Of a DNA stretch of 64,000 bases, positions 1 through 64,000 are shown piece after piece (position 1 is the stretch's first letter; each line of letters begins with the position of its first letter). The position numbers and the translations under genes are program-made. Under the pieces are notes generated by a model. That model did not search any database. It saw only the letters and a list, made by a program, of their open reading frames with translations, and had not been told where the DNA came from. The stretch is from Winogradskyella algicola (GTDB lineage: Bacteria; Bacteroidota; Bacteroidia; Flavobacteriales; Flavobacteriaceae). The stretch is from contig NZ_SZQF01000003.1 in the NCBI RefSeq assembly GCF_005869935.1, forward strand, positions 62,001-126,000, in the 5' to 3' direction.

Positions 1-409
1 CACTTTCGTTGGCCATTGAGAATATGTTTCGCAATGGTTGAATACGTTCGTTTTGTGTTAATGGCAACTCGTCAATTTCAACTTTATTAAGACTGTTGAA
101 TACATTGTACGTCTTCATATAATCGTACAAACCTTGATTCCAGCCTAAGAAATAAAGTAACCCAAAAAACACAATTAAAATACCCAAGATTCCTAATCGA
201 CCACCAGAGCTTGCTGTTTTTCTGAACTTTCTTAATCCCAAAATCAAGATAATGACACTCAGTAGAATTACAAAAATGTACTTTCTAAAGAATAATAAAG
301 CGGGTTGGTAATCGTCTCTAAAAAAGAACAATAGAATTAACAGTAATAACCCTAAAAATATAGTAATTCGCTTTTGTTTTGAGCCTTTATTCCAATAGCT
401 TTTTATCAT
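1..409 (-). CDS. Membrane protein, partial (C-terminus beyond window edge)
   Basis: An open frame starts at the ATG at 409 and runs without a stop to base 1, so about 136 N-terminal residues are visible (MIKSYWNKGSKQKR...). Three hydrophobic stretches, at roughly residues 14-29, 43-60 and 71-90, predict membrane helices, and a hydrophilic segment follows. I do not recognise the family. It is the last visible member of the minus-strand cluster that begins at 9020. It is separated from the preceding membrane protein (513-1061) by 103 nt that hold two oppositely oriented palindromic repeats. The reading frame and helices are seen directly; co-transcription with the cluster is inferred from orientation only. 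Confidence 0.7.
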   Translation of the reverse strand, partial: MIKSYWNKGSKQKRITIFLGLLLLILLFFFRDDYQPALLFFRKYIFVILLSVIILILGLRKFRKTASSGGRLGILGILIVFFGLLYFLGWNQGLYDYMKTYNVFNSLNKVEIDELPLTQNERIQPLRNIFSMANES

Positions 410-422
410 GATACGTTTTTGT

Positions 423-504
423 GATTCTGAACTTGTTTCAGAATCTTTTTTGTTTCTTACTTAATCTTCTTAATAATGGGATCCTGAAACAAGTTCAGGA
501 TGAC
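423..504. repeat. Pair of related palindromes in opposite orientation
   Basis: At 423-445 the sequence GATTCTGAA-CTTGT-TTCAGAATC forms a 9-bp stem. At 481-500 ATCCTGAA-ACAAG-TTCAGGAT forms an 8-bp stem. The loops CTTGT and ACAAG are reverse complements, so the second palindrome is an inverted, slightly diverged copy of the first. They occupy most of the gap between two membrane-protein genes. Palindromic units like this, often extended by TGAC, are to my recollection common between genes in Flavobacteriaceae; that is unverified here. Confidence 0.75.
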
Positions 505-512
505 ATCCTTTT

Positions 513-1061
513 TTACATAAGACCCTTATCCTTCAGTCGGTCACGTGCAGATTTTTGTTCTGCTTTAGGCTCAGGCACTTTTGCTATTTCTTTTTTTGCC
601 TCTTCTACTGCTTTATTATCCTTGTTTTTTAAATCTTCAATAAGATCTTTGCCTTTTTCCACCGCTTCATCAACAAAATCACTCAAAGAATCACTTTTTT
701 CTTCAACAACCTCTGTGGTTTTAATTACAAAATTAGCAAGGTACGTTCCTATTAAGGTTCCTGTTGCGAAGGTTGCAAAACCAGATAATGCAAAGTAATT
801 TGAAAAGATTTCGATTGGTGTTAAAAACTGTAATATCAATCCTACCACTAACATCGTAATGACTACAAATAGTAATCTTGGAATAAATGGTTGCTTGTAA
901 ATAAATCCTTTTGGATTATCTGCACTCATTTGTAACTCTTTGCTGTTCATTATTTTATTAATAAAACGGTACGCACCATTTCCGTTAGACTCTCTCCAAT
1001 ACAGAAAAATGCCAAATAAAATAGCTGAAACGAAAATGATGATGTCTATTCCTAGTCCCAT
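513..1061 (-). CDS. Uncharacterised membrane protein with charged C-terminal tail
   Basis: The 182-residue protein has a hydrophobic N-terminal helix (about residues 5-21), two further helices (about 63-82 and 89-111, the second Gly/Ala/Thr-rich) and a long Lys/Glu-rich tail (about 115-182) likely to be helical or coiled. No enzyme motif is visible and I do not recognise the family. It lies in the same direction as the AAA+/coiled-coil cluster, separated from the 1559-2794 gene by an S23-containing repeat element. The tail could contact the coiled-coil protein encoded at 7680-9020, but that is speculation from composition only. Confidence 0.75.
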   Translation of the reverse strand: MGLGIDIIIFVSAILFGIFLYWRESNGNGAYRFINKIMNSKELQMSADNPKGFIYKQPFIPRLLFVVITMLVVGLILQFLTPIEIFSNYFALSGFATFATGTLIGTYLANFVIKTTEVVEEKSDSLSDFVDEAVEKGKDLIEDLKNKDNKAVEEAKKEIAKVPEPKAEQKSARDRLKDKGLM

Positions 1062-1076
1062 GTTATAATTTAGTTT

Positions 1077-1104
1077 GAAGCAAGAAGTTAGAAGATTGAA
1101 GCTC
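1077..1104. repeat. Heptad array, left arm of S23 element 1 (GAAGnnn x4)
   Basis: Four consecutive 7-nt units on the plus strand read GAAGCAA, GAAGTTA, GAAGATT, GAAGCTC: a fixed GAAG and a variable triplet. The array is the inverted counterpart of 1507-1555. Bases 1084-1102 and 1537-1555 are inverted repeats of each other with 17 of 19 positions identical. Confidence 0.85.
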
Positions 1105-1124
1105 TATCTTTATGCTATATTATA

Positions 1125-1478
1125 TTATTTCACTTTATTTCTAAAAGCAATCGTCATATTCATTAAATCAAAACAATCTTTGTAAAAACCGTCAAAAACT
1201 TCTTGACTAATATAACTTCTTCGTTTTGCTTTATGCAAACAAGTTACGACTTCTGCAATTGAACGAATTGAATATCCTAAAAACTTTCTGAATTCAGCAC
1301 CAGATTGCAATATTGAACCTTCAGAAATATTCAGTGCTACTGAATCTGAAGCTCTTCGTATTTGAGATGATAAATTATAAATTTCTTTTTCAGGAAACAA
1401 CTCTGTAAGCTTATCCATATTATCACCTAAGTCCATTGCCTTTTGCCAAATTAATAAGCTTTCAAATTTAAACTTCAT
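1125..1478 (-). CDS. Four-helix-bundle protein, S23 / bAvd-like family (copy 1)
   Basis: The 117-residue protein matches the family first found in 23S rRNA intervening sequences (S23) and related to the Avd accessory protein of diversity-generating retroelements. It shows the characteristic N-terminal F-x-LLIWQKAMDL helix, the central LSSQIRRASDSVALNISEG segment (about residues 36-54) and an amphipathic C-terminal half. Only a structural role or nucleic-acid binding is known or proposed for this family; no enzymatic residues are seen. The gene is enclosed by inverted arrays of GAAGnnn heptads (1077-1104 and 1507-1555) inside an otherwise continuous minus-strand cluster, so it looks like cargo of an inserted element, not an ordinary operon member. 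The second copy, at 6131-6493, is only distantly similar. Confidence 0.88.
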   Translation of the reverse strand: MKFKFESLLIWQKAMDLGDNMDKLTELFPEKEIYNLSSQIRRASDSVALNISEGSILQSGAEFRKFLGYSIRSIAEVVTCLHKAKRRSYISQEVFDGFYKDCFDLMNMTIAFRNKVK

Positions 1479-1506
1479 GCTATTAGTCTATTTATATGTA
1501 AAATTG

Positions 1507-1555
1507 TTACTTCAAGCTTTTAACTCCGTACTTCCTGCTTCAAGCTTCCAACTTC
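1507..1555. repeat. Heptad array, right arm of S23 element 1 (GAAGnnn x7, inverted)
   Basis: Read on the minus strand, seven consecutive units are GAAGTTG, GAAGCTT, GAAGCAG, GAAGTAC, GGAGTTA, AAAGCTT, GAAGTAA. The tetramer GAAG is kept in five units and changed at one base in two, while the following triplet varies. It lies between the 411-residue protein gene and the S23-like gene, and is inverted relative to 1077-1104. Confidence 0.85.
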
Positions 1556-1558
1556 CAT

Positions 1559-2794
1559 CTATATATTGTTACTAATCGTCTCAATCACCCAATCCTGAAA
1601 GGATGCATCCCAAGTCTCATAATTTTTGTAAAACTGCTCTTTATCGTACCAGTACAAAAACAGAATATCTTTTGGTGAAATATTTACCAATAATTTATGA
1701 ATTAAATCGCGATGCTCTGCCGACAATGACGAATGTGGCTGATGTAGTGCAAAATACATGGACTGATCTACCATATCTTCAATTTTATAAGCGTTGCTGC
1801 GTTCTAATTTTTCTAAATACAACTCAACTCCCATCACTTGTTTTCGAGCTGCTATATCGATTTTATTTAAGTAGCTTTTAAAAAGCGCTTTACTATCTAA
1901 AATCTCTTTTATTGCATGTTCAGTGTCTTTAAGTTTACTGAATAATTCAAACTTTTTAATACGATCGTAATTAGGTGTTTTTACCATGTATTCTAAATCG
2001 CACTCAATGATGATATGACTTTTCAGCTTATCGACCAATTCTGGCTGACTGATATGATAAATCAACACATCGTGAATGGTATCTTTAATAGCTTCTTTAT
2101 AGGAATCCTCATTTTCGAAAACCAAAATGGTTTGAATAAAATCTCGCAACAAGTACACACCACCAAAGGCACGTGTATAAAATGAACCTGTGGTATAATG
2201 TAACGCATGAAGGTTTAAATCTCTACTTCGTAGATCTCCGTAAGTTTTTGCAGATTCTAGTAATGCGTTATGAATGTCTTCATCAATAAAGTTATTACCT
2301 GTTCTAAACTTGTCTACCAGTCGAAGTTGTTCTTTTTGTCGCTCTTCTAGGTTATCTATAAGTCTAAAGCTAATACTTACATCGTCGTATTTTAAAATGT
2401 CTAAAGGCTCATAAAATACATCTATATCCTGATCAAAATCGATGCAAATCGCTGAATCTCTGGTGATATCGTTTATTTTGCTTCCATGTGTTCTAAAGAT
2501 ATGTTGCATCATATCTCTATCAAAAGAATGAAACGGTAAATACACTGGTTTTCCTTTTTGTAAAGGTGAAATAATGATACCATGCGGATTGGCATCACCA
2601 TGATTTAGGTAATGTACATCCTTCTTTTCTTCTGCTACTTCTGGACTCCAGCCAACACCATCTATAGAAAAGGAAGTGAGTTTGGTTTCTTTAAAACCAA
2701 GTGTTTTTAAACATTTATTATAGCGCTCTACCAGTTTACCACTTACTGGTATAAGTTCGCTTCTGTATAGGTTTGCTTGTTTTAGTTTGTTCAT
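1559..2794 (-). CDS. Uncharacterised 411-residue cytoplasmic protein
   Basis: The protein begins MNKLKQANLYRSELIPVSGK and has no signal peptide or membrane helix. The first third contains the His/Asp-rich stretch HYLNHGDANPHG (about residues 62-73); the rest is mainly helical and charged. I do not recognise a characterised domain. It resembles a conserved flavobacterial family that I recall only as a domain of unknown function (possibly DUF6638, unverified). It lies 46 nt downstream of the Nudix gene and is followed by S23 element 1. Its place in a cluster with an AAA+ ATPase and a coiled-coil protein suggests a shared process, not a known enzyme. Confidence 0.75.
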   Translation of the reverse strand: MNKLKQANLYRSELIPVSGKLVERYNKCLKTLGFKETKLTSFSIDGVGWSPEVAEEKKDVHYLNHGDANPHGIIISPLQKGKPVYLPFHSFDRDMMQHIFRTHGSKINDITRDSAICIDFDQDIDVFYEPLDILKYDDVSISFRLIDNLEERQKEQLRLVDKFRTGNNFIDEDIHNALLESAKTYGDLRSRDLNLHALHYTTGSFYTRAFGGVYLLRDFIQTILVFENEDSYKEAIKDTIHDVLIYHISQPELVDKLKSHIIIECDLEYMVKTPNYDRIKKFELFSKLKDTEHAIKEILDSKALFKSYLNKIDIAARKQVMGVELYLEKLERSNAYKIEDMVDQSMYFALHQPHSSLSAEHRDLIHKLLVNISPKDILFLYWYDKEQFYKNYETWDASFQDWVIETISNNI

Positions 2795-2840
2795 AAAAGC
2801 CTATCCTAAATCCTTTCCAGAGAAAAGGACTTTTAATCGA

Positions 2841-3434
2841 TTATTGTTGTAATAGTTTTTTTATCTGCACATGTTGCAATAACAAAATCGTTTTTGCATC
2901 GATTATATCTCCATTTACCATCATCGCAATGGCTTTTGTAAATGGTATTTCTAAAATTTCTATGTCTTCATTTTCGGTATCTAAACCTCCTCCGTCATTG
3001 GTTTTCATTTTATCAGTATATTCACCAACAAAACACGAAAATCGTTCTGTACTACATCCTGGTGTGGCAAACGCACTATAAATCTCTGTTAGTTTTGGGA
3101 TGTTATATCCTGTTTCTTCAAGCAACTCTCTTCTTATGGCTTCTTCTGTAGAAGAATCATCCTTTTCTAGCATTCCAGCTGGTACTTCTAATAAAAAACC
3201 ACCTTCTACGCCATTCATATAAGCTGGTAAACGAAATTGCTTAACCAAAATAACGGTTTGCTTTTCCGTATTGTACAGCAAGGCTGCTACTGCATTACCA
3301 CGTTCTAAAACTTCCCATTTGTTTTCAACCCAATCTCCGTCTTTTAACTGATAATTGAATTTTACCTGAGATAAGGTAAAAAACTTATCTGAAAGAATGG
3401 TTCGGTTGATGTTTTTGATGCGTTTTTTAGTCAT
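2841..3434 (-). CDS. Nudix hydrolase, NudK / GDP-mannose pyrophosphatase-like
   Basis: The Nudix box is clear: GMLEKDDSSTEEAIRREL followed by LEETGY, matching Gx5Ex7REUxEExGU. The N-terminal MTKKRIKNINRTILSDKFFTL and the C-terminal DTENEDIEILEIPF are typical of the NudK subgroup, which hydrolyses nucleoside-diphosphate sugars such as GDP-mannose. I place the start at 3434 (197 residues). A longer frame to 3488 exists, but its first 18 codons lie inside the upstream gene and are unlike the family. With this start the ATG overlaps the end of the upstream membrane-protein gene by 8 nt (ATGACTAA), suggesting translational coupling. The substrate is inferred from the family. Confidence 0.88.
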   Translation of the reverse strand: MTKKRIKNINRTILSDKFFTLSQVKFNYQLKDGDWVENKWEVLERGNAVAALLYNTEKQTVILVKQFRLPAYMNGVEGGFLLEVPAGMLEKDDSSTEEAIRRELLEETGYNIPKLTEIYSAFATPGCSTERFSCFVGEYTDKMKTNDGGGLDTENEDIEILEIPFTKAIAMMVNGDIIDAKTILLLQHVQIKKLLQQ

Positions 3435-4071
3435 AAACAAAAGTTTCTTCTTGTTTTGACACCTTAAGGCTATATTCCTTCCATTCACTCATAGAAATAG
3501 GCAATAATTTTCTTGATTTTGAAAAATCAATAGCTTTCAAAATATCATCTCGCATATGATTATACTTATGCTTTGAAAATATTTTTTTCTCATATAATTT
3601 GTATATGGAATCAATGAAAAATGTAGCTTTTTCTCTCTTCAAAGAGTTATTAAATACTTCATATTCATCTTTTCTAATCAATCTACCATAAGACATTGGG
3701 TTAAACAAAACTCTAAAGTAAAAATTAGGCCTCTTATCAAATTTACTCCACTCTATACCAACACAGATTATATAACCTCTAATGTTACCTACCAGTTCAC
3801 TATCTTTCATAATAAACCCTTTTCTTCTGAAGTTACTAAAAGGACTAGAGTTAATCTTTTTCTTTATCCAAAAAGGTTTATAATACTCCTCAATAATATA
3901 ATCTTTAGTTGAAAAAAATAAAACTCCTAATACGAAGAATAAGCTTATATATTTTATGGATAGATACTCTTCCTCTGTCTTAGCTGAAATTGAAATAATA
4001 GAAATTAAAATCAGTAAAAAGACAAATGAAAACAAATAGTATTCTTTAAATATGTACCAAGCTTTTTTCAA
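3427..4071 (-). CDS. Small membrane-anchored protein of unknown function
   Basis: The 214-residue protein has two hydrophobic segments near the N-terminus (about residues 12-29 and 40-55), followed by a basic, aromatic-rich soluble part (about 65-214). No recognised motif. The gene is visibly more A/T-rich and Lys/Phe/Ile/Tyr-rich than the flanking ATPase and Nudix genes. It starts 3 nt after the AAA+ gene ends and overlaps the Nudix start by 8 nt, so it must be co-translated with them. The membrane anchor beside the ATPase suggests a docking or output role for the cluster, which is inference. Confidence 0.72.
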   Translation of the reverse strand: MKKAWYIFKEYYLFSFVFLLILISIISISAKTEEEYLSIKYISLFFVLGVLFFSTKDYIIEEYYKPFWIKKKINSSPFSNFRRKGFIMKDSELVGNIRGYIICVGIEWSKFDKRPNFYFRVLFNPMSYGRLIRKDEYEVFNNSLKREKATFFIDSIYKLYEKKIFSKHKYNHMRDDILKAIDFSKSRKLLPISMSEWKEYSLKVSKQEETFVYD

Positions 4072-4074
4072 AAA

Positions 4075-6036
4075 TTATTCTTGTTTTCCAAAACGCTCTC
4101 TAGCTTCCGTTTCGATGTTTAACTGATTGATTCTGGCATCAACTTTACGTTTAAAGTCGGTATCTGCAATCGTTGCTACATTATCTAAATAACGTACCAC
4201 TTCTTGTCGCCTAATGTCGCTAAAATCGAGACCTTTCATATTGGCTCGCATCAGTTCTTGAAGCATACCAAACTTGGTGTCGTAATCTTTTTTGAAATAC
4301 ACTTCAGGATTGTTGAACCAATCCTCTTCTAAATCGAAATCCGTTAAACGTAACGACACGGCTTTTTGAATGTTTCGCACATCACGCGAAGAGAAAAATG
4401 GAAATATCTTCTGTATTTCTGTATATAAATGCGCATAGAACATATGCTCATTGTCTTTGTATTTGCTCGATACTTTATCGAACGTATCCGACACACGCTC
4501 TTCGGTTGGCTTATCTATTTTTTCTAAGATGTCGCCTAAATTTTTAGCTACTTTTTGTGCATCGAGATACTTATAATCGTTAGGATTGCTCATGTTTATG
4601 AAATCTGGCATGGTATCTTCGAGCTTTTTCCACCAGAGATAATCCTGATCTACAAAGTCCTTTTCATTACGTGCTCCATCAATTTTAAAACGACCTTGTA
4701 CACGCGAAATCACAGCCTTATCCAGCATTTCTGGTAAGTTGGTAAATAAACCTATTGAGCTGTTACCATAATTAACTGCATAAGCACCTTCGGTATATCT
4801 TAAAAATACACCAATCACTTCCTTAACACCAGCGGACACACCTTGCGTTGTACGCTCTTGTAGGTTATTCTCTGCATCATCTATTGGTGCAAAAATGAGA
4901 CGTGTTGGGTCTTGCAAAGGTTTCATCCACTCCACCATTTTCTCTGCAGAACCACCTTGAAATGTTGAAATCAACGTATCTGGCATTGGATGAAATAAAA
5001 ATGGAATATTTAAGTTTTCGCTATGCTCTTTTAATCGTGTTGCAATAGCAGCGATGAGCATACTTTTTCCTGTACCTGGAATTCCATAACCCATAAATAC
5101 TGGCATAAAACCACCTAGCTCTTGAAATGGATTCTTTTTTGCTTCAAAATCGTAGCTTAATAATCGTTCTGTTAATCTTCTGGCAAAGTGCTTAGCATCT
5201 TTGTTGCCTACAATTTGTTCAAACTGAATTTTATTAAACTCTACACTTACAGCTGTTCCTGCAAAAACATTGTTCCAGCCATCAATTACAAAGTCTGAGT
5301 TTTCTAGCTTATACGAACGGTCTTCAATCGTATCAGTATATTCTAATGTGCTTTTTCTGAGTTGAATTTCATCAATAAGGGCTTCAAAATAAACCACCGT
5401 AAAATCAATAACATCTTTGTCGGTTTTGATAATGTCTGGATGTCCTAAGTACTTATCATAGTAGAATAATTGACACGAAATTCCTTTTAAAGGCGATAAA
5501 AACGACACTTCAGGGATGCCTGCAAACTTCTGTTTCATTACCGATAAATCGTCGGATGCATGTGGTTTTAAATCGTTTAGAATTTTATAGGCAGTAGCAA
5601 ATAGCATAAAGGCTGTTGCTGTAAGCATTTTGCTTTCGTACTCACGCTTTCCGGAGTTATCTAAAGCCGATTTGTTTTCACTTAACGTCGATAATCCCGA
5701 GGCATCATAGTAACTATCTTTAATCCAAATACCAAGTGTAATGCCTTCTTGTACAGCAAATAATGTTTGATTAAGAAACAACGGAATTGCAACCGACTCT
5801 GGTAATAATTTCTTTTTTAAAGCTAAAATAGTTTTAGAAACTGAGGTTACAGACACATTACTGCCATTATTAGCTCGTGATAGATACAACAAAATGGATT
5901 CGTCCTTACCATCATTATCTCTATTTTTGGCGCGCTGACTTTGCTCCCACTGAATAGACTTTAGGTAAGACGTTGCTTCGTCTCGAAGCATATTGAGTTC
6001 ATTTTGTTTTATAGGAAAAGTTGAGTTGTGTTGCAT
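4075..6036 (-). CDS. AAA+ ATPase, uncharacterised family
   Basis: The 653-residue protein has an N-terminal helical domain of about 300 residues, then an AAA+ core. Walker A is GYGIPGTGKS at about 316-325. The probable Walker B is RLIFAPIDDAEN (about 379-390), where the usual DE pair is replaced by DD, so hydrolysis may be slowed or depend on another acid. VISRVQGRF (near 445) could supply the sensor or arginine finger, and the C-terminal 180 residues are helical. I do not recognise a characterised subfamily. It is the largest member of the 1-9020 cluster, with a membrane protein 3 nt downstream and S23 element 2 upstream. A remodelling ATPase working on the coiled-coil protein of 7680-9020 is a reasonable hypothesis. 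Confidence 0.85.
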   Translation of the reverse strand: MQHNSTFPIKQNELNMLRDEATSYLKSIQWEQSQRAKNRDNDGKDESILLYLSRANNGSNVSVTSVSKTILALKKKLLPESVAIPLFLNQTLFAVQEGITLGIWIKDSYYDASGLSTLSENKSALDNSGKREYESKMLTATAFMLFATAYKILNDLKPHASDDLSVMKQKFAGIPEVSFLSPLKGISCQLFYYDKYLGHPDIIKTDKDVIDFTVVYFEALIDEIQLRKSTLEYTDTIEDRSYKLENSDFVIDGWNNVFAGTAVSVEFNKIQFEQIVGNKDAKHFARRLTERLLSYDFEAKKNPFQELGGFMPVFMGYGIPGTGKSMLIAAIATRLKEHSENLNIPFLFHPMPDTLISTFQGGSAEKMVEWMKPLQDPTRLIFAPIDDAENNLQERTTQGVSAGVKEVIGVFLRYTEGAYAVNYGNSSIGLFTNLPEMLDKAVISRVQGRFKIDGARNEKDFVDQDYLWWKKLEDTMPDFINMSNPNDYKYLDAQKVAKNLGDILEKIDKPTEERVSDTFDKVSSKYKDNEHMFYAHLYTEIQKIFPFFSSRDVRNIQKAVSLRLTDFDLEEDWFNNPEVYFKKDYDTKFGMLQELMRANMKGLDFSDIRRQEVVRYLDNVATIADTDFKRKVDARINQLNIETEARERFGKQE

Positions 6037-6048
6037 GGTTATAGTTTT

Positions 6049-6104
6049 CAGTAGGCAATTTTCAGTAGGCAGTCTTCAGTAGACAGTCTTCAGTAGGCAG
6101 TTTT
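6049..6104. repeat. Heptad array, left arm of S23 element 2 (CAGTnnn x8)
   Basis: Eight consecutive 7-nt units on the plus strand: CAGTAGG, CAATTTT, CAGTAGG, CAGTCTT, CAGTAGA, CAGTCTT, CAGTAGG, CAGTTTT. The tetramer CAGT is fixed in seven of eight and the triplet varies, with an apparent 14-nt higher-order period. It lies in the gap between the S23-like gene and the AAA+ gene. Confidence 0.9.
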
Positions 6105-6130
6105 AGACATCGTGACTTATTTTTTAGTTT

Positions 6131-6493
6131 TTATAATCCAAATTTACTAGGATTGTTCATCATATAATTAATCAGTTTTCCAACTTCTTGACTTTTGTTC
6201 ATTAGCTCGTTATACTTATTCTTTTCAATGTAAGCGCAAGCTAAAGCAAATTCCAGCCATAATTGAGTTTCGGAATTTTCACTATCAGCATCAGACATTT
6301 TACTTTTAAAATGCTTTTCATATTGACGTTTACGATAACCTTCAGAAATATTAGAGCATACAGACCTACTAGACCTAATTATTTGAGAGGTTAATCCAAA
6401 CATTTCAATTTTTGGAAAACTCTTAGCTAAATGGAAAATTTCCATTGCCAAATCAAATCCTTTTTGATATGCTAGTAAAGTTTTAAAAGACAT
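6131..6493 (-). CDS. Four-helix-bundle protein, S23 / bAvd-like family (copy 2)
   Basis: The 120-residue protein carries the family core LTSQIIRSSRSVCSNISEG (about residues 35-53), preceded by the helix KTLLAYQKGFDLAMEIFHLA and followed by two amphipathic helices. It shares the SxQIxRxSxSVxxNISEG core with the copy at 1125-1478 but little else, so the two are not a recent duplication. Like copy 1 it sits inside the minus-strand cluster between inverted heptad arrays (6049-6104 and 6512-6546), but here the fixed tetramer is CAGT, not GAAG. Known members have no catalytic activity; nucleic-acid binding through a basic barrel is proposed for the related Avd protein. Confidence 0.88.
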   Translation of the reverse strand: MSFKTLLAYQKGFDLAMEIFHLAKSFPKIEMFGLTSQIIRSSRSVCSNISEGYRKRQYEKHFKSKMSDADSENSETQLWLEFALACAYIEKNKYNELMNKSQEVGKLINYMMNNPSKFGL

Positions 6494-6511
6494 TTTTTAT
6501 CTTCATTTATT

Positions 6512-6546
6512 CCTACTGCCTTCTGCAGACTGCAGACTGTAGACTA
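6512..6546. repeat. Heptad array, right arm of S23 element 2 (CAGTnnn x5, inverted)
   Basis: Read on the minus strand, the units are TAGTCTA, CAGTCTG, CAGTCTG, CAGAAGG, CAGTAGG. They use the same tetramer as the left arm at 6049-6104 in inverted orientation. The array ends 10 nt before the stop codon of the 6556-7602 gene. Confidence 0.85.
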
Positions 6547-6555
6547 TTTACTTAT

Positions 6556-7602
6556 TTATTTTTTAATTTTTAAATCAGAAACCTGAACTGGCGGAATTGC
6601 CAACTTATTCATAATTTCTGGTGTTTTGTTATATAGTAATTGTATGATGCGATGTGGTGCAAAAACATAACGCTGTCTAAACGGACTTGCCCACTTCTGA
6701 AAGGTTTGCTTGCTAAAAAAACTACCTTCCTTAAATTCACTTTTAGAGACAAGTTCATCTACTTTAAATGAAACTACAAATGATTCTAAGGGTATATCTT
6801 TCTTAGCAATACCTTGCAAAATGGCGTGAGTTATTTCGTTTTCATCTTTTGCAAACACATTATGAATTGGACCTAAATCAATACGCTTTATGAGCTTTGG
6901 TAATACCTTTGGTAATCGCTTGTCTATAGCGTAGGCCATGGTGTCTAAATTCATCTCACGATCTGATGTATTCTTTAAAACAGAATAAATCTCATCTTTG
7001 TATGAATTAACATCTCTCCCATCGTAATTAAAATACATGTAGCAAACAAAAGGTCTGTTGTGCGTTACATCATAAAAACCCCAGCTTACCAAATGCTCAG
7101 CAGGTGAGCCTTGTGGTGCAGCAATAATCTTACCTTGTACAAAACGATTAAATATATACTCTTTTTTGGCAGATGTGTAATAAACAATAGATGCAGCTTG
7201 AAATAATTTGCGTTTAGAAATCGGTTCTTTCTTTCGCATTAAAGTATCTAGAAATTCATCTTTTAGAATATCAATATCTGTGAGTTTGGTTAAAAACTCT
7301 TCACGCAATTCTAAATCATTAAAGAGATATCTAAATTCTAAATAATTTGGAAAACTAGAATCTGTAAGATCTACCTTCATGTTTTCCTCATCGTCATACA
7401 TGTACTTTACACGCATGGCTTCAATAGAATACAACAATAAATCTGTGTACTGCTTAAACAGCAATATTTCTTGTTGATTAAGTATTTGCTTAGCCTGTAC
7501 AGCTGTAATTAGTTCTTTGAGTGTAAAATCTATCATTTTGTGATAGAACACATACTGCTCTTTAGAATCTAATACTGCGGAATCTAAGGGTGTTACAATC
7601 AT
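6556..7602 (-). CDS. Uncharacterised 348-residue protein of the AAA+ cluster
   Basis: A soluble protein without signal peptide or membrane helix, beginning MIVTPLDSAVLDSKEQYVFY. The first 130 residues look helical. The middle contains the motif-like FVCYMYFNYDGRDVNSYKDE (about 181-200), and the C-terminus is basic. I recognise no catalytic motif. It lies between the coiled-coil protein gene and S23 element 2, and probably belongs to the same transcript. A TTG or ATG start nearer the heptad element is not available, so the ATG at 7602 is kept. Confidence 0.75.
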   Translation of the reverse strand: MIVTPLDSAVLDSKEQYVFYHKMIDFTLKELITAVQAKQILNQQEILLFKQYTDLLLYSIEAMRVKYMYDDEENMKVDLTDSSFPNYLEFRYLFNDLELREEFLTKLTDIDILKDEFLDTLMRKKEPISKRKLFQAASIVYYTSAKKEYIFNRFVQGKIIAAPQGSPAEHLVSWGFYDVTHNRPFVCYMYFNYDGRDVNSYKDEIYSVLKNTSDREMNLDTMAYAIDKRLPKVLPKLIKRIDLGPIHNVFAKDENEITHAILQGIAKKDIPLESFVVSFKVDELVSKSEFKEGSFFSKQTFQKWASPFRQRYVFAPHRIIQLLYNKTPEIMNKLAIPPVQVSDLKIKK

Positions 7603-7606
7603 GGTT

Positions 7607-7676
7607 TAGTTTTCAGTTTACAGTAACAGTATTCAGTTAACTAACAACTGTGACTGAATACTGTTACTGATGACTA
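7607..7676. repeat. Empty heptad element: inverted CAGTnnn arrays with a perfect 17-bp stem
   Basis: The left arm reads TAGTTTT, CAGTTTA, CAGTAA, CAGTATT, CAGTTAA (7607-7640). The right arm, read on the minus strand, is TAGTCAT, CAGTAA, CAGTATT, CAGTCA, CAGTTGT (7676 down to 7644). Bases 7621-7637 and 7653-7669 are a perfect 17-bp inverted repeat with a 15-nt loop. Both arms share a shortened 6-nt unit CAGTAA. The element fills the gap between two genes of the AAA+ cluster and carries no gene. It uses the same fixed tetramer as S23 element 2. Confidence 0.88.
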
Positions 7677-7679
7677 GAT

Positions 7680-9020
7680 TTATCCAAGTAAATCATCTTC
7701 ATTAGCTTCTGGCTTAGGTTCGCCAGCTGGTTGTTCATCACCTGAAGGTGCATTAGAATCTGCGCTATAGTATTCGTCAAAAATTTCTTTCATATCTATA
7801 CCATAACGGTCAGCAAAGTTTTTCTGAATTTCAGCATCTTTAGATCTAATGTCTTTAAGCGCTTCAGCATAACTACCATAAATACCTTGCATTACTTTTT
7901 CGTGCACTGGAATGTTATCCATCATTTCCTGACGCGCTTTTGCACTTGCTGTATGCATTGCCGCTAAAGTTTCACCAATATGCTCATCGGTTTTAACTCC
8001 TAAGTGCTCTAAAATCGCTGCAAACTCTTGGTCTGTACGAGCCTTTAATGCTACTACATAACCATCGTAATATTTAAGACGCTCATCTGTGTCTGATTTT
8101 AGTTTAGCACGATGCGTTTGTAGATTACTGCGTAAAGATGTTAATACTTTAATAGTTAAGTTATGCTTGTGCACAAAACTGTCTTTTGACGCTGCTAACG
8201 TAGTATAGGCATTTTTTAGACCTTCCAGCTCCTCAACCTTTTGTTCTAGTTGTGTGACTTTTTCTAAAGCTTCGGAATACTCAGGAGATTGTTTGTCGGC
8301 AACTTCTTCTAACGCTTGTCTAGCTTGCTTTAGTAAAGCATATTGTTCTTCAAGTTTAGCTTCAACTTCTTCTTTCTTTTGAAGTGCCTTGGTATGGTTG
8401 TTACTAGCTTCTACAATTGCAGATTTTAAGCTTTCTTCAACTTCTTTAATTTCAAGTTCTCTGTCTTTTAATCGTTTAATGGCTGCCTGACTTTTAAATG
8501 ACAACTCATTGAGAAGTGTTTGTACATCTGCTGTTTCGATACGCTCTTGAAACATCGCCTTGGCTCTATTGTCTGCACCATCACGTTGTTTTTGAGCAGC
8601 GGCTAGTTCGTCTTCAGCTTTTTTAATTTTAGATTTACGTCCCCAAAGGTTGTTCCACCAAGTATCTGGTTTTGCTTTAGCGTCTTCAAGTTCAACTTTA
8701 GCACGTTCTAAACGTTTTACGGCATCGTCAATGATTTTTTGCTCAGCAGCATTTAAGGCCGAAAATCCTTCGAACATAATTCCAACTTCATCTTGATAAT
8801 CTGTTAAATCTTTTATAGCATCGAGTAGTGTTGTTCTGTCCTTCTCAGCCATATCTACAACATTATCTAACGTAGCATTCAAGATTTTCTGACGACTTTC
8901 TGGGTCATCCTCCTGTGCCAATTTAGATTTCATTTGGTCAATGGCTTTTCCCCAGTTTACATCTACTTTTTCAGGTTTCTCTTGTGAGTTGGTTTCTAAT
9001 AAATCAAAATCATCAGACAT
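7680..9020 (-). CDS. Long coiled-coil protein, first gene of the AAA+ cluster
   Basis: The 446-residue acidic protein is dominated by heptad-type coiled coil (about residues 90-290), rich in Glu, Lys and Ala. A Trp-rich insertion, TWWNNLWGRKSKI, lies near 118-130. A second helical region (about 285-400) and a disordered Pro/Glu/Ala-rich tail follow. There is no signal peptide. The overall plan (helical N-terminus, coiled coil, C-terminal helical domain) is reminiscent of TelA/KlaA-type tellurite-resistance proteins, but I cannot support membership from motifs. Automatic names based on coiled coils would be unreliable. As the first gene it may be the structural partner of the AAA+ ATPase. Confidence 0.78.
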   Translation of the reverse strand: MSDDFDLLETNSQEKPEKVDVNWGKAIDQMKSKLAQEDDPESRQKILNATLDNVVDMAEKDRTTLLDAIKDLTDYQDEVGIMFEGFSALNAAEQKIIDDAVKRLERAKVELEDAKAKPDTWWNNLWGRKSKIKKAEDELAAAQKQRDGADNRAKAMFQERIETADVQTLLNELSFKSQAAIKRLKDRELEIKEVEESLKSAIVEASNNHTKALQKKEEVEAKLEEQYALLKQARQALEEVADKQSPEYSEALEKVTQLEQKVEELEGLKNAYTTLAASKDSFVHKHNLTIKVLTSLRSNLQTHRAKLKSDTDERLKYYDGYVVALKARTDQEFAAILEHLGVKTDEHIGETLAAMHTASAKARQEMMDNIPVHEKVMQGIYGSYAEALKDIRSKDAEIQKNFADRYGIDMKEIFDEYYSADSNAPSGDEQPAGEPKPEANEDDLLG

Positions 9021-9184
9021 CTTGTATCGTGTTATTTAGTTGAACAATTTTTAGGATAACAATTTCGGTAATTTTTTAAGACTATAAAAACTTTACCGTC
9101 AAATAATAGGTAGTTAATGTCACAAAAATGTTACAAATTTTAGTTATTGCTAATTGTTGAATATCTTTAAAAAAATAAACATCT

Positions 9185-9955
9185 ATGAAACATTTAAAGA
9201 ATACACTACTTGCGATTTTATTAATTTCATTTTTAGGTTGCAAAAACGAAAAGAAAAACACAGACTTATCAAACAACAACAAAACAAATGTGGTTGAAGA
9301 AAGCGTGAAAGTAATTCCAATAATACATGGAACATTTTTACTAGAGTTAAAGAATGAAGTTATTTATATTGATCCAACAGGCGGCTCTAAAGCTTTTGTC
9401 GGGCAAAAACCTCCAACCTTAGTTCTAATTACCGACATACATGGCGATCATCTAAGTATATCTACTTTAGAAGCATTAGACTTAGCAAATGCGACCGTTG
9501 TTGGACCTAAAGCAGTTACTGACAAAATACCTAGCTCAATAAGCAAAAACATTGTTACATTAAACAATGATGAAAAACTAAGTCACAATGATGTTAACAT
9601 CGCAGCTATACCAATGTACAACCTTAGAAAAGAGGCCTTAAAGTTTCATCCTAAAGGCAGAGGAAACGGTTATGTATTAACTATTAATGATGAGCGCATT
9701 TATATATCTGGCGATACTGAAGATATTCCTGAAATGCGAAATTTAAAAGCTATTGACAAGGCTTTTATTTGTATGAACTTACCCTATACTATGCCTGTTG
9801 AAAGTGCTGCAGATGCGGTTTTAGATTTTAAACCAAAAACTGTTTATCCATATCATTACAGAGGAACTGATGGGTTAAGTGACGTAAGTTTATTCAAGAA
9901 AATTGTTAACGACACTAACAAATCGATTGAAGTGAAACTACTGGACTGGTATTAA
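9185..9955 (+). CDS. MBL-fold metallohydrolase, predicted lipoprotein
   Basis: The 256-residue protein starts with a type II signal, MKHLKNTLLAILLISFLGC, with the lipobox Cys at residue 19, so it is probably anchored in the envelope. The metallo-beta-lactamase fold follows. The metal motif reads TDIHGDHLS (about residues 82-90), i.e. DxHxDH where the first His of HxHxDH is Asp. Further ligand candidates are in YISGDTED (about 173-180) and YPYHY (about 221-225). The layout is like UlaG-type or outer-membrane MBL hydrolases; the substrate is unknown. It is transcribed divergently from the AAA+ cluster and stands alone. Confidence 0.85.
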   Translation: MKHLKNTLLAILLISFLGCKNEKKNTDLSNNNKTNVVEESVKVIPIIHGTFLLELKNEVIYIDPTGGSKAFVGQKPPTLVLITDIHGDHLSISTLEALDLANATVVGPKAVTDKIPSSISKNIVTLNNDEKLSHNDVNIAAIPMYNLRKEALKFHPKGRGNGYVLTINDERIYISGDTEDIPEMRNLKAIDKAFICMNLPYTMPVESAADAVLDFKPKTVYPYHYRGTDGLSDVSLFKKIVNDTNKSIEVKLLDWY

Positions 9956-9979
9956 TAGTATTTAAATGTTAAATTTTTG

Positions 9980-9993
9980 AGTTGTTAACAACT
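9980..9993. promoter_or_regulatory. 14-bp perfect palindrome
   Basis: AGTTGTTAACAACT is fully self-complementary. It lies 24 nt after the MBL gene and about 170 nt before the next start. It could be an operator or a remnant of a terminator; no T-tract follows, so I cannot assign a function. Confidence 0.4.
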
Positions 9994-10161
9994 TACTGAC
10001 AGGTAAATTTAAGCCGAAAACACTGTTGTTCATCGTACTTTTGGAACTTTTTAACGATATCTTTGTTCAAAATAAGACCGTAAATTATTTAAAATTAAGC
10101 ATTTGAGTAAGGTTTTTTTTCTATATTAGCACCATAGAACCCAAATCTAAATTTATAAATC

Positions 10162-10386
10162 ATGCTTAACACACTGCTTTCTAAAGCTTTATTAGTGACT
10201 ACAACACAGCTTACCATGATACTTATTGCTGTGGCCTCTATATTTCTTGTTTTCATCATTATTGCAATAGTTAAGATGTATAGGTTGAAAGCAGAGAATA
10301 AAAAATTGATGGAAACCAATGCATTTAAAGAAGTAGATGAATCTTATAAAGACTTTACCAGTGGGCACCTTTATGGTGATAATTAA
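10162..10386 (+). CDS. Small single-pass membrane protein
   Basis: A 74-residue protein with one hydrophobic helix (about residues 17-38, LTMILIAVASIFLVFIIIAIV) and a charged cytoplasmic tail. I do not recognise it. The reading frame is preceded by a possible promoter (TTTG near 10103 and TATATTAG near 10122) and followed by a strong terminator at 10411, so it appears to be a free-standing gene. The size and layout resemble small respiratory accessory subunits, but nothing else supports that. Confidence 0.7.
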   Translation: MLNTLLSKALLVTTTQLTMILIAVASIFLVFIIIAIVKMYRLKAENKKLMETNAFKEVDESYKDFTSGHLYGDN

Positions 10387-10410
10387 AACCACTAAGACAC
10401 AGATAAACAA

Positions 10411-10437
10411 AAAGCCAGCAAATGCTGGCTTTTTTTG
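10411..10437. terminator. Bidirectional rho-independent terminator
   Basis: AAAGCCAGCA-AA-TGCTGGCTTT forms a 10-bp stem followed by a T-run on the plus strand and, read from the other side, on the minus strand. It lies between the small membrane-protein gene and the convergent ettA gene and can serve both. Confidence 0.9.
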
Positions 10438-10460
10438 TATAAAAAATTATTAGTGAGTAT

Positions 10461-12152
10461 CTACCTCACCAGCTTTTTGTATTTAATTCGTTTTGGCATT
10501 AAATCTCCACCTAGACGCTTTTTCTTATTCTCTTCGTAATCACTGAATCCGCCCTCAAAGAAATAAACTTGAGAATTTCCTTCAAAAGCTAAAATATGTG
10601 TACAAATACGGTCTAAAAACCATCTGTCGTGACTAATGACAACTGCACAACCAGCAAAGTTCTCTAAACCTTCTTCTAGGGCTCGTAATGTATTAACATC
10701 AAGATCGTTAGTTGGCTCATCTAAAAGCAATACATTACCTTCTTCTTTTAGGGTCATTGCCAAATGTAAGCGGTTACGCTCACCACCAGAAAGTAATTTT
10801 ACCTTTTTATTTTGTTCACTTCCTGAGAAATTAAAACGACTTAAATATGCTCTTGAATTAACCTGACGGTTACCCATCATAATTAACTCTTGCTCATCAC
10901 TAAAGTTTTGCCAAATTGTTTTTTCTGGATCAATATTAGAGTGCTTTTGATCTACATATGCAATCTTTGCAGTTTCACCTACTTTAAACTCGCCTTTATC
11001 AGGTGTTTCCTCTCCCATTATCATTCTAAAAATGGTAGTTTTACCAGCACCGTTTGGCCCTATAACACCAACAATACCTGCTTGAGGTAAATTGAAGTTT
11101 AAATCTTCATAAAGTAATTTATCACCATATGCTTTACTTACTCCAACAGCTTCAATTACGTTTGTACCTAAACGTGGACCATTTGGTATATAGATTTCTA
11201 GCTTTTCATCAAGTTGTTTTTGATCTTGACTTAAGAGTTTATCGTAATTCTTAAGACGTGCTTTTTGTTTTGTTTGGCGTCCTTTAGCCCCTTGCCTTAC
11301 CCATTCTAACTCACGCTCTAAGGTTTTTTGACGTTTAGAGGCCGATTTGCTCTCTTGTGCTAAACGCTTAGATTTTTGGTCTAACCACGATGAGTAATTG
11401 CCTTTCCATGGAATACCTTCTCCTCTATCGAGTTCTAAAATCCAGCCAGCAACATTATCTAAAAAATATCTATCGTGCGTTACTGCAATCACAGTTCCTT
11501 TATATTGCGCCAAGTGATGCTCTAACCAGTGAACAGATTCTGCATCCAAATGGTTAGTTGGTTCATCTAGCAATAGCACATCTGGTTCTTGAAGAAGAAG
11601 GCGACAAAGCGCAACTCTACGACGCTCACCACCAGATAATACAGCGATTTTCTTATCACCTTCTGGTGTGCGTAAAGCATCCATTGCTATTTCTAATTTG
11701 GTATCTAGTTCCCAAGCATTTGTAGCATCGATTTGATCTTGCAACTCAGCCTGACGGTTCATAAGCTTTTCCATTTTATCTGGATTGCTGTAAACCTCTT
11801 CTAAACCAAATTGGTCGTTAATACTATTATACTCATCAAGGATTGCTACTATTTCTGCAGCACCTTCCTTAACCACTTCCATAACGGTTTTTTCGTCGTC
11901 TAGTTGTGGCTCTTGTTCAAGATAACCAACGGTATAACCTGGTTTAAAAACCACATCGCCTTGGTAGTTTTTATCTACACCAGCAATAATTTTTAACAAT
12001 GTTGATTTACCAGAGCCGTTAAGACCTAGGATACCTATTTTGGCACCATAGAAAAAACTTAGATATATATTTTTTAAAACTGGTGTATTAGCAGACTGAA
12101 AGGTCTTTGTAACACCAGACATAGAAAAAATTATTTGTTTATCGTCGCTCAT
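10461..12152 (-). CDS. ettA: Energy-dependent translational throttle protein EttA (ABC-F)
   Basis: The 563-residue protein has two ABC domains without membrane segments. Walker A motifs are GLNGSGKST (about 43-51) and GPNGAGKTT in the second half. Signatures are LSGGERRRVALCRL and LSGGERNRLHLAMTL, and Walker B motifs are LLLDEPTNHLD and LLLDEPTNDLD. The TVGYLEQEPQL segment and the basic linker between the domains (ERELEWVRQGAKGRQTKQKA) are typical of EttA. EttA binds the ribosomal E site and gates entry into elongation according to the ADP/ATP ratio. It is preceded by a 60-residue membrane protein only 2 nt upstream, a conserved pairing in flavobacteria as far as I recall. Confidence 0.95.
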   Translation of the reverse strand: MSDDKQIIFSMSGVTKTFQSANTPVLKNIYLSFFYGAKIGILGLNGSGKSTLLKIIAGVDKNYQGDVVFKPGYTVGYLEQEPQLDDEKTVMEVVKEGAAEIVAILDEYNSINDQFGLEEVYSNPDKMEKLMNRQAELQDQIDATNAWELDTKLEIAMDALRTPEGDKKIAVLSGGERRRVALCRLLLQEPDVLLLDEPTNHLDAESVHWLEHHLAQYKGTVIAVTHDRYFLDNVAGWILELDRGEGIPWKGNYSSWLDQKSKRLAQESKSASKRQKTLERELEWVRQGAKGRQTKQKARLKNYDKLLSQDQKQLDEKLEIYIPNGPRLGTNVIEAVGVSKAYGDKLLYEDLNFNLPQAGIVGVIGPNGAGKTTIFRMIMGEETPDKGEFKVGETAKIAYVDQKHSNIDPEKTIWQNFSDEQELIMMGNRQVNSRAYLSRFNFSGSEQNKKVKLLSGGERNRLHLAMTLKEEGNVLLLDEPTNDLDVNTLRALEEGLENFAGCAVVISHDRWFLDRICTHILAFEGNSQVYFFEGGFSDYEENKKKRLGGDLMPKRIKYKKLVR

Positions 12153-12154
12153 AA

Positions 12155-12337
12155 TTATACTCTTCCTTTTAATGCATTAAAGACCCAAGCAATAGCAAAG
12201 AAACCTACACCTACAGAGGCAAAGCCATAGCCTGCAACTTCCTGATATTTAAAAGCTCCCAGTGCAATTAAACCTAATCCAACAATAATCATAATAGTTG
12301 TGGCCCAAGCCAAAACCGTGTTTTTATTCATCGCCAT
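12155..12337 (-). CDS. Small two-helix membrane protein upstream of ettA
   Basis: A 60-residue protein, MAMNKNTVLAWATTIMIIVG..., with two hydrophobic helices (about residues 7-28 and 35-55) and a short basic end. It closely matches my memory of the flavobacterial family named CAL67264-type membrane protein; function unknown. Its stop is 2 nt before the ettA start, so the two are translated from one message, which links an unknown membrane protein to a translation factor. Confidence 0.8.
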   Translation of the reverse strand: MAMNKNTVLAWATTIMIIVGLGLIALGAFKYQEVAGYGFASVGVGFFAIAWVFNALKGRV

Positions 12338-12397
12338 AATCTTATTCTAAATTTTAGATAGTTAGTTAAAAACAAATATCGTTATTTTAAAATAAAA

Positions 12398-12420
12398 AAG
12401 CACCACAATCTGTGGTGCTT
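12398..12420 (-). terminator. Terminator of the FMN reductase-pirin operon
   Basis: AAGCACCACA-ATC-TGTGGTGCTT gives a 10-bp stem. On the minus strand it is followed by a T-rich run (TTTTTTATTTTA), which fits termination of the operon whose last gene is pirin at 12440. Confidence 0.88.
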
Positions 12421-12439
12421 ATTCAATAACTTAAATACT

Positions 12440-13165
12440 TTATAAACTAATCATTGGCACTTCTATGAATAATAATTCTGAGTCTTCAGTTACATTAATT
12501 TGAAAATTTGAAGTTTCAGAAATACCCAAAGCATCTCTTGTACTTAGATTAATATCTGAAATTGAAACACCTCCACTTATATTCATAACATAGACACCAT
12601 GATTTTCACTTTTTAAGTCATAAGTAAATGTATTGCCTTCTTTTAAATCGATACGAGATAATCTTGCATCTTGATGAATTTTTAAACTCTTCTCGTCATC
12701 GTCTTTAAAAGATGTTACCAAAGTTTGAAGTTTTCCTTTTCTATCATCTTCACTAAATGTTTTTTGATCGTATCGAGGTTTTACGCTTCGCTCTTCTGGA
12801 ATAATCCAAATTTGAAACAAGCTTAAATATTCATCAACAGAACCATTAATTTCTGAATGCTGCACGCCTGTACCTGCAGACATAACCTGAACTTCCCCTG
12901 GAATTACTGGTATCCATTCATCACCCATGTTATCGCGATGTTTTAGTACACCCTTTAACGGAATAGTTATAATTTCCATATTATCATGTGGATGCGTACC
13001 AAAACCCATTTTTGGCGCAATAATGTCATCATTTAAAACTCTTAATGCCCCAAAATGAACTTTTTCAGGATTGTACCAACTTGCAAAACTAAAGGAATGA
13101 TTAGCTTGTAACCATCCGTGATTGGCAAATCCTCTATCTTCTGCTTTGTGAATTATTGTTTTCAT
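12440..13165 (-). CDS. Pirin family protein (YhhW-like bicupin)
   Basis: The 241-residue protein has the pirin signature FGTHPHDNMEIITIPLKG (about residues 55-72), with metal-binding His residues in HPH, and a second set in AGTGVQHSEING (about 97-108). Bacterial pirins are iron-binding cupins; YhhW shows quercetin 2,3-dioxygenase activity in vitro and others act in redox sensing. The N-terminal HKAEDRGFANHGWLQANHSF is typical. It is the last gene of a four-gene operon with a MarR regulator 24 nt upstream. Together with an FMN reductase this suggests an electrophile or redox response. Confidence 0.92.
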   Translation of the reverse strand: MKTIIHKAEDRGFANHGWLQANHSFSFASWYNPEKVHFGALRVLNDDIIAPKMGFGTHPHDNMEIITIPLKGVLKHRDNMGDEWIPVIPGEVQVMSAGTGVQHSEINGSVDEYLSLFQIWIIPEERSVKPRYDQKTFSEDDRKGKLQTLVTSFKDDDEKSLKIHQDARLSRIDLKEGNTFTYDLKSENHGVYVMNISGGVSISDINLSTRDALGISETSNFQINVTEDSELLFIEVPMISL

Positions 13166-13189
13166 TTTTCTTTTCCTTTCTTAATTTAA

Positions 13190-13627
13190 TTATCTTAATT
13201 TATCTAGTAAATCACTCAATTGAGCGGCTTCATCTTCTGTGATAGCTCCCATCCAATCTTCATTAAAACCATCCGAAATTTCTTCTAATAATTCTAATCC
13301 TTTTCTAGTAATTTGAATATTTACTACACGCCTATCATTTTTTGAAGGTATACGTTCTATCAACTCCTTAGCACATAACTTATCGGTAAGTCTGGTAGCA
13401 TTGGGTGCACGTTCTATCATTCTATCCTTTACAATTTGCATTGACAACGGTTTATTTGCCCCTCGTAGAATTCTAAGTATGTTGTATTGTTGAGGAGAAA
13501 TTCCAAATTCTGCAAAAAATGTATTTTGTTTTGCTGTTATCCAATTGGCTGTATATAAAATATTTATTAAGGCCTTGGTTTTGTTGTCCTTAAATTTTGA
13601 ATTGACATCTTTTGCTATATCTCCCAT
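13190..13627 (-). CDS. MarR family transcriptional regulator
   Basis: The 145-residue protein shows the winged-helix layout: helices, then the recognition region SMQIVKDRMIERAPNATRLTDKL, a basic wing (SKNDRRVVNIQITRKG) and a C-terminal dimerisation helix. MarR regulators usually repress their own operon and release DNA upon oxidation or ligand binding. I see no clear conserved Cys. The gene lies inside the operon that starts at 14477, whose promoter carries two tandem TTTCCAAGGAAA near-palindromes, so autoregulation is likely. Confidence 0.92.
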   Translation of the reverse strand: MGDIAKDVNSKFKDNKTKALINILYTANWITAKQNTFFAEFGISPQQYNILRILRGANKPLSMQIVKDRMIERAPNATRLTDKLCAKELIERIPSKNDRRVVNIQITRKGLELLEEISDGFNEDWMGAITEDEAAQLSDLLDKLR

Positions 13628-13661
13628 GTTAATTGTCGCTTAGTTTTAACAATATCTTATT

Positions 13662-13943
13662 TTAAAATAAAACGTCTATGTATTCGGTCTTTTTCTTAAA
13701 TACTGCATTAGCAAATGGACATAAAGGCATAATCTTAAGACCTTGCTCTCTGGCATAGTTAACCGAGGCTTCAACCAATTTATAACCTACACCTTGACCC
13801 TTCAATGACGGATCAACTTCTGTATGGTCAATAATTATTTTATCATCACCAGCGTAACTATAAGTCATACTCGCCATTTTATTGGTATTAATCTCAAGGT
13901 AGAACTCACCTTTTTTACCGTTATCTTTATGCTGAATTGTCAC
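13662..13943 (-). CDS. Short GNAT-type N-acetyltransferase (YjdJ / NATD1-like)
   Basis: The 93-residue protein is a minimal GNAT fold: the acetyl-CoA loop is GQGVGYKLVEASVNYAREQG (about residues 50-69), followed by KIMPLCPFANAVFKK, typical of the small family related to human NATD1. The substrate is unknown. It begins 3 nt after the FMN reductase gene ends, so it is in the same message. Confidence 0.88.
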   Translation of the reverse strand: MTIQHKDNGKKGEFYLEINTNKMASMTYSYAGDDKIIIDHTEVDPSLKGQGVGYKLVEASVNYAREQGLKIMPLCPFANAVFKKKTEYIDVLF

Positions 13944-13946
13944 AAC

Positions 13947-14477
13947 CTATATACTTTGTTTAAATTGTTCGACTTCCTCTAGTAGTTCATTATTCATTTC
14001 TTCATTAATAATTTTTCCATCTGAAAAGTTATTATGGAAGCTAGGTAAAGAAAATTTCCCAACAATATTAGCGTCATGTCTAGGAAAACGATCAGATGCC
14101 ATACCCAAAACTGAAAGTCCGCCTCTTTGACCTGGAGAGGTTGCCATTAATAACATAGGTTTTCCGAAAAAAGTTTTTGGTTCTACTCGCGATGCCCAAT
14201 CAAAAATATTTTTGAATGCTCCAGAGTATGCACCATTATATTCGGCTAATGAAATTATAATCCCATCTGAATTCTTTATTTGCTCAACAAAGTCAATGGC
14301 TTTTTGAGGATGACCAGATTTACTTTCTCTATCAGAACTATAAATTGGCATCTCATAATCATTAAGGTCTAAAATGTTTACTTGTACGTCTTCAACTAAA
14401 CTAGACGCGTACGTTACCAACCGCTTATTTATAGATGTGCTGCTGTTACTTCCTGCAAAGGCTAATATTTTTTTCAT
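13947..14477 (-). CDS. NADPH-dependent FMN reductase family protein
   Basis: The 176-residue flavodoxin-like protein starts MKKILAFAGSNSSTSINKRL, the phosphate-binding loop for FMN, and contains SLAEYNGAYSGAFKNIFDW (about 96-114), the conserved flavin and dimer contact of the NAD(P)H:FMN/quinone reductase family. It probably reduces quinones, azo compounds or flavin in the cytoplasm. It is the first gene of the operon with GNAT, MarR and pirin. Its promoter shows a perfect Bacteroidota -7 element and a candidate MarR operator. Confidence 0.92.
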   Translation of the reverse strand: MKKILAFAGSNSSTSINKRLVTYASSLVEDVQVNILDLNDYEMPIYSSDRESKSGHPQKAIDFVEQIKNSDGIIISLAEYNGAYSGAFKNIFDWASRVEPKTFFGKPMLLMATSPGQRGGLSVLGMASDRFPRHDANIVGKFSLPSFHNNFSDGKIINEEMNNELLEEVEQFKQSI

Positions 14478-14496
14478 TTTATTTGTTTTAATAGTA

Positions 14497-14527
14497 CAAA
14501 TCTAAAAATAATTATTTTATTTTCCAA
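14497..14527 (-). promoter_or_regulatory. Promoter of the FMN reductase-GNAT-MarR-pirin operon
   Basis: On the minus strand TAGATTTG (14504-14497) matches the Bacteroidota -7 consensus TAnnTTTG exactly, and TTG (14527-14525) lies 20 nt upstream as the -33 element. The start codon is at 14477. Confidence 0.7.
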
Positions 14528-14547
14528 GGAAAATATTTCCAAGGAAA
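14520..14547. promoter_or_regulatory. Two tandem TTTCCAAGGAAA near-palindromes, candidate MarR operator
   Basis: TTTCCAAGGAAA occurs at 14521-14532 and again at 14536-14547, a 15-bp spacing. Each copy is an inverted repeat (TTTCC/GGAAA) around AA. The first copy covers the -33 element of the operon promoter, which is where a repressor would block RNA polymerase. Assignment to the MarR protein of 13190-13627 is inference. Confidence 0.6.
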
Positions 14548-14663
14548 TTTAATTAACCTTTCTTTAAGAAAACTTAAATTTTAATATAAAACATTATTGT
14601 TTTGTAAATTCGTAACATAAAAATTAGAATACCTAAACTAAGTACAACTACATATTTCTATAA

Positions 14664-16307
14664 ATGGATATAAAATTTAATAAAAACGAGGATCACAACA
14701 AACTTCTACTTTCAGATTTAAAAAAACGTCTAGCAAAAGTGAAGCTCGGTGGTGGTGAAAAAAGTATTACCAAACACCATAGCAAAGGAAAAATGACAGC
14801 TAGAGAACGTATAAATTATTTATTAGATCCGAAATCCAAGTCTATAGAAATCGGTGCATTTGCTGGTGAAGATATGTATCCCGAATATGGTGGTTGCCCA
14901 TCTGGTGGAGTAGTTGTAAAAATTGGTTATGTAAAAGGAAAACAATGTATAGTTGTAGCGAATGATGCAACTGTTAAAGCAGGTGCTTGGTTTCCTATTA
15001 CTGGAAAAAAGAATCTTAGAGCGCAAGAAATTGCTATAGAAAACAAACTACCTATTATATATCTTGTAGATAGTGCTGGTGTATTCTTACCTATGCAAGA
15101 TGAAATATTCCCAGACAAAGAACATTTTGGTCGCATTTTTAGAAATAATGCTGTAATGAGTAGTATGGGAATTACTCAGATAGCTGCCGTTATGGGAAGC
15201 TGTGTAGCTGGTGGAGCGTATCTTCCAATAATGAGTGATGAAGCTCTGATAGTAGATAAAACAGGTAGTATTTTTTTAGCCGGAAGCTACTTGGTGAAGG
15301 CTGCTATTGGTGAAACAATAGACAACGAAACCTTAGGAGGCGCTACGACACACTGCGAAATATCTGGTGTTACAGATTATAAAGCTAAAGATGATAAAGA
15401 TGCTCTAGACACCATAAAAAATATTGTAGATAAAATAGGTGATTTTGATAAAGCCGGTTTTAATAGAGCCAAACCTGCCAAACCTGCTGAAAACCCAGAT
15501 GATATCTATGGCATACTGCCTAAAAGTAGATCAGATCAATATGATATGAACGAGATTATTAAACGCTTGGTTGATAATTCAGAATTTGAAGAATATAAAG
15601 CAGGTTATGGTCAAACCATAATTACAGGTTATGCTCGCATAGATGGCTGGGCAGTTGGTATTGTTGCTAATCAAAGACAAATTGTAAAAACTAAAGGTGC
15701 TAAAACAAAACCAAGCGAAATGCAATTTGGTGGTGTTATATACAACGATTCTGCAGATAAGGCAACTCGTTTTATTGCCAATTGCAACCAGAAGAAAATT
15801 CCATTAGTTTTTTTACAAGATGTTACTGGCTTTATGGTTGGCAGTAAATCTGAACATGGTGGTATTATTAAAGATGGTGCAAAAATGGTAAATGCTGTTA
15901 GTAATTCTGTTGTGCCAAAATTCACCATTGTCATTGGTAACAGTTATGGCGCAGGTAATTACGCTATGTGTGGAAAGGCATACGACCCAAGACTTATTGT
16001 GGCTTGGCCAAGTGCAGAACTTGCTGTAATGAGCGGAAAATCTGCTGCTAAAGTTTTACTTCAAATCGAAACTGCATCTTTAAAAAAGAAAGGTGAAACT
16101 ATTACTAAGGAAAAAGAAGAAGAACTGTTTAACAAAATAAAATCGAGATACGACAACCAAGTATCACCATATTACGCTGCCGCAAGATTATGGACAGATG
16201 CTATCATAGACCCTTTAGATACTAGGACTTGGATTAGCATGGGAATTGAAGCTGCCAACCACTCACCTATTGAAAAACCTTTTAATTTAGGTGTTTTACA
16301 GGTTTAA
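14664..16307 (+). CDS. Acyl-CoA carboxylase beta subunit (carboxyltransferase)
   Basis: The 547-residue protein is a biotin-dependent carboxyltransferase of the propionyl-/methylcrotonyl-CoA type. The N-terminal half has GKMTARERINYLLDPKS and GSCVAGGAYLPIMSDE (an oxyanion-hole region), and the C-terminal half has VTGFMVGSKSEHGGIIKDGA and GNSYGAGNYAMCGKAYDPR. It transfers carboxyl from carboxybiotin to an acyl-CoA and needs a separate biotin carboxylase/carrier subunit, which is not in this window. The absence of the alpha subunit nearby leaves the substrate open; the sequence style leans toward methylcrotonyl-CoA (leucine breakdown) or propionyl-CoA. Confidence 0.92.
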   Translation: MDIKFNKNEDHNKLLLSDLKKRLAKVKLGGGEKSITKHHSKGKMTARERINYLLDPKSKSIEIGAFAGEDMYPEYGGCPSGGVVVKIGYVKGKQCIVVANDATVKAGAWFPITGKKNLRAQEIAIENKLPIIYLVDSAGVFLPMQDEIFPDKEHFGRIFRNNAVMSSMGITQIAAVMGSCVAGGAYLPIMSDEALIVDKTGSIFLAGSYLVKAAIGETIDNETLGGATTHCEISGVTDYKAKDDKDALDTIKNIVDKIGDFDKAGFNRAKPAKPAENPDDIYGILPKSRSDQYDMNEIIKRLVDNSEFEEYKAGYGQTIITGYARIDGWAVGIVANQRQIVKTKGAKTKPSEMQFGGVIYNDSADKATRFIANCNQKKIPLVFLQDVTGFMVGSKSEHGGIIKDGAKMVNAVSNSVVPKFTIVIGNSYGAGNYAMCGKAYDPRLIVAWPSAELAVMSGKSAAKVLLQIETASLKKKGETITKEKEEELFNKIKSRYDNQVSPYYAAARLWTDAIIDPLDTRTWISMGIEAANHSPIEKPFNLGVLQV

Positions 16308-16335
16308 GCAATTCTTAAAATTATTATTCATAAAA

Positions 16336-16360
16336 AAAAGAGCGCAAATTGCGCTCTTTT
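16336..16360. terminator. Bidirectional terminator
   Basis: AAAAGAGCGC-AAATT-GCGCTCTTTT forms a 10-bp stem with A-tract and T-tract sides. It lies between the carboxyltransferase gene and the convergent small membrane-protein gene. Confidence 0.9.
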
Positions 16361-16380
16361 CTATTTATATGTTTAACTGA

Positions 16381-16563
16381 TTAGTGAGTTAAACTCTCTC
16401 TTTCAGCCTTCTTTTCTTCTCTAATTTCTTTAAAACGCTCAATAGCTGAACCAAACACCCAGTAAGGAATTACAAAAGTTAAAAGGAAAATCATTAACCA
16501 GAATCCTATTGTTAAAATGGTTAAGAATGCCAAAAATCCTAAATATTGATCAAATTCAAACAT
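16381..16563 (-). CDS. Small membrane protein
   Basis: A 60-residue protein with one or two closely spaced hydrophobic helices (about residues 7-40) and a charged tail, EIREEKKAERESLTH. I do not recognise it. It has its own terminator at 16336-16360 and is separated from mgsA by about 100 nt, so it is probably a single gene. Confidence 0.65.
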   Translation of the reverse strand: MFEFDQYLGFLAFLTILTIGFWLMIFLLTFVIPYWVFGSAIERFKEIREEKKAERESLTH

Positions 16564-16666
16564 AATTGCGTTTCGTTTATTTTAAAGATGTTACAAAGAT
16601 ATAACCAAAATATAAGTTTTACAATAGACTTCTTTAGATTTATTAACAGAAAATAAACAATAAATA

Positions 16667-17029
16667 CTACACTGCTCTAATTAATAATTCTGCTGTAGCT
16701 GGGTTTGTAGCTAGAGGCACATCATGAACATCACACAAACGCATTAGCATTAGAATATCTGGTTCGTGCGGATGTTTATCTAAAGGGTCTCTAAAAAATA
16801 AAACCATGTGGCACTTGCCTTCTGCTACTCTTGCTGCGATTTGGGCATCACCACCTAAAGGACCAGATAAAAGCGCATTAACTTCAAAACCTGCTTTTTT
16901 AACTTTTTCACCTGTTGTTCCTGTAGAAATTAATGAAATTTTCTTTTGTTCTAAAACTTCTCTATGTTCATTTAAAAACTGAACCATTTCGGCTTTCTTC
17001 CCATCGTGTGCAATTATTGCTATCTCCAT
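16667..17029 (-). CDS. mgsA: Methylglyoxal synthase
   Basis: Converts dihydroxyacetone phosphate to methylglyoxal and phosphate, a bypass of lower glycolysis that relieves sugar-phosphate stress. The 120-residue protein has the full active-site set: HDG (8-10), STGTTG (35-40), SGPLGGDAQI (55-64, catalytic Asp at 61), FFRDPLDKHPHEPD (78-91, with His88 and Asp91). It is shorter than the 150-residue E. coli enzyme but lacks none of these. The start directly follows the stop of the sugar-kinase gene (17030), so the two are coupled in an operon with pfkA and gapA nearby. Confidence 0.95.
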   Translation of the reverse strand: MEIAIIAHDGKKAEMVQFLNEHREVLEQKKISLISTGTTGEKVKKAGFEVNALLSGPLGGDAQIAARVAEGKCHMVLFFRDPLDKHPHEPDILMLMRLCDVHDVPLATNPATAELLIRAV

Positions 17030-17893
17030 TTATAAATTGTTAATATGGTAATCTACCAAACCATCTATTGGTCTTCGTATAAAGTTACCGACTGTAAAGC
17101 CATATTCCTTTGCAACTTCGTATATTTCTTCTTTGGCAAAATAAGCAATAGAACCAACAAAGTGCACAGGAACACCATTTTCTAGTTCCTTTTTAAATTG
17201 CATTATCATGTTTTCCGTAAAAAGCTTAAAACCACTTTTAATAAGGTTATTTATATAATCAGAATCTTTGTTTAAGAACATGAATTCTGCAAAATTGGCT
17301 AAATACGCATTTGGATTCGCTTGTTTATAAAGATTGAATTTAATGAAGTCTGCATCAAGATTATACTTATGCTCAAATGCCAATCTAATAGTCTCTGGCA
17401 TTTTATTGAAGTAAAAATCTCGGATAAGTTGCTTACCATAATAATTACCGCTAGCATCATCCATTAAGGAATATCCTAAACTTTTTACTCTTTGGTGTAA
17501 TTTTACACCATCGTAGTAACTACAGTTAGATCCAGTGCCCATAATACATACAACGGCCTTATCGCTAACATCTTCTATTGCTGCTCTTACTGCTGCCATG
17601 GTATCTTCCTCGACTTCAATTTTTGCTGACGGGAATAAAAACTGAAGAACATGCAAAAGCATAGTTCTTGGCTTTTCAGTGCCACAACCTGCACCATAAA
17701 AGAAAATGTGAGTTACTCTATCCTTATAATTCATTAATTCTTCAGAACTACTAATTATATGCTTTAATTCGGTTTCTGTCAATATTGCCGGATTTAAGCC
17801 TTTAGTCCTAATTTTTTGTGCTAGTCTTTTTCCTGTTTTGTCTATAGCTATCCAATCGCATTTGGTAGAGCCGCCATCGGTTATTAAAATCAT
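17030..17893 (-). CDS. BadF/BcrA-type ATPase, probable N-acetylglucosamine kinase
   Basis: The 287-residue protein belongs to the ASKHA (actin-like) kinase fold. The phosphate-1 loop is TDGGSTKCDWIAID (about 4-17), the phosphate-2 region is VVCIMGTGSNCSYYDG (about 113-128), and the conserved DDASGNYYGKQLI (about 146-158) follows. Similar Bacteroidota proteins are annotated as N-acetylglucosamine kinases; the sugar is not proven. It sits between gapA (terminator at 17907) and mgsA, with which it is directly coupled. Confidence 0.85.
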   Translation of the reverse strand: MILITDGGSTKCDWIAIDKTGKRLAQKIRTKGLNPAILTETELKHIISSSEELMNYKDRVTHIFFYGAGCGTEKPRTMLLHVLQFLFPSAKIEVEEDTMAAVRAAIEDVSDKAVVCIMGTGSNCSYYDGVKLHQRVKSLGYSLMDDASGNYYGKQLIRDFYFNKMPETIRLAFEHKYNLDADFIKFNLYKQANPNAYLANFAEFMFLNKDSDYINNLIKSGFKLFTENMIMQFKKELENGVPVHFVGSIAYFAKEEIYEVAKEYGFTVGNFIRRPIDGLVDYHINNL

Positions 17894-17906
17894 AGTTGTA
17901 AAATTA

Positions 17907-17954
17907 AAAATTCCGTAGAGTGATTAATTCAAATTAATCCTTCCTACGGAATTT
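17907..17954 (-). terminator. Branched hairpin terminator after gapA
   Basis: An outer stem AAATTCCGTAG / CTACGGAATTT encloses an inner stem GATTAATT-CA-AATTAATC. On the minus strand it is followed by a T-rich stretch. It separates gapA from the sugar kinase and may act as a terminator or attenuating mRNA structure. Confidence 0.75.
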
Positions 17955-17977
17955 CTGAATTAATAATATGAGGTGTA

Positions 17978-18991
<1,014 letters not shown>

Positions 18992-19978
18992 TTAAATTGT
19001 CATTATATCTGAAACTCTAAGTAGTTCCATATTAATTTTTGATTTTCCTTTTACTGCTTGGTCAAAAGGTGTTAAATCCATAGTATCGTTTTTAAGACCG
19101 ACCATATAATTACTTTTTCCTGTAATAAGACTTTCTACTGCTTTCACGCCCATTCTACTAGCTAAAACTCGGTCAAAACACGATGGACTTCCTCCGCGTT
19201 GCATATGTCCTAAAACAGAAACTCTAACCTCGTATTCGCTCATATTTTCTTCAACATAATCAGCAAGCTCAAATACGTTTTTACCGATTTTATCACCTTC
19301 AGCAACCACAACTATACTAGAAGACTTACCAGACTGTTTGCTTCGTCGTAAAGATTCTAACAACCTATCTAATCCTAAATCTTCTTCTGGTATTAAAATC
19401 TCTTCGGCTCCAGCACCTACACCAACATTTAATGCAATATGACCAACATCTCTTCCCATAACCTCAACAAAAAATAACCTGTTATGAGAACTTGCTGTAT
19501 CTCTAATTTTATCTATGGCTTCAACAACAGTATTTAAAGCTGTATCATATCCTAAGGTGTGTGTTGTGCCAAAAATATCGTTATCAATAGTACCTGGAAT
19601 TCCCATTACAGGAAAACCAAATTCTTGATTAAAAACCATAGCACCAGTAAAACTACCATCTCCACCAATTACAACAAAGGCATCAATGCCTGCATTTCTC
19701 AAAGCATCGTAAGCTTTTTGTCTACCTTCTTTTGTTCTAAACTCTTGTGAACGTGCGGACTTTAATATGGTTCCGCCTTTATTAATAATGCCCTTTACAC
19801 TACGAGCATCCATTTTCTCAAAGTCACCTTCTATCATTCCTTGGTAACCTCTGTAAACGCCGTAACATTCTAAGCCATGAAAAACACAAGTTCTTACTAC
19901 GGATCTGATGGCAGCATTCATACCTGGAGAATCTCCACCAGATGTTAAAACGGCAACTTTTTTTATAGTATGTAGCAT
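18992..19978 (-). CDS. pfkA: ATP-dependent 6-phosphofructokinase
   Basis: Phosphorylates fructose-6-phosphate, the committed step of glycolysis. It has KKVAVLTSGGDSPGMNAAIR (ATP/GGD loop), GGDGSFTGA and the catalytic GIPGTIDNDIFGTTHTLGYD. I place the start at 19978 (MLHTIKKVAVL, 328 residues). A frame reaching 20041 would add 21 residues that are unlike the family. Its Gly at the GGDGS loop fits the ATP-dependent type. It forms an operon with gapA 12 nt downstream. Confidence 0.95.
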   Translation of the reverse strand: MLHTIKKVAVLTSGGDSPGMNAAIRSVVRTCVFHGLECYGVYRGYQGMIEGDFEKMDARSVKGIINKGGTILKSARSQEFRTKEGRQKAYDALRNAGIDAFVVIGGDGSFTGAMVFNQEFGFPVMGIPGTIDNDIFGTTHTLGYDTALNTVVEAIDKIRDTASSHNRLFFVEVMGRDVGHIALNVGVGAGAEEILIPEEDLGLDRLLESLRRSKQSGKSSSIVVVAEGDKIGKNVFELADYVEENMSEYEVRVSVLGHMQRGGSPSCFDRVLASRMGVKAVESLITGKSNYMVGLKNDTMDLTPFDQAVKGKSKINMELLRVSDIMTI

Positions 19979-20113
19979 ATCTATCTTATTGAATACAGTA
20001 AAATTAATAAACAATAGATGGAATAATGTGACTATTGTCATAAAAAAATGTTACGAAAATCAATTCAAACGTTTTCGTTAATAAGTATTTTAATAAATTT
20101 TAAAAAAGTGAAG

Positions 20114-23100
20114 TTAAGACTTAGATTTTGTCTTCTTTTTCTTCATAGACATGTATTCTGGCATAAGGTCATCGTCATCGTTTTTATCTTCTTTTTCTTC
20201 CTTATTCCCATCTTTATCTTTACGATTTTTACCAGAAAAAATAATATTGAGCAGCTCCTTGAAAGTATCGAATTCTACACTATAAGACATACCGATACCT
20301 TGAGTATAACCAATCTCTTCGCCAAAGTTTCTTATAGTGTTTTCTCTATTGAATACTTTGGCTCTTAACGTACCGTCTTCATTGAGCAACCAATCTATTT
20401 GAACATCTCCAGTAATAGTGGTTTGTTGCGCACTGCCGAAAGGCACACCAACTTTACCATTTACTAATACTTTTTCTGAAATCTTTGTTTGTAACGTTAC
20501 TCCAACAGAATTATTAGTTTGCAAATCTGGTGTGTCCTGACCAATTTCTGCAACTATCCCTATATCTAAATTATCGTTATTATCGCCTAAAATATTATTT
20601 AAAATACCTGTTAATCGTTCAGATAAAGTTCCTGTTATATCTAATCCACCTGTTGTTGTTGTAAAACCACCTGTACCAAGTAATGTAAGGGCTTGATTGT
20701 TTCTTATATCTTTTGAAGATAATCTATAGTCTAACTCTGACTTTACGGTTGAGGATACATTAGGAAAGCGTAAATCGAAATCTGGTTGCGGCTGTTCTAA
20801 ATCACCTGTTAAATAAATATCTACCTCAACAGGTATTCTTTGAGAAATAGGATTATCTAACAATACAGAAGGGTTTGCTTTGGTCTTATAGATGGCTTTT
20901 AAATTTATTTCTGCTCCCATAGGGTCACCCTCCCAAACTATAGTTCCGCCTTGCTCAACCTCAAACTTTTTCTCTACCAAACCACCATACTTAAAGTTAT
21001 AAACACCCTCATAAACCGTAAAATCTCCCCACATATTAAATGTTCCGTTGGTGTTGATGAAAAACCCTAAGAAACCTCTTCCTTTTCCTTTTATTGTACT
21101 GCCTGCTTCTTTATCTATAACTATTTCTATAGTAGCATCTTCAGTAACATCTAAATCGAAATTAAGCTCCAAGCCTTTTACCTCGATAGCCTCTGTGACT
21201 TCGCCGTTAAGTCTAGCTTTCTTTTCTTCTGGACTTAAAAAATGAATGAAAGAGTTATCGCCAAAACTCTCAGAATCATTCAACGGAATATTAAAAACTG
21301 TTCCAGAGGCTGTACTCCCCTCCACATCTATAATCAACTGGTCAGTTGGTCCACTAATACTAGCTTCCCCAGACACAAAGGCAGTTCCATAATATAATTC
21401 GTCCTCGGACTCTTCAGTATTTAAAACCAACAAACGGTCTGTGCTCAAGTCTAAACCGAGTTCCCAATCAGAAAAATTATTATGCTGAATAAAACCGTTT
21501 AAGTACCCTTGTGAGAAGTACTTAGAATCTGTCATAGCCACATTATTAAAAATAAACTGTTGATTACGCAAGGATACTTTAGAATCAAAATCAAACCCGT
21601 AATCTACATTGAGATATGGAATAGACAGACCCGCTCTATCTAACAAAAGTTCTCCGTCAATACTTGGTTTGTTAAGGCTTCCTGTTACGCTAGCTTCACC
21701 AGAAACCAAACCTCTTATATTACTAATAACGCCTTCACCAAGTGGGTTAAGCGGATCTAATAAAAATTCTTCGAAAGTAACGTCGAGATCTATTGTTGAT
21801 CTTCGCTCTGCGACATCAATACTACCTTTTGCCAAAAAGGATGTAAGATTATCATTAACCAAAGAAACATCTACCTCATAATTGGTAATAGAGTTATTAC
21901 CTTCTATAGCTGCGGTTAAATTACCTAAATCATAATCATTAACAAACAGGTTACTGATTTCTAAGTTAGATTTTGGCAGATAAGTACCACTTTTCAGAAT
22001 GAGATCTAGCTTTCCGTTTACAACGCCTGCTAAATCCAAGCTATCTATCCGTGGAGTTATTTTTACCAATTCTACATCTTTAAAATCAACCCTTAGATTT
22101 TTATTGATACTATCACTAATTATTCCTGAAACCTCGATAATTTCATTACCTTGATTAATAGTAATCGGAAAAATATCAAAAGCAGATAGTGTTCTATCAA
22201 ATCTTACTTTATTGAAATTGTTTTTCTCTGAATTTATAAACCATTCGTAACCTTTAAATACTACATCAGATTTTCTAAAACCAACAACCGATTTGTTTGC
22301 TTCATCTATGGTGTAAAAAAGATTTAGATTAAATTCATCTTTATTGTTTTTGCCGCCTTTAAATTCGGTTTTTACTAAAAGTGTATCACGCTTTGTAACA
22401 TTTATTAATGTGAAGTCTGATGCATTATAAACACCTGCGCTAAGTGTATCTATTTCAATAAAGGTATTATATAGTGGGTTACTGTTATCTACATTGAGGT
22501 TGATATTATTAGCAAAATAATCTTTAAACTTAATTTCTGGAGAATTAAAAGTAAGCTCAAATCCTTTTGCATCTGTTTCAATTCTACCTTCTATAAAGGT
22601 GTTTTTACCCAAAAATAAGTCCCTAAAAAAGACAGCTGCAATCTTGGAATAAATATTAAACCTAAAATCGATATACTGACCTTCTTCAACCTCAAAAGGC
22701 ACGTAATTGGTATAAATACTTCCAACTGAATTTTCAACCAATTTAAAAATATCTTCAGTCTTAAATTTACCTTTGATTTTACCGTTTATGATATCTGGTG
22801 AGTTTATAGCTATGGTACGTTCATCACCTTCAAAGGATGAAACTATATCAAAATCTTCAAATCTGTATCTACTATCCTGATTTTTGTATGTCGTATTTTT
22901 GATGTTTATTGCACCTGTTACATCATCAAAAGTAGATCCTGTTGCCGTCATACTTACAATACCTCTAAATTCTGAAATACTGTCTCTTGTTATAAAATTA
23001 AGTACTCTTAGATTGGCATAACCGACATTGGCGTTAAAGTCAAACTTCTTTTTTTCGTCCACAAAATCAACTAATCCATTAAAATCTAGTTGAAGGTTTG

Positions 23101-24517
23101 GATCATCAGCAACGAGATTACCGTTAAAAATCTTATTACCCAAATCACCAGAAACCTTAATACCATTATACTTGTAACCATTATATTCTAGACTAAAGAC
23201 ATCACCAGTTATATCTGAACGTAAATTATCTAGTGTAAAACCTTTACCATCTACATCGAGATCTGCTGACACAAATTTGGCTTTAGGGTCGTTAATTAGC
23301 TTACCGATGTCAAACTCATCAAAAACAATATTTCCTATGTAACTTGCTCTGTCAATATCATCAATTTCCGTGAGCTCTAAATCAGATTTCACAAAACCTA
23401 AATCTGTATCAATTGCTATGGCTGCATTTATGCGCTTTGTTGTTATTTGTGATGTTCCTGTAATTTTAAAATTACCAACTTTAGACAAAACCGTTGGGAT
23501 TGCATTACCAAGAATTCTTGGCAGTAAGGCTGTTAAATCGTTATAGTTTGATGCTAGATTTTTAAAATCGCCGTCCAAGGCAAAACTATCGTCTTCTTTG
23601 GTAAATAAATTTTTAAATGTGATGTCACCAATAATTCTGGTATTTCTTGTGGTACTTACATTTAAGTTTTTGGCTTCAAGATTATTTAAAGTACCTGATA
23701 AATCTGCATTGAAACTTGCGCGTTGATTAACACCAAATTCATCAAAAAAAACGTTTAATTCTGTTAACGATATTTCAGAATCTTTAAAACTGGCTGTAAC
23801 GTTTACCTTATCCGTAAAGTCTTTTAGGTCTTCGCGTTTGTAATCAAATCTTAAATCACCTTTTAATTCAGACTTTTCAGTTTCAATACTCAAATCAGCA
23901 AAATTCATGTGGTCTAAGGTGTATTCAAAATTAGATTTTAGGTTCTCTACTGTAATACCTCTGCTATCCTTAAAACTGAATTTATTAATGCGCGAACTCA
24001 CATCGGGACCATTTATTAAAAAATTGGTTGTATTGGCATTAAGCTCTGTAAATTCAAAAATCCTTGGTGTTTCAAGATTTTCATCTGTTAATTTAAAAAT
24101 GCCATTTTCTATAGATAAATCGCTTGACGAAAACAAGAAACTACTTGGTCCTTCTCGTGGGTTATCGTCTTCAAACTTATCTACAAAAACATCGAGATTT
24201 GTATCTTCTTCACCTTCATACGTTTTTAGATTAAATACTAAATCTTGAATATCTATATCACCTAGATTAAATTTACTATTGTATAGGTTTTTGAAACTTA
24301 TAATAGAGCTATTTAACTCACCAATGCTTATAAGTGTGTCTTTTTTATAATCTCTAATTAGAATTTCTTTTAACTCTATATCTCCATTAAGTTGAAGACC
24401 AACTTTACCAATATTAATATTGGTTTTAAATTCTTCGTTAACTTTTTGCGTAGCGTATTTACCGAGTTTGGTTTGAACGGCAGGAATACCCAGAATTAAA
24501 AACACAATAAGGAACAA
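20114..24517 (-). CDS. tamB: TamB-like translocation and assembly module protein
   Basis: A 1467-residue protein with an N-terminal membrane helix, a very long beta-rich repeat region predicted to form a hydrophobic groove (AsmA/TamB type), and the conserved TamB C-terminal domain (about residues 1050-1430, including GFLGFFINTNGTFNMWGDFTVYEG and GGLVEKKFEVEQGG). TamB-like proteins bridge the inner and outer membranes and support lipid transport and outer-membrane biogenesis. The gene has no ATG: codon 1 used here is TTG inside the membrane helix. The open frame continues upstream for 21 codons (to 24580) before an in-frame TAA at 24581-24583, and includes LKIIGKIAGIILL, which looks like true protein. 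The real start is therefore uncertain. Confidence 0.88.
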   Translation of the reverse strand: MFLIVFLILGIPAVQTKLGKYATQKVNEEFKTNINIGKVGLQLNGDIELKEILIRDYKKDTLISIGELNSSIISFKNLYNSKFNLGDIDIQDLVFNLKTYEGEEDTNLDVFVDKFEDDNPREGPSSFLFSSSDLSIENGIFKLTDENLETPRIFEFTELNANTTNFLINGPDVSSRINKFSFKDSRGITVENLKSNFEYTLDHMNFADLSIETEKSELKGDLRFDYKREDLKDFTDKVNVTASFKDSEISLTELNVFFDEFGVNQRASFNADLSGTLNNLEAKNLNVSTTRNTRIIGDITFKNLFTKEDDSFALDGDFKNLASNYNDLTALLPRILGNAIPTVLSKVGNFKITGTSQITTKRINAAIAIDTDLGFVKSDLELTEIDDIDRASYIGNIVFDEFDIGKLINDPKAKFVSADLDVDGKGFTLDNLRSDITGDVFSLEYNGYKYNGIKVSGDLGNKIFNGNLVADDPNLQLDFNGLVDFVDEKKKFDFNANVGYANLRVLNFITRDSISEFRGIVSMTATGSTFDDVTGAINIKNTTYKNQDSRYRFEDFDIVSSFEGDERTIAINSPDIINGKIKGKFKTEDIFKLVENSVGSIYTNYVPFEVEEGQYIDFRFNIYSKIAAVFFRDLFLGKNTFIEGRIETDAKGFELTFNSPEIKFKDYFANNINLNVDNSNPLYNTFIEIDTLSAGVYNASDFTLINVTKRDTLLVKTEFKGGKNNKDEFNLNLFYTIDEANKSVVGFRKSDVVFKGYEWFINSEKNNFNKVRFDRTLSAFDIFPITINQGNEIIEVSGIISDSINKNLRVDFKDVELVKITPRIDSLDLAGVVNGKLDLILKSGTYLPKSNLEISNLFVNDYDLGNLTAAIEGNNSITNYEVDVSLVNDNLTSFLAKGSIDVAERRSTIDLDVTFEEFLLDPLNPLGEGVISNIRGLVSGEASVTGSLNKPSIDGELLLDRAGLSIPYLNVDYGFDFDSKVSLRNQQFIFNNVAMTDSKYFSQGYLNGFIQHNNFSDWELGLDLSTDRLLVLNTEESEDELYYGTAFVSGEASISGPTDQLIIDVEGSTASGTVFNIPLNDSESFGDNSFIHFLSPEEKKARLNGEVTEAIEVKGLELNFDLDVTEDATIEIVIDKEAGSTIKGKGRGFLGFFINTNGTFNMWGDFTVYEGVYNFKYGGLVEKKFEVEQGGTIVWEGDPMGAEINLKAIYKTKANPSVLLDNPISQRIPVEVDIYLTGDLEQPQPDFDLRFPNVSSTVKSELDYRLSSKDIRNNQALTLLGTGGFTTTTGGLDITGTLSERLTGILNNILGDNNDNLDIGIVAEIGQDTPDLQTNNSVGVTLQTKISEKVLVNGKVGVPFGSAQQTTITGDVQIDWLLNEDGTLRAKVFNRENTIRNFGEEIGYTQGIGMSYSVEFDTFKELLNIIFSGKNRKDKDGNKEEKEDKNDDDDLMPEYMSMKKKKTKSKS

Positions 24518-24603
24518 GAGCAGAATAATACCTGCTATTTTCCCTATTATTTTGAGTACTCTTTTGATACGGATTAATAATTACTTGTTGATGAAATCTT
24601 CAC

Positions 24604-24611
24604 TACATTTG
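24604..24611 (+). promoter_or_regulatory. Predicted -7 element of tsaD
   Basis: TACATTTG matches TAnnTTTG exactly. TTG triplets at 24585-24590 lie 13-16 nt upstream, somewhat closer than usual for a -33 element. The tsaD ATG is 77 nt downstream. Confidence 0.5.
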
Positions 24612-24687
24612 CAACTGTAATACGCTGGCAAGTGGAGTCTTAGACTATATTCCGTAAAATTAACAATTATTGTGCCCTTTTTAGTTA

Positions 24688-25710
24688 ATGAAAAAAGAAA
24701 ATATTTATATCCTTGGTATTGAATCATCATGTGATGATACGTCTGCTGCTGTACTATGTAACGATACTATTTTAAGCAATGTTGTGGCTGACCAAAAAAT
24801 ACATGCCGAATATGGTGGAGTTGTGCCAGAATTAGCCTCTAGAGCACACCAGCAAAACATTGTTCCGGTAGTGAATCAGGCCATTGAGCGCGCTGGTATT
24901 TCTAAAGAACAGTTAAGTGCTATTGCCTTTACACGCGGACCAGGTTTAATGGGCTCTTTGCTCGTTGGCACCTCTTTTGCAAAGTCTCTGGCTTTTGGTT
25001 TAAATATCCCTCTCATTGATGTTAACCACATGCAAGCGCATATTTTAGCGCATTTTATTGAAGAAGAAGGACACCATAAACCACCTTTTCCATTTTTGGC
25101 GATGACCATCTCTGGTGGTCATACACAAATAGTAAAAGTTACTAAGTATTTTGAAATGGAAGTCCTTGGCGAAACCATTGATGATGCTGTTGGTGAGGCC
25201 TACGATAAAAGTGGTAAAATTTTAGGACTAGGCTATCCTGCTGGTCCAGAAATAGACAAGCGTGCACAATTAGGAAACCCTAAAGCTTATAAATTTACCA
25301 AACCCAAAGTAGATGGACTTAATTTTAGTTTCTCTGGTTTAAAAACAGCCATTCTGTACTTTGTACAGCGTGAAACTAAAGCCAATCCCAATTTTGTTGA
25401 AGAAAACCTTAATGACATCTGTGCTTCTATTCAATATACAATTGTTGGCATTTTAATGGATAAACTGAAACTTGCCGTAATGCAAACTGGCATTAAACAC
25501 ATTGCTATTGGTGGTGGAGTTTCAGCAAATTCTGGCATTAGAAAAGCTCTTAAAGATGCTGAAAAGAAACATGGCTGGACCACTTACATCCCTAAGTTTG
25601 AATATACCACAGACAATGCTGCTATGATTGCCATTGTTGGATATTTAAAGTATTTAGAAAAAGACTTTTCAGATTTTGATGTTATGGCTACTGCTAGATT
25701 GAAGATATAA
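24688..25710 (+). CDS. tsaD: tRNA N6-adenosine threonylcarbamoyltransferase TsaD
   Basis: Transfers the threonylcarbamoyl group to A37 of ANN-decoding tRNAs, together with TsaB/TsaE (not in the window). The 340-residue protein has the ASKHA start ILGIESSCDDTSAAV (8-22), the metal-binding HMQAH (114-118), GGGVSANSGIR (C-terminal third) and the final DNAAMIAIVGY. Full family length. It is transcribed divergently from tamB from a promoter with a consensus -7 element, and is followed by the PpiC/rsmE genes. Confidence 0.97.
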   Translation: MKKENIYILGIESSCDDTSAAVLCNDTILSNVVADQKIHAEYGGVVPELASRAHQQNIVPVVNQAIERAGISKEQLSAIAFTRGPGLMGSLLVGTSFAKSLAFGLNIPLIDVNHMQAHILAHFIEEEGHHKPPFPFLAMTISGGHTQIVKVTKYFEMEVLGETIDDAVGEAYDKSGKILGLGYPAGPEIDKRAQLGNPKAYKFTKPKVDGLNFSFSGLKTAILYFVQRETKANPNFVEENLNDICASIQYTIVGILMDKLKLAVMQTGIKHIAIGGGVSANSGIRKALKDAEKKHGWTTYIPKFEYTTDNAAMIAIVGYLKYLEKDFSDFDVMATARLKI

Positions 25711-25813
25711 ATTGTTAAAACATCTGTTGATAACAGATAGTGTAGAGCTTTAAATACATTTTAAAATTTAGTTGTTTTGTAAATACCCCAAATTAAACGA
25801 AATCAATTACACA

Positions 25814-26443
25814 ATGAAACAACTATTTTTTCTACTCTTCTGTATTCCCTTTTTAAGTTTTTCTCAAGACGCTTTAGAAACCGAACTCGATTCTATTAAT
25901 TCTATCGAAGAGGCTAAAACCTTTGCTAAAGCTCACAAAAAATCTAATAAAAGTAAGGTCTTTACATTTAATAAAGAAAAGCATAAAACACGCTTGGCAG
26001 ATGAGCTTTTTAAGCTTTCTAAAGGTGGAAAAAAAGTTGTAAAAGGTGAATACAAAAAGACCTACTACAAAGTTATTGAGAAAGAAAAAACCTTGCACTA
26101 TAGAGCTAGTTATATATTTTTTGATGGTAGTAAAATGAGCTTAGAAGACATCAACGAAAAGCGTGATAAAATTATCTCTCAATACCAACAAGGTTATAAA
26201 TTTAATAAGTTAGCACAATTAAACTCTATGGATTTAAATGCCAAAAGAGGTGGTGATTTAGGTTGGTTTCCCGAAGGACAAATGCACCAAATGTTTGAAG
26301 ACGCTGTAAAAAACCATAATACTAATGAAATTTTTACTTTAGACATTGAAGATAGAAACTGGTATTACGTTGTTCTTAAAACGCACGACTCTAAAACCAT
26401 TGAAGAAATTATTGTTTTACAATACTCAGAAGCTACAGATTAA
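25814..26443 (+). CDS. PpiC-type peptidyl-prolyl isomerase, secreted
   Basis: A secreted parvulin-like protein. The start at 25814 gives a clean signal peptide, MKQLFFLLFCIPFLSFSQ, ending in the usual SQ of flavobacteria; a frame starting at 25772 would add 14 residues before it. The parvulin domain covers about residues 85-195 of the mature form and has the typical RGGDLGWFPEGQMHQMFEDA. It probably helps outer-membrane or periplasmic protein folding. The stop overlaps the rsmE start by one base (TAATG), so the two are translationally coupled. Confidence 0.9.
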   Translation: MKQLFFLLFCIPFLSFSQDALETELDSINSIEEAKTFAKAHKKSNKSKVFTFNKEKHKTRLADELFKLSKGGKKVVKGEYKKTYYKVIEKEKTLHYRASYIFFDGSKMSLEDINEKRDKIISQYQQGYKFNKLAQLNSMDLNAKRGGDLGWFPEGQMHQMFEDAVKNHNTNEIFTLDIEDRNWYYVVLKTHDSKTIEEIIVLQYSEATD

Positions 26444-27147
26444 TGCAATTATTCTACAATCCTAATATTTCAGAAGGAGACACTACGTTTAATTTTGACA
26501 AAGATGAAAGCCGACACATCGTAAAAGTGCTTCGTAAAAAAATTGGAGATCAATTACACATAACCAATGGTAAGGGTTGGTTATTTACTGCAGAACTTAC
26601 ATTGTCAGATGCTAAACATTGTTCGGTAAATATCTTATCACAAAGTCTACAACCGAAACGTCCTTTTAATTTGCACCTTGCTGTTGCACCAACTAAAATG
26701 AACGACAGATACGAGTGGTTTTTAGAAAAAGCAACAGAAATTGGTATTGAAGAAATTACACCAATCATCTGTGATAACAGCGAGCGTAAAGTTGTAAAGC
26801 TAGAACGATTTGAAAAGATCCTACAGTCTGCCATGAAACAATCTTTGCAATGCTATTTACCAAAACTAAATGAACCAGTATCTTACAAAGATTTTGTAGA
26901 CACTTCTTTTTCCGTAACAAAGTTTATTGCGCATTGTGAAGAAACCGATAAAAAATCTTTAAAGTCTCAGTTAAAAAATAATGACGATACTTTAATACTT
27001 ATTGGGCCTGAAGGTGATTTTAGCGTTAAAGAAATCGAAATGGCTTTGGCTGCTGATTTTATTCCTGTAACCCTAGGAAATACAAGGCTCAGAACAGAAA
27101 CTGCAGCAATAGTATCATGCAGTTTAGTTAATTTTTTGAACACTTGA
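26443..27147 (+). CDS. rsmE: 16S rRNA (uracil(1498)-N(3))-methyltransferase
   Basis: Methylates U1498 in the 30S subunit using SAM. The 234-residue protein has an N-terminal PUA-like part (DESRHIVKVLRKKIGDQLHI) and a C-terminal SPOUT knot: LILIGPEGDFSVKEIE and TLGNTRLRTETAAI. Family length is normal. It is coupled to the upstream PpiC gene and followed by a hairpin terminator at 27284-27318. Confidence 0.95.
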   Translation: MQLFYNPNISEGDTTFNFDKDESRHIVKVLRKKIGDQLHITNGKGWLFTAELTLSDAKHCSVNILSQSLQPKRPFNLHLAVAPTKMNDRYEWFLEKATEIGIEEITPIICDNSERKVVKLERFEKILQSAMKQSLQCYLPKLNEPVSYKDFVDTSFSVTKFIAHCEETDKKSLKSQLKNNDDTLILIGPEGDFSVKEIEMALAADFIPVTLGNTRLRTETAAIVSCSLVNFLNT

Positions 27148-27283
27148 TCAATCTATTAATTACCAACTTATCAATAATCATATTAACAAAAAACTCAACT
27201 TATTAACAGTCAGATTGTTGAAGGCTTGTTGAAATTGAAAATTCAAATTTATAGGATAATATAATTTTTTAACAAATCTTTGT

Positions 27284-27318
27284 AAAAGAGAAAGACCTCA
27301 AACAACTTTTCTCTTTTT
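27284..27318 (+). terminator. Terminator of rsmE
   Basis: AAAAGAGAAA and TTTCTCTTTT pair across a 13-nt loop and end in a T-run. It lies 137 nt after the rsmE stop. Confidence 0.65.
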
Positions 27319-27540
27319 GTATTAGAGCCAAGTTAATTATAAGGCCTTTTTCTATCTCTATAAAACCTCTTCTTTTGTATTGAAGAGGTTTTCTTTTGAA
27401 CAAAATTAAAAATCTTCTTTTGAATATTTAAGAAATATTCATTCAAGTTTTTCACATCCACCTTTATTAACAAACACTTTAATCTGAGAATTGATTATCA
27501 CAATTATTGTTAAGTGATAAAAATTCCACAATTTCTTTAT

Positions 27541-27548
27541 TACATTTG
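27541..27548 (+). promoter_or_regulatory. Predicted -7 element of the DUF4159 gene
   Basis: TACATTTG, identical to the -7 elements proposed for tsaD and the tRNA cluster, lies 22 nt before the start codon. No convincing -33 TTG is seen at the right spacing. The hairpin at 27495-27520 lies immediately upstream. Confidence 0.5.
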
Positions 27549-27570
27549 AATTATAATAATCATTAATTAA

Positions 27571-28215
27571 ATGAAGGGTATTTTTCTCTTTCTATTTTTA
27601 TTATTCACAGGTATTAGCGCTTTCCCTCAAGATATAGCTGTATTAAAGTATAAAGGTGGTGGCGATTGGTATAGCAATCCTACAGCTCTACCCAATTTGG
27701 TAAAGTTCTGTAACGATAATATTGACACTAATATCAATGAAAACATACAAACTGTAGAAGTTGGTAGTACAGACATTTTTCAGTATCCATTTTTACATAT
27801 GACAGGTCATGGCAATGTGTTCTTTAGTGAAGATGATGCCGAAAACTTAAGAAAATATCTCATTTCTGGTGGTTTTCTTCATATTGATGATAACTATGGT
27901 ATGGAGCCATACATTACCAAAGAACTAAAAAAAGTTTTTCCTAATAACGAATTAAAGGAAATCCCTAAAAATCATGAAATATTCAGTTCTGCTTTTGAAT
28001 TCCCAAACGGCTTACCAAAAATCCATGAGCATGATGGTAAAGCATCGCAAGCCTTTGGTATTTTTCATGAAGATAGATTAGTTTTACTCTTCACCTTTGA
28101 AAGTGATTTAGGTGACGGCTGGGAAGACCCAGAAGTACATAATGATCCTGAAGATGTGCGTGAAAAAGCACTCAAAATGGGAGCTAATATCTTGAAATAT
28201 GCTTTTGAAAATTAG
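27571..28215 (+). CDS. DUF4159 domain protein, secreted
   Basis: The 214-residue protein has a signal peptide (MKGIFLFLFLLFTGISAFPQ), followed by the DUF4159 domain: LKYKGGGDWYSNPTALPNLV, FLHMTGHGNVFFSEDDAENL and SGGFLHIDDNYGM. This domain has a glutamine-amidotransferase-like fold; its role is unknown. The stop codon TAG (28213-28215) forms the first bases of the heptad element that fills the gap to the next gene. Confidence 0.85.
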   Translation: MKGIFLFLFLLFTGISAFPQDIAVLKYKGGGDWYSNPTALPNLVKFCNDNIDTNINENIQTVEVGSTDIFQYPFLHMTGHGNVFFSEDDAENLRKYLISGGFLHIDDNYGMEPYITKELKKVFPNNELKEIPKNHEIFSSAFEFPNGLPKIHEHDGKASQAFGIFHEDRLVLLFTFESDLGDGWEDPEVHNDPEDVREKALKMGANILKYAFEN

Positions 28216-28301
28216 AAATGAGATAATAGACTCTAGATATGAGACTTGTTTATTTTGAAAAACAAAATTTCTCTTATCTCAAGTCTAACTTCTAAAATCT
28301 A
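28213..28301. repeat. Empty heptad element: inverted KAGAnnn arrays
   Basis: The left arm (28213-28247) is TAGAAAT, GAGATAA, TAGACTC, TAGATAT, GAGACTT. The right arm, read on the minus strand (28301 down to 28267), is TAGATTT, TAGAAGT, TAGACTT, GAGATAA, GAGAAAT. All ten units have T/G-AGA followed by a variable triplet. The arms are inverted and in register, separated by a 19-nt loop. The element fills the space between the DUF4159 stop and the next start (28305) and carries no gene. Confidence 0.88.
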
Positions 28302-28304
28302 GCC

Positions 28305-28805
28305 ATGCAACTCACCCACTACACTTCAAACTTTAAAAAGCAAAAACATCCCATTACTATAATTTGTGATAACATTGCCAATGCACCAAATATTGGAAGC
28401 TTATTTCGTATTGCAGATGCGTTTAATATTGAAGAACTTATTTTTTGTGGAGATAATATTCCTATTGGAAAACGCATGACCAAAACATCACGTTCTACCG
28501 AAAAGTATGTAACCCATAGAATTGAAAAAAAGATTGATGATGTTATTCTTGAGCTAAATGAAACACACCAAATCATTGCTTTAGAAATTACCGAAAGCAG
28601 TACAGAACTAAGCACTTTTAAACTTGAAGTCAATAAACCAATAGCACTAATTCTTGGAGATGAAAACTTTGGAGTTTCTGAATCTGTATTAAATCAATGT
28701 GATGCTATTGTCCACATTAATATGTATGGAAATAACAGCAGCATGAATGTTGCTCAAGCTACCAGCATTACACTTTATGAATTTACAAAACAACTTAATT
28801 CTTAA
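28305..28805 (+). CDS. TrmH/SpoU family RNA methyltransferase
   Basis: The 166-residue SPOUT methyltransferase has ICDNIANAPNIGSLFRIADAF (motif 1, about residues 20-40), ALILGDENFGVSESVLNQCD (motif 2, about 116-135) and INMYGNNSSMNVAQATSITLYE (motif 3, about 141-162). It lacks the N-terminal substrate domain of larger SpoU proteins, so it is of the short TrmL/TrmH type, acting on 2'-O-ribose of tRNA or rRNA. It starts 3 nt after the heptad element and is followed 37 nt later by a permease gene. Confidence 0.92.
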   Translation: MQLTHYTSNFKKQKHPITIICDNIANAPNIGSLFRIADAFNIEELIFCGDNIPIGKRMTKTSRSTEKYVTHRIEKKIDDVILELNETHQIIALEITESSTELSTFKLEVNKPIALILGDENFGVSESVLNQCDAIVHINMYGNNSSMNVAQATSITLYEFTKQLNS

Positions 28806-28842
28806 ATTTGTACTGCTGAATTTATTTCAGCATCTTTGAGAT

Positions 28843-29937
28843 ATGAATGAGAACTCAAAAATCATTGCAAATGGCATATTAAGAGCCTTAGGAATTCTCT
28901 TAGGTATAGCTTTGGTTTTATTCTTTCTATACAAAATACAATCTGTAATAGTTTACATTGCCATCGCTGCTGTAATTTCGCTAGTAGGTAGACCAATTGT
29001 GCTGTTTCTTAGACGCAAATTAAAGTTTAACAATACAGTTGCAGTTGTTGTAACCATGCTCTTGTTTATTGGTTTGTTCGGTGGATTAATTGGTATGTTT
29101 ATTCCTCTGATAACAGACCAAGGGAAGAATTTAGCGCTTTTAGATTTTGATCAACTAGAGCGTAATCTTGATAATTTATACCAACAAATCGTTACCTATT
29201 TTGAGTTTAACAACATTGACGTTGAGCAGTCTATAAAAGACTCCAACATACTATCAAAGCTCGATTTTTCTTTAATTCCTAACTTCTTTAATAGTTTGGT
29301 TAGCGGATTGGGAAGTTTCAGTATAGGCTTATTTTCGGTACTATTTATTTCATTCTTCTTTTTAAAAGATAGCAAATTATTTGAAGAAGGTATAATGATA
29401 TTTGTTCCAGAAGGAAATGAAACACGCTCTAGGAACTCTTGGATAAAGATAAAAGATCTTTTGTCTCGCTACTTTGTTGGGCTTATATTTCAAATTTTAA
29501 TTCTCTTCGTTATCTACACTATTGTTTTACTCATTTTTGGCATAGATAACGCAGTTGTTATTGCTTTCCTTTGTGCACTATTAAATTTAGTGCCTTATGT
29601 TGGGCCTTTGGTAAGTGGTTTTTTAATGCTAATACTAAGTATGTCTAGTAATTTGGGAGAAAGTTTTAGTGATGTTATTTTACCAAAAACCACTTTTGTA
29701 ATGATAGGGTTTATCATTGCGCAATTGGTAGATAATTTCTTTAGTCAGCCCTTTATATTCTCCAAAAGTGTGAAATCTCATCCATTAGAAATCTTTTTGA
29801 TTATCGTTATTGCTGGTATTTTATTTGGTATTGTTGGAATGATCGTAGCGGTTCCTGCATATACAGCAATTAAAGTAGTTTTAAAAGAATTTTTATCTGG
29901 CCACAAGATTGTTAACAAGCTTACAAAAGGCTTATAG
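28843..29937 (+). CDS. AI-2E family transporter (YdiK/PerM-like permease)
   Basis: The 364-residue membrane protein has about eight hydrophobic helices and the family pattern: N-terminal helix pair, a long cytoplasmic/periplasmic loop (about 90-140), LSRYFVGLIFQ, ALLNLVPYVGPLVSGFL and the C-terminal HPLEIFLIIVIAGILFGIVGMIVAVP. Members export small molecules or act as Na+/H+ antiporters; substrate is unknown. It ends 8 nt before the next gene's TTG start, so they form one operon. Confidence 0.9.
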   Translation: MNENSKIIANGILRALGILLGIALVLFFLYKIQSVIVYIAIAAVISLVGRPIVLFLRRKLKFNNTVAVVVTMLLFIGLFGGLIGMFIPLITDQGKNLALLDFDQLERNLDNLYQQIVTYFEFNNIDVEQSIKDSNILSKLDFSLIPNFFNSLVSGLGSFSIGLFSVLFISFFFLKDSKLFEEGIMIFVPEGNETRSRNSWIKIKDLLSRYFVGLIFQILILFVIYTIVLLIFGIDNAVVIAFLCALLNLVPYVGPLVSGFLMLILSMSSNLGESFSDVILPKTTFVMIGFIIAQLVDNFFSQPFIFSKSVKSHPLEIFLIIVIAGILFGIVGMIVAVPAYTAIKVVLKEFLSGHKIVNKLTKGL

Positions 29938-29945
29938 GTGTTAGT

Positions 29946-31124
29946 TTGAATACAGATTTATTAAATACTGAAATACAAGAATTTATAAATTTTAATTTAA
30001 AATCTAACGTTTCTGATTTATTACTCCAAGGAATACCCTTTCCAGCTATCGATCAAAAACTTATAATAGAACAGATTGAAGCCAAAAAGCGATGCGAAAA
30101 AAAGCTACCGACTTGGTTTAGTACTAAGAATATATACTATCCAAATAAGCTCAATATTGAGCAAACTTCATCAGAACTCACAGCAAAGTATAAAGCCGAT
30201 TTGGTATTTGGAAAGTCTCTAATAGATCTCACAGGTGGTTTTGGTGTTGATGCCAACTATTTTGCAAAACAAGTTGAAGCTGTAACGCATTGTGAAATAA
30301 ACGCAGATCTTTCTGAAATTGTAAAACATAATTACAAAGTACTTGATGTTACTAATATAACCTGCCTTAATGAAAATGGTATCGATGCCTTAAAATCTAT
30401 CAACAAACAATTTGATTGGATTTATATTGACCCTTCACGAAGAGATGACTCTAAAAATAAAGTTTTCCTACTCACAGATTGTACACCAAATGTAAAAACA
30501 TTCAAAGGATTGTTTTTTAAGTATGCTAAAAACGTGATGATAAAAACATCTCCTTTATTGGATATTTCTGCTACAAAAAATGATTTAGAACACGTAAAAG
30601 AACTTCATGTCGTTGCAGTTAACAATGAAGTAAAAGAACTACTTTGGGTTTTAGAACGCCATCATGAAGACGAATTAAAGATTAAAACCATAAATCTCAC
30701 AAAATCTGATGACGAAATTTTTGAGTTTAACTACAATGAGGAATCTACCGTTGAAATAGAATTTTCTGAACCTCTCACCTATTTGTATGAACCAAATTCG
30801 GCAGTATTAAAAGCTGGTGCGTTTAATATTATTTCAAATACACTTCATGCTAGTAAACTACACAAGCATTCGCATTTATACACCTCTAAACAACTAATAG
30901 ATTTTCCAGGAAGACGATTTAAGATAGAAAAAGTCATATCATTCAACAGAAAAGAATTTGCTAAATTAGACATCAACAAGGCAAATGTCACCACTCGTAA
31001 TTTCCCAATTCCTGTAAGTAATATCAGAAAAAAACTAAAAATAAAAGATGGAGGTTCTTCTTATCTGTTTTTTACTACAGATATAAACAATTCCAAAATT
31101 ATAATCTTATGTACTAAAGTATAG
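29946..31124 (+). CDS. Class I SAM-dependent methyltransferase with THUMP-like domain
   Basis: The 392-residue protein has the SAM loop IDLTGGFGVDANYFAKQ (about residues 93-109), an acidic ribose contact in CEINADLSEI, and the catalytic-type motif DWIYIDPSRRDDSK (about 157-170). It belongs to the family with a C-terminal THUMP-like fold, thought to act on RNA. No ATG fits: the start is TTG at 29946, 8 nt after the upstream stop, and an ORF beginning earlier would overlap the permease gene. It converges with the lipoprotein gene and overlaps its 3' end by 11 nt. Confidence 0.85.
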   Translation: MNTDLLNTEIQEFINFNLKSNVSDLLLQGIPFPAIDQKLIIEQIEAKKRCEKKLPTWFSTKNIYYPNKLNIEQTSSELTAKYKADLVFGKSLIDLTGGFGVDANYFAKQVEAVTHCEINADLSEIVKHNYKVLDVTNITCLNENGIDALKSINKQFDWIYIDPSRRDDSKNKVFLLTDCTPNVKTFKGLFFKYAKNVMIKTSPLLDISATKNDLEHVKELHVVAVNNEVKELLWVLERHHEDELKIKTINLTKSDDEIFEFNYNEESTVEIEFSEPLTYLYEPNSAVLKAGAFNIISNTLHASKLHKHSHLYTSKQLIDFPGRRFKIEKVISFNRKEFAKLDINKANVTTRNFPIPVSNIRKKLKIKDGGSSYLFFTTDINNSKIIILCTKV

Positions 31125-31527
31125 TTGGAATATAAGACACTATTTCATTACTGCTATTAATCTCAATCTCGTATGCCATACAAGAATTCATATTAAGCAA
31201 AACCTTATCATCACTGACAAGAGTTTGGTTACTATCTATTGAAAAAAGCACTTCTCCTTCGCCAAAGCTAGCCCAAGATGTTGTTGTATTTGCTGGTATA
31301 TTTGGAATATCAACTAATACTTCACCATCGCTGTCAATAACTTTAAAATCAACAGTAACAGTGCCATTATTAATAACTCGTGTAATTGGATCTTGATCGA
31401 CACAAGGATCATTAAACTGACTAGGCGTTAAGTCATCAGAAATATTATTTCCGCTTGGGTCTGACGTACAAGTAAATAGCGTTAATGCCAGGCACACTAA
31501 AAGTGTACTTTTAAGTAGGTTTTTCAT
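31114..31527 (-). CDS. Small secreted lipoprotein
   Basis: The 137-residue protein has a type II signal (MKNLLKSTLLVCLALTLFTC, lipobox Cys at residue 20), then a Ser/Asp-rich spacer and a beta-rich domain. I do not recognise it. It is convergent with the methyltransferase gene and shares 11 nt with its 3' end. No terminator separates them. Confidence 0.8.
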   Translation of the reverse strand: MKNLLKSTLLVCLALTLFTCTSDPSGNNISDDLTPSQFNDPCVDQDPITRVINNGTVTVDFKVIDSDGEVLVDIPNIPANTTTSWASFGEGEVLFSIDSNQTLVSDDKVLLNMNSCMAYEIEINSSNEIVSYIPTIL

Positions 31528-31648
31528 CGGTTAATAGTTTCGTTGCTAAAGCATTAAGCCCTAACAATCAATTTGGGATGACAAACATATAAAAGAATTT
31601 TTAAAATACCGATAAAACGCACAAATTATTCGACGAAATGCATTTTTA

Positions 31649-32374
31649 TTAAATTTTAAAAATTGAAGAATCTGTAAAGGCAAATTGAACTACACCATTA
31701 GGAATATCTCTAGTATTTAATCCAGTAAATAAACTGAAAGCAGGTAAAATCAATTGATTTTCAGTGATTTGATAGCATGGCAACTTAATCCTCTGTCTGC
31801 CCTTACCCTTTATCAATACTCCTGGATGCGTATGACCAGAAATCATAAATTCATCCTTACCATTTTTATTTGGCTCGTGAAGAAATTTAAAGGGTGTTAG
31901 GGCTAAATGTGTTACGATTTCAATGTTTAAATCATCCATTAAAGACTTTAATTGCCGATCGTGATTTCCTTTGATCAATACCAACTTTAGATCTGGAAAT
32001 TGACCAAGCCATTCCTTAAAAGTAGTCATATCACTGTTTCGCTCAGCATGGAATAAATCACCAACGATTAGAAGTGTTTTAGCACCAAACTGTAGAATGA
32101 GATGTTTGAGTCGTTCTAAGTCCTTTTGTAACACATCATCTGGCATGGGAATTCCATGTTTCCTAAAGTGTGCTGTTTTTCCAATATGAACGTCAGATAA
32201 AATCAAAGCCTCCTCGCGATGCCAATACAAGACACGTTGATTGGTAAGGATTAATTCCTCATTTTTAATCGTGATATGTTCGGTTACAATTTTCAATACA
32301 AAAGTGAAATTCGTCAATTCGAGTGATTTTTCGAAATCAAAATGAGAAAAATAGTATCGAGAATAGAATTTCAC
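31649..32374 (-). CDS. pdeM: Ligase-associated metallophosphoesterase PdeM
   Basis: A calcineurin-like phosphoesterase of the bacterial ligase-associated repair set. Metal motifs are LSDVHIGKTAHF (D-x-H), VGDLFHAERN (GD), KGNHDRQL (GNHD) and SGHTHPG (H-x-H). The first ~26 codons (MKFYSRYYFSHFDFEKSLEL...) are translated from a repeat element (32313-32421), whose inner loop contains the ATG at 32374. The family-like sequence only begins at about ITIKNEELILTNQRVLYW. The native start may be the TTG at 32296 (LKIVTEH...). It is the last gene of a minus-strand cluster with helicase, ligase and exonuclease. Confidence 0.85.
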   Translation of the reverse strand: MKFYSRYYFSHFDFEKSLELTNFTFVLKIVTEHITIKNEELILTNQRVLYWHREEALILSDVHIGKTAHFRKHGIPMPDDVLQKDLERLKHLILQFGAKTLLIVGDLFHAERNSDMTTFKEWLGQFPDLKLVLIKGNHDRQLKSLMDDLNIEIVTHLALTPFKFLHEPNKNGKDEFMISGHTHPGVLIKGKGRQRIKLPCYQITENQLILPAFSLFTGLNTRDIPNGVVQFAFTDSSIFKI

Positions 32375-32421
32375 GTCGTTCTCGATACATTCCGAAACAC
32401 GTTCGGAACACTCGAACTGAC
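32313..32421. repeat. 109-nt composite inverted repeat spanning the pdeM start
   Basis: Outer arms are GTCAATTCGAGTG (32313-32325) and CACTCGAACTGAC (32409-32421), complementary at 12 of 13 bases. Inside them GTATCGAGAA (32354-32363) pairs perfectly with TTCTCGATAC (32379-32388), and TTCCGAA (32390-32396) with TTCGGAA (32402-32408). The element ends 4 nt before the helicase stop codon. To my memory closely related sequences recur between genes in many Flavobacteriaceae, which would make it a REP- or MITE-like family. Confidence 0.82.
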
Positions 32422-32424
32422 GTA

Positions 32425-34875
32425 TTAATCGATTTTAAATGCTTGTTCTTTAATACGTTGAATGCGTTTATCTAAACTTTCATTACTCATAGTACCTCGC
32501 AAGCTATCGACCTTCAAGGGAAAGCTCAAAGGTGTAAAAGACTTGGCATGTTTTACAACAATCTTACTCTTTGAAATCCGCTCAAAAGCTTGCTGTAATC
32601 TTGCCTCTTCCAACTGTTGATTAAACACCTCTGTATAAGCTTGTCTCAACAACAAATTATCTTGCTCGTAATCCTCTAAAACTCTAAAAATAAGTCCAGA
32701 AGAGGATTGTAAACTTTTATTATTCTTACGCGTGCCTGGTTGTGATTGTACTACTAAACCTGCGATGACCGCTATATCTCTAAACTTTCGAGATGCCATT
32801 TCAGAGGCATTAATACTGGCAACAACATCATCCATTAAATTGTCTTTACTTAACAATGCTTCAATATTTGATGCATTCACTGGAATAGGTTGATCACTCA
32901 GCAATTCAAAGCCATAATCGTTCATAGCGATGGTAAACGTCAGTTGTTTCAGTTTACTAATACGATATGCCATCAATGCCGAAAATACCTCATGTACCAA
33001 TCGGCCTTCAAAAGGATACATAAATAAATGATGACCGTCTTTGGTTTCGATTAACTCCACTAAAAACTCATCAGCCTTTGGTATGTGTGAGTGTTGGTCT
33101 TGTCGAGATACCAAAGGATTCAAAAATCGTAGTTCTTTCTCTAATCGTCCAGGTTGCAAGGCATCTGATAGCTTCAACCTTAAATAATGACTCAAATGCG
33201 ATGTCAAGGGCAATCGTCCGCCTAACCAACTCGGTGAAATAGCTTTCTTGGCCTTACTTCTTCGCACTAAAACGGTCATGTCCTTAATCTGAACCAATTC
33301 CAATATTCGACCCGCCAAAATAAAGCTGTCACCTGGTTTTAATTTCGAAATAAAGAATTCTTCAATCATACCAATATAGCCACCCGACATGTATTTCACC
33401 ATCACATTCACTTCACTAACAATAGCACCAATATTCATACGATGCAACATGCTAATACGTCTACTTTTTACTTTGTGCAAACCATCTTCATCTAAAATTA
33501 CCTTATGAAATTCTTCATAAGAATTTAAAGTCTTTCCGCCTTTTGTGATAAAGTGTAAACACCATTGCCAGTCATCTTCTGTGAGATATTGAAAAGCATG
33601 GATCTGCTGAATTCGTTGAAATAGTTCATTTGAATCAAACCCTTCACCAACAGCTAAGGTTACCATGAATTGCACCAAAACATCGAAGGTCAATACCATC
33701 GGATCTCGAGATTCTACCTGCTTGTCTTTCACTGCTTCTTTCAACGCCGAAACTTCCACCAACTCTAAAGAATGTGTTGGAATAAAATAAATCTTTGAAC
33801 GCTCAAATGGTGAATGACCACTGCGTCCTGCACGTTGCATAAAACGTGCTACACCTTTAACAGAACCAATCTGAATCACACAATCCACAGGTTTAAAATC
33901 CACACCTAAATCCAAAGACGATGTACAAACCACAGCTTTTAAATAGCCGGAAGCTATATTATCTTCAATCCAATTTCTTAGTTTTTTATCTATAGAACCA
34001 TGGTGAATGGCTAAAAGTCCTGCTAAGTCTGGTTGTGCATTCAATAAAAGTTGATACCACAGCTCTGCTTGTCCTCGCGTATTTGTAAAAATTAAAGTTG
34101 TCGTATTTGAAGCTATAATCGGTAGAATCTTATCTACCATATTGGCTCCCAAATGACCAGCCCATGGCAAAACTTCAATTTCATCTGGTAAGACCGAAAT
34201 AATGTCTAATTTCTTTTTTTGCTTGGCCGTAACCTGAGTGACTTTTAAATCTGAATATGGCAAAAGCACATGCTTTGCTTCTTCAAGATTACCGATAGTC
34301 GCAGTGATTCCCCAAATTTTTAGCTTTGGTGAATAGTGCCTCAATTGTGCAATTGCTAATTCTGTGAGTACACCACGTTTATTGCCAATCAGTTCGTGCC
34401 ACTCGTCAATAGCAACACATTTTACTCCTTTAAACCATCTGGAATTCTTTTTCTGAGAGAATAGTAGATGCATGGTTTCTGGTGTTGTCAATAGCACATC
34501 TGGCATTAAACGTTCTTGCTTACGCCTTACTGCTGTTGGTGTGTCACCATTTCTTACCTGTACAGACCAGTCTAAACCAATATCATCCACAGCTTCTGTC
34601 ATGGCCTTAGCTAAGTCTTTGGCCAAAGATCGCAATGGACTAATCCAGAGTAATTTTAAGCCTTTAGGATACTTGTCTGGATAATTCAAATAATCAATTA
34701 CTACCCCTAAAAAAACAGAAAAGGTTTTACCAAACCCAGTTGGCGCGACGACCATACCCGAATAGCCATTAGCATAGCGTTGCCAGGTCTGTAATTGAAA
34801 CGGAAAAGGTGTCTGACCTTTTTCTGCCATCCAATTGTTTATTATACGTAGGCCTTCACTTTCTTTGAAATTCAA
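32425..34875 (-). CDS. Ligase-associated DEXH-box DNA helicase (Lhr-core type)
   Basis: The 816-residue superfamily 2 helicase has Walker A VVAPTGFGKTFS (about 42-53), motif Ia LWISPLRSLAKDLA, motif II AIDEWHELIG, motif III GITATIGNLEE, and motif VI FMQRAGRSGHSP. The winged-helix/Lhr-core C-terminus follows (about 450-800). Family members unwind DNA or RNA:DNA with the neighbouring ligase, exonuclease and phosphoesterase during repair. The clustering with all three partners identifies the subtype. Between this gene and the upstream ligase lie a ParDE-like pair and a repeat, so the usual operon is interrupted. Confidence 0.93.
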   Translation of the reverse strand: MNFKESEGLRIINNWMAEKGQTPFPFQLQTWQRYANGYSGMVVAPTGFGKTFSVFLGVVIDYLNYPDKYPKGLKLLWISPLRSLAKDLAKAMTEAVDDIGLDWSVQVRNGDTPTAVRRKQERLMPDVLLTTPETMHLLFSQKKNSRWFKGVKCVAIDEWHELIGNKRGVLTELAIAQLRHYSPKLKIWGITATIGNLEEAKHVLLPYSDLKVTQVTAKQKKKLDIISVLPDEIEVLPWAGHLGANMVDKILPIIASNTTTLIFTNTRGQAELWYQLLLNAQPDLAGLLAIHHGSIDKKLRNWIEDNIASGYLKAVVCTSSLDLGVDFKPVDCVIQIGSVKGVARFMQRAGRSGHSPFERSKIYFIPTHSLELVEVSALKEAVKDKQVESRDPMVLTFDVLVQFMVTLAVGEGFDSNELFQRIQQIHAFQYLTEDDWQWCLHFITKGGKTLNSYEEFHKVILDEDGLHKVKSRRISMLHRMNIGAIVSEVNVMVKYMSGGYIGMIEEFFISKLKPGDSFILAGRILELVQIKDMTVLVRRSKAKKAISPSWLGGRLPLTSHLSHYLRLKLSDALQPGRLEKELRFLNPLVSRQDQHSHIPKADEFLVELIETKDGHHLFMYPFEGRLVHEVFSALMAYRISKLKQLTFTIAMNDYGFELLSDQPIPVNASNIEALLSKDNLMDDVVASINASEMASRKFRDIAVIAGLVVQSQPGTRKNNKSLQSSSGLIFRVLEDYEQDNLLLRQAYTEVFNQQLEEARLQQAFERISKSKIVVKHAKSFTPLSFPLKVDSLRGTMSNESLDKRIQRIKEQAFKID

Positions 34876-34894
34876 AATATTTTTTGTTACTTTT

Positions 34895-34969
34895 CTGTCA
34901 CCTCGAGCGCAGTCGAGAGGTAAATGATTTTATTTTTCAAATAGGTCTCAACTGCGCTCGACCTGACAG
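34895..34969. repeat. Inverted repeat with arms CTGTCA..TCGAGCGCAGT..GAG
   Basis: Left arm 34895-34917 and right arm 34947-34969 are complementary at 20 of 23 bases, separated by 29 nt. Each arm contains TCGAGCGCAGT. It lies between the helicase start and the parE stop. Sequences of this type (CTCGAGCGCAGTCGAG) are, as I recall, frequent intergenic repeats in flavobacteria; unverified here. Confidence 0.8.
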
Positions 34970-34975
34970 GGTTAA

Positions 34976-35263
34976 TTACAAAATATTTCCCAAATCCTGC
35001 TTTCCAATAATTGCCATGATTTCAACCTGATGATTTTTAATCCTGAAAAATATGCTGTCTACACCACAAACGCAACGTCTGTAGCCTTTTCGGATATAGT
35101 CTACAGACTCAAATGAAAATGGATTCTTTGCAATTAATTCGAAATACTCAAAAAAAGCATCGAAATATTCATCTGCTTGGGTTACACCAAACTTCTGAAT
35201 ACCATAATGATGAATGCGAATTAAATCTTCTTTGGCTTGCTCACTTAATATATAATTAGCCAT
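34976..35263 (-). CDS. parE: Type II toxin, RelE/ParE family
   Basis: The 95-residue protein fits the ParE fold: YILSEQAKEDLIRIHHYGIQKFG at the N-terminus, ADEYFDAFFEYFELIAKNPF (helices), and the C-terminal strand FFRIKNHQVEIMAIIGKQD. ParE toxins inhibit gyrase; some members of the superfamily cut mRNA instead, and the target here is not determined. It overlaps the antitoxin gene by 8 nt. It lies inside the ligase-associated repair cluster. Confidence 0.9.
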   Translation of the reverse strand: MANYILSEQAKEDLIRIHHYGIQKFGVTQADEYFDAFFEYFELIAKNPFSFESVDYIRKGYRRCVCGVDSIFFRIKNHQVEIMAIIGKQDLGNIL

Positions 35264-35495
35264 TATAGCGCTGTCTGGATTCGGCTAAAATATCGCCTTT
35301 ACTTTTAGTAGTGAAACCACTTTTCTCAGCTTTTTTTAGCTTTTCAGCTATCCAATCTATTCGAGCTTGTTGCTGTCGCGCTTGACGAATAAGGTCATTG
35401 ACCAGTTCACTTTTACTTGAATATTCTTCGCTTTCAACCTGAGCTTTTAACCATTCGTCATTCGGCTTTGTAAATGATATACTTTGTCTTCCCAT
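35256..35495 (-). CDS. parD: Antitoxin, ParD-type ribbon-helix-helix protein
   Basis: The start at 35495 gives a 79-residue protein, MGRQSISFTKPNDEWLKAQV..., with a ribbon-helix-helix DNA-binding part (about residues 3-45) and a C-terminal helical tail that would bind the toxin. A frame to 35525 would add ten residues unlike the family. It is followed by the toxin with an 8-nt overlap, the usual antitoxin-first order. The pair probably autoregulates from a promoter in the 18-48 nt upstream, which is too short to judge. Confidence 0.9.
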   Translation of the reverse strand: MGRQSISFTKPNDEWLKAQVESEEYSSKSELVNDLIRQARQQQARIDWIAEKLKKAEKSGFTTKSKGDILAESRQRYNG

Positions 35496-35543
35496 AATTA
35501 TCCTTTTGATGCAAATATACATCAATTTAACACCATTTTCAAG

Positions 35544-37133
35544 TTAATTCGTATTTATTAGCGCTTTCACCGATTCAATGGTATCTATTTCATCGACAGG
35601 TTTGTCCTTTCGCCATCTCGCAATACGTGGGAATCGTAAGGCGACTCCTGACTTATGACGGTTACTTAGCGCAATACCTTCAAAAGCAATCTCAAAAACA
35701 AGCTCTGGCTTAACCGTTCTTACAGGGCCAAAACGTTCGATAGCGTTTTTATTAACCCATTGAGAGATCTCAGTGATTTCTTTATCCGTTAAACCCGAAT
35801 AGGCTTTTGCCACAGTTACTAAAGCATCATCTTTTTTAACGGCGAACGTGTAGTCTGTGTACTTTGAACTTCGTCTACCACTACCCTTTTGGGCATAAAT
35901 CATCACAGCATCTATTGTTAATGGGTCAACTTTCCATTTCCACCAATCGCCTTTTTTGCGACCTGTATGATATGGAGATTGCTTCATCTTTAGCATTAAG
36001 CCTTCGCTATTGATAGCTCTTGAATTATCTCTGATCGTATGAAGTTCATTCCATTTTTTAAAATCCACCAGAAAAGACAATTTGATATGCTCTGGCAAGG
36101 CTACTGAATTGAATAAAGATTCTAAACGTTTACGACGGTCAATAAAAGCTACATCACGAATGTCATCACCATTGTATTCTAAAATATCGTAAGCCTTAAA
36201 CCCAACTGGAACTTCTTCTAAAAGTTTCTTGGTCACATTCTTGCGATTAAGTCGTTTCTGTAAATCGTTGAATAGTAATACATCATTGTCTTTCATCGCC
36301 AGAATTTCACCATCGATAACAAAGTCATCTTTAAAATTCTGCATAGCTTCCACCAATTCTGGGAATTGTTTGGTTACCAATTCCTCACCGCGTGACCAGA
36401 TATAAATTTCATTATTTCGCTTCACAATTTGTCCACGAATACCATCCCATTTTTGTTCTACGATCCAATCTTCTGGCTCGCCTAATTCTGGTAATTCTTT
36501 TTCTAAAGCATAAGCCAAACAAAAAGGATAAGGTTTAGAATTGTCATAATTGATGTGCTTCCCATGAATGAGTTCTTCAAAAGAAATTGAATCGATATCC
36601 CAATTACCGATAATACTGTGCATCAATTGGTTGGCGTCAATACTCGTTAATTTTGTCAAGGCATTAACCAAGGTTTTTTTAGAAACACCAATCCGAAAAC
36701 TTCCACCAATGAGCTTATTAAAAATCAATCGCTCTTGTTGGTCTAAACCAGACCAAGCTTCCAGAACAAAGGCTTTTTTATCCTCGTCAGATTTTGGTTT
36801 TAAAGCTTTGAGTTCGCTCATCCATTCGTGTAAGGATAAATCCAGCTTATGTGTTGGTGTTGGTAATAAAAGTGCCATGGTTTCTCCTAAATCACCAACA
36901 GTACTATAACTTTCTAAGAATAACCATTCTGGTAATTTTGTGATCTCCATGCACCATTCGCGCATTAAGGTCGTTTTTACCGGACGTGATGGTCGCTTTC
37001 CTGTAAATAATGCTATGAGCCAAAGTTTGTCCTTGTCTGGTGCAATTTTAAAATACTCCATCAAGGCCTCAATCTTTGCATTGGTCTTATTAGTGATTTC
37101 TATAGCACTGATGAGATTGGAAAATAGTTTCAT
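35544..37133 (-). CDS. Ligase-associated ATP-dependent DNA ligase
   Basis: The 529-residue ligase has an N-terminal DNA-binding region, adenylation motif I EQKWDGIRGQIV (Lys at about residue 229), motif III FVIDGEILA, motif IV SEGLMLK and motif V WWKWKVDPL, and an OB-fold C-terminus. It joins nicks using ATP, distinct from the NAD-dependent LigA. It is the founding member of the ligase-associated set, with the exonuclease just upstream at 37251. Downstream the cluster is broken by the ParDE genes. Confidence 0.95.
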   Translation of the reverse strand: MKLFSNLISAIEITNKTNAKIEALMEYFKIAPDKDKLWLIALFTGKRPSRPVKTTLMREWCMEITKLPEWLFLESYSTVGDLGETMALLLPTPTHKLDLSLHEWMSELKALKPKSDEDKKAFVLEAWSGLDQQERLIFNKLIGGSFRIGVSKKTLVNALTKLTSIDANQLMHSIIGNWDIDSISFEELIHGKHINYDNSKPYPFCLAYALEKELPELGEPEDWIVEQKWDGIRGQIVKRNNEIYIWSRGEELVTKQFPELVEAMQNFKDDFVIDGEILAMKDNDVLLFNDLQKRLNRKNVTKKLLEEVPVGFKAYDILEYNGDDIRDVAFIDRRKRLESLFNSVALPEHIKLSFLVDFKKWNELHTIRDNSRAINSEGLMLKMKQSPYHTGRKKGDWWKWKVDPLTIDAVMIYAQKGSGRRSSKYTDYTFAVKKDDALVTVAKAYSGLTDKEITEISQWVNKNAIERFGPVRTVKPELVFEIAFEGIALSNRHKSGVALRFPRIARWRKDKPVDEIDTIESVKALINTN

Positions 37134-37136
37134 ATT

Positions 37137-37215
37137 ATTCCCAAGAAAGTGGGAATCTCTTCCCGGTTAGTAGAATCAATTTCTAAAAACACCCCTAAAG
37201 TCCCCTCAAGGGGAC
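37137..37215. repeat. Two short hairpins between ligase and exonuclease genes
   Basis: ATTCCCA-AGAAAG-TGGGAAT (37137-37156) and GTCCCCT-CA-AGGGGAC (37200-37215) each form a 7-bp stem. The second sits in a C-rich context (CCCCTAAAGTCCCCTCAAGGGG). They look like two further intergenic repeat families; neither has a T-tract in the direction of the operon. Confidence 0.7.
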
Positions 37216-37250
37216 AATTTCTCTTTTTAAGATTTATGTTCTGACATATT

Positions 37251-38285
37251 CTAAACATCAACTTTATTTTCTTCTTTTTCAGCTTTAGCAAGCGCTTCAT
37301 CTCCATATTCAGTGATTAACTCGTCTGCCTTAATACCTATTTCATTCAGGTATTTAGAAAAAACCACTTGGGAACCATGAGTTACATAAACTTGCTCTGC
37401 TTCTGATGCTTTAACGGCATCTATCAATCCATTCCAGTCTGCATGATCACTTACAGCAAAGCCAGCATCAACCGCCTGCCAACGCCTATTTCCTCTAATT
37501 TGCATCCATCCTGAACAAATGGCTGTTGCTGGATTTGGTAAACGTTTTAGCATTCGAGATCCTAATATTGCTGGTGGCGCAATAATGATTTTATTCTGAA
37601 GTATTTTCTTATCTAAATCTGCGGACCAAAGTTTGGTTTCTGGCAATTTAATTCCTGAGCCAGAAATGGCGTTATTTAAACTATGAATAGAACGGTGCAC
37701 ATAGATATCATCACAGCCATCCAATAAAGACATAAGACGTTGCGCCTTACCTAAGGAATAGCCGAGAAAAACAGACGTTCTATCGTTTTGCTGATTCGTT
37801 TTTACCCATGATTGCAACTGACTTTGTAAATCTTCTTCTGTTTTCCAATTATAAATCGGTAGCCCGAAGGTACTTTCAGTAATGAAGGTATTACACTTTA
37901 TGGATTCAAATGGCTTAGTAATAAAATCAGGTTGGGTTTTATAATCTCCAGTAAAAACGACCACATAACCTTTATACTCTAAACGTATTTGTGCTGAACC
38001 TATGACATGACCTGCAGGATGAAAGCTCACCTTAACTTCATTAATTGTTATTTCCTTCCCATAGGAAGTACTTTCAATATTAATGTCGGCACCTAAGCGA
38101 TGTTGTAAAATAGCCTTTGAGTCATCAGTACATAAGTAACGTTTCATGCCCCAACGTGCATGATCGGCGTGCCCATGAGAAATGATAGCATAGTCGACTG
38201 GATACCAAGGGTCTAAATAAAATTTACCTTGCGGACAGTAAATCCCTTTTTTGGTGAATTTGATGAGTTTTTTTTCAGTTGACAT
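37251..38285 (-). CDS. Ligase-associated DNA exonuclease (MBL / beta-CASP-like)
   Basis: The 344-residue MBL-fold nuclease has the metal motif ISHGHADHARWG (HxHxDH, about residues 34-45), further ligands in HPAGHVIGSAQI (His) and FTGDYKTQP (Asp), and VSDHADWNGLI near the C-terminus. It is related to the SNM1/Pso2 and RNase J group and processes DNA ends with the ligase. It precedes the ligase by 118 nt, with short hairpins in the gap. Confidence 0.93.
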   Translation of the reverse strand: MSTEKKLIKFTKKGIYCPQGKFYLDPWYPVDYAIISHGHADHARWGMKRYLCTDDSKAILQHRLGADINIESTSYGKEITINEVKVSFHPAGHVIGSAQIRLEYKGYVVVFTGDYKTQPDFITKPFESIKCNTFITESTFGLPIYNWKTEEDLQSQLQSWVKTNQQNDRTSVFLGYSLGKAQRLMSLLDGCDDIYVHRSIHSLNNAISGSGIKLPETKLWSADLDKKILQNKIIIAPPAILGSRMLKRLPNPATAICSGWMQIRGNRRWQAVDAGFAVSDHADWNGLIDAVKASEAEQVYVTHGSQVVFSKYLNEIGIKADELITEYGDEALAKAEKEENKVDV

Positions 38286-38345
38286 AGCAAAACGAAGCTA
38301 TTGAAAATGTGACGAAAACACTAATAAGAATTCGTTAAATTTAAT

Positions 38346-38939
38346 TTACAAAAAACCTTTTTGTGCTATAAGCATATCTTCGCCCCAGAGTTTAACCAAA
38401 AAAGAAATATCTATCGGAAAGAAGGATGACGATCCATCTAAATTGTATTTTACTGGACACTCTAGACGGTTTCCATCAATTATTTCACATTTATTTTTAC
38501 CGTTATCAGATATATAGATTTTCTTTTCGTCTAACTTTTGATAAACTTTTTTTAAATCAATTATTGCATATTTAATGAACGATGTTGCTTTATGAGTCTC
38601 ATTTTTAGCACTGTCAATTATTCCATAGGTGAAATAGTGCGCCTTCATTTTGTAGTACTCTGATTTGTGTCGCTCTTTGATTTTATTTGAGTCTCTACGG
38701 TATCTAATTGTAAAATCGTTGAAATCCTTGTATCGTTCTTCTCTAAATCGCTCTTGAACGCTCATTATAGTCTTTCCTTTTCGAAAAACATAATCGATAC
38801 CATCCATCATATCTATAAACTCGGAATAATCCTTTCTTAATTGCACTTTGGACCAGTCTAAGGGATTATATATTAAAGGAATAGCCAAGTTTGTGTGGAC
38901 ATAATTAGTAAAGGCTCTATCTTTAGAATATTTTGACAT
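38346..38939 (-). CDS. Uncharacterised protein, possible PD-(D/E)XK-type nuclease
   Basis: The 197-residue protein has no signal or membrane helix. Its N-terminal half contains GIDYVF...GKTIMSVQERFRE (about residues 47-70), then FNDFTIRYRRDSNKIKERHKSEYY (about 73-96). Asp followed by about a dozen residues and then Q/E-x-R/K is the layout of a PD-(D/E)XK active site, which is my tentative reading. The gene is A/T-rich and lies between the tRNA cluster and the repair cluster, a position where foreign genes often settle. An alternative is simply an unrecognised conserved protein. Confidence 0.55.
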   Translation of the reverse strand: MSKYSKDRAFTNYVHTNLAIPLIYNPLDWSKVQLRKDYSEFIDMMDGIDYVFRKGKTIMSVQERFREERYKDFNDFTIRYRRDSNKIKERHKSEYYKMKAHYFTYGIIDSAKNETHKATSFIKYAIIDLKKVYQKLDEKKIYISDNGKNKCEIIDGNRLECPVKYNLDGSSSFFPIDISFLVKLWGEDMLIAQKGFL

Positions 38940-39015
38940 ATGAAAATAAAATTAATCATATTCTATGCTCTTTCAAAGTATTAGCGTATTCGAATTAAAA
39001 AACTCGAAAAAATTG

Positions 39016-39046
39016 TTGCGATAATTAATATGATAAGTTACATTTG
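39016..39046 (+). promoter_or_regulatory. Promoter of the tRNA cluster
   Basis: TTG (39016-39018) and TACATTTG (39039-39046) are separated by 20 nt, a good match to the Bacteroidota -33/-7 consensus. The first tRNA begins 38 nt after the -7 element. Confidence 0.7.
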
Positions 39047-39084
39047 CATCCGCAATTTTAAGAAACGTTCTTATAAAATTTATT

Positions 39085-39168
39085 GGAGAGGTGCCAGAGT
39101 GGTAATGGAGCAGATTGCTAATCTGTCAACGCGTAAGTGTTGCCCGGGTTCGAATCCCGGTCTCTCCG
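39085..39168 (+). tRNA. tRNA-Ser (anticodon GCT)
   Basis: Acceptor arm GGAGAGG / TCTCTCC with one G-U pair, a long variable arm (type II), anticodon GCT within ATTGCTAAT, and T-loop GGTTCGAATCC. The discriminator is G; the CCA end is not fully encoded. It decodes AGY serine codons. Confidence 0.95.
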
Positions 39169-39187
39169 CATTTAGATAACCGTTTTT

Positions 39188-39262
39188 CGGGGTGTAGCGT
39201 AGCCCGGTTATCGCGCCGCGTTTGGGACGCGGAGGTCGCAGGTTCGAATCCTGCCACCCCGA
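39188..39262 (+). tRNA. tRNA-Pro (anticodon TGG)
   Basis: Acceptor arm CGGGGTG / CACCCCG, typical C1 start of tRNA-Pro, anticodon TGG in GTTTGGGAC, T-loop GGTTCGAATCC, discriminator A. No CCA is encoded. It follows tRNA-Ser by 19 nt. Confidence 0.95.
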
Positions 39263-39274
39263 CTTTTTAGATTC

Positions 39275-39348
39275 GGTCGCGTAGCTCAGCTGGATAGAGC
39301 ATCTGCCTTCTAAGCAGACGGTCACAGGTTCGAATCCTGTCGCGATCA
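39275..39348 (+). tRNA. tRNA-Arg (anticodon TCT)
   Basis: Acceptor arm GGTCGCG / CGCGATC, anticodon TCT in CCTTCTAAG, T-loop GGTTCGAATCC, discriminator A. It reads AGA/AGG arginine codons and follows tRNA-Pro by 12 nt in one transcript. Confidence 0.95.
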
Positions 39349-39351
39349 CAT

Positions 39352-39383
39352 AAAGCCATACTAGTATTAGTGTGGCTTTTTTG
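39352..39383. terminator. Terminator of the tRNA cluster, also usable by the HD gene
   Basis: AAAGCCATACTA-GTAT-TAGTGTGGCTTT gives a 12-bp stem with one G-U pair, then TTTTTG on the plus strand. The convergent HD-phosphohydrolase gene ends 3 nt later. Confidence 0.88.
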
Positions 39384-39385
39384 TT

Positions 39386-41428
39386 TTATTCTGGATACTC
39401 TATCCTTAAATGATAGATATTGGCAAGTTTGTGCTTTATTACTTTCTTGATAGATTGAATTTCCTTAAAAGTAATATTAGCGTTTAAGAATTGTCCACTT
39501 TCCATTTGCTTATTAATGATATTCTCAACAAAATCATTAATCTTCGTTGTTGTTGGTTCTTTCAAACTTTTTGACGCAGCTTCAACGCTATCACACATCA
39601 TTAAAATAGCTGTTTCTTTGCTAAATGGTTTTGGTCCAGGGTATGAAAAATCTTCAATTTTTGCAGTATTATTTTCAGCTTTCTCCTTCATATAGAAATA
39701 ATAAACGAGACTAGTACCATGGTGCGTTCTAATAAAATCAATAACACGGTCTGGCAAATTGTATTTTTTTGCAATTTCAATACCATTCAACACATGGTCT
39801 ACTATAATCATTGCACTTTCACTGCTTGACAATTCATCGTGAGGATTAATACCGTTACTTTGATTCTCAGTAAAATAGGTTGGATTCTTCATTTTACCTA
39901 TATCATGATACAAAGCACCAACCCTAACCAGCATAGCGTTTGCACCTATTTCATTTGCTGAAGCTTCCGCAAGATTAGCCACGTTTAGAGAATGATGAAA
40001 TGTTCCTGGTGCTTTGTTAGATAATTCTTTTAAAAGCTTTGTATTAGTATCTGATAATTCCAAAAGAGAAACATCAGATACAAGTCCAAAAATCTTTTCG
40101 TAAATGTAAATAAGAGGCTGAACGAAAAGTGTTGCTAATCCACATAAGATGAATAAGCCAAATGTATCCCATTTTAAGGTTGTTATTTGCCCTTCGTGGA
40201 TTACAAAAAAGGCAAAATAAGCAATAATATAAATAAGAGTTATCTGACCAACTGATATAAAAAGATTGGCACGTTTATAGAGTTCAGAAACTGTTAATAT
40301 GGTCACGATTCCAGCAATAATCTGCAGAAACATATACTCATAACTGTTTGGTACAATAAATCCCAAAAGTAATACTGTTAACACATGTGCAAATAAACCA
40401 AGTCGCGCATCAAAAAAAGCTTTTAAAACTAGTGGTAAAATACACAGAGGCACTACATATATGTACTGTGAATTATAATTAATTACCAAAGTAGTTAGCA
40501 ATATCATCAACGCAATGTTGAAAAATATGAATGTTACTTTGGTATTGTTTTGAAACACTTCAAATCTGTATTTCTGTAAAAACAGTAGCAACATTAAAAG
40601 TGCTAGTGCGACTAATAATGTATATGCAACAAGAACCCAATTGTAATTAGCAGTATTCCAAACCTGGGACTCATACTCTGACTTTAGAGACTTTAGAATG
40701 TTATATTCCTCATCTTCTACTACTTGACCTTTAGAAATAATTAATTGGTCTTTATCTATACTACCCCTCGTAAGTGATATTTGAGAAAGCTCTTCTTCTA
40801 AGGTTGTCTTTGTTAGGGTTTCATTTAAAGTTACATTAGGTTTAATGATATCAAAAAATAGAGATATCATCCTATTTTTATTCTCAGAAGAAGTTGAATT
40901 AGCTAAATAACTCTCCAATCGATCTCGAAGTTGGTTTATTTCAATTAGGCTTTTATACTCTAAACGTTTTTCAACCGTATTAGAAGCTACTAAAACAACA
41001 GGTTTGTCATTAGAATAAGGATAATCGGTATCTAAAATTCCATTCTCATACAATGTCTTAATTATATCATTACCTTTAGTGAATAAATCTTTTTTAGATG
41101 AAATAGAATCATTAAAAACTTCATTAAATTTTGCATTATAATTAAGCTTTACGGTCTCAGGAACTTCTAGATCAATATCAAAATAAACGGAAGCGTTATT
41201 TTCAATTTCAAGCTGTTCTTCATTAATTTCTTCTTGAGTCTTTTGAATTGCAAAATTAAATGGTGCTAATAAACTTTCAGACTGCCAAGGTTTACCTTTC
41301 TCAAAAGAATATCTAAACTTCCCAGTCTTTGGAAATAAATAAACGATAAACAAAGTTGTCAATAAGAACAAAAGTATTTTATATACCAATGCATGATTTC
41401 TATACCATTTATTCAGAAGTTCCTTCAT
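39386..41428 (-). CDS. 7TM-HD phosphohydrolase, PgpH-like (probable c-di-AMP phosphodiesterase)
   Basis: The 680-residue protein has an N-terminal membrane anchor (about 15-32), an extracytoplasmic 7TMR-HDED domain (about 50-260), seven membrane helices (about 264-445) and a cytoplasmic HD domain with FHHSLNVANLAE (about 478-489) and VGALYHDIGKMKNP (503-516, HD pair at 508-509). In PgpH of Listeria this architecture hydrolyses cyclic di-AMP. The cyclase DacA is not in the window. It is transcribed divergently from the thiolase gene. Confidence 0.92.
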   Translation of the reverse strand: MKELLNKWYRNHALVYKILLFLLTTLFIVYLFPKTGKFRYSFEKGKPWQSESLLAPFNFAIQKTQEEINEEQLEIENNASVYFDIDLEVPETVKLNYNAKFNEVFNDSISSKKDLFTKGNDIIKTLYENGILDTDYPYSNDKPVVLVASNTVEKRLEYKSLIEINQLRDRLESYLANSTSSENKNRMISLFFDIIKPNVTLNETLTKTTLEEELSQISLTRGSIDKDQLIISKGQVVEDEEYNILKSLKSEYESQVWNTANYNWVLVAYTLLVALALLMLLLFLQKYRFEVFQNNTKVTFIFFNIALMILLTTLVINYNSQYIYVVPLCILPLVLKAFFDARLGLFAHVLTVLLLGFIVPNSYEYMFLQIIAGIVTILTVSELYKRANLFISVGQITLIYIIAYFAFFVIHEGQITTLKWDTFGLFILCGLATLFVQPLIYIYEKIFGLVSDVSLLELSDTNTKLLKELSNKAPGTFHHSLNVANLAEASANEIGANAMLVRVGALYHDIGKMKNPTYFTENQSNGINPHDELSSSESAMIIVDHVLNGIEIAKKYNLPDRVIDFIRTHHGTSLVYYFYMKEKAENNTAKIEDFSYPGPKPFSKETAILMMCDSVEAASKSLKEPTTTKINDFVENIINKQMESGQFLNANITFKEIQSIKKVIKHKLANIYHLRIEYPE

Positions 41429-41507
41429 ATAAAATCAAATGTAACAAATATTAAAATTTAAAACATCTATAATCTTTAATACATTCCTAAATATCTTAAA
41501 AAATCAT

Positions 41508-41515
41508 TAATTTCG
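41508..41515 (+). promoter_or_regulatory. Possible -7 element of the thiolase gene
   Basis: TAATTTCG matches TAnnTTTG at seven of eight bases and lies 27 nt before the start codon. The -33 side is not convincing. Confidence 0.4.
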
Positions 41516-41542
41516 CAGAAATTAACTATAAACAAAATAATA

Positions 41543-42721
41543 ATGAACAAGGACGTAGTAATTGTATCTGCCGTTAGAACACCTATAGGAAGTTTTTTAG
41601 GGAATTTATCTAGTGTACCAGCCCCTAAACTTGGAGCTGCTGCTATTAAAGGAGCTCTAGAAAGGATAAATCTAAAACCAGAAATGGTAGACGAAGTGCT
41701 AATGGGTAATGTAGTTCAAGCTGGTACAGGACAAGCGCCAGCGAGACAAGCAGCTATATTCGCTGGAATTCCAAATACTGTTCCTTGTACAACTATTAAT
41801 AAAGTTTGCTCTTCGGGTATGAAAGCCGTAATGCAAGCAGCACAAGCTATTAGTCTAGGTGATGCTGAGATTATGATTGCTGGTGGAATGGAAAATATGA
41901 GTGCTATACCACACTATTATCATGCTCGTAGTGCTACAAAGTTCGGTCCTGCCACTTTAGTAGATGGCATGCAAAAAGATGGATTAGTTGACGCATATGA
42001 CAACAATGCTATGGGTGTTTGTGCTGACGCTTGTGCTGTAGAGTACAGCTTTAGCAGAGAGGACCAAGATAAATTTGCAATACAATCTTATGAGCGATCT
42101 AAAGCTGCTTGGGATGCAGGTAAGTTTAATGATGAAGTTATTCCTGTCGAAGTCCCTCAACGTCGTGGTGATGCTTTAGTTATTAGCAAAGATGAAGAAT
42201 ATACTAACGTGAAAATGGAAAAAATTCCAGCCTTGCGTCCTGCGTTTACCAAAGACGGAACTGTAACTGCAGCAAACGCTTCTACCATTAATGATGGTGC
42301 AGCAGCTTTAGTACTTATGAGTAAAGAAAAAGCTGAAGAATTAGGTTTAAAACCTTTAGCGACTATAAAAAGTTACGCAGATGCTGCTCAAGAACCAAAG
42401 TGGTTTACTACTGCTCCTGCAAAAGCATTACCAAAAGCATTAGCGAAAGCTAATATAGAATTAAGTGATGTAGATTTCTTTGAATTTAATGAAGCTTTTT
42501 CTGTCGTTGGTTTAGCTAATATGAAAATTTTAGGATTATCCGACGATAAAGTTAACGTAAATGGTGGTGCGGTTTCTTTAGGCCATCCACTAGGCTGTTC
42601 TGGAGCTAGAATCTTAGTGACATTATTAAACGTCTTACAACAAAACAATGCAAAAATTGGTGCAGCTGCTATTTGTAATGGTGGTGGTGGTGCTTCTGCA
42701 ATGGTATTAGAACGCGCTTAA
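41543..42721 (+). CDS. Acetyl-CoA C-acyltransferase (thiolase)
   Basis: The 392-residue thiolase has the nucleophilic Cys in INKVCSSGMKAV (Cys89), NEAF near 311-314, GHPLGCSGAR (His and second region near 346) and CNGGGGASAM with the general-base Cys. It condenses two acetyl-CoA or cleaves 3-ketoacyl-CoA; sequence style is that of acetoacetyl-CoA thiolases. Together with the carboxyltransferase at 14664 this suggests amino-acid or fatty-acid breakdown, though they are not linked. The next gene begins 9 nt after its stop. Confidence 0.95.
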   Translation: MNKDVVIVSAVRTPIGSFLGNLSSVPAPKLGAAAIKGALERINLKPEMVDEVLMGNVVQAGTGQAPARQAAIFAGIPNTVPCTTINKVCSSGMKAVMQAAQAISLGDAEIMIAGGMENMSAIPHYYHARSATKFGPATLVDGMQKDGLVDAYDNNAMGVCADACAVEYSFSREDQDKFAIQSYERSKAAWDAGKFNDEVIPVEVPQRRGDALVISKDEEYTNVKMEKIPALRPAFTKDGTVTAANASTINDGAAALVLMSKEKAEELGLKPLATIKSYADAAQEPKWFTTAPAKALPKALAKANIELSDVDFFEFNEAFSVVGLANMKILGLSDDKVNVNGGAVSLGHPLGCSGARILVTLLNVLQQNNAKIGAAAICNGGGGASAMVLERA

Positions 42722-42730
42722 ATATTTTCT

Positions 42731-43480
42731 ATGCAATACGGAGTTTGCAATCTAGGCATTGTACCTATACGATTAGAGCCTACTGATACCAGTGAGATGG
42801 TAACTCAGGCATTGTATGGAGACTTTTTTAAAGTGTTAGAACAGCGCAAAAAATGGAGTCGCATTCGTTTTGCATACGACAAATATGAAGGCTGGATAGA
42901 CAACAAGCAATATCTTGAAATTGAAGAAAGTCAATATAGCCAATTATCTAATTCTGATATCTCCTTGTCAAAAGATTTAATACAGTTTGTATCTGATAAT
43001 GCTAATAATATCTACCCTATTCCATTAGGTTCAGACCTAAACTGTCTAAGTCTTTTAAATCAAACGTTCGAAGGCAATAAGATTACCAAAAAAAGTGAAA
43101 AATCTAAAATCATTGACACCTCGTTTTTGTATCTAAACACACCATATTTATGGGGAGGTAAATCTCCTTTCGGAATTGATTGTTCTGGTTTTACACAAAT
43201 GGTGTACAAGCTTAATGGCTATCATTTATTACGCGATGCGTCCCAGCAAGCCACACAAGGTTTAGCTTTAAGTTTTATTGAAGAAAGCGAGCCTGGAGAT
43301 TTAGCTTTTTTTGATAATATAGAAGGAAACATTGTACATGTTGGTATAATAATGGAAGATAATTATATTATACATGCACACGGTAAGGTAAGAATTGATC
43401 GTTTAGATCATAGTGGTATTTACAATATAGACAAAAATAGCCATACGCACAGACTAAGAGTAATAAAGAAAATTATATAA
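42731..43480 (+). CDS. C40 (NlpC/P60) cysteine peptidase with SH3-like domain
   Basis: The 249-residue protein has an N-terminal SH3-like domain (about 1-65), then an NlpC/P60 domain. Catalytic Cys151 is in FGIDCSGFTQMVY, His in VHVGIIMEDN and the third polar residue (His) in IIHAHGKVRID. Such enzymes cut gamma-D-Glu-diaminopimelate bonds in peptidoglycan or recycled muropeptides. There is no signal peptide, so a cytoplasmic dipeptidase of the YkfC type is likely. It may be co-transcribed with the thiolase. Confidence 0.92.
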   Translation: MQYGVCNLGIVPIRLEPTDTSEMVTQALYGDFFKVLEQRKKWSRIRFAYDKYEGWIDNKQYLEIEESQYSQLSNSDISLSKDLIQFVSDNANNIYPIPLGSDLNCLSLLNQTFEGNKITKKSEKSKIIDTSFLYLNTPYLWGGKSPFGIDCSGFTQMVYKLNGYHLLRDASQQATQGLALSFIEESEPGDLAFFDNIEGNIVHVGIIMEDNYIIHAHGKVRIDRLDHSGIYNIDKNSHTHRLRVIKKII

Positions 43481-43482
43481 TA

Positions 43483-43515
43483 AAAAAAAGCGACTCTAAG
43501 TAAGTCGCTTTTTTT
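43483..43515. terminator. Bidirectional terminator
   Basis: AAAAAAAGCGACT and AGTCGCTTTTTTT form a 13-bp stem with a 7-nt loop. It separates the peptidase gene from the convergent TPR gene. Confidence 0.92.
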
Positions 43516-43532
43516 ATTGTAGGTAAAAAATC

Positions 43533-44819
43533 TTAGTTTCCTTCTTCAATAGCTTTTGCTTTATCTTTATTTGTTCTGAATTTATCCATTTCACCAAGAG
43601 CACTGTATATATTTGCTAATTGATTATAAACATCTGCGTTTTTTAAATCTGGATTGTTAACAACAAACTTCTCTAATATTTCAGCACCAGCTTTAAACAA
43701 ATCATTCTTTTTAGCCTTAAGTTCGTCATAACGCTTGTTATCTGCAGCAGAGTTACCCAATGTATTCATTTCATCATTCATAGCATTACCCTTATTAACT
43801 TCTAAAAATGATAAGTTCAATGCTGCATTAGCATAATCTGGCTTTATTTTTAAAGTTTGCTCAAAAGCATCTTTGGCCACATCATACTGCTCAACTTCCA
43901 TTGCGGTAATTCCTACATTATAATTTAAGTCTGCATTATTAGGATCTTTCTTAAGTGCCTCTTTAAAAAGCTCAAAGGCTTTTTCATTGTTTCCAACTTT
44001 TATCTGAATTGTTGCTTCTGTAAGAATTAAATTATTATCCTCAGGAAACTCGCTTCTTGCATCTGCAATAGCTGCTAGTGCTTTTTCATTATTCCCTTGT
44101 GAAACATGAATAAATGCTATGTTCTTAACAACATTAGCTCTTTTAGACTCCTCTTTTCTATCCTCCGGATCTATATGTGTTTTGAGTGTTTTTACTGCAA
44201 AATCTCTATTCGATTTTTCTGGAAAAAATTCTTCACCTCCAGTTTCTTTATTGGTTGCTACATAATTCATCTTTATTCCTGTAAAACCAAGATTTTTTAG
44301 CTTAATAAAATGTTTTAGTGAAGTGTCATAATCATTATTCTGAGCTGCAAGTAAAGCTGCATTATAAAGATAGACTGTATCTTTAGGAGATATCTTATAA
44401 ATATTTTCATAAGCTTTAGAAGCTACAGTAAGATCTTTATTATTGAAAGCTTCATTAGCTTTTTTCAAAAAGGAATTATAAATTTCTGTCTTCATCTCAT
44501 TGGCTTCTTCAGTATACCTAAGTTTTCCTATTGAAGACTCATGGTTTTTTAATTCTGCTAAAGCAGCAATTGCAGCATCCACATCACTATCTGATCCTGC
44601 TCCATTTGCATAAAGCGCCTGAGCCTTTAAAAATAAAAACTTGGCCTTCATTTTGTCATCCATATTGCTCTTTAATCCTTCCGCCACAGACATAGCAGAC
44701 TTTGCATCAGCAAAATTCATATTCTTAAGTGCTTTTTCCATAGCTTTCACCTCATTTTTTTGAGCAAAAGACATAGCTGTCACTGTAAAAACAAGCACTA
44801 ATGTCATTAATTTTTTCAT
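43533..44819 (-). CDS. Secreted TPR-repeat protein
   Basis: The 428-residue protein has a signal peptide (MKKLMTLVLVFTVTAMSFAQ) and several tetratricopeptide repeats, clear in the second half (for example NNEKAFELFKEALKKDPNNA and EQYDVAKDAFEQTLKIKPDY). It is predicted periplasmic and probably a scaffold for protein complexes. It follows gyrA by 29 nt in the same direction and may be read from the gyrA promoter. Confidence 0.88.
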   Translation of the reverse strand: MKKLMTLVLVFTVTAMSFAQKNEVKAMEKALKNMNFADAKSAMSVAEGLKSNMDDKMKAKFLFLKAQALYANGAGSDSDVDAAIAALAELKNHESSIGKLRYTEEANEMKTEIYNSFLKKANEAFNNKDLTVASKAYENIYKISPKDTVYLYNAALLAAQNNDYDTSLKHFIKLKNLGFTGIKMNYVATNKETGGEEFFPEKSNRDFAVKTLKTHIDPEDRKEESKRANVVKNIAFIHVSQGNNEKALAAIADARSEFPEDNNLILTEATIQIKVGNNEKAFELFKEALKKDPNNADLNYNVGITAMEVEQYDVAKDAFEQTLKIKPDYANAALNLSFLEVNKGNAMNDEMNTLGNSAADNKRYDELKAKKNDLFKAGAEILEKFVVNNPDLKNADVYNQLANIYSALGEMDKFRTNKDKAKAIEEGN

Positions 44820-44848
44820 TTGTAATAAATAATTTATGTTGTTAATTT

Positions 44849-47386
44849 TTAGTTTTCAGTTTCATTATTATCAATAGCCGTGCCATCTTCATTTGTTGTT
44901 TGCTCATCAGCGTTTTCAGCATCTAGTTCGTCAACATTTTCTTCATCGTCATCTTTCATTACTTTAGCTACAGCAGCAATAGAATCGTTCCCTTTTAAGT
45001 TGATAAGCTTAACACCTTGTGTTGCTCTACCCATCACTCTTAAATCTGCTACTTCCATACGGATTGCAATACCAGACTTATTAATAATCATTAAATCATC
45101 TTCGTCAGAAACGTTTTTAATTGCTACTAAATTACCTGTTTTGTCAGTAATGGAAATGGTTTTTACACCTTTTCCGCCTCTATTGGTAATTCTGTAATCA
45201 TCTAAGCTAGAACGTTTTCCGTATCCGTTTTCAGAGACTACTAAGATATTACTTTCAAAATCATTAACAGCAACCATTCCTATTACCTCATCGTTATCAT
45301 TTGCTAAAGTTATACCTCTAACACCTGAAGCATTACGACCCATTGGTCTTGTTTTGGCTTCTTCAAAACGAATAGCTTTACCAGACCTAAGGGCTAACAT
45401 CACCTGGCTTTCGCCTGTTGTAAGCTTAGCTTCTAATAATTCATCACCCTCTTTAATAGTGATGGCGTTAATACCGTTGGTACGAGGTCTAGAATATTGT
45501 TCTAATGATGTTTTCTTAACCTGACCTTTTTTCGTGGCCATTATGACATAATGGCTGTTTATGTAATCTTCGTCCTTAAGATCTTGAGTACATATAAATG
45601 CCATTACCTTATCATCTTGCTCTATATTAATAAGGTTTTGGATTGCTCTACCTTTTGAAGTTTTGGAGCCTTCTGGAATTTCATAAACACGCATCCAGAA
45701 ACACTTACCTTTTTGGGTAAAAAACAACATATATTGGTGGTTTGTACCAACAAACAAGTGTTCCAAGAAATCTTCATTACGAGTTGTCGATGCTTTTTGG
45801 CCAACGCCTCCTCTATGCTGAGTTTTGTATTCATTAAGGGACGTACGCTTTATATAACCAGCGTGAGAAATAGTAATAACTACTTTTTCATCTGGAATCA
45901 TGTCTTCAATACTTAAATCTCCACCAGCATATTCTATAACAGAACGACGCTCATCACCGTATTTATCACGGATAACTTCAAGTTCTTCCTTAATGATATT
46001 CATACGACGTTCTTTCTTGTCCAAAATATCTTTAAGGTCTTCTATAGTTTTCATTAACTCTTCATACTCTGCTCTTAACTTGTCTTGTTCCAGACCTGTT
46101 AACTGACGTAATCGCATTTCTACGATAGCCTTAGCTTGTATTTCAGTAAGTTTAAAACGTTCTATTAATTTTTCTCTCGCTTCTTCAGCATTAGATGAAG
46201 CTCTAATTAATGCAATTACTTCATCAATATTATCTGAAGCAATGATTAATCCTTCTAATATGTGAGCTCTTTCTTCTGCTTTACGTAATTCATATTTTGT
46301 ACGTCTTACAACCACTTCGTGTCTGTGTTCTACGAAATAGTGAATTAAATCCTTAAGATTTAAAAGTTGAGGACGACCTTTTACTAAAGCAATATTATTT
46401 ACACTAAAAGAAGATTGTAAAGCTGTGTACTTGTATAATTTGTTAAGTACAATGTTAGGAATGGCATCGCGTTTTAAAACATAAACAATACGCATTCCTT
46501 TTCTATCAGACTCATCTCTAATGGTAGAGATACCTTCTAGCTTTTTATCGTTAACCAAGTCTGCAGTCTTTTTAATCATATCTGCCTTGTTAACTTGGTA
46601 AGGTATTTCATTTACAATGATACACTCACGTCCATTTACTTCTTCAATATTGGCTTTTCCGCGCATTACTATTCTACCACGGCCAGTGTGAAATGCCTCC
46701 TTTACCCCATCGTAACCATAAATAGTTCCACCTGTTGGGAAATCTGGTGCTTTAATGTGCTGCATTAACTCATCTACCTCGATATCATTATTATCTATAT
46801 AAGCAATAGTTCCATTAACAACTTCCGCAAGGTTGTGAGGTGGCATATTTGTTGCCATACCAACGGCAATACCAGAAGCACCATTTACTAATAAGCCAGG
46901 AATACGTGTAGGTAAAACTGTTGGTTCTTCTAAAGTATCATCAAAGTTAAGCTTATGGTCAACCGTTTCCTTATCAATATCAGCAAGCATTTCCTCAGAA
47001 ATTTTCTGCATTCTAGCCTCAGTATAACGCATTGCTGCAGGACTATCGCCATCCACTGAACCAAAGTTACCTTGGCCGTCTATTAACATATATCTTAAAC
47101 TCCATTCCTGAGCCATACGTACCATTGTATCGTAAACCGAAGTATCGCCATGTGGATGATATTTACCCAATACCTCACCAACGATTCTTGCTGATTTTTT
47201 ATGAGCTGTATTTGCTCTAACACCTAATTCATGCATACCGTAAAGTACACGTCTGTGAACTGGTTTTAAGCCATCTCTTACATCTGGTAACGCACGTGAC
47301 ACAATGACCGACATTGAATAATCAATGTAGGCTGATTTCATTTCATCTTCAATGTTAATCGGAATGAGTTTTTCTCCTTCTGCCAT
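44849..47386 (-). CDS. gyrA: DNA gyrase subunit A
   Basis: Introduces negative supercoils with GyrB. The 845-residue protein has the breakage-reunion domain with active-site Tyr121 in AMRYTEARM, the quinolone-region [17 protein letters not shown] (about 77-93; Thr82 and Ser83 at the usual Ser83/Ala84 positions), a coiled-coil gate and a C-terminal beta-pinwheel. The GyrA-box-like motif is QHRGGVGQ, one residue different from the QRRGGKG form. The C-terminal tail is acidic (Asp/Glu/Asn-rich), longer than in E. coli relative to the pinwheel. It is divergent from clpC. Confidence 0.95.
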
Positions 47387-47632
47387 ATATAAAATTTATT
47401 AGATTTTTCTAGGTTTTCAAAACGTGCTAATATAAGCATTTCAGTAGTGTTTGAAGTGATTTCGAAAGCTAATTTTGAGAGTTTTTATTAACAATTTTTG
47501 ATATCTTTTTAGTTAATAAGTATCATTAAATTTGCTTTGATTTAAAATGCTTTTTTAGTCTATTCGTTAAACCATTTTATTTAAGGTATGGTTTTTGCCA
47601 TTTAGATAATATGTTTTTACTATTTTTAATGC

Positions 47633-47641
47633 AGAAAGGAG
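47633..47641 (+). promoter_or_regulatory. Strong Shine-Dalgarno sequence of clpC
   Basis: AGAAAGGAG lies 6 nt before the clpC ATG (47648). Shine-Dalgarno sequences are rare in Bacteroidota and not seen before the other genes examined here, so this one may serve special control of clpC translation. Confidence 0.7.
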
Positions 47642-47647
47642 TTTACT

Positions 47648-50200
47648 ATGGATGATAATTTTTCCCCGAGAGTTAAAGATGTTATTGCATTTAGCAAAGA
47701 AGAAGCTTTACGCCTTGGTCATGATTTTATTGGCACAGAACATTTAATGTTGGGTCTTTTAAGAGATGGCAATGGTAAGGCTATAGATATACTAAGTGCA
47801 TTAGATGTCGACTTAAATCACTTAAGACGTAAAGTTGAGATTTTAAGTCCTGCTAATCCTAATATTATATCAACATCTAACGAAAAGAAAAACTTGCACT
47901 TAACAAGGCAAGCTGAACGTGCTTTAAAAACAACATTTTTAGAAGCTAAGTTGTTTCAAAGTACATCTATAAACACAGCACATTTATTATTATGCATATT
48001 AAGAAATGAAAATGACCCAACTACGAAGTTATTAAACAAACTTAAAGTTGATTATGATAATGTAAAAGACGAATTTAAATCTATGATTACAAGCGAAGAT
48101 GATTACCTAGACGAACCTAAAGCCGAATCATATTCTGATGATGAAATAAACGAAGAGGATGATGCGAAGCAAAATCCTTTCGGTGGAAGCCAGTCTGGAA
48201 AAACAAATAAAAAGTCTAAAACACCAGTTTTAGACAACTTTGGCAGAGACTTAACCGTACTTGCCGAAGAAGGCAAATTAGATCCAGTAGTGGGTCGAGA
48301 AAAAGAAATACAGCGTGTTTCACAAATATTAAGTAGACGTAAAAAAAATAATCCGCTTTTAATTGGTGAACCTGGTGTTGGTAAATCTGCCATTGCTGAA
48401 GGTTTAGCACTGCGTATCGTAAAACGTAAGGTATCCAGAACGCTTTTTAATAAACGTGTTGTTACATTAGACCTTGCAAGTTTAGTTGCTGGCACAAAAT
48501 ACAGAGGTCAGTTTGAAGAGCGAATGAAAGCCGTAATGAACGAACTTGAAAAAAATGATGACATCATTCTTTTTATTGATGAAATTCACACTATTGTTGG
48601 TGCTGGAGGTGCTACCGGAAGCTTAGATGCGTCTAACATGTTTAAGCCTGCATTAGCAAGAGGCGAAATTCAATGCATAGGTGCAACTACGTTAGATGAG
48701 TACAGACAATATATCGAAAAAGATGGTGCTTTAGAACGTCGTTTTCAAAAAGTAATTGTTGAACCAACTTCTGTTGAGGAAACAATTGAAATATTAAATA
48801 ATATAAAAGGTAAGTACGAAGAGCATCATAATGTTGACTATACACCTGAAGCTATTGAGGCTTGTGTAAAGTTAACAAATCGATATATGACAGAGCGTTT
48901 CTTACCAGACAAGGCTATTGATGCTTTGGATGAAGCAGGTTCTAGAGTGCACATTACCAATATTGATGTTCCTAAACAAATCATTGAACTAGAGAAAAAA
49001 CTTGAAGAAGTTAAGGAAACTAAAAACAGTGTTGTTAAGAAACAGAAATACGAAGAAGCTGCTAAACTAAGAGATGACGAAAAACGTCTTGAAAAGGAAT
49101 TAGCAACCGCTCAAGAAAAATGGGAGGAAGAAACAAAGCAACATAGAGAAATTGTAACGGAGGATAACGTTGCCGATGTTATATCCATGATGACAGGTAT
49201 TCCTGTTAATAAAATAGCGCAAACTGAGCTTAATAAATTAGCAAGTTTACCAGATCTCATTAAGGGACGTGTTATCGGGCAGGACAATGCTGTTGCAAAG
49301 GTTGTAAAGGCTATTCAACGTAACAGAGCTGGCCTTAAAGACCCAAATAAACCAATAGGTTCATTTATATTTTTGGGACAAACTGGTGTTGGTAAAACGC
49401 AATTAGCAAAGGTTTTAGCTAGTGAATTATTTGACAGTAACGATGCCTTAGTCCGTATAGATATGAGTGAGTATATGGAAAAATTCGCTGTATCTAGACT
49501 TATTGGTGCACCTCCAGGATATGTAGGTTACGAAGAAGGTGGACAGCTTACTGAAAAAATTAGACGTAAGCCCTATGCTGTAGTTCTGTTAGATGAAATT
49601 GAAAAAGCGCATCCTGATGTGTTCAACATGCTTTTACAAGTTCTTGATGATGGCTATTTAACAGATAGCTTAGGTCGTAAGATTGATTTTAGAAATACCA
49701 TCATAATTATGACATCTAATATAGGTGCTCGCAAACTTAAAGATTTTGGGACTGGTGTTGGTTTTGGTACTGCGGCAAAAGAATCGCAAGAAACTGAGTA
49801 TGCCAAAGGTGTTATAGAAAACGCTCTTAAAAAGGCATTTGCCCCTGAATTTTTAAATAGAATTGATGATGTTATAGTATTTAACGCTCTAGAAAAAGAA
49901 GATATTGATAAAATTATTGATATTGAATTAGTTAAGCTTGTAAAACGTATTAAAGAATTAGGTTACGATTTGGTACTTACGGACAAAGCCAAGGATTATA
50001 TAGCGGAAAAAGGTTTTGACAAACAATATGGTGCAAGACCACTAAACAGAGCAATTCAAAAGTATGTAGAAGACGCACTCGCTGAAGAAATCATCAATTC
50101 AAAAATCCAAGAAGGTGATACTATTACCATGGATTTGGACACTAAAAAAGATGAGTTAAAAATCAAAGTTAAAAGCTCTAGTAAACCTACAGAATCTTAA
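47648..50200 (+). CDS. clpC: ATP-dependent Clp protease ATPase subunit ClpC
   Basis: The 850-residue unfoldase has an N-terminal Clp_N repeat domain (about 1-150), AAA1 with GEPGVGKSAIAEG, the middle UVR-like segment (EEVKETKNSVVKKQKYEEAAKLRDDEKRLEKEL, about 430-470), and AAA2 with GQTGVGKTQLAK and LLDEIEKAHPDVFN. It feeds substrates to ClpP. It has a strong Shine-Dalgarno sequence and its own terminator at 50222. The McsA/McsB adaptor genes of Firmicutes are absent nearby, as expected for Bacteroidota. Confidence 0.95.
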   Translation: MDDNFSPRVKDVIAFSKEEALRLGHDFIGTEHLMLGLLRDGNGKAIDILSALDVDLNHLRRKVEILSPANPNIISTSNEKKNLHLTRQAERALKTTFLEAKLFQSTSINTAHLLLCILRNENDPTTKLLNKLKVDYDNVKDEFKSMITSEDDYLDEPKAESYSDDEINEEDDAKQNPFGGSQSGKTNKKSKTPVLDNFGRDLTVLAEEGKLDPVVGREKEIQRVSQILSRRKKNNPLLIGEPGVGKSAIAEGLALRIVKRKVSRTLFNKRVVTLDLASLVAGTKYRGQFEERMKAVMNELEKNDDIILFIDEIHTIVGAGGATGSLDASNMFKPALARGEIQCIGATTLDEYRQYIEKDGALERRFQKVIVEPTSVEETIEILNNIKGKYEEHHNVDYTPEAIEACVKLTNRYMTERFLPDKAIDALDEAGSRVHITNIDVPKQIIELEKKLEEVKETKNSVVKKQKYEEAAKLRDDEKRLEKELATAQEKWEEETKQHREIVTEDNVADVISMMTGIPVNKIAQTELNKLASLPDLIKGRVIGQDNAVAKVVKAIQRNRAGLKDPNKPIGSFIFLGQTGVGKTQLAKVLASELFDSNDALVRIDMSEYMEKFAVSRLIGAPPGYVGYEEGGQLTEKIRRKPYAVVLLDEIEKAHPDVFNMLLQVLDDGYLTDSLGRKIDFRNTIIIMTSNIGARKLKDFGTGVGFGTAAKESQETEYAKGVIENALKKAFAPEFLNRIDDVIVFNALEKEDIDKIIDIELVKLVKRIKELGYDLVLTDKAKDYIAEKGFDKQYGARPLNRAIQKYVEDALAEEIINSKIQEGDTITMDLDTKKDELKIKVKSSSKPTES

Positions 50201-50221
50201 GACTTTTTAATATTTTAAGTT

Positions 50222-50252
50222 AAAACTCCTCATTTTTTGAGGAGTTTTTTTT
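50222..50252 (+). terminator. Terminator of clpC
   Basis: AAAACTCCTC-ATTTTTT-GAGGAGTTTT forms a 10-bp stem followed by a T-run. Confidence 0.9.
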
Positions 50253-50279
50253 ATCTTAAAAAATAAAACTGTTCTAAAA

Positions 50280-50651
50280 ATGCAAGAAACTGTTGTAAAA
50301 TTAAAGTTTTGTACACTTTCTTTCTACGATAGATTTGTTATTGCTAAAATTAACGAAGGTGTACACTTAGACCATCTCCACAATGAGGCTTTAATTGAAG
50401 TAATAGAAAATCATTTCAGCAAACCTTTTGTGTACATCACCCAAAGAGTAAATTCTTATTCTGTAGATCCGAGCGTATATCCTAGGGCTACAAAGGTTGA
50501 ATACTTAAAGGGTTTTGCTGTTGTTTCAGATAAATATCAAGCAAAGATTAATGCACAAATAGAGCAAATGTTTTTTGGAAAACCGTTTGAAATATTCACT
50601 AAACTAGATGATGCTATTAAATGGGCTAATGATATTATTACTGAAGGATAA
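50280..50651 (+). CDS. Small STAS/SpoIIAA-like protein
   Basis: The 123-residue cytoplasmic protein has alternating strands and helices (KFCTLSFYDRFVIAKINEG, ENHFSKPFVYITQRVNSYS, IFTKLDDAIKWANDI) similar to the SpoIIAA-like fold seen in Bacteroidota. This is a resemblance of pattern, not of a conserved motif. It begins 28 nt after the clpC terminator and is convergent with hutH. Function unknown. Confidence 0.65.
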   Translation: MQETVVKLKFCTLSFYDRFVIAKINEGVHLDHLHNEALIEVIENHFSKPFVYITQRVNSYSVDPSVYPRATKVEYLKGFAVVSDKYQAKINAQIEQMFFGKPFEIFTKLDDAIKWANDIITEG

Positions 50652-50665
50652 TTAGCTGTACTTTT

Positions 50666-52201
50666 TTAATGCTTCTCTACACCATAATTGTTTAGAAATA
50701 ATTCTTCTACTTCAATATCTACATCTTTTAAAAATTGAATAGAAGCTTCTATATCATCATGTAATACTTCGTCTTCTTTTATAAAAGGCACTACTTTTCT
50801 ATAATGTTCTAAGAAAGACTCAAGTAATGGAGACGTTTTCATCGGCCTTCTAAACTCAAGGGCTTGTGATGCATTCATCAATTCTATAGCAATAACACGC
50901 TCTACATTTCTAATAAGATTATAAGCTTGTGTAGCAGCATTGGCTCCCATACTTACATGGTCTTCTTGTCCATTACTAGAAACTATACTATCTATACTTG
51001 CAGGTGATGCCAATTGCTTATTAGCACTAACTATGCTTGCAGCAGTATATTGCGGAATCATAAAACCTGAATTTAATCCAGGATTATCTACTAAAAATGC
51101 TGGTAAGCCTCGTAAACCAGACACTAATTGAAAAATTCTACGTTCAGAAATATTTCCTATTTCGGCCATAGCAATTTTTAAATAATCTAGAGCTAAAGCC
51201 AAAGGCTGCCCATGAAAATTTCCCCCTGAAATAATCAAATCTTCTTCTGAAAAGATATTTGGATTATCTGTCACGGAATTGATTTCTGTTAAAATTACTT
51301 TCTCTACAAAATCTAAAGTGTCTTTTGTAGCACCATGAACTTGAGGTATACATCTAAACGAATAAGGATCTTGCACATGCTCTTTTTCTCTGGCAATTAA
51401 CTCGCTTCCTTCTAAAAGTTCATTAAAACGTTTGGCTACTTTACGCTGACCTGGATGTGGTCTTACATCGTGTACCAAATCATGAAACGGATCTAATCTA
51501 CCATCAAACGCATCTAAAGATATCGCTGAAATTATATCTGCCAAATAAGAGGTTTTATGAGACATTAAGAGCAAATACACACCATAAGCACTCATAAACT
51601 GTGTTCCGTTTAATAGAGCTAAACCTTCTTTAGCTTCTAATTTTATAGGTTCCCAATTGAATTTTTCTAACAATTCTGAAGCTTCATAATTTTCGCCATT
51701 ATGCACAACACTTCCTTTTCCTAACAACGGTAAAGCTAAATGTGCCAAAGGTGCCAAATCACCAGAAGCTCCTAAAGAGCCTTGCGTAAATACAAATGGA
51801 AAAATATCATGATTAAAAAAGTCTATTAATCGCTCAACAGTTTTTAGTTGCACTCCACTATGACCGTAACTTAAGGACTGAATTTTAAGCAACAACATCA
51901 CCTTAACCACAGATTCTGGTACGCGATCACCTGTACCACAAGCATGAGACATTACTAGGTTTTCCTGCAACTTAGTTAAATCTTTATCTGAAATTTTGAC
52001 ATTATACAGTGACCCAAAACCTGTATTAATACCATACATGGGTTTTTTGTTGTTAGCCAATTTGTTATCTAAATAAGATTTACAGGCCTTAATTTTTGCT
52101 ATAGAATCTTCTGAAAGTTTTAACTTTTTGTTATCCTTAAATATGTTGTATATCGTCACAATGTCTAGAGCATCAGACGAAATAATATGATAGTTATCCA
52201 T
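50666..52201 (-). CDS. hutH: Histidine ammonia-lyase
   Basis: Deaminates histidine to urocanate. The 511-residue protein has YGINTGFGSL (56-65), the HAL-type SHACGTGD (85-92, His86), the MIO cofactor triad Ala-Ser-Gly (145-147) in GSLGASGDLAPL, and the C-terminal QEDHVSMGANAA. Full family length. No other hut gene is in the window. It lies 9 nt downstream of nnr and is probably co-transcribed with it, an unusual pairing. Confidence 0.93.
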   Translation of the reverse strand: MDNYHIISSDALDIVTIYNIFKDNKKLKLSEDSIAKIKACKSYLDNKLANNKKPMYGINTGFGSLYNVKISDKDLTKLQENLVMSHACGTGDRVPESVVKVMLLLKIQSLSYGHSGVQLKTVERLIDFFNHDIFPFVFTQGSLGASGDLAPLAHLALPLLGKGSVVHNGENYEASELLEKFNWEPIKLEAKEGLALLNGTQFMSAYGVYLLLMSHKTSYLADIISAISLDAFDGRLDPFHDLVHDVRPHPGQRKVAKRFNELLEGSELIAREKEHVQDPYSFRCIPQVHGATKDTLDFVEKVILTEINSVTDNPNIFSEEDLIISGGNFHGQPLALALDYLKIAMAEIGNISERRIFQLVSGLRGLPAFLVDNPGLNSGFMIPQYTAASIVSANKQLASPASIDSIVSSNGQEDHVSMGANAATQAYNLIRNVERVIAIELMNASQALEFRRPMKTSPLLESFLEHYRKVVPFIKEDEVLHDDIEASIQFLKDVDIEVEELFLNNYGVEKH

Positions 52202-52210
52202 AATTACCTA

Positions 52211-53767
52211 TTACGCTTCTTGTTGTTCTTGTTGCTGCTGTTCTTGTTCTGGTTGTTTGAATAAATCGATATAAGCTTCCCCTAAAGTTTCTATAATATG
52301 GCTTGCTATTAAGCTTTGATAGCCATAATCTTCCAAAGAAATATCAGCAGATTTTCCATGTAAATACACACCAAAAACAGTTGCTGCTAATGGTTCATAA
52401 CCCTGAGCAATTAAACCTGTTATTATTCCTGTTAAAACATCACCAGTTCCTGCTGTTGCCATTCCTGGATTTCCTGTTGTGTTTATATAAAGCTTGTCAC
52501 CAAAAACTGTTATAGTGTTTGCGCCTTTAATAACGACGATGACTTTATACTTCTTAGAAAATTCTTTAGTTTTTTTAAGCTTATCAAAATCGTCTGACCA
52601 CTCGCCTACTAATCGTTCTAATTCTTTTGGGTGTGGTGTTAACACAGTTTGTTCTGGTAACAACTTTAGTAATTCTTTACTTTTAGATAAGATGTTTAAA
52701 CCATCTGCATCAATAACAAGCGGTTTTTTATTAGCATTCAAAAATAGCTCTAAAGCTTCAATTGTTTTATCAACCGTTCCTAATCCTACACCTATACCAA
52801 CGACACTAGGTTCTATATCAAAAGAAATATCAGTGATTCGTTCTTCATCTTTATCTGTAATGACCATGGCTTCAGGAAAAGAAGCTTGCATACTATGATA
52901 TCCACATTTAGGAATATACGCTGTAACCAAACCTGCGCCAGAACTTAAAGCTGCTCTACTTGCTAAATTAACTGCACCTATTTTCCCATGACTTCCACCA
53001 ACTATTAAGGCATGCCCAAAATCTCCTTTGTGCGAAAACTTCTCCCTTGGCTTGTATAATGGTAAAACTTCAAATTTTGAAATTAATTCAACTTCAGTTT
53101 CGGTTTGCATTAGATAATCACGATCTATACCTATATCTAATGCTTCCCATTGTACCGTAAACTTTGAGGTTTCAGGTAAAAAGAAAACTAATTTTGGTGA
53201 TTGAAAGCTTAGGGTATAATTTGCATGAACCACGGCATTTTCGTCTTCTACGGGTTTATCTGTATATAATCCCGAAGGTATATCTACAGATAAAGTAAAT
53301 GCTTTTGATGCTCTCCAGTTCTGAAACAATTCTTGCACCCATTTGTTCGGTGGTCTGTTAAGACCTATACCAAACACAGCATCCACTATAATATCTTTTT
53401 CATCAATAACCACATCTGAAAAATCACCAGAGCAACTAAGCATTTTTGGCCAATCTTTTGTTACTGTTTTTATTCTATCGTAATTAATTAAAAAATCTTT
53501 AGAACGCTTATCACTACAGTTAACTATATAGGTCACCACATTATATCCATGAGTTAATAGATGTCTTGCTAATACCAATCCGTCACCACCATTATTTCCT
53601 ATACCACAAAAGACGTGAATTGGCACTTGCGCACCTTGCATACGCATATGAATCCAGTTAAAAATCTGTGATCCTGCTCGTTCCATTAAATCGGTTGAGG
53701 AGATATTTTGACGTTCGGTCGTGAGCTTATCACCTTCGTATATTTGTTCTTTTGAAAATAACTTCAT
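52211..53767 (-). CDS. nnr: Bifunctional NAD(P)H-hydrate epimerase / dehydratase
   Basis: Repairs NAD(P)HX formed by hydration of NAD(P)H. The N-terminal YjeF_N epimerase (about 1-215) has FCGIGNNGGDGLVLARHLL, and the C-terminal dehydratase (about 240-500) has NTTGNPGMATAGTGDVLTG. I place the start at 53767 (MKLFSKEQIYEGDKLT, 518 residues); the frame to 53824 adds 19 residues unlike the family. The C-terminus is a Gln/Glu-rich tail (EQEQQQQEQQEA) encoded by CAA/CAG/GAA repeats, not a conserved part of the enzyme. Confidence 0.93.
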   Translation of the reverse strand: MKLFSKEQIYEGDKLTTERQNISSTDLMERAGSQIFNWIHMRMQGAQVPIHVFCGIGNNGGDGLVLARHLLTHGYNVVTYIVNCSDKRSKDFLINYDRIKTVTKDWPKMLSCSGDFSDVVIDEKDIIVDAVFGIGLNRPPNKWVQELFQNWRASKAFTLSVDIPSGLYTDKPVEDENAVVHANYTLSFQSPKLVFFLPETSKFTVQWEALDIGIDRDYLMQTETEVELISKFEVLPLYKPREKFSHKGDFGHALIVGGSHGKIGAVNLASRAALSSGAGLVTAYIPKCGYHSMQASFPEAMVITDKDEERITDISFDIEPSVVGIGVGLGTVDKTIEALELFLNANKKPLVIDADGLNILSKSKELLKLLPEQTVLTPHPKELERLVGEWSDDFDKLKKTKEFSKKYKVIVVIKGANTITVFGDKLYINTTGNPGMATAGTGDVLTGIITGLIAQGYEPLAATVFGVYLHGKSADISLEDYGYQSLIASHIIETLGEAYIDLFKQPEQEQQQQEQQEA

Positions 53768-53854
53768 GTATAAATTCTGTATATTGAAAAATCTTTTTAG
53801 GGAAGTAAAAATAAGGTTTTCCAAGCCAATAGAATAAAATTGATTAATCTTACT

Positions 53855-54367
53855 GTGAAAAATTCATTCGAAACCCAAAGACTTCTCGTTAGACCAATAA
53901 CTGCAGAAGACGCACCATTCATTTTAGAATTAATGAATACTCCAAAATGGGTAAAATTTATTGGGGACAGAAATGTAAAAAGCATTGAAGCTGCAGAAGC
54001 TTATATTACAGAAAAAGCATTACCGCAAATAGCTACTCACGGTTATGGCAACAATGTTATTATTAGAAAATCTGATAACGTAAAACTCGGTACTTGCGGA
54101 GTTTACCATAGAGAAGGTATAGAAATACCAGATATTGGCTTTGCGTTTTTACCATCTAACGAAGGAAAAGGTTACGCGTTCGAAGCAGCATCAAAACTTG
54201 TAGAAATAATTAAAGACAATTATAGTCTGGCAGAACTAAGTGCCTATACTTTAGAAGAAAATCTATCCTCAAGAAAACTGCTAGAGCGTTTAGGCTTTAC
54301 ACTAAAAGGCATCGGAACATTGCCTACTTCTGATGAAGAATTGTTGCATTATTACAGGAAACTATAG
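53855..54367 (+). CDS. GNAT family N-acetyltransferase (RimJ/RimL-like)
   Basis: The protein shows the acetyltransferase_3 pattern: FETQRLLVRPITAEDAPFIL, GYGNNVIIRKSDNVKLGTCG, EGKGYAFEAASKLVEIIKDN (acetyl-CoA loop) and NLSSRKLLERLGFTLKG. Substrate unknown. No ATG is available: GTG at 53855 gives MKNSFETQRLL, the usual family start, and TTG at 53840 would add five residues. It is transcribed divergently from nnr. Confidence 0.88.
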   Translation: MKNSFETQRLLVRPITAEDAPFILELMNTPKWVKFIGDRNVKSIEAAEAYITEKALPQIATHGYGNNVIIRKSDNVKLGTCGVYHREGIEIPDIGFAFLPSNEGKGYAFEAASKLVEIIKDNYSLAELSAYTLEENLSSRKLLERLGFTLKGIGTLPTSDEELLHYYRKL

Positions 54368-54451
54368 TTTTAACCCAAATAAAGGTGAATCATATGTTTT
54401 TTTTGCTTACAAAACTTTTAGTTATGTACATTTAAATTTTAAATATTAAAT

Positions 54452-55543
54452 ATGAGACGTTCGCGCTGTTTTATTCTGCTTTTGGCTTTATCTTTTTTAG
54501 GTATCAATGCGCAACAGTTTACTTTAGAAACTTCATTAGATGCTACAGTCAATGAAACCTCAGGATTATTGTATATTAATAATACATTGATTACGCATAA
54601 CGACAGTGCAAATACCAATCAACTTTTTGATATAGACATTTCTACAGGAAATGTAACTCGTACTGTTACTATTACCAATGCCACAAATATAGATTGGGAA
54701 GATCTTACACAAGATGGTACTTACATTTATATTGGCGATTTTGGCAATTACCAAGGAGACAGAACCGATTTAAAGGTATATAGAATTGCTATTTCAGATT
54801 ATTTAAATAACACGTCTCTTACTGCAGATGTGATTAATTTTAGCTATACAGACCAAACAGATTTTACAACAAGTCCGTTTGCTACCAATTTTGATGCAGA
54901 GAGTTTAATACATTACAATAACAGTCTTTATGTGCTCACCAGAAATTGGCTAGATGGCAACACCAACATTTACGAATTACCTAAAACACCTGGCTCCCAT
55001 AGCATTTCTAGGGTTGATAGTATAACAGCAGGTGGTTTGGTGTCTGGTGCAACATTCAACACAACAAGTAATCAAATTATTATCACTGGTTTTGATAGTA
55101 ACGGCGCTTTTTTAATTGAATTAACCGGATTTAACTCTGGGTTATTTTCTAACGGAACAGTTACAAAAACATCTATTGCTGTACCCGAGAATTATTCGTT
55201 TCAAATAGAGGGTATATATCCTATAAACGCCAACGAATATTATATAACAGCTGAAGAAAACGGAGCGCTTCAACCAGCTTTGTATAGTTTTAATACCTCT
55301 ACCCTTTCTTTAAATGAAACTGAATTAACACCAATTTCATTTTACCCAAATCCGGCTAGAACACAAATTACATTGAGCGAGGATAATCTTCAAACTAAAA
55401 TCTATAATATAACTGGTCAACTTGTAAAAACATCAAACAAAAAGCACATTGACGTTTCAGATTTAACTTCTGGAATATATCTTATAACTATTGAGGCTGC
55501 TTTTGAAAAAAACACAATAAGAAGACGTTTGCTGATAGAGTAA
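54452..55543 (+). CDS. Secreted beta-propeller-like protein with T9SS sorting domain
   Basis: The 363-residue protein has a signal peptide (MRRSRCFILLLALSFLGINAQ), a beta-rich repeat body (about 22-290) with NWLDGNTNIYELPK and similar turns, and a C-terminal type A sorting domain (about 296-363) including FYPNPARTQITL and LTSGIYLITIE. It is secreted through the type IX system and anchored or released at the surface. The gene ends directly against the holA 3' end (55543/55544), convergently and without a visible terminator. Confidence 0.88.
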   Translation: MRRSRCFILLLALSFLGINAQQFTLETSLDATVNETSGLLYINNTLITHNDSANTNQLFDIDISTGNVTRTVTITNATNIDWEDLTQDGTYIYIGDFGNYQGDRTDLKVYRIAISDYLNNTSLTADVINFSYTDQTDFTTSPFATNFDAESLIHYNNSLYVLTRNWLDGNTNIYELPKTPGSHSISRVDSITAGGLVSGATFNTTSNQIIITGFDSNGAFLIELTGFNSGLFSNGTVTKTSIAVPENYSFQIEGIYPINANEYYITAEENGALQPALYSFNTSTLSLNETELTPISFYPNPARTQITLSEDNLQTKIYNITGQLVKTSNKKHIDVSDLTSGIYLITIEAAFEKNTIRRRLLIE

Positions 55544-56551
55544 TTAACTCATTATTCTTACCAAAAGTTCTTTTAGCAAGTCGCCTTGTGGTACTGCATT
55601 TGCACCAACACCTTTCCCTTTTACATCAAACTCTCTGAGCAATGCTATTGTAGCACTTACTTTCTTCATTTGGTAGTTGCGGGCTGCTGTAAGATATTCA
55701 TTCACAAAATAAGGATTAACCCTTAATGCCGAAGCTACACTTCTTGGGTTTTTGTCTGTCATACCATGAAGATGCAACAACTGCGAAAAGAAATTAAATA
55801 ACAACGCTACTGTCACTACCATAGGATTGTCCTTAGGATTATCACCAAAATACTTTGCAATACGCTGTGCTTTTACAATATCTCTGGCACCAACGGCTTT
55901 TCTAAGTTCAAAATTATTGTAATCTTTACTTATTCCTATATTTTCTTCAATATGCTCTGGTGTGATTTGTGTGCCTTTTGGTAAAACAATTTTTAGCTTA
56001 TTGAGTTCATTATTTACTTTGCTTAAATCGGTTCCTAAAAACTCAACCAGCATTTGCGCTGCTTTTGGCGAAATATCATAACCTTGTCCTTTTAAAACTC
56101 GTCTTATCCAATCTGGCACTTGGTTATCATAAAGTTTTTTGCTTTCGTAAACTACACCTCCATTTTTAGTAATTGCCTTGTAAAGTGCTTTACGCTTGTC
56201 TATTTTTTTGTATTTGTAATTAACCACTAAAACAGTAGTTGGTTGCGGATTAGCAGCATATTCTGCTAATTTTTCTATAGTACGACTAAGGTCTTGCGCT
56301 TCTTTTACAATAACTACTTGGCGCTCTGCCATCATAGGATAACGCTTGGCATTACTTACGATATCGTCAATGCTAACATCTCTTCCATAAAGTATCATTT
56401 GATTAAAACCTTTCTCTACTTCATCCAAAAGATTATCTTCAATAAAATCTGAAATCTTATCAATGTAGTAAGCCTCCTCACCCATTAAAAAATAGATGGG
56501 TTTAATTTGCCCCTTTTTTAAGTCTTCTACTAATGTTTTTACTTCGTCCAA
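55544..56551 (-). CDS. holA: DNA polymerase III subunit delta
   Basis: The clamp-loader subunit that opens the beta clamp. The 335-residue protein has the AAA+-like fold start IKPIYFLMGEEAYYIDKISDFI, ERQVVIVKEAQDL and the DLSKVNNELNKL region. Family length is normal. It starts 48 nt from the divergent HsdR_N-like gene, a conserved neighbourhood in Bacteroidota as I recall. Confidence 0.93.
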   Translation of the reverse strand: MDEVKTLVEDLKKGQIKPIYFLMGEEAYYIDKISDFIEDNLLDEVEKGFNQMILYGRDVSIDDIVSNAKRYPMMAERQVVIVKEAQDLSRTIEKLAEYAANPQPTTVLVVNYKYKKIDKRKALYKAITKNGGVVYESKKLYDNQVPDWIRRVLKGQGYDISPKAAQMLVEFLGTDLSKVNNELNKLKIVLPKGTQITPEHIEENIGISKDYNNFELRKAVGARDIVKAQRIAKYFGDNPKDNPMVVTVALLFNFFSQLLHLHGMTDKNPRSVASALRVNPYFVNEYLTAARNYQMKKVSATIALLREFDVKGKGVGANAVPQGDLLKELLVRIMS

Positions 56552-56599
56552 TCTCTTAAATCGTTTGCTCGAATGATATTATAATTTTAATTTTGTGAA

Positions 56600-57049
56600 G
56601 TGCAAAAACTCAACTTTCCACAGTTTGAATACCGATTCAAAAGTACAGAAAATAAAATTTCTATTTTTGATGTCATTCGGAAAAAATTTATCATTCTTCA
56701 ACCAGAAGAATGGGTAAGACAGCATTGTGTACATTACCTCATCAATGAAAAGAATTATCCAAAATCTTTGATCAATGTTGAAAAGGAGTTAAACATTAAT
56801 GGCTTAAAGAAACGCTACGATATTGTAATTTTTAATCCAGATGGTAGTATTCTTCTTATTGTTGAATGCAAATCGCACGACATTACCATAAATCAAAATA
56901 CTTTTGACCAAATTGCACGTTATAATTTAGCGTTAGATGCAGAATTCCTCATGGTAACAAACGGCATAAATCATTATTATTGCCAAATGGACACTAAAGC
57001 AGAGCGTTATCAGTTTTTAAGAGATATTCCTAACTATAAAAAGGCATAA
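56600..57049 (+). CDS. HsdR N-terminal-type endonuclease domain protein
   Basis: The 149-residue protein is an isolated restriction-type domain: ENKISIFDVIRKKF, LKKRYDIVIFNPDG (Asp), then LLIVECKSHD (E-x-K) give the PD-(D/E)XK site (about residues 74 to 99). It lacks helicase and specificity domains, so it is not a restriction enzyme on its own. The start is GTG at 56600, because an in-frame TAA at 56588-56590 excludes anything earlier and there is no ATG. It ends immediately before the glycosyltransferase start (57050). Confidence 0.88.
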   Translation: MQKLNFPQFEYRFKSTENKISIFDVIRKKFIILQPEEWVRQHCVHYLINEKNYPKSLINVEKELNINGLKKRYDIVIFNPDGSILLIVECKSHDITINQNTFDQIARYNLALDAEFLMVTNGINHYYCQMDTKAERYQFLRDIPNYKKA

Positions 57050-58042
57050 ATGTACAGCGACAAGGATATAGCAATTGTTATTTTAAACTGGAATGGTAAA
57101 GCGCTACTAGAGCAGTTTTTACCGTCGGTTTTAAAATATTCTGAAGATGCTAAAATTTATGTTGCAGATAATGCCTCTACCGATAATTCTGTTGAATTTT
57201 TACAAACTTCGTTTCCCGAGGTTAGTATTATTCAAAATTCTGAAAATGGTGGTTATGCAAAAGGCTATAATGAAGCTTTAAAACATGTTTCTGAACCACT
57301 GCTCTGCCTGCTAAATAGTGATATTGAAGTTACACAGAATTGGCTAGATAAAATTCTAACAGCTTTCAATTCTGAAGTAAAACCAGACATCCTTCAACCA
57401 AAAATATTAGACTACAAAGACAAGTCTAAATTTGAATATGCTGGTGCTGCAGGTGGCTTCATAGACAAATATGGTTATCCTTTTTGTAGAGGTCGCATAT
57501 TTAACAGCATCGAGGAAGATAAAGGTCAATACAATGATATCACAGATATTTTTTGGGCTTCTGGTGCTTGTTTTTTTATAAAGAACCAAGTTTTTAAAGC
57601 CTTAAACGGTTTTGATGAAAGCTATTTTGCGCACATGGAAGAAATAGATTTGTGCTGGCGCGCTTTTAATAGTAATTTTAAAACACAATATGTTGGTACA
57701 TCCACAGTGTATCATGTTGGTGGCGCAACCTTAAATAATTCTAACCCTAAAAAGACGTACCTCAACTTTAGAAATAGTCTTATAACTTTAGTTAAAAACA
57801 CTGACAGTAATGTGTTTTCTAAGGCTATAATGAGAATGCTTTTAGATGGTGTTGCAGGTGTTATGTTTTTACTGCAATTAAAACCTGCTCACTTCATTGC
57901 TATCCTAAAAGCTCATGGTTCTTTTTACCTCAATTTGAGTAATGTTTTAAAGAAACGCAAAACACTCAAAAAACGTCCTAATTATTACCAAACCTCTTCA
58001 ATTGTTTGGTCTTATTATGTAAAGAGAAAACAAACGTTTTAA
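57050..58042 (+). CDS. Family 2 glycosyltransferase
   Basis: The 330-residue GT-A enzyme has IVILNWNGKALLEQFLPSV, VADNASTDNSVEFL, LCLLNSDIEVTQNWL (the SD-type metal motif) and FFIKNQVFKALNGFDESYFAHMEEIDLCWRA. It is of the rhamnosyltransferase-like group and probably adds sugars to envelope polysaccharide. A C-terminal hydrophobic segment (about residues 262-285) may associate with the membrane. It is coupled to the HsdR_N-like gene (TAA directly followed by ATG). Confidence 0.93.
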   Translation: MYSDKDIAIVILNWNGKALLEQFLPSVLKYSEDAKIYVADNASTDNSVEFLQTSFPEVSIIQNSENGGYAKGYNEALKHVSEPLLCLLNSDIEVTQNWLDKILTAFNSEVKPDILQPKILDYKDKSKFEYAGAAGGFIDKYGYPFCRGRIFNSIEEDKGQYNDITDIFWASGACFFIKNQVFKALNGFDESYFAHMEEIDLCWRAFNSNFKTQYVGTSTVYHVGGATLNNSNPKKTYLNFRNSLITLVKNTDSNVFSKAIMRMLLDGVAGVMFLLQLKPAHFIAILKAHGSFYLNLSNVLKKRKTLKKRPNYYQTSSIVWSYYVKRKQTF

Positions 58043-58101
58043 CTGTTTATAAAACTGTTAAAGTTTTTGTTAATCTATGTTATAGCCTATTTTCTTTTGT
58101 A

Positions 58102-58109
58102 TAATTTTG
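58102..58109 (+). promoter_or_regulatory. Predicted -7 element of the OmpA-like gene
   Basis: TAATTTTG matches TAnnTTTG exactly, 29 nt before the start codon. No good -33 TTG is found at the expected spacing. Confidence 0.45.
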
Positions 58110-58138
58110 ATATGTTAAAATTAACAATTTAAACTATA

Positions 58139-59005
58139 ATGAAAATTATGAAAAAACTAATGTTATTAGGTGTTTGCTCAATGGTGTTGTTTGCATCTTG
58201 CGTATCGAAGAAAGAATATGCTGCACTTGAGGCAAAACATCAAGAAACACAAGACTTATTAAACAGTGCTACTGTAAAACTAAATAAGTGTCTTTCTGAC
58301 GCTGCTGCAGCTAGTGCCAGAGTAGAAACCATGAAAGACCAATTGGCTGATTTACGTAAGGCGAACCAAGATTTAATTGATACCAAAGGAAATTTGACAA
58401 CCTTAACTCAAAAAGGCGCAGAAAACCTTGAAAAATCTCTGGAAAGCTTAAAAGAAAAGGATTTAAAAATATCACGTTTGCAAGATGCTTTAAACAAAAA
58501 AGATAGTGTAACACTAGCTTTGGTAACTAGCTTAAAGAAAGAGGTAGGCATCAATGATCCAGACATTGAAATTAATGTAGAGAAAGGTGTTGTTTTTATC
58601 TCTATTGCTGATAAATTATTATTTAAAAGTGGTAGCTATAACGTAACCGACAGAGCAAAAGAAATCTTAAGTAAAGTTGCAAAAGTAATTAAAAGTAAGC
58701 CTACATTTGAAGCAATGGTTGAGTCTCACACAGATAATGTACCATACAGTAAGCCACCATTATTAGATAACTGGGATCTTAGTGTAAAACGTGCAACATC
58801 TGTAGTACGTGTATTAGAAAGCTTAGAGGTAAACCCTCAACAATTAATTGCTGCTGGTCGTAGTTACCACGTACCTTTAGTAGCTAATGATACTGCTGAA
58901 AACAAAGCTAAAAACAGAAGAACTCGTATCATTGTTCTTCCAAAAATTGATGAATTCTACGAGATGATTGAAGAAGAAATGAAGAATCTTTCTGCTGAAA
59001 ATTAA
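58139..59005 (+). CDS. OmpA-family peptidoglycan-associated lipoprotein
   Basis: The 288-residue protein has a lipoprotein signal (MKIMKKLMLLGVCSMVLFASC, Cys21), a coiled-coil spacer (about 30-120) and a C-terminal OmpA domain (about 145-280) with VESHTDNVPYS, LSVKRATSVVRVLES and AENKAKNRRTRIIVLPK (peptidoglycan contacts Asp and Arg). It links the outer membrane to the cell wall. A second ATG three codons downstream could be the real start. A perfect palindromic terminator follows at 59032. Confidence 0.93.
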   Translation: MKIMKKLMLLGVCSMVLFASCVSKKEYAALEAKHQETQDLLNSATVKLNKCLSDAAAASARVETMKDQLADLRKANQDLIDTKGNLTTLTQKGAENLEKSLESLKEKDLKISRLQDALNKKDSVTLALVTSLKKEVGINDPDIEINVEKGVVFISIADKLLFKSGSYNVTDRAKEILSKVAKVIKSKPTFEAMVESHTDNVPYSKPPLLDNWDLSVKRATSVVRVLESLEVNPQQLIAAGRSYHVPLVANDTAENKAKNRRTRIIVLPKIDEFYEMIEEEMKNLSAEN

Positions 59006-59031
59006 TTTTTGAACTCAAATAATTTAAAATT

Positions 59032-59061
59032 AAAAACCCAATGCAATTGCATTGGGTTTTT
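59032..59061. terminator. Bidirectional terminator
   Basis: AAAAACCCAATGC-AATT-GCATTGGGTTTTT forms a perfect 13-bp stem with A- and T-tracts on the two sides, between the OmpA-like gene and the convergent menE. Confidence 0.92.
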
Positions 59062-59101
59062 GTTTTTATCATTAGTTTCTTCTGTAATTTAATGAATAAA
59101 C

Positions 59102-60184
59102 CTATCTTAAAACAGACTCTATAGTTTTAGCACGTTGTATTTTTCCATTAACAGTTTCTACAAATTTATCTGTAATGTAAATATGTTTAGGAACTTCAAA
59201 CTTTGTTAAACCCTTAATAAATCGTATCCTATTGGCTATACTTTCAACAGAATCTCTTGGGTTTTCTACAATTAAAACAAGTCGTTCTCCTAAAGTTTCA
59301 TCTTCTTCACCTGCAACAATAAAACGCTCATCAATAGCAGGCTGTAGCTTATCTTCTATCTGTTCTGGAAATAACTTAACTCCACCAGAGTTGATAACAT
59401 TGTCATAACGACCTAATAACTGAAAACTAGTTTCAGATTTCAAATCTACAATATCATTAGTTACAAGAGGTTCATCAACTAAATTATAGGCGTTAATTAC
59501 CAAACACTGCCTCTCATCTTGAGAAAATGTCACATTAGGGATAGCATTAAAATACTTCTCAGCTTTAGACGCTTTAGAAGGTAATTGTCTAACTGCAACA
59601 TGAGTTACTGTCTCTGTCATACCATAGGTTTCAAAAAACTTAGAATCACAGTCTTTAATTCGCTCAAGTAATGGAAGCGTCACTTTAGAACCACCAACAA
59701 TAATTGTCTTAATGTTGTAAGTGTACTTAAGCGTATGCTTTAATTGCAGCGGAATCATTGCACAAAAATCGTAATGCTTTTCATAATCAAACATTGGGTG
59801 TGCGCTAGGCTCTACATGATCTAACTCTAAACCTAAAATCATAGCTCTAACCAACATCATCTTACCAGCTATATAATGGCTTGGCAAACAATCTAAAGCA
59901 GAATTTCCTGGCTCCAAACCAAAGAAATCTCCAGTGGCGATGGCAGAATTTACCATAGCCTGTTTTTTTAACTTTATTAGCTTTGGCTTACCAGTAGAAC
60001 CAGAGGTTCTAACTTCAATATAATCTTTATCATTAAGCCAATCTATTAAGAAGTTCCCTGTAGCTTTTTCATAAGGTGCTCCTTCTTTAATAAGACTATA
60101 AGCCACTTCTTTAAGGTCCTCGTGATTATAGTGTAACCCGTTTAATTTAAAACGATTATGAACTTTATCGTATTCTGGTGTCAT
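59102..60184 (-). CDS. menE: O-succinylbenzoate-CoA ligase
   Basis: Activates O-succinylbenzoate to its CoA thioester in menaquinone synthesis. The 360-residue protein is a short AMP-binding enzyme with VRTSGSTGKPKLIKLKK (P-loop), TYGMTETVTHVAV and RYDNVINSGGVKLFPEQIE. It lacks the long N-terminal part of other acyl-CoA ligases, which is typical for flavobacterial MenE. It lies 3 nt after the CPBP gene and belongs to the operon menC-CPBP-menE. Confidence 0.92.
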   Translation of the reverse strand: MTPEYDKVHNRFKLNGLHYNHEDLKEVAYSLIKEGAPYEKATGNFLIDWLNDKDYIEVRTSGSTGKPKLIKLKKQAMVNSAIATGDFFGLEPGNSALDCLPSHYIAGKMMLVRAMILGLELDHVEPSAHPMFDYEKHYDFCAMIPLQLKHTLKYTYNIKTIIVGGSKVTLPLLERIKDCDSKFFETYGMTETVTHVAVRQLPSKASKAEKYFNAIPNVTFSQDERQCLVINAYNLVDEPLVTNDIVDLKSETSFQLLGRYDNVINSGGVKLFPEQIEDKLQPAIDERFIVAGEEDETLGERLVLIVENPRDSVESIANRIRFIKGLTKFEVPKHIYITDKFVETVNGKIQRAKTIESVLR

Positions 60185-60187
60185 TAT

Positions 60188-61126
60188 TTATTCTCCAATG
60201 ATTTTATAATCTTCTTTTGGTGGTTCGTTTACTTTACCAAATAGGCGCTCTTTCCAATTTTTCCAACCGTATCTTTTTGATAAAATTAATAACATAATTG
60301 GATAAACAACCAATACTGGTATTAAGATTTCGCCAATAATACTCATAGATGGCTCGGCTGTACTTTTAAAAATAGCGTCTGTTTGCAGTGCTGTCCAATC
60401 TGCAGTAACTAAAAGCGATGCCAACAAGTTGTTTCCTAAGTGAAATCCCAAAGCAAGTTCTAATCCATCATCCATTAAGGTCATAATACCTAAAAGCAGA
60501 CCTGTACCAATGTAGAATATCATCATCTTCCAGAAACCAACATTAGCTACTTCTGGATTAGCACTATGTGCAATACCAAATAAAACAGAGGTTAGAATTA
60601 AAGGAAACCATTTGTTCTTCACCATAACACCTATATGCTGCATTAAATAACCTCTAAAAAGATATTCTTCCAATCCAATTTGAAAAGGAAATAAAACAAT
60701 ACTTACTAAAAATAAAATAGAAAACTTCTTAAAATCGAATTGATAAATAATCTCTGATGAATCTATATTATAGCCTATGATAAAAGAAACAATTGTAAAC
60801 GTTGCAATCATCATAAAAGCAAAGAATACCCTGCCATAATCTACCTTAGGTCTTGCTGTTGTTAATGACAAAATACTTCTTTGATGTACATACTTGACCA
60901 AAATAAAAAGTAAGCCTAACAAAAATGCAAAAGGAATGAGATTAAAAGCTAGATTGAGAGTAGAAGGTATACCCTTCATCATTTCATATGCTGCTTCTAA
61001 ATCTGCAGGATCTGTTACAAGATAAAACACAAAATTTAATAAAAAGATACCTGCAACTAATATGGTAGTGAGGATAAACATCCATAATTCTCGTTGCCCT
61101 TTATATGCTTGTTGTATATAATTCAT
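60188..61126 (-). CDS. CPBP family intramembrane metalloprotease
   Basis: The 312-residue membrane protein has about eight helices and the CPBP motifs EEYLFRGYLMQHIG (EExxxR), FGIAHSANP (HxxxN-like) and LGFHLGNNLLA. In other bacteria this family (related to CAAX proteases) processes or protects membrane proteins or peptides. It overlaps menC by 4 nt (ATGA) and precedes menE by 3 nt, placing a membrane protease within the menaquinone operon. Confidence 0.92.
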   Translation of the reverse strand: MNYIQQAYKGQRELWMFILTTILVAGIFLLNFVFYLVTDPADLEAAYEMMKGIPSTLNLAFNLIPFAFLLGLLFILVKYVHQRSILSLTTARPKVDYGRVFFAFMMIATFTIVSFIIGYNIDSSEIIYQFDFKKFSILFLVSIVLFPFQIGLEEYLFRGYLMQHIGVMVKNKWFPLILTSVLFGIAHSANPEVANVGFWKMMIFYIGTGLLLGIMTLMDDGLELALGFHLGNNLLASLLVTADWTALQTDAIFKSTAEPSMSIIGEILIPVLVVYPIMLLILSKRYGWKNWKERLFGKVNEPPKEDYKIIGE

Positions 61127-62163
61127 ACGTTTAAATTAAAAATCCAATCTTTATTTTTATTGTATTGCAAAGTACCATTTTTTACTGTCAATGGTGAAGC
61201 AAAATTATTAGTAAACAAACTTCCCGTTCCCAATCCCTGAGGCATAGGGTTATTCAGCGTGTAGGTCCATTGTGCAATGGCATTAAGACCAACATTGCTC
61301 TCCAAAGCACTCGTAATCCACCATTTTATACCCAAATCTTCAGCAGTATTAATCCATTGTTGACTTCCTTTAAAACCGCCAACTAAACTTGGTTTTAGTA
61401 TAATATATTGTGGTTTTATGATTTGAAGCAGCTTTAACTTATCTTTTTCTGAAAAAACTCCAATTAGCTCTTCATCTAAAGCGATTGGCAGAGGTGTTAC
61501 CTCACAAAGGCTCGCCATGTCTTCAAATTGTTTAGGCTTTATAGGTTGTTCTATAGAATGTAACTGATACTCTGAAAGACGCTTTAATTTTTCAAGGGCT
61601 TCACTTGGTGAGAATGCTCCGTTAGCATCTACGCGAAGTTCTATATCTGAAATTGAAAATTCTTTTCGAATCGATTTTAAAATATTCAATTCTGTTTGAA
61701 AATCAATAGCACCAATTTTAAGTTTAATACAATCAAAACCTGCTTCAATTTTCTCTTTTACTTGCTTACGCATAAAGGTTTCATCTCCCATCCAAACCAA
61801 ACCATTAATAGGAATAGTATCTTGTCCTTGAGTAAATTTAGATGGAAACAAATTGAATTGAGATTCGCTTTCTAAAGACTTAAAAGCCATCTCAATACCA
61901 AACTGAATACTTGGTAGTTCGACAAGCTCGCTGACCAAAGTTTCCAAACCCAAATTGATGTTCGCACAAACCCATTTCAATTTTTCTTCATAATCAGGTC
62001 TGTCGTCAATAGATAATCCTCTTAAGATGCCGCATTCACCTATTCCAGTTTTATCATAGTTGTTTAAAACAATAAACCAAGTTTCCTTAGTAGTCATAAC
62101 GCCTCTAGACGTACCACTAGCCTGCTTAAAACTGAGTATGTATTTATGGTATGTTGCTATCAT
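61123..62163 (-). CDS. menC: O-succinylbenzoate synthase
   Basis: An enolase-superfamily enzyme forming O-succinylbenzoate by dehydration. The 346-residue protein has the general-base CIKLKIGAIDF (Lys-x-Lys), metal ligands in RVDANGAFSP (Asp), HSIEQPIKP (Glu) and ALDEELIGV, and IILKPSLVGG with the second-side Lys. It is the first gene of an operon with the CPBP protease (4-nt overlap) and menE. Confidence 0.93.
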   Translation of the reverse strand: MIATYHKYILSFKQASGTSRGVMTTKETWFIVLNNYDKTGIGECGILRGLSIDDRPDYEEKLKWVCANINLGLETLVSELVELPSIQFGIEMAFKSLESESQFNLFPSKFTQGQDTIPINGLVWMGDETFMRKQVKEKIEAGFDCIKLKIGAIDFQTELNILKSIRKEFSISDIELRVDANGAFSPSEALEKLKRLSEYQLHSIEQPIKPKQFEDMASLCEVTPLPIALDEELIGVFSEKDKLKLLQIIKPQYIILKPSLVGGFKGSQQWINTAEDLGIKWWITSALESNVGLNAIAQWTYTLNNPMPQGLGTGSLFTNNFASPLTVKNGTLQYNKNKDWIFNLNV

Positions 62164-62220
62164 AATAGTAGTTCAAAAATAAGCATATCACTGTTAAGAA
62201 ACATCTATTTTAAAAAAATA

Positions 62221-62246
62221 TCAGGCACCAATTTCTTGATGCCTGA
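62221..62246 (-). terminator. Terminator of the carbonic anhydrase operon
   Basis: TCAGGCA and TGCCTGA pair (7 bp) across a 12-nt loop. On the minus strand it is followed by TATTTTTTT. It lies 35 nt after the carbonic anhydrase stop. Confidence 0.7.
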
Positions 62247-62280
62247 ACCATTAACCAATCAACCTAATTTATGTAATCAA

Positions 62281-63054
62281 TCACATAAATTTTACTTTCC
62301 CTGTAGCCATATCGTATACCGCTGGCACAATTTTTATTTTTCCTTCTTTTTCTAAGCTTGCCATTTTTGGCGATTGCTTACGAATATCTTCTACCGTAAT
62401 GTGTGCATTTGTCACAATAACATTATTGGTAAATTCTTCGTTTTTAGAAGATACTTCACCCATTTTAGTAGTAGCATCTATTGATGGCTGTATCTCATCT
62501 AGTAGATTTTGAAGCGCATTCATCTCCATGGAAGCTGCATCAACTTTATCTATGGCGCTCTTTACAGCTCCACAAGCCGTATGACCCATTACAATTACTA
62601 CTTTAGAACCAGCAACTGCAGTAGCAAACTCCATAGACCCAACGATATCTTTGTTCTCAATATTGCCAGCTACCCTTGCAACAAAAATATCACCAATACC
62701 TAAATCAAAAACATCTTCTACTGGTACTCTACTATCTACGCAAGATAGAACGATTGCTTGTGGATATTGCCCAATCATTGCTTCACGACGTTGAGATGAG
62801 TGATCGCGCATTGTTAAATTGTTACTCACGAAGTTTTCATTACCTTTTTTTAGTCTTCCAATTATTTCATCAGGGCTCATATCTGCTTGTTCTTCTGCTG
62901 TTAGGATACTATTAATAGGGTCTTGCTTTATTGTTTTTGCTTGAGTTTTGACCTCTGATGTAGAGGTTGTTTCAGTGTTCTTCTCATTACAGCTGTAAGA
63001 CATTACAACTAAAGCTAAAATCATTGAATTTTTAAAAATGTTTTTCATAGTCAT
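62281..63054 (-). CDS. Beta-class carbonic anhydrase, lipoprotein form
   Basis: The 257-residue protein starts with a type II signal (MTMKNIFKNSMILALVVMSYSC, lipobox Cys22), an Asn/Glu/Ser/Thr-rich spacer of about 30 residues, then a complete beta-CA: VLSCVDSRVPVEDVF (Cys and Asp-Arg dyad) and VIVMGHTACGAVKSA (His and Cys zinc ligands). It interconverts CO2 and bicarbonate. Beta-class enzymes are usually cytoplasmic, so an envelope-anchored form is notable. It lies 34 nt after the DUF2490 gene and is probably co-transcribed. Confidence 0.93.
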   Translation of the reverse strand: MTMKNIFKNSMILALVVMSYSCNEKNTETTSTSEVKTQAKTIKQDPINSILTAEEQADMSPDEIIGRLKKGNENFVSNNLTMRDHSSQRREAMIGQYPQAIVLSCVDSRVPVEDVFDLGIGDIFVARVAGNIENKDIVGSMEFATAVAGSKVVIVMGHTACGAVKSAIDKVDAASMEMNALQNLLDEIQPSIDATTKMGEVSSKNEEFTNNVIVTNAHITVEDIRKQSPKMASLEKEGKIKIVPAVYDMATGKVKFM

Positions 63055-63088
63055 TGAATTTATTTGATAGTGTTAAAAAAATTGTCTG

Positions 63089-63778
63089 TTAAAAATTATG
63101 GTGCATACTTATTTGCCACTGCCCTTTTCCCCATGTATCAGTCTTTTGGTTCATCCAGCCTAACTGAAATCTTATTTTAGAGTTGAGTACGTAACCTAGT
63201 CCTAAATAAGTACGATTTCTATCGAATAGTTCTACAGTTCTACCATCGCCAATCCCTTGCTCACCATTGATGAATAATTCATTATATAGTGCGATGTAAT
63301 AAGCTTTAGGACTTAATTCTTTGCTATTTATAGGTACATTTAAAAATAGATTATAGCGATAGCGTGTTCTAAAGTCTTGATCTTCTACAAATCTTTGTTC
63401 ATACCGAAAACGGTGTGTGAGATAAAATCGATTACCCAACTTCTGAGGAATTAACGCTTCTTGATAGATACGGTTCTCAACAAAAGTATCATCACTATCG
63501 CCAAACTGACCTGTTGTAATATTGGCATATCCAAGGGTAAACATTACACCAGAGTCTTTTGGTGTAAAAGTTAATCCTGATCTTAACATTAGTTGTTCCA
63601 TATCACCAAAACCTTGCCAGTCACGGTATTGGAAATCCCCTTGAATTCCCCATTGGCTATCCTTAAATTGATGGTTGTAGAAGTACATAAACCAAGCACC
63701 TGTTTGTGATTCTTCAACTTGAGCATTTGCGCCCCAAAACGAAAGCAATACTGTAATAGTAAAAAGTTTTAATCTCAT
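63089..63778 (-). CDS. DUF2490 outer-membrane beta-barrel protein
   Basis: The 229-residue protein has a signal peptide (MRLKLFTITVLLSFWGANAQ) and alternating strands with aromatic residues throughout, ending in QWQISMHHNF. This matches the DUF2490 family (WFMYFYNHQFKDSQWGIQGDFQYRDW near the start), predicted to be an outer-membrane barrel. Role unknown; the operon partner is the carbonic anhydrase lipoprotein. Confidence 0.88.
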   Translation of the reverse strand: MRLKLFTITVLLSFWGANAQVEESQTGAWFMYFYNHQFKDSQWGIQGDFQYRDWQGFGDMEQLMLRSGLTFTPKDSGVMFTLGYANITTGQFGDSDDTFVENRIYQEALIPQKLGNRFYLTHRFRYEQRFVEDQDFRTRYRYNLFLNVPINSKELSPKAYYIALYNELFINGEQGIGDGRTVELFDRNRTYLGLGYVLNSKIRFQLGWMNQKTDTWGKGQWQISMHHNF

Positions 63779-63912
63779 ATTTGATTATTTATTATGCAAA
63801 TATAAAAGTATTACTATTGATTTATAGATTTTGAATTATGTTTAACTTTTAATTAACTTGAATACACAAATCAGTTTTGCGTAAAAAATTTCTATTTTTA
63901 TCAAAAACAAGA

Positions 63913-64000
63913 ATGCCTAATTTTCCAAATATTATACTGTACGCTATACCTTTCTTTGTTTTAGCAATGTTATTAGAACTTTATGCTACAACCAAAGTGC
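63913..64000 (+). CDS. Membrane protein, partial N-terminus (possible sterol desaturase family)
   Basis: An ATG at 63913 opens a frame to the window end (29 codons): MPNFPNIILYAIPFFVLAML.. The hydrophobic YAIPFFVLAMLLE resembles the first helix of fatty-acid hydroxylase/sterol desaturase proteins, but too little is visible to be sure. It is divergent from the DUF2490 gene. Confidence 0.45.
   Translation, partial: MPNFPNIILYAIPFFVLAMLLELYATTKV

Follow-up and report, generated by a model that had tools for sequence, protein, structure and literature searches.

S23 genes between paired inverted arrays of short units: a putative family of propagating elements

Why do short repeated units stand in inverted pairs between the genes of Winogradskyella algicola, and why do some of these pairs enclose a gene of the S23 family? 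The question arose in a stretch of 64,000 nt (assembly GCF_005869935.1, contig NZ_SZQF01000003.1, positions 62,001-126,000 of the forward strand; hereafter the window), for which the initial annotation had proposed that four loci, here A to D, share one architecture of inverted arms built from 7-nt units, two of them with an S23-like gene and two empty. We think it rather probable that an S23 gene, with an array of about five 7- or 8-nt units on each side and the two arrays inverted, forms a widespread propagating element, in which a protein pentamer putatively reads about five repeats at each end.

The four elements of the window and their S23 proteins

Joint fits of both arms bear out the common architecture: a period of 7 was the best among periods 5 to 11 at all four loci, and at each of them 0 of 300 shuffles reached the observed score. 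The parts of the elements are as follows.

1075..1102, minus strand: element A, downstream arm, 4 heptads, complement of the GAAG core (joint fit)
1125..1478, minus strand: element A, S23 gene, 117 aa, PF05635 / TIGR02436
1509..1557, minus strand: element A, upstream arm, 7 heptads, core GAAG (joint fit)
6042..6104, minus strand: element B, downstream arm, 9 heptads, complement of CAGT (joint fit)
6131..6493, minus strand: element B, S23 gene, 120 aa, PF05635 and bAvd PF22296
6512..6546, minus strand: element B, upstream arm, 5 heptads, core CAGT (joint fit)
7604..7637, minus strand: element C (without gene), downstream arm, 5 heptads (joint fit)
7640..7679, minus strand: element C (without gene), upstream arm, 6 heptads, core CAGT (joint fit)
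28214..28248, plus strand: element D (without gene), upstream arm, 5 heptads, core AGA (joint fit)
28266..28300, plus strand: element D (without gene), downstream arm, 5 heptads, ending 4 nt ahead of the next start codon

In these joint fits the BF is 43.9 for element A (core GAAG, 7 + 4 units), 60.8 for B (CAGT, 5 + 9) and 32.1 for D (AGA, 5 + 5); for C it is 27.4 at period 7, with period 6 close behind at 26.2. The unit counts first proposed (4/7, 8/5, 5/5 and 5/5) hold for A and D, but were one short in one arm for both B and C. Likewise, the supposed constant tetramer of each locus proved to be a locus-specific core, but one of 3-5 conserved positions and not strictly four. The element ends merge with stop and start codons: the upstream arm of A starts 1 nt past the stop of a DUF6638 gene (1559-2794), C occupies the entire gap 7603-7679, and the first unit of D overlaps the TAG stop of a DUF4159 gene. 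All four loci are set in protein operons and not in an rRNA helix, the only Rfam matches in the window being three tRNAs.

As had been predicted, S23 genes lie inside A and B and no gene lies inside C or D. Both proteins belong to the S23 / 23S_rRNA_IVP family, with PF05635 matches of 100.3 bits (E 8.6e-29) for A and 111.4 bits (E 3e-32) for B against a cut-off of 33.8, and TIGR02436 matches of 98.4 and 105.5 bits against a cut-off of 24. The further description of both as bAvd-type fits only B, since the protein of A does not pass the cut-off of PF22296. Pfam found no other domain in the two proteins, including transposase domains, and none of the nine window proteins that were scanned matched a reverse transcriptase. 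The AlphaFold2 model of the B protein is a four-helix bundle (pLDDT 97.4) whose closest structures are 2gsc (XCC0516 of Xanthomonas campestris) and 2rld, two S23 relatives with five chains each, and a Xanthomonas S23p structure is cited as a homopentameric torus (PMC4990558). The window genome carries 11 S23 genes, and S23 matches occur in 193 of the 247 genomes sampled from its phylum, in 183 of them above the family cut-off; none was found in phage records. With a median dN/dS of 0.20 in 256 same-site pairs, S23 is under purifying selection.

Arrays at S23 genes across genomes

The survey covered 108 S23 loci of the genus and phylum and a set of named loci, the best 80 of at least 582 confirmed stretches; left out were L062 (no S23 reading frame by profile), L212 (no downstream flank) and a second S23 match with a 22-nt flank at L008. 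The loci are not independent, the 157 fitted S23 genes falling into 65 flank-homology groups by single linkage, in which unlike sites may chain. Inverted arrays with a locus-specific core and units of 7 or 8 nt enclose S23 at 91 of the 108 genus and phylum loci, and the other 17 are below the threshold; at least three units in both arms were found at 80 of the 108, all within the 91 passing. The corresponding figures for the named loci, from the best 80 of at least 582, are 71 of 79 passing, 8 below the threshold and 56 with at least three units in both arms. A BF of 20 was exceeded by 12 of 400 shuffles (3.0%), which derived from L101 (7), L052 (4) and L113 (1). Outside Bacteroidota there are 24 passing loci, only 13 of them with at least three units in both arms and none of these in Patescibacteria. 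At plasmid loci, 11 of 12 beat 40 shuffles.

Among the 91 passing loci, 60 have period 7, 28 period 8 and 3 period 9, so that the 7-nt unit proposed for the window is valid there, but not as a general rule. The occurrence of both 7- and 8-nt spacing would call for an explanation if S23 forms one kind of ring. The modal number of units is five in both arms (38 and 29 of 91), although five is a mode and not a rule, as the number varies up to 21 in one arm. Where both arms are clear on their own, they agree in period in 40 of 42 cases (29 at 7/7, 11 at 8/8), and when the model of the upstream arm is applied to its own downstream arm, the inverted orientation scores above the direct one in 70 of 77. 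A direct arrangement scored higher at 11 of the 108 loci (6 of these among the 91), with one further tie, at 7 of the 79 named loci (from the best 80 of at least 582) and at 3 of the 12 plasmid loci (L191, L336, L340). Loci favouring the direct arrangement often have long arrays.

The enrichment of S23 genes within such arrays had been set as a check beforehand, and it came out clearly: arrays adjoin S23 in 80 of 216 flanks as against 9 of 724 other gaps (p 2e-46, about 47-fold in odds), the flanks coming from genus and phylum and the gaps, which could be longer than the flanks, from the genus only. Moreover, S23 is co-directional with both neighbours at 103 of the 108 loci and at 67 of the 80 named ones (the best 80 of at least 582), together 170 of 188, compared with 275 of 400 co-directional gene pairs in a genome sample.

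The second check set beforehand concerned orthologous gaps in relatives, and these differ: in some species the gap is empty, and among others the core differs, with gain, loss and core exchange seen at four gaps. The elements thus have inverted termini and are present or absent at orthologous sites, as transposons and MITEs are, and together with the S23 enrichment and the empty forms this supports the proposal of a mobile or propagating family. Protein and array are inherited together. Among non-homologous sites, arrays are the more alike the closer their S23 proteins are, with similarity going from about 0.15 (below 50% identity) through 0.24 (55-60%) and 0.36 (60-65%) to 0.59 (above 70%), and all 24 such pairs that are more than 65% identical share the period. 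Close proteins with unlike arrays also exist, namely L196 and L198 (73.5% identical, similarity 0.12) as well as L256 and three relatives (similarity 0.16-0.18). Counting one locus per site group, there were 11 period changes against 15.9 when shuffled (minimum 11), which is a weak signal. No protein column exceeded the permutation maximum as a specificity residue, and the tendency of candidate residues to gather at one bundle end is of borderline significance (1 of 100 permutations; p 0.14 by a rank test).

Arrays without a gene are rare. They were found in 1 of 218 gaps of S23-free genomes, 4 of 217 of S23-rich genomes and 4 of 289 of the window genome, numbers too few to tell these apart; the lower share in S23-free genomes (1 of 218 against 8 of 506 gaps) is no clear difference. 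In the window genome, the arms-only arrays compared, four in number, resemble the genome's own S23 cores no more closely than foreign cores (p 0.36). Under strict criteria, a scan of 344 gaps for inverted elements without a gene yielded 4 above a BF of 16, and 0 when shuffled; it recovered element D and three weak or oddly arranged matches and missed element C.

Intervening sequences and other short repeats

The supposed kinship with the intervening sequences (IVSs) of 23S rRNA is supported by one locus, L339, where a copy inside 23S rRNA has matching arms of 5 + 5 heptads (BF 45.3; the best of 40 shuffles reached 13.6) and a near-perfect 30-bp stem. At the 20 non-Bacteroidota loci scanned, Rfam had no match at all, rRNA included. 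For the IVS of Coxiella, a 28-bp terminal stem, heptameric GACAGAT repeats ahead of the S23p ORF and excision by RNase III have been reported; the functionality and origin of IVSs were described in 2016 as still unclear (PMC4990558). IVSs of the Coxiella, Leptospira and Salmonella type share with the elements described here a sense S23 ORF between inverted termini and a sporadic distribution, and the window loci, too, have inverted terminal repeats, with an S23 ORF inside A and B and no ORF inside C and D. However, the window elements sit in protein operons, and those of the mRNA type have arms that are not complementary in register and occur also as arms-only copies. The rRNA insertions treated in passages of PMC5041132 are of a different kind.

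Heptamers of the types GGGAATC and GGGGAYT, with conserved and free positions and most often four units, have been described in Xanthomonas and Nostoc as formers of G-quadruplexes (PMC4692102). Two Xanthomonas genomes have 70 and 75 convergent pairs of them, mostly between aligned ORFs, with the heptamers on the coding strand just after stops and on the other strand just before starts, and inverted pairs are few in Nostoc (PMC4692102). They resemble the S23-locus arrays in their heptads with conserved and free positions and in their convergent pairs between aligned ORFs, but are G-rich, whereas most S23-locus cores are not; S23 has 0 occurrences in the main text of that paper. GGGAATC-type arrays are present in 2 of the 395 genomes in the class assigned to the L270 genome. 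Both of these genomes we take, from a BatA-like neighbour, to be Bacteroidota, and the assignment of L270 to Limnohabitans is therefore doubtful. The TAACTGA repeats of Beggiatoaceae, Cyanobacteria and Bacteroidetes (five Bacteroidetes among the hosts) are likewise intergenic heptads, but are described as direct repeats of one sequence, and the main text of their report does not mention S23 (PMC4679880). Among the open-licence literature matches listed, no paper links S23 genes to heptad arrays outside rRNA.

A link to diversity-generating retroelements had been suggested as well. It rests on the fold common to S23 and Avd (4dwl, TM 0.79 on the query, E 0.012) and on a weak profile match: the B protein passes the bAvd cut-off, but the NCBIfam Avd profile stays far below its own (32 against 80 bits). 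MITEs and REP-type repeats are short inverted arms-only repeats which may depend on a protein from fuller copies. S23 elements share with them short inverted repeats in gaps, but they end in arrays of short units, whose core varies between loci, and no transposase domain was seen in S23.

What the arms may do

The arms could serve simply to form a stem in polycistronic mRNA, through which RNase III would remove the S23 message or split the operon, the S23 protein being incidental. In line with this, arms pair far better with their own partner than with foreign arms (-25.6 vs -11.0 kcal/mol, own better in 64 of 64), the empty elements C and D fold as RNA at z -5.8 and -3.9, and both the stem of the rRNA copy and the excision published for Coxiella would be accommodated. 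However, among the 64 mRNA loci with a BF above 20 and 4-9 units per arm, the variable triplets have no complementarity in register at the 58 with two or more variable columns (mean z -0.03 +/- 0.15), unlike the stem of the rRNA copy, and the duplex energy equals that with the unit order permuted (-25.30 vs -25.24 at all 64), which speaks against selection for a full stem. The stem for RNase III cutting in mRNA that the initial annotation had envisaged is thus unsupported as stated, and since a stem would also leave the constant 7- or 8-nt period and the number of about five units unexplained, we regard RNA processing as an unlikely account. Because the triplets are unpaired in register, the arms look like repeated recognition sites.

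If S23 recognised the arms solely to control its own translation, by binding the upstream array in its 5' leader with the downstream array as a competing strand, no arm-borne mobility would be involved. The upstream arm does end a median of 21 nt ahead of the S23 start (75 nt or less in 89 of 91 loci), and sense-strand cores prefer G over C (199 vs 59 conserved columns), with AG at 113 of 156 loci and CT at 23 of 157; neither elements consisting of arms alone nor a change of core between species at the same gap would be expected of a leader, however, and we consider a purely autoregulatory role distinctly improbable. Least credible, and in our view very hard to sustain, is a passive origin in which slippage in neutral gaps makes heptad arrays that S23 genes merely tolerate. 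Long (L088, L101) or near-perfect (L041, L336) arrays and the varying unit number would suit it, but not the enrichment beside S23, the mostly inverted order, the equal period of both arms or the co-inheritance with the protein. Column constraint is also uneven (mean z 3.5, above 2 in 95 of the 134 S23 loci with at least eight units), and core columns diverge less than variable ones (160/1710 vs 300/1449 in 45 disjoint same-site pairs), although the latter test is biased by the choice of the core from one member of each pair.

We return to the propagating element. In this model, S23 would form a homopentameric ring whose subunits would each read one unit by its short core, such that about five regularly spaced units per arm could engage one ring; arms that are separate recognition sites are expected to have variable triplets without complementarity in register. 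Unit spacing (7 or 8) and core would differ by S23 lineage, and the inverted order would offer the same type of strand, usually with AG, at both element ends. Binding of the core may serve propagation; RNA or single-stranded DNA would be its most likely substrate, and host enzymes would presumably do the cutting and joining. The elements would insert in gaps between co-directional genes, arms-only derivatives would belong to them as well, and the 23S rRNA IVSs may be a branch of the family that resides in rRNA; control of the S23 message by the upstream arm would be a likely side effect. TRAP is a ring that binds 11 spaced RNA triplets. The way in which each of its subunits takes one short spaced motif may apply by analogy, but the protein is unrelated, and S23 loci have about five units and inverted arms. 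More tentatively, and with some doubt on our part, S23 could be the putative specificity factor of self-addressing mobile elements that span phyla, its pentamer reading about five cores per end and core and spacing drifting with the protein, and could be the common source of 23S IVSs and of the heptamers of Xanthomonas, Nostoc and Bacteroidetes.

To our knowledge, no function has been established over decades for either S23 proteins or rRNA intervening sequences. Should S23 read the arrays that adjoin it, most S23 genes would carry their own predicted binding sequence, and function, specificity and mobility would therefore become directly testable. Several separate reports of heptamer repeats would then share one cause.

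Inverted arrays and the S23 genes

The four loci of the window had been described in the initial annotation as inverted arrays of 7-nt units, two of them enclosing an S23-like gene and two empty. They are genuine inverted arrays of period 7, since none of 300 shuffles matches the score at any of them. In a joint fit of both arms (score BF), 7 is the best period among 5-11 at all four, with 6 nearly equal at locus C. Family profile matches (PF05635/TIGR02436) establish the S23 genes of elements A and B; elements C and D hold no gene, their arms being separated by a short linker only, and they fold well as RNA. C and D occupy the gap from stop codon to start codon, and the first unit of D is overlapped by the TAG stop. 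The window genome has 11 S23 genes, each with flanking arrays of its own core as judged by eye, and 10 of these loci pass the joint fit (L004 reaches 13.0). Elsewhere in the window, three consecutive tRNA genes lie at 39085-39348.

Within the genus, 51 of 60 genomes carry S23 genes, with 0 to 16 copies per genome; across the phylum, S23 was matched in 193 of 247 genomes. For 108 S23 genes of genus and phylum, one model was fitted jointly to 150 nt of either flank, the downstream flank being reverse-complemented. BF exceeded 20 at 91 loci, as compared to 3.0% of 400 shuffles; the period was 7 at 60 loci, 8 at 28 and 9 at 3. Five is the modal unit number in these 91, both upstream (38 loci) and downstream (29 loci); in shuffles it is 1 and 3. 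Both arms have at least three units at 80 of the 108 loci and at least four at 72. The two arms of a locus nearly always share their period (29 loci at 7/7, 11 at 8/8, 2 others). A model of the upstream arm scores its own downstream arm higher inverted than direct in 70 of 77 cases, and on average this arm outscores 91% of other loci. The direct arrangement outscores the inverted one at 11 of 108 loci, with one tie. Five exceptional S23 loci (L044, L046, L082, L191, L336) have long same-orientation arrays on both sides.

The arrays are also enriched at S23 genes, as the element idea had demanded: by a single-arm criterion they occur in 80 of 216 S23 flanks versus 9 of 724 other gaps (odds ratio 47, p 2e-46; shuffles of these gaps, 0). 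The 724 gaps lie outside S23 neighbourhoods, within 1.26 Mb of sequence from the window genome and nine relatives. For the window genome alone, the figures are 6 of 11 S23 loci versus 4 of 289 gaps (p 1e-7). GGGAATC/GGGATTC heptad arrays (L330, L331, L332) were seen in two genomes, presumably of Bacteroidota, with 8 and 7 S23 matches; the array of L330 directly precedes a start codon. GGGAATC is the unit published for Xanthomonas (PMC4692102).

Beyond the phylum, a protein pattern yielded at least 582 confirmed stretches, of which the best 80 were taken, 79 with both flanks. Among these best 80, 71 of the 79 (47/50 Bacteroidota, 24/29 others) reached BF 20 and exceeded eight shuffles of their own sequence, with at least three units in both arms at 43 of the 47 passing Bacteroidota and 13 of the 24 passing others. 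The latter 13 are titled Acidobacteria, Chloroflexi, Planctomycetota, Poribacteria, Nitrospirae, SAR324, Lambdaproteobacteria, Desulfobacteraceae and an unplaced bacterium. The passing loci with just one clear arm bear the titles Fibrobacter, Wolfebacteria, Roizmanbacteria, Parcubacteria and a Methanophagales archaeon. L270 carries a doubtful title. The five non-Bacteroidota loci that fail are two Poribacteria, an Anaerolineae, a Doudnabacteria and another Patescibacteria. Of 12 S23 places on plasmids, ten are cyanobacterial and one each comes from Azospirillum and Gemmatirosa. Their inverted fit is better than 40 shuffles at all except L191, and the direct fit exceeds the inverted one at L191, L336 and L340.

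Turnover and gene context

The proposal of a mobile or propagating element agrees with a comparison across relatives, in which the content of the gaps that hold A-D differs between species. The gap separating the DUF6638 gene from the adjoining one is a conserved 34-42 nt sequence at 17 of 30 loci; 5 have an S23 element there and 8 other insertions. In this DUF6638-side gap, another intergenic repeat, an inverted pair of the GTCATTCCGC...GCGGAATCC type, was seen in several relatives (L168, L175, L177 and L184). The locus B gap varies from 11 nt up to complete S23 elements, which are present at 9 of 30 loci (L139 being unreadable there), and L132 has an arms-only CAGT form. The locus C gap holds empty elements of CAGT, AAGTA or GTTG type depending on the species. 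Among 30 loci of the locus D gap, the AGA element is shared by the window genome and four relatives; genome G028 has an ACTAATT array, three others have GATT-type arrays, and in one the gap is 18 nt (cores at B, C and D by eye). Several loci (L285, L286, L292, L295, L299) have small reading frames in this DUF4159-side gap, whose leader-like start is shared and whose end varies, possibly a family of small secreted peptides.

S23 is co-directional with both neighbours at 103/108 loci, and at 67/80 of the best 80 of at least 582; it opposes both at 1/108 and 1/80, respectively. In a genome sample, 275 of 400 adjacent gene pairs are co-directional. This orientation is compatible with expression from the host operon or with an RNA step, without discriminating between them. 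At L001, L033 and L035, the downstream arm extends into the next gene, which we take to be pseudouridine-synthase-like, such that the array encodes the protein's N-terminus (MSKASNRSNKSN...). At L036, L048, L051, L058 and L060, GTTG-type units provide, by eye, the first codons of another gene. Flavobacterium columnare has a four-helix-bundle gene between the genes for guanylate kinase and nicotinate (nicotinic acid) nucleotide adenylyltransferase, which PMC5524665 lists among phage elements for two strains and which may belong to the S23/inverted-array family.

What the arms may do

It had been suggested that the arms form a stem by which the insertion is cut out of mRNA. Selection for such a stem would require the free triplets to match in register, and at 58 loci they showed no complementarity in register (z -0.03 ± 0.15), which counts against a selected stem. 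The duplex energy of the arms is the same after permuting unit order. Own arms do pair better than foreign ones, due to the core alone, and constraint is uneven across the unit columns.

Arrays are co-inherited with their S23 proteins. Arrays at non-homologous sites become more alike once S23 identity passes 55%, their similarity increasing from about 0.15 to 0.59, and all 24 pairs with more than 65% identity have the same period. The core GGTGA is common to L059 and, at another site, L052, L096, L101 and L107, and CAGT to L008, L006 and L129. Counterexamples are the pair L196/L198, whose arrays differ despite 73.5% identity, and L256, whose array is unlike those of three relatives. On a tree of 157 S23 proteins, the period changes 11 times versus 41 with shuffled labels; with one locus per site group, the signal is weak (11 versus 15.9). 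Purifying selection acts on S23 (median dN/dS 0.20 over 256 non-independent pairs), and the predicted fold of the protein (pLDDT 97.4) matches 2gsc, 2rld and Avd. The structures 2gsc and 2rld have five chains each, a number close to the usual unit count per arm, which suggests that each array unit would correspond to one S23 subunit.

Relation to the 23S rRNA intervening sequence

S23 in rRNA intervening sequences (IVSs), heptamers in one IVS and the heptamer repeats of Xanthomonas, Nostoc and Beggiatoaceae were each known separately. S23 is absent from the main text of the heptamer-repeat papers PMC4692102 and PMC4679880, and among the matches listed for the open-licence literature none links S23 genes with heptad arrays in operons.

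On a plasmid of Azospirillum lipoferum, an S23 gene (L339) sits within a 23S rRNA gene (RF02541, 2540 bits). Its arms have five heptads each, with core CAGANGA, and pair near-perfectly across 30 bp (-59.7 kcal/mol). After manual placement of the upstream stretch, BF is 45.3, the highest of 40 shuffles being 13.6; the automatic start gave only 19.6, because the chosen start codon falls inside the array. In the Coxiella IVS, as described in PMC4990558, three to four GACAGAT-type heptamers precede the S23p ORF and a 28-bp stem is terminal. The parallel drawn with the classical 23S rRNA IVS thus holds: the L339 and Coxiella copies share the arm architecture of the S23 elements. The operon S23 elements with inverted arrays are here classed as a variant of the IVS kind.
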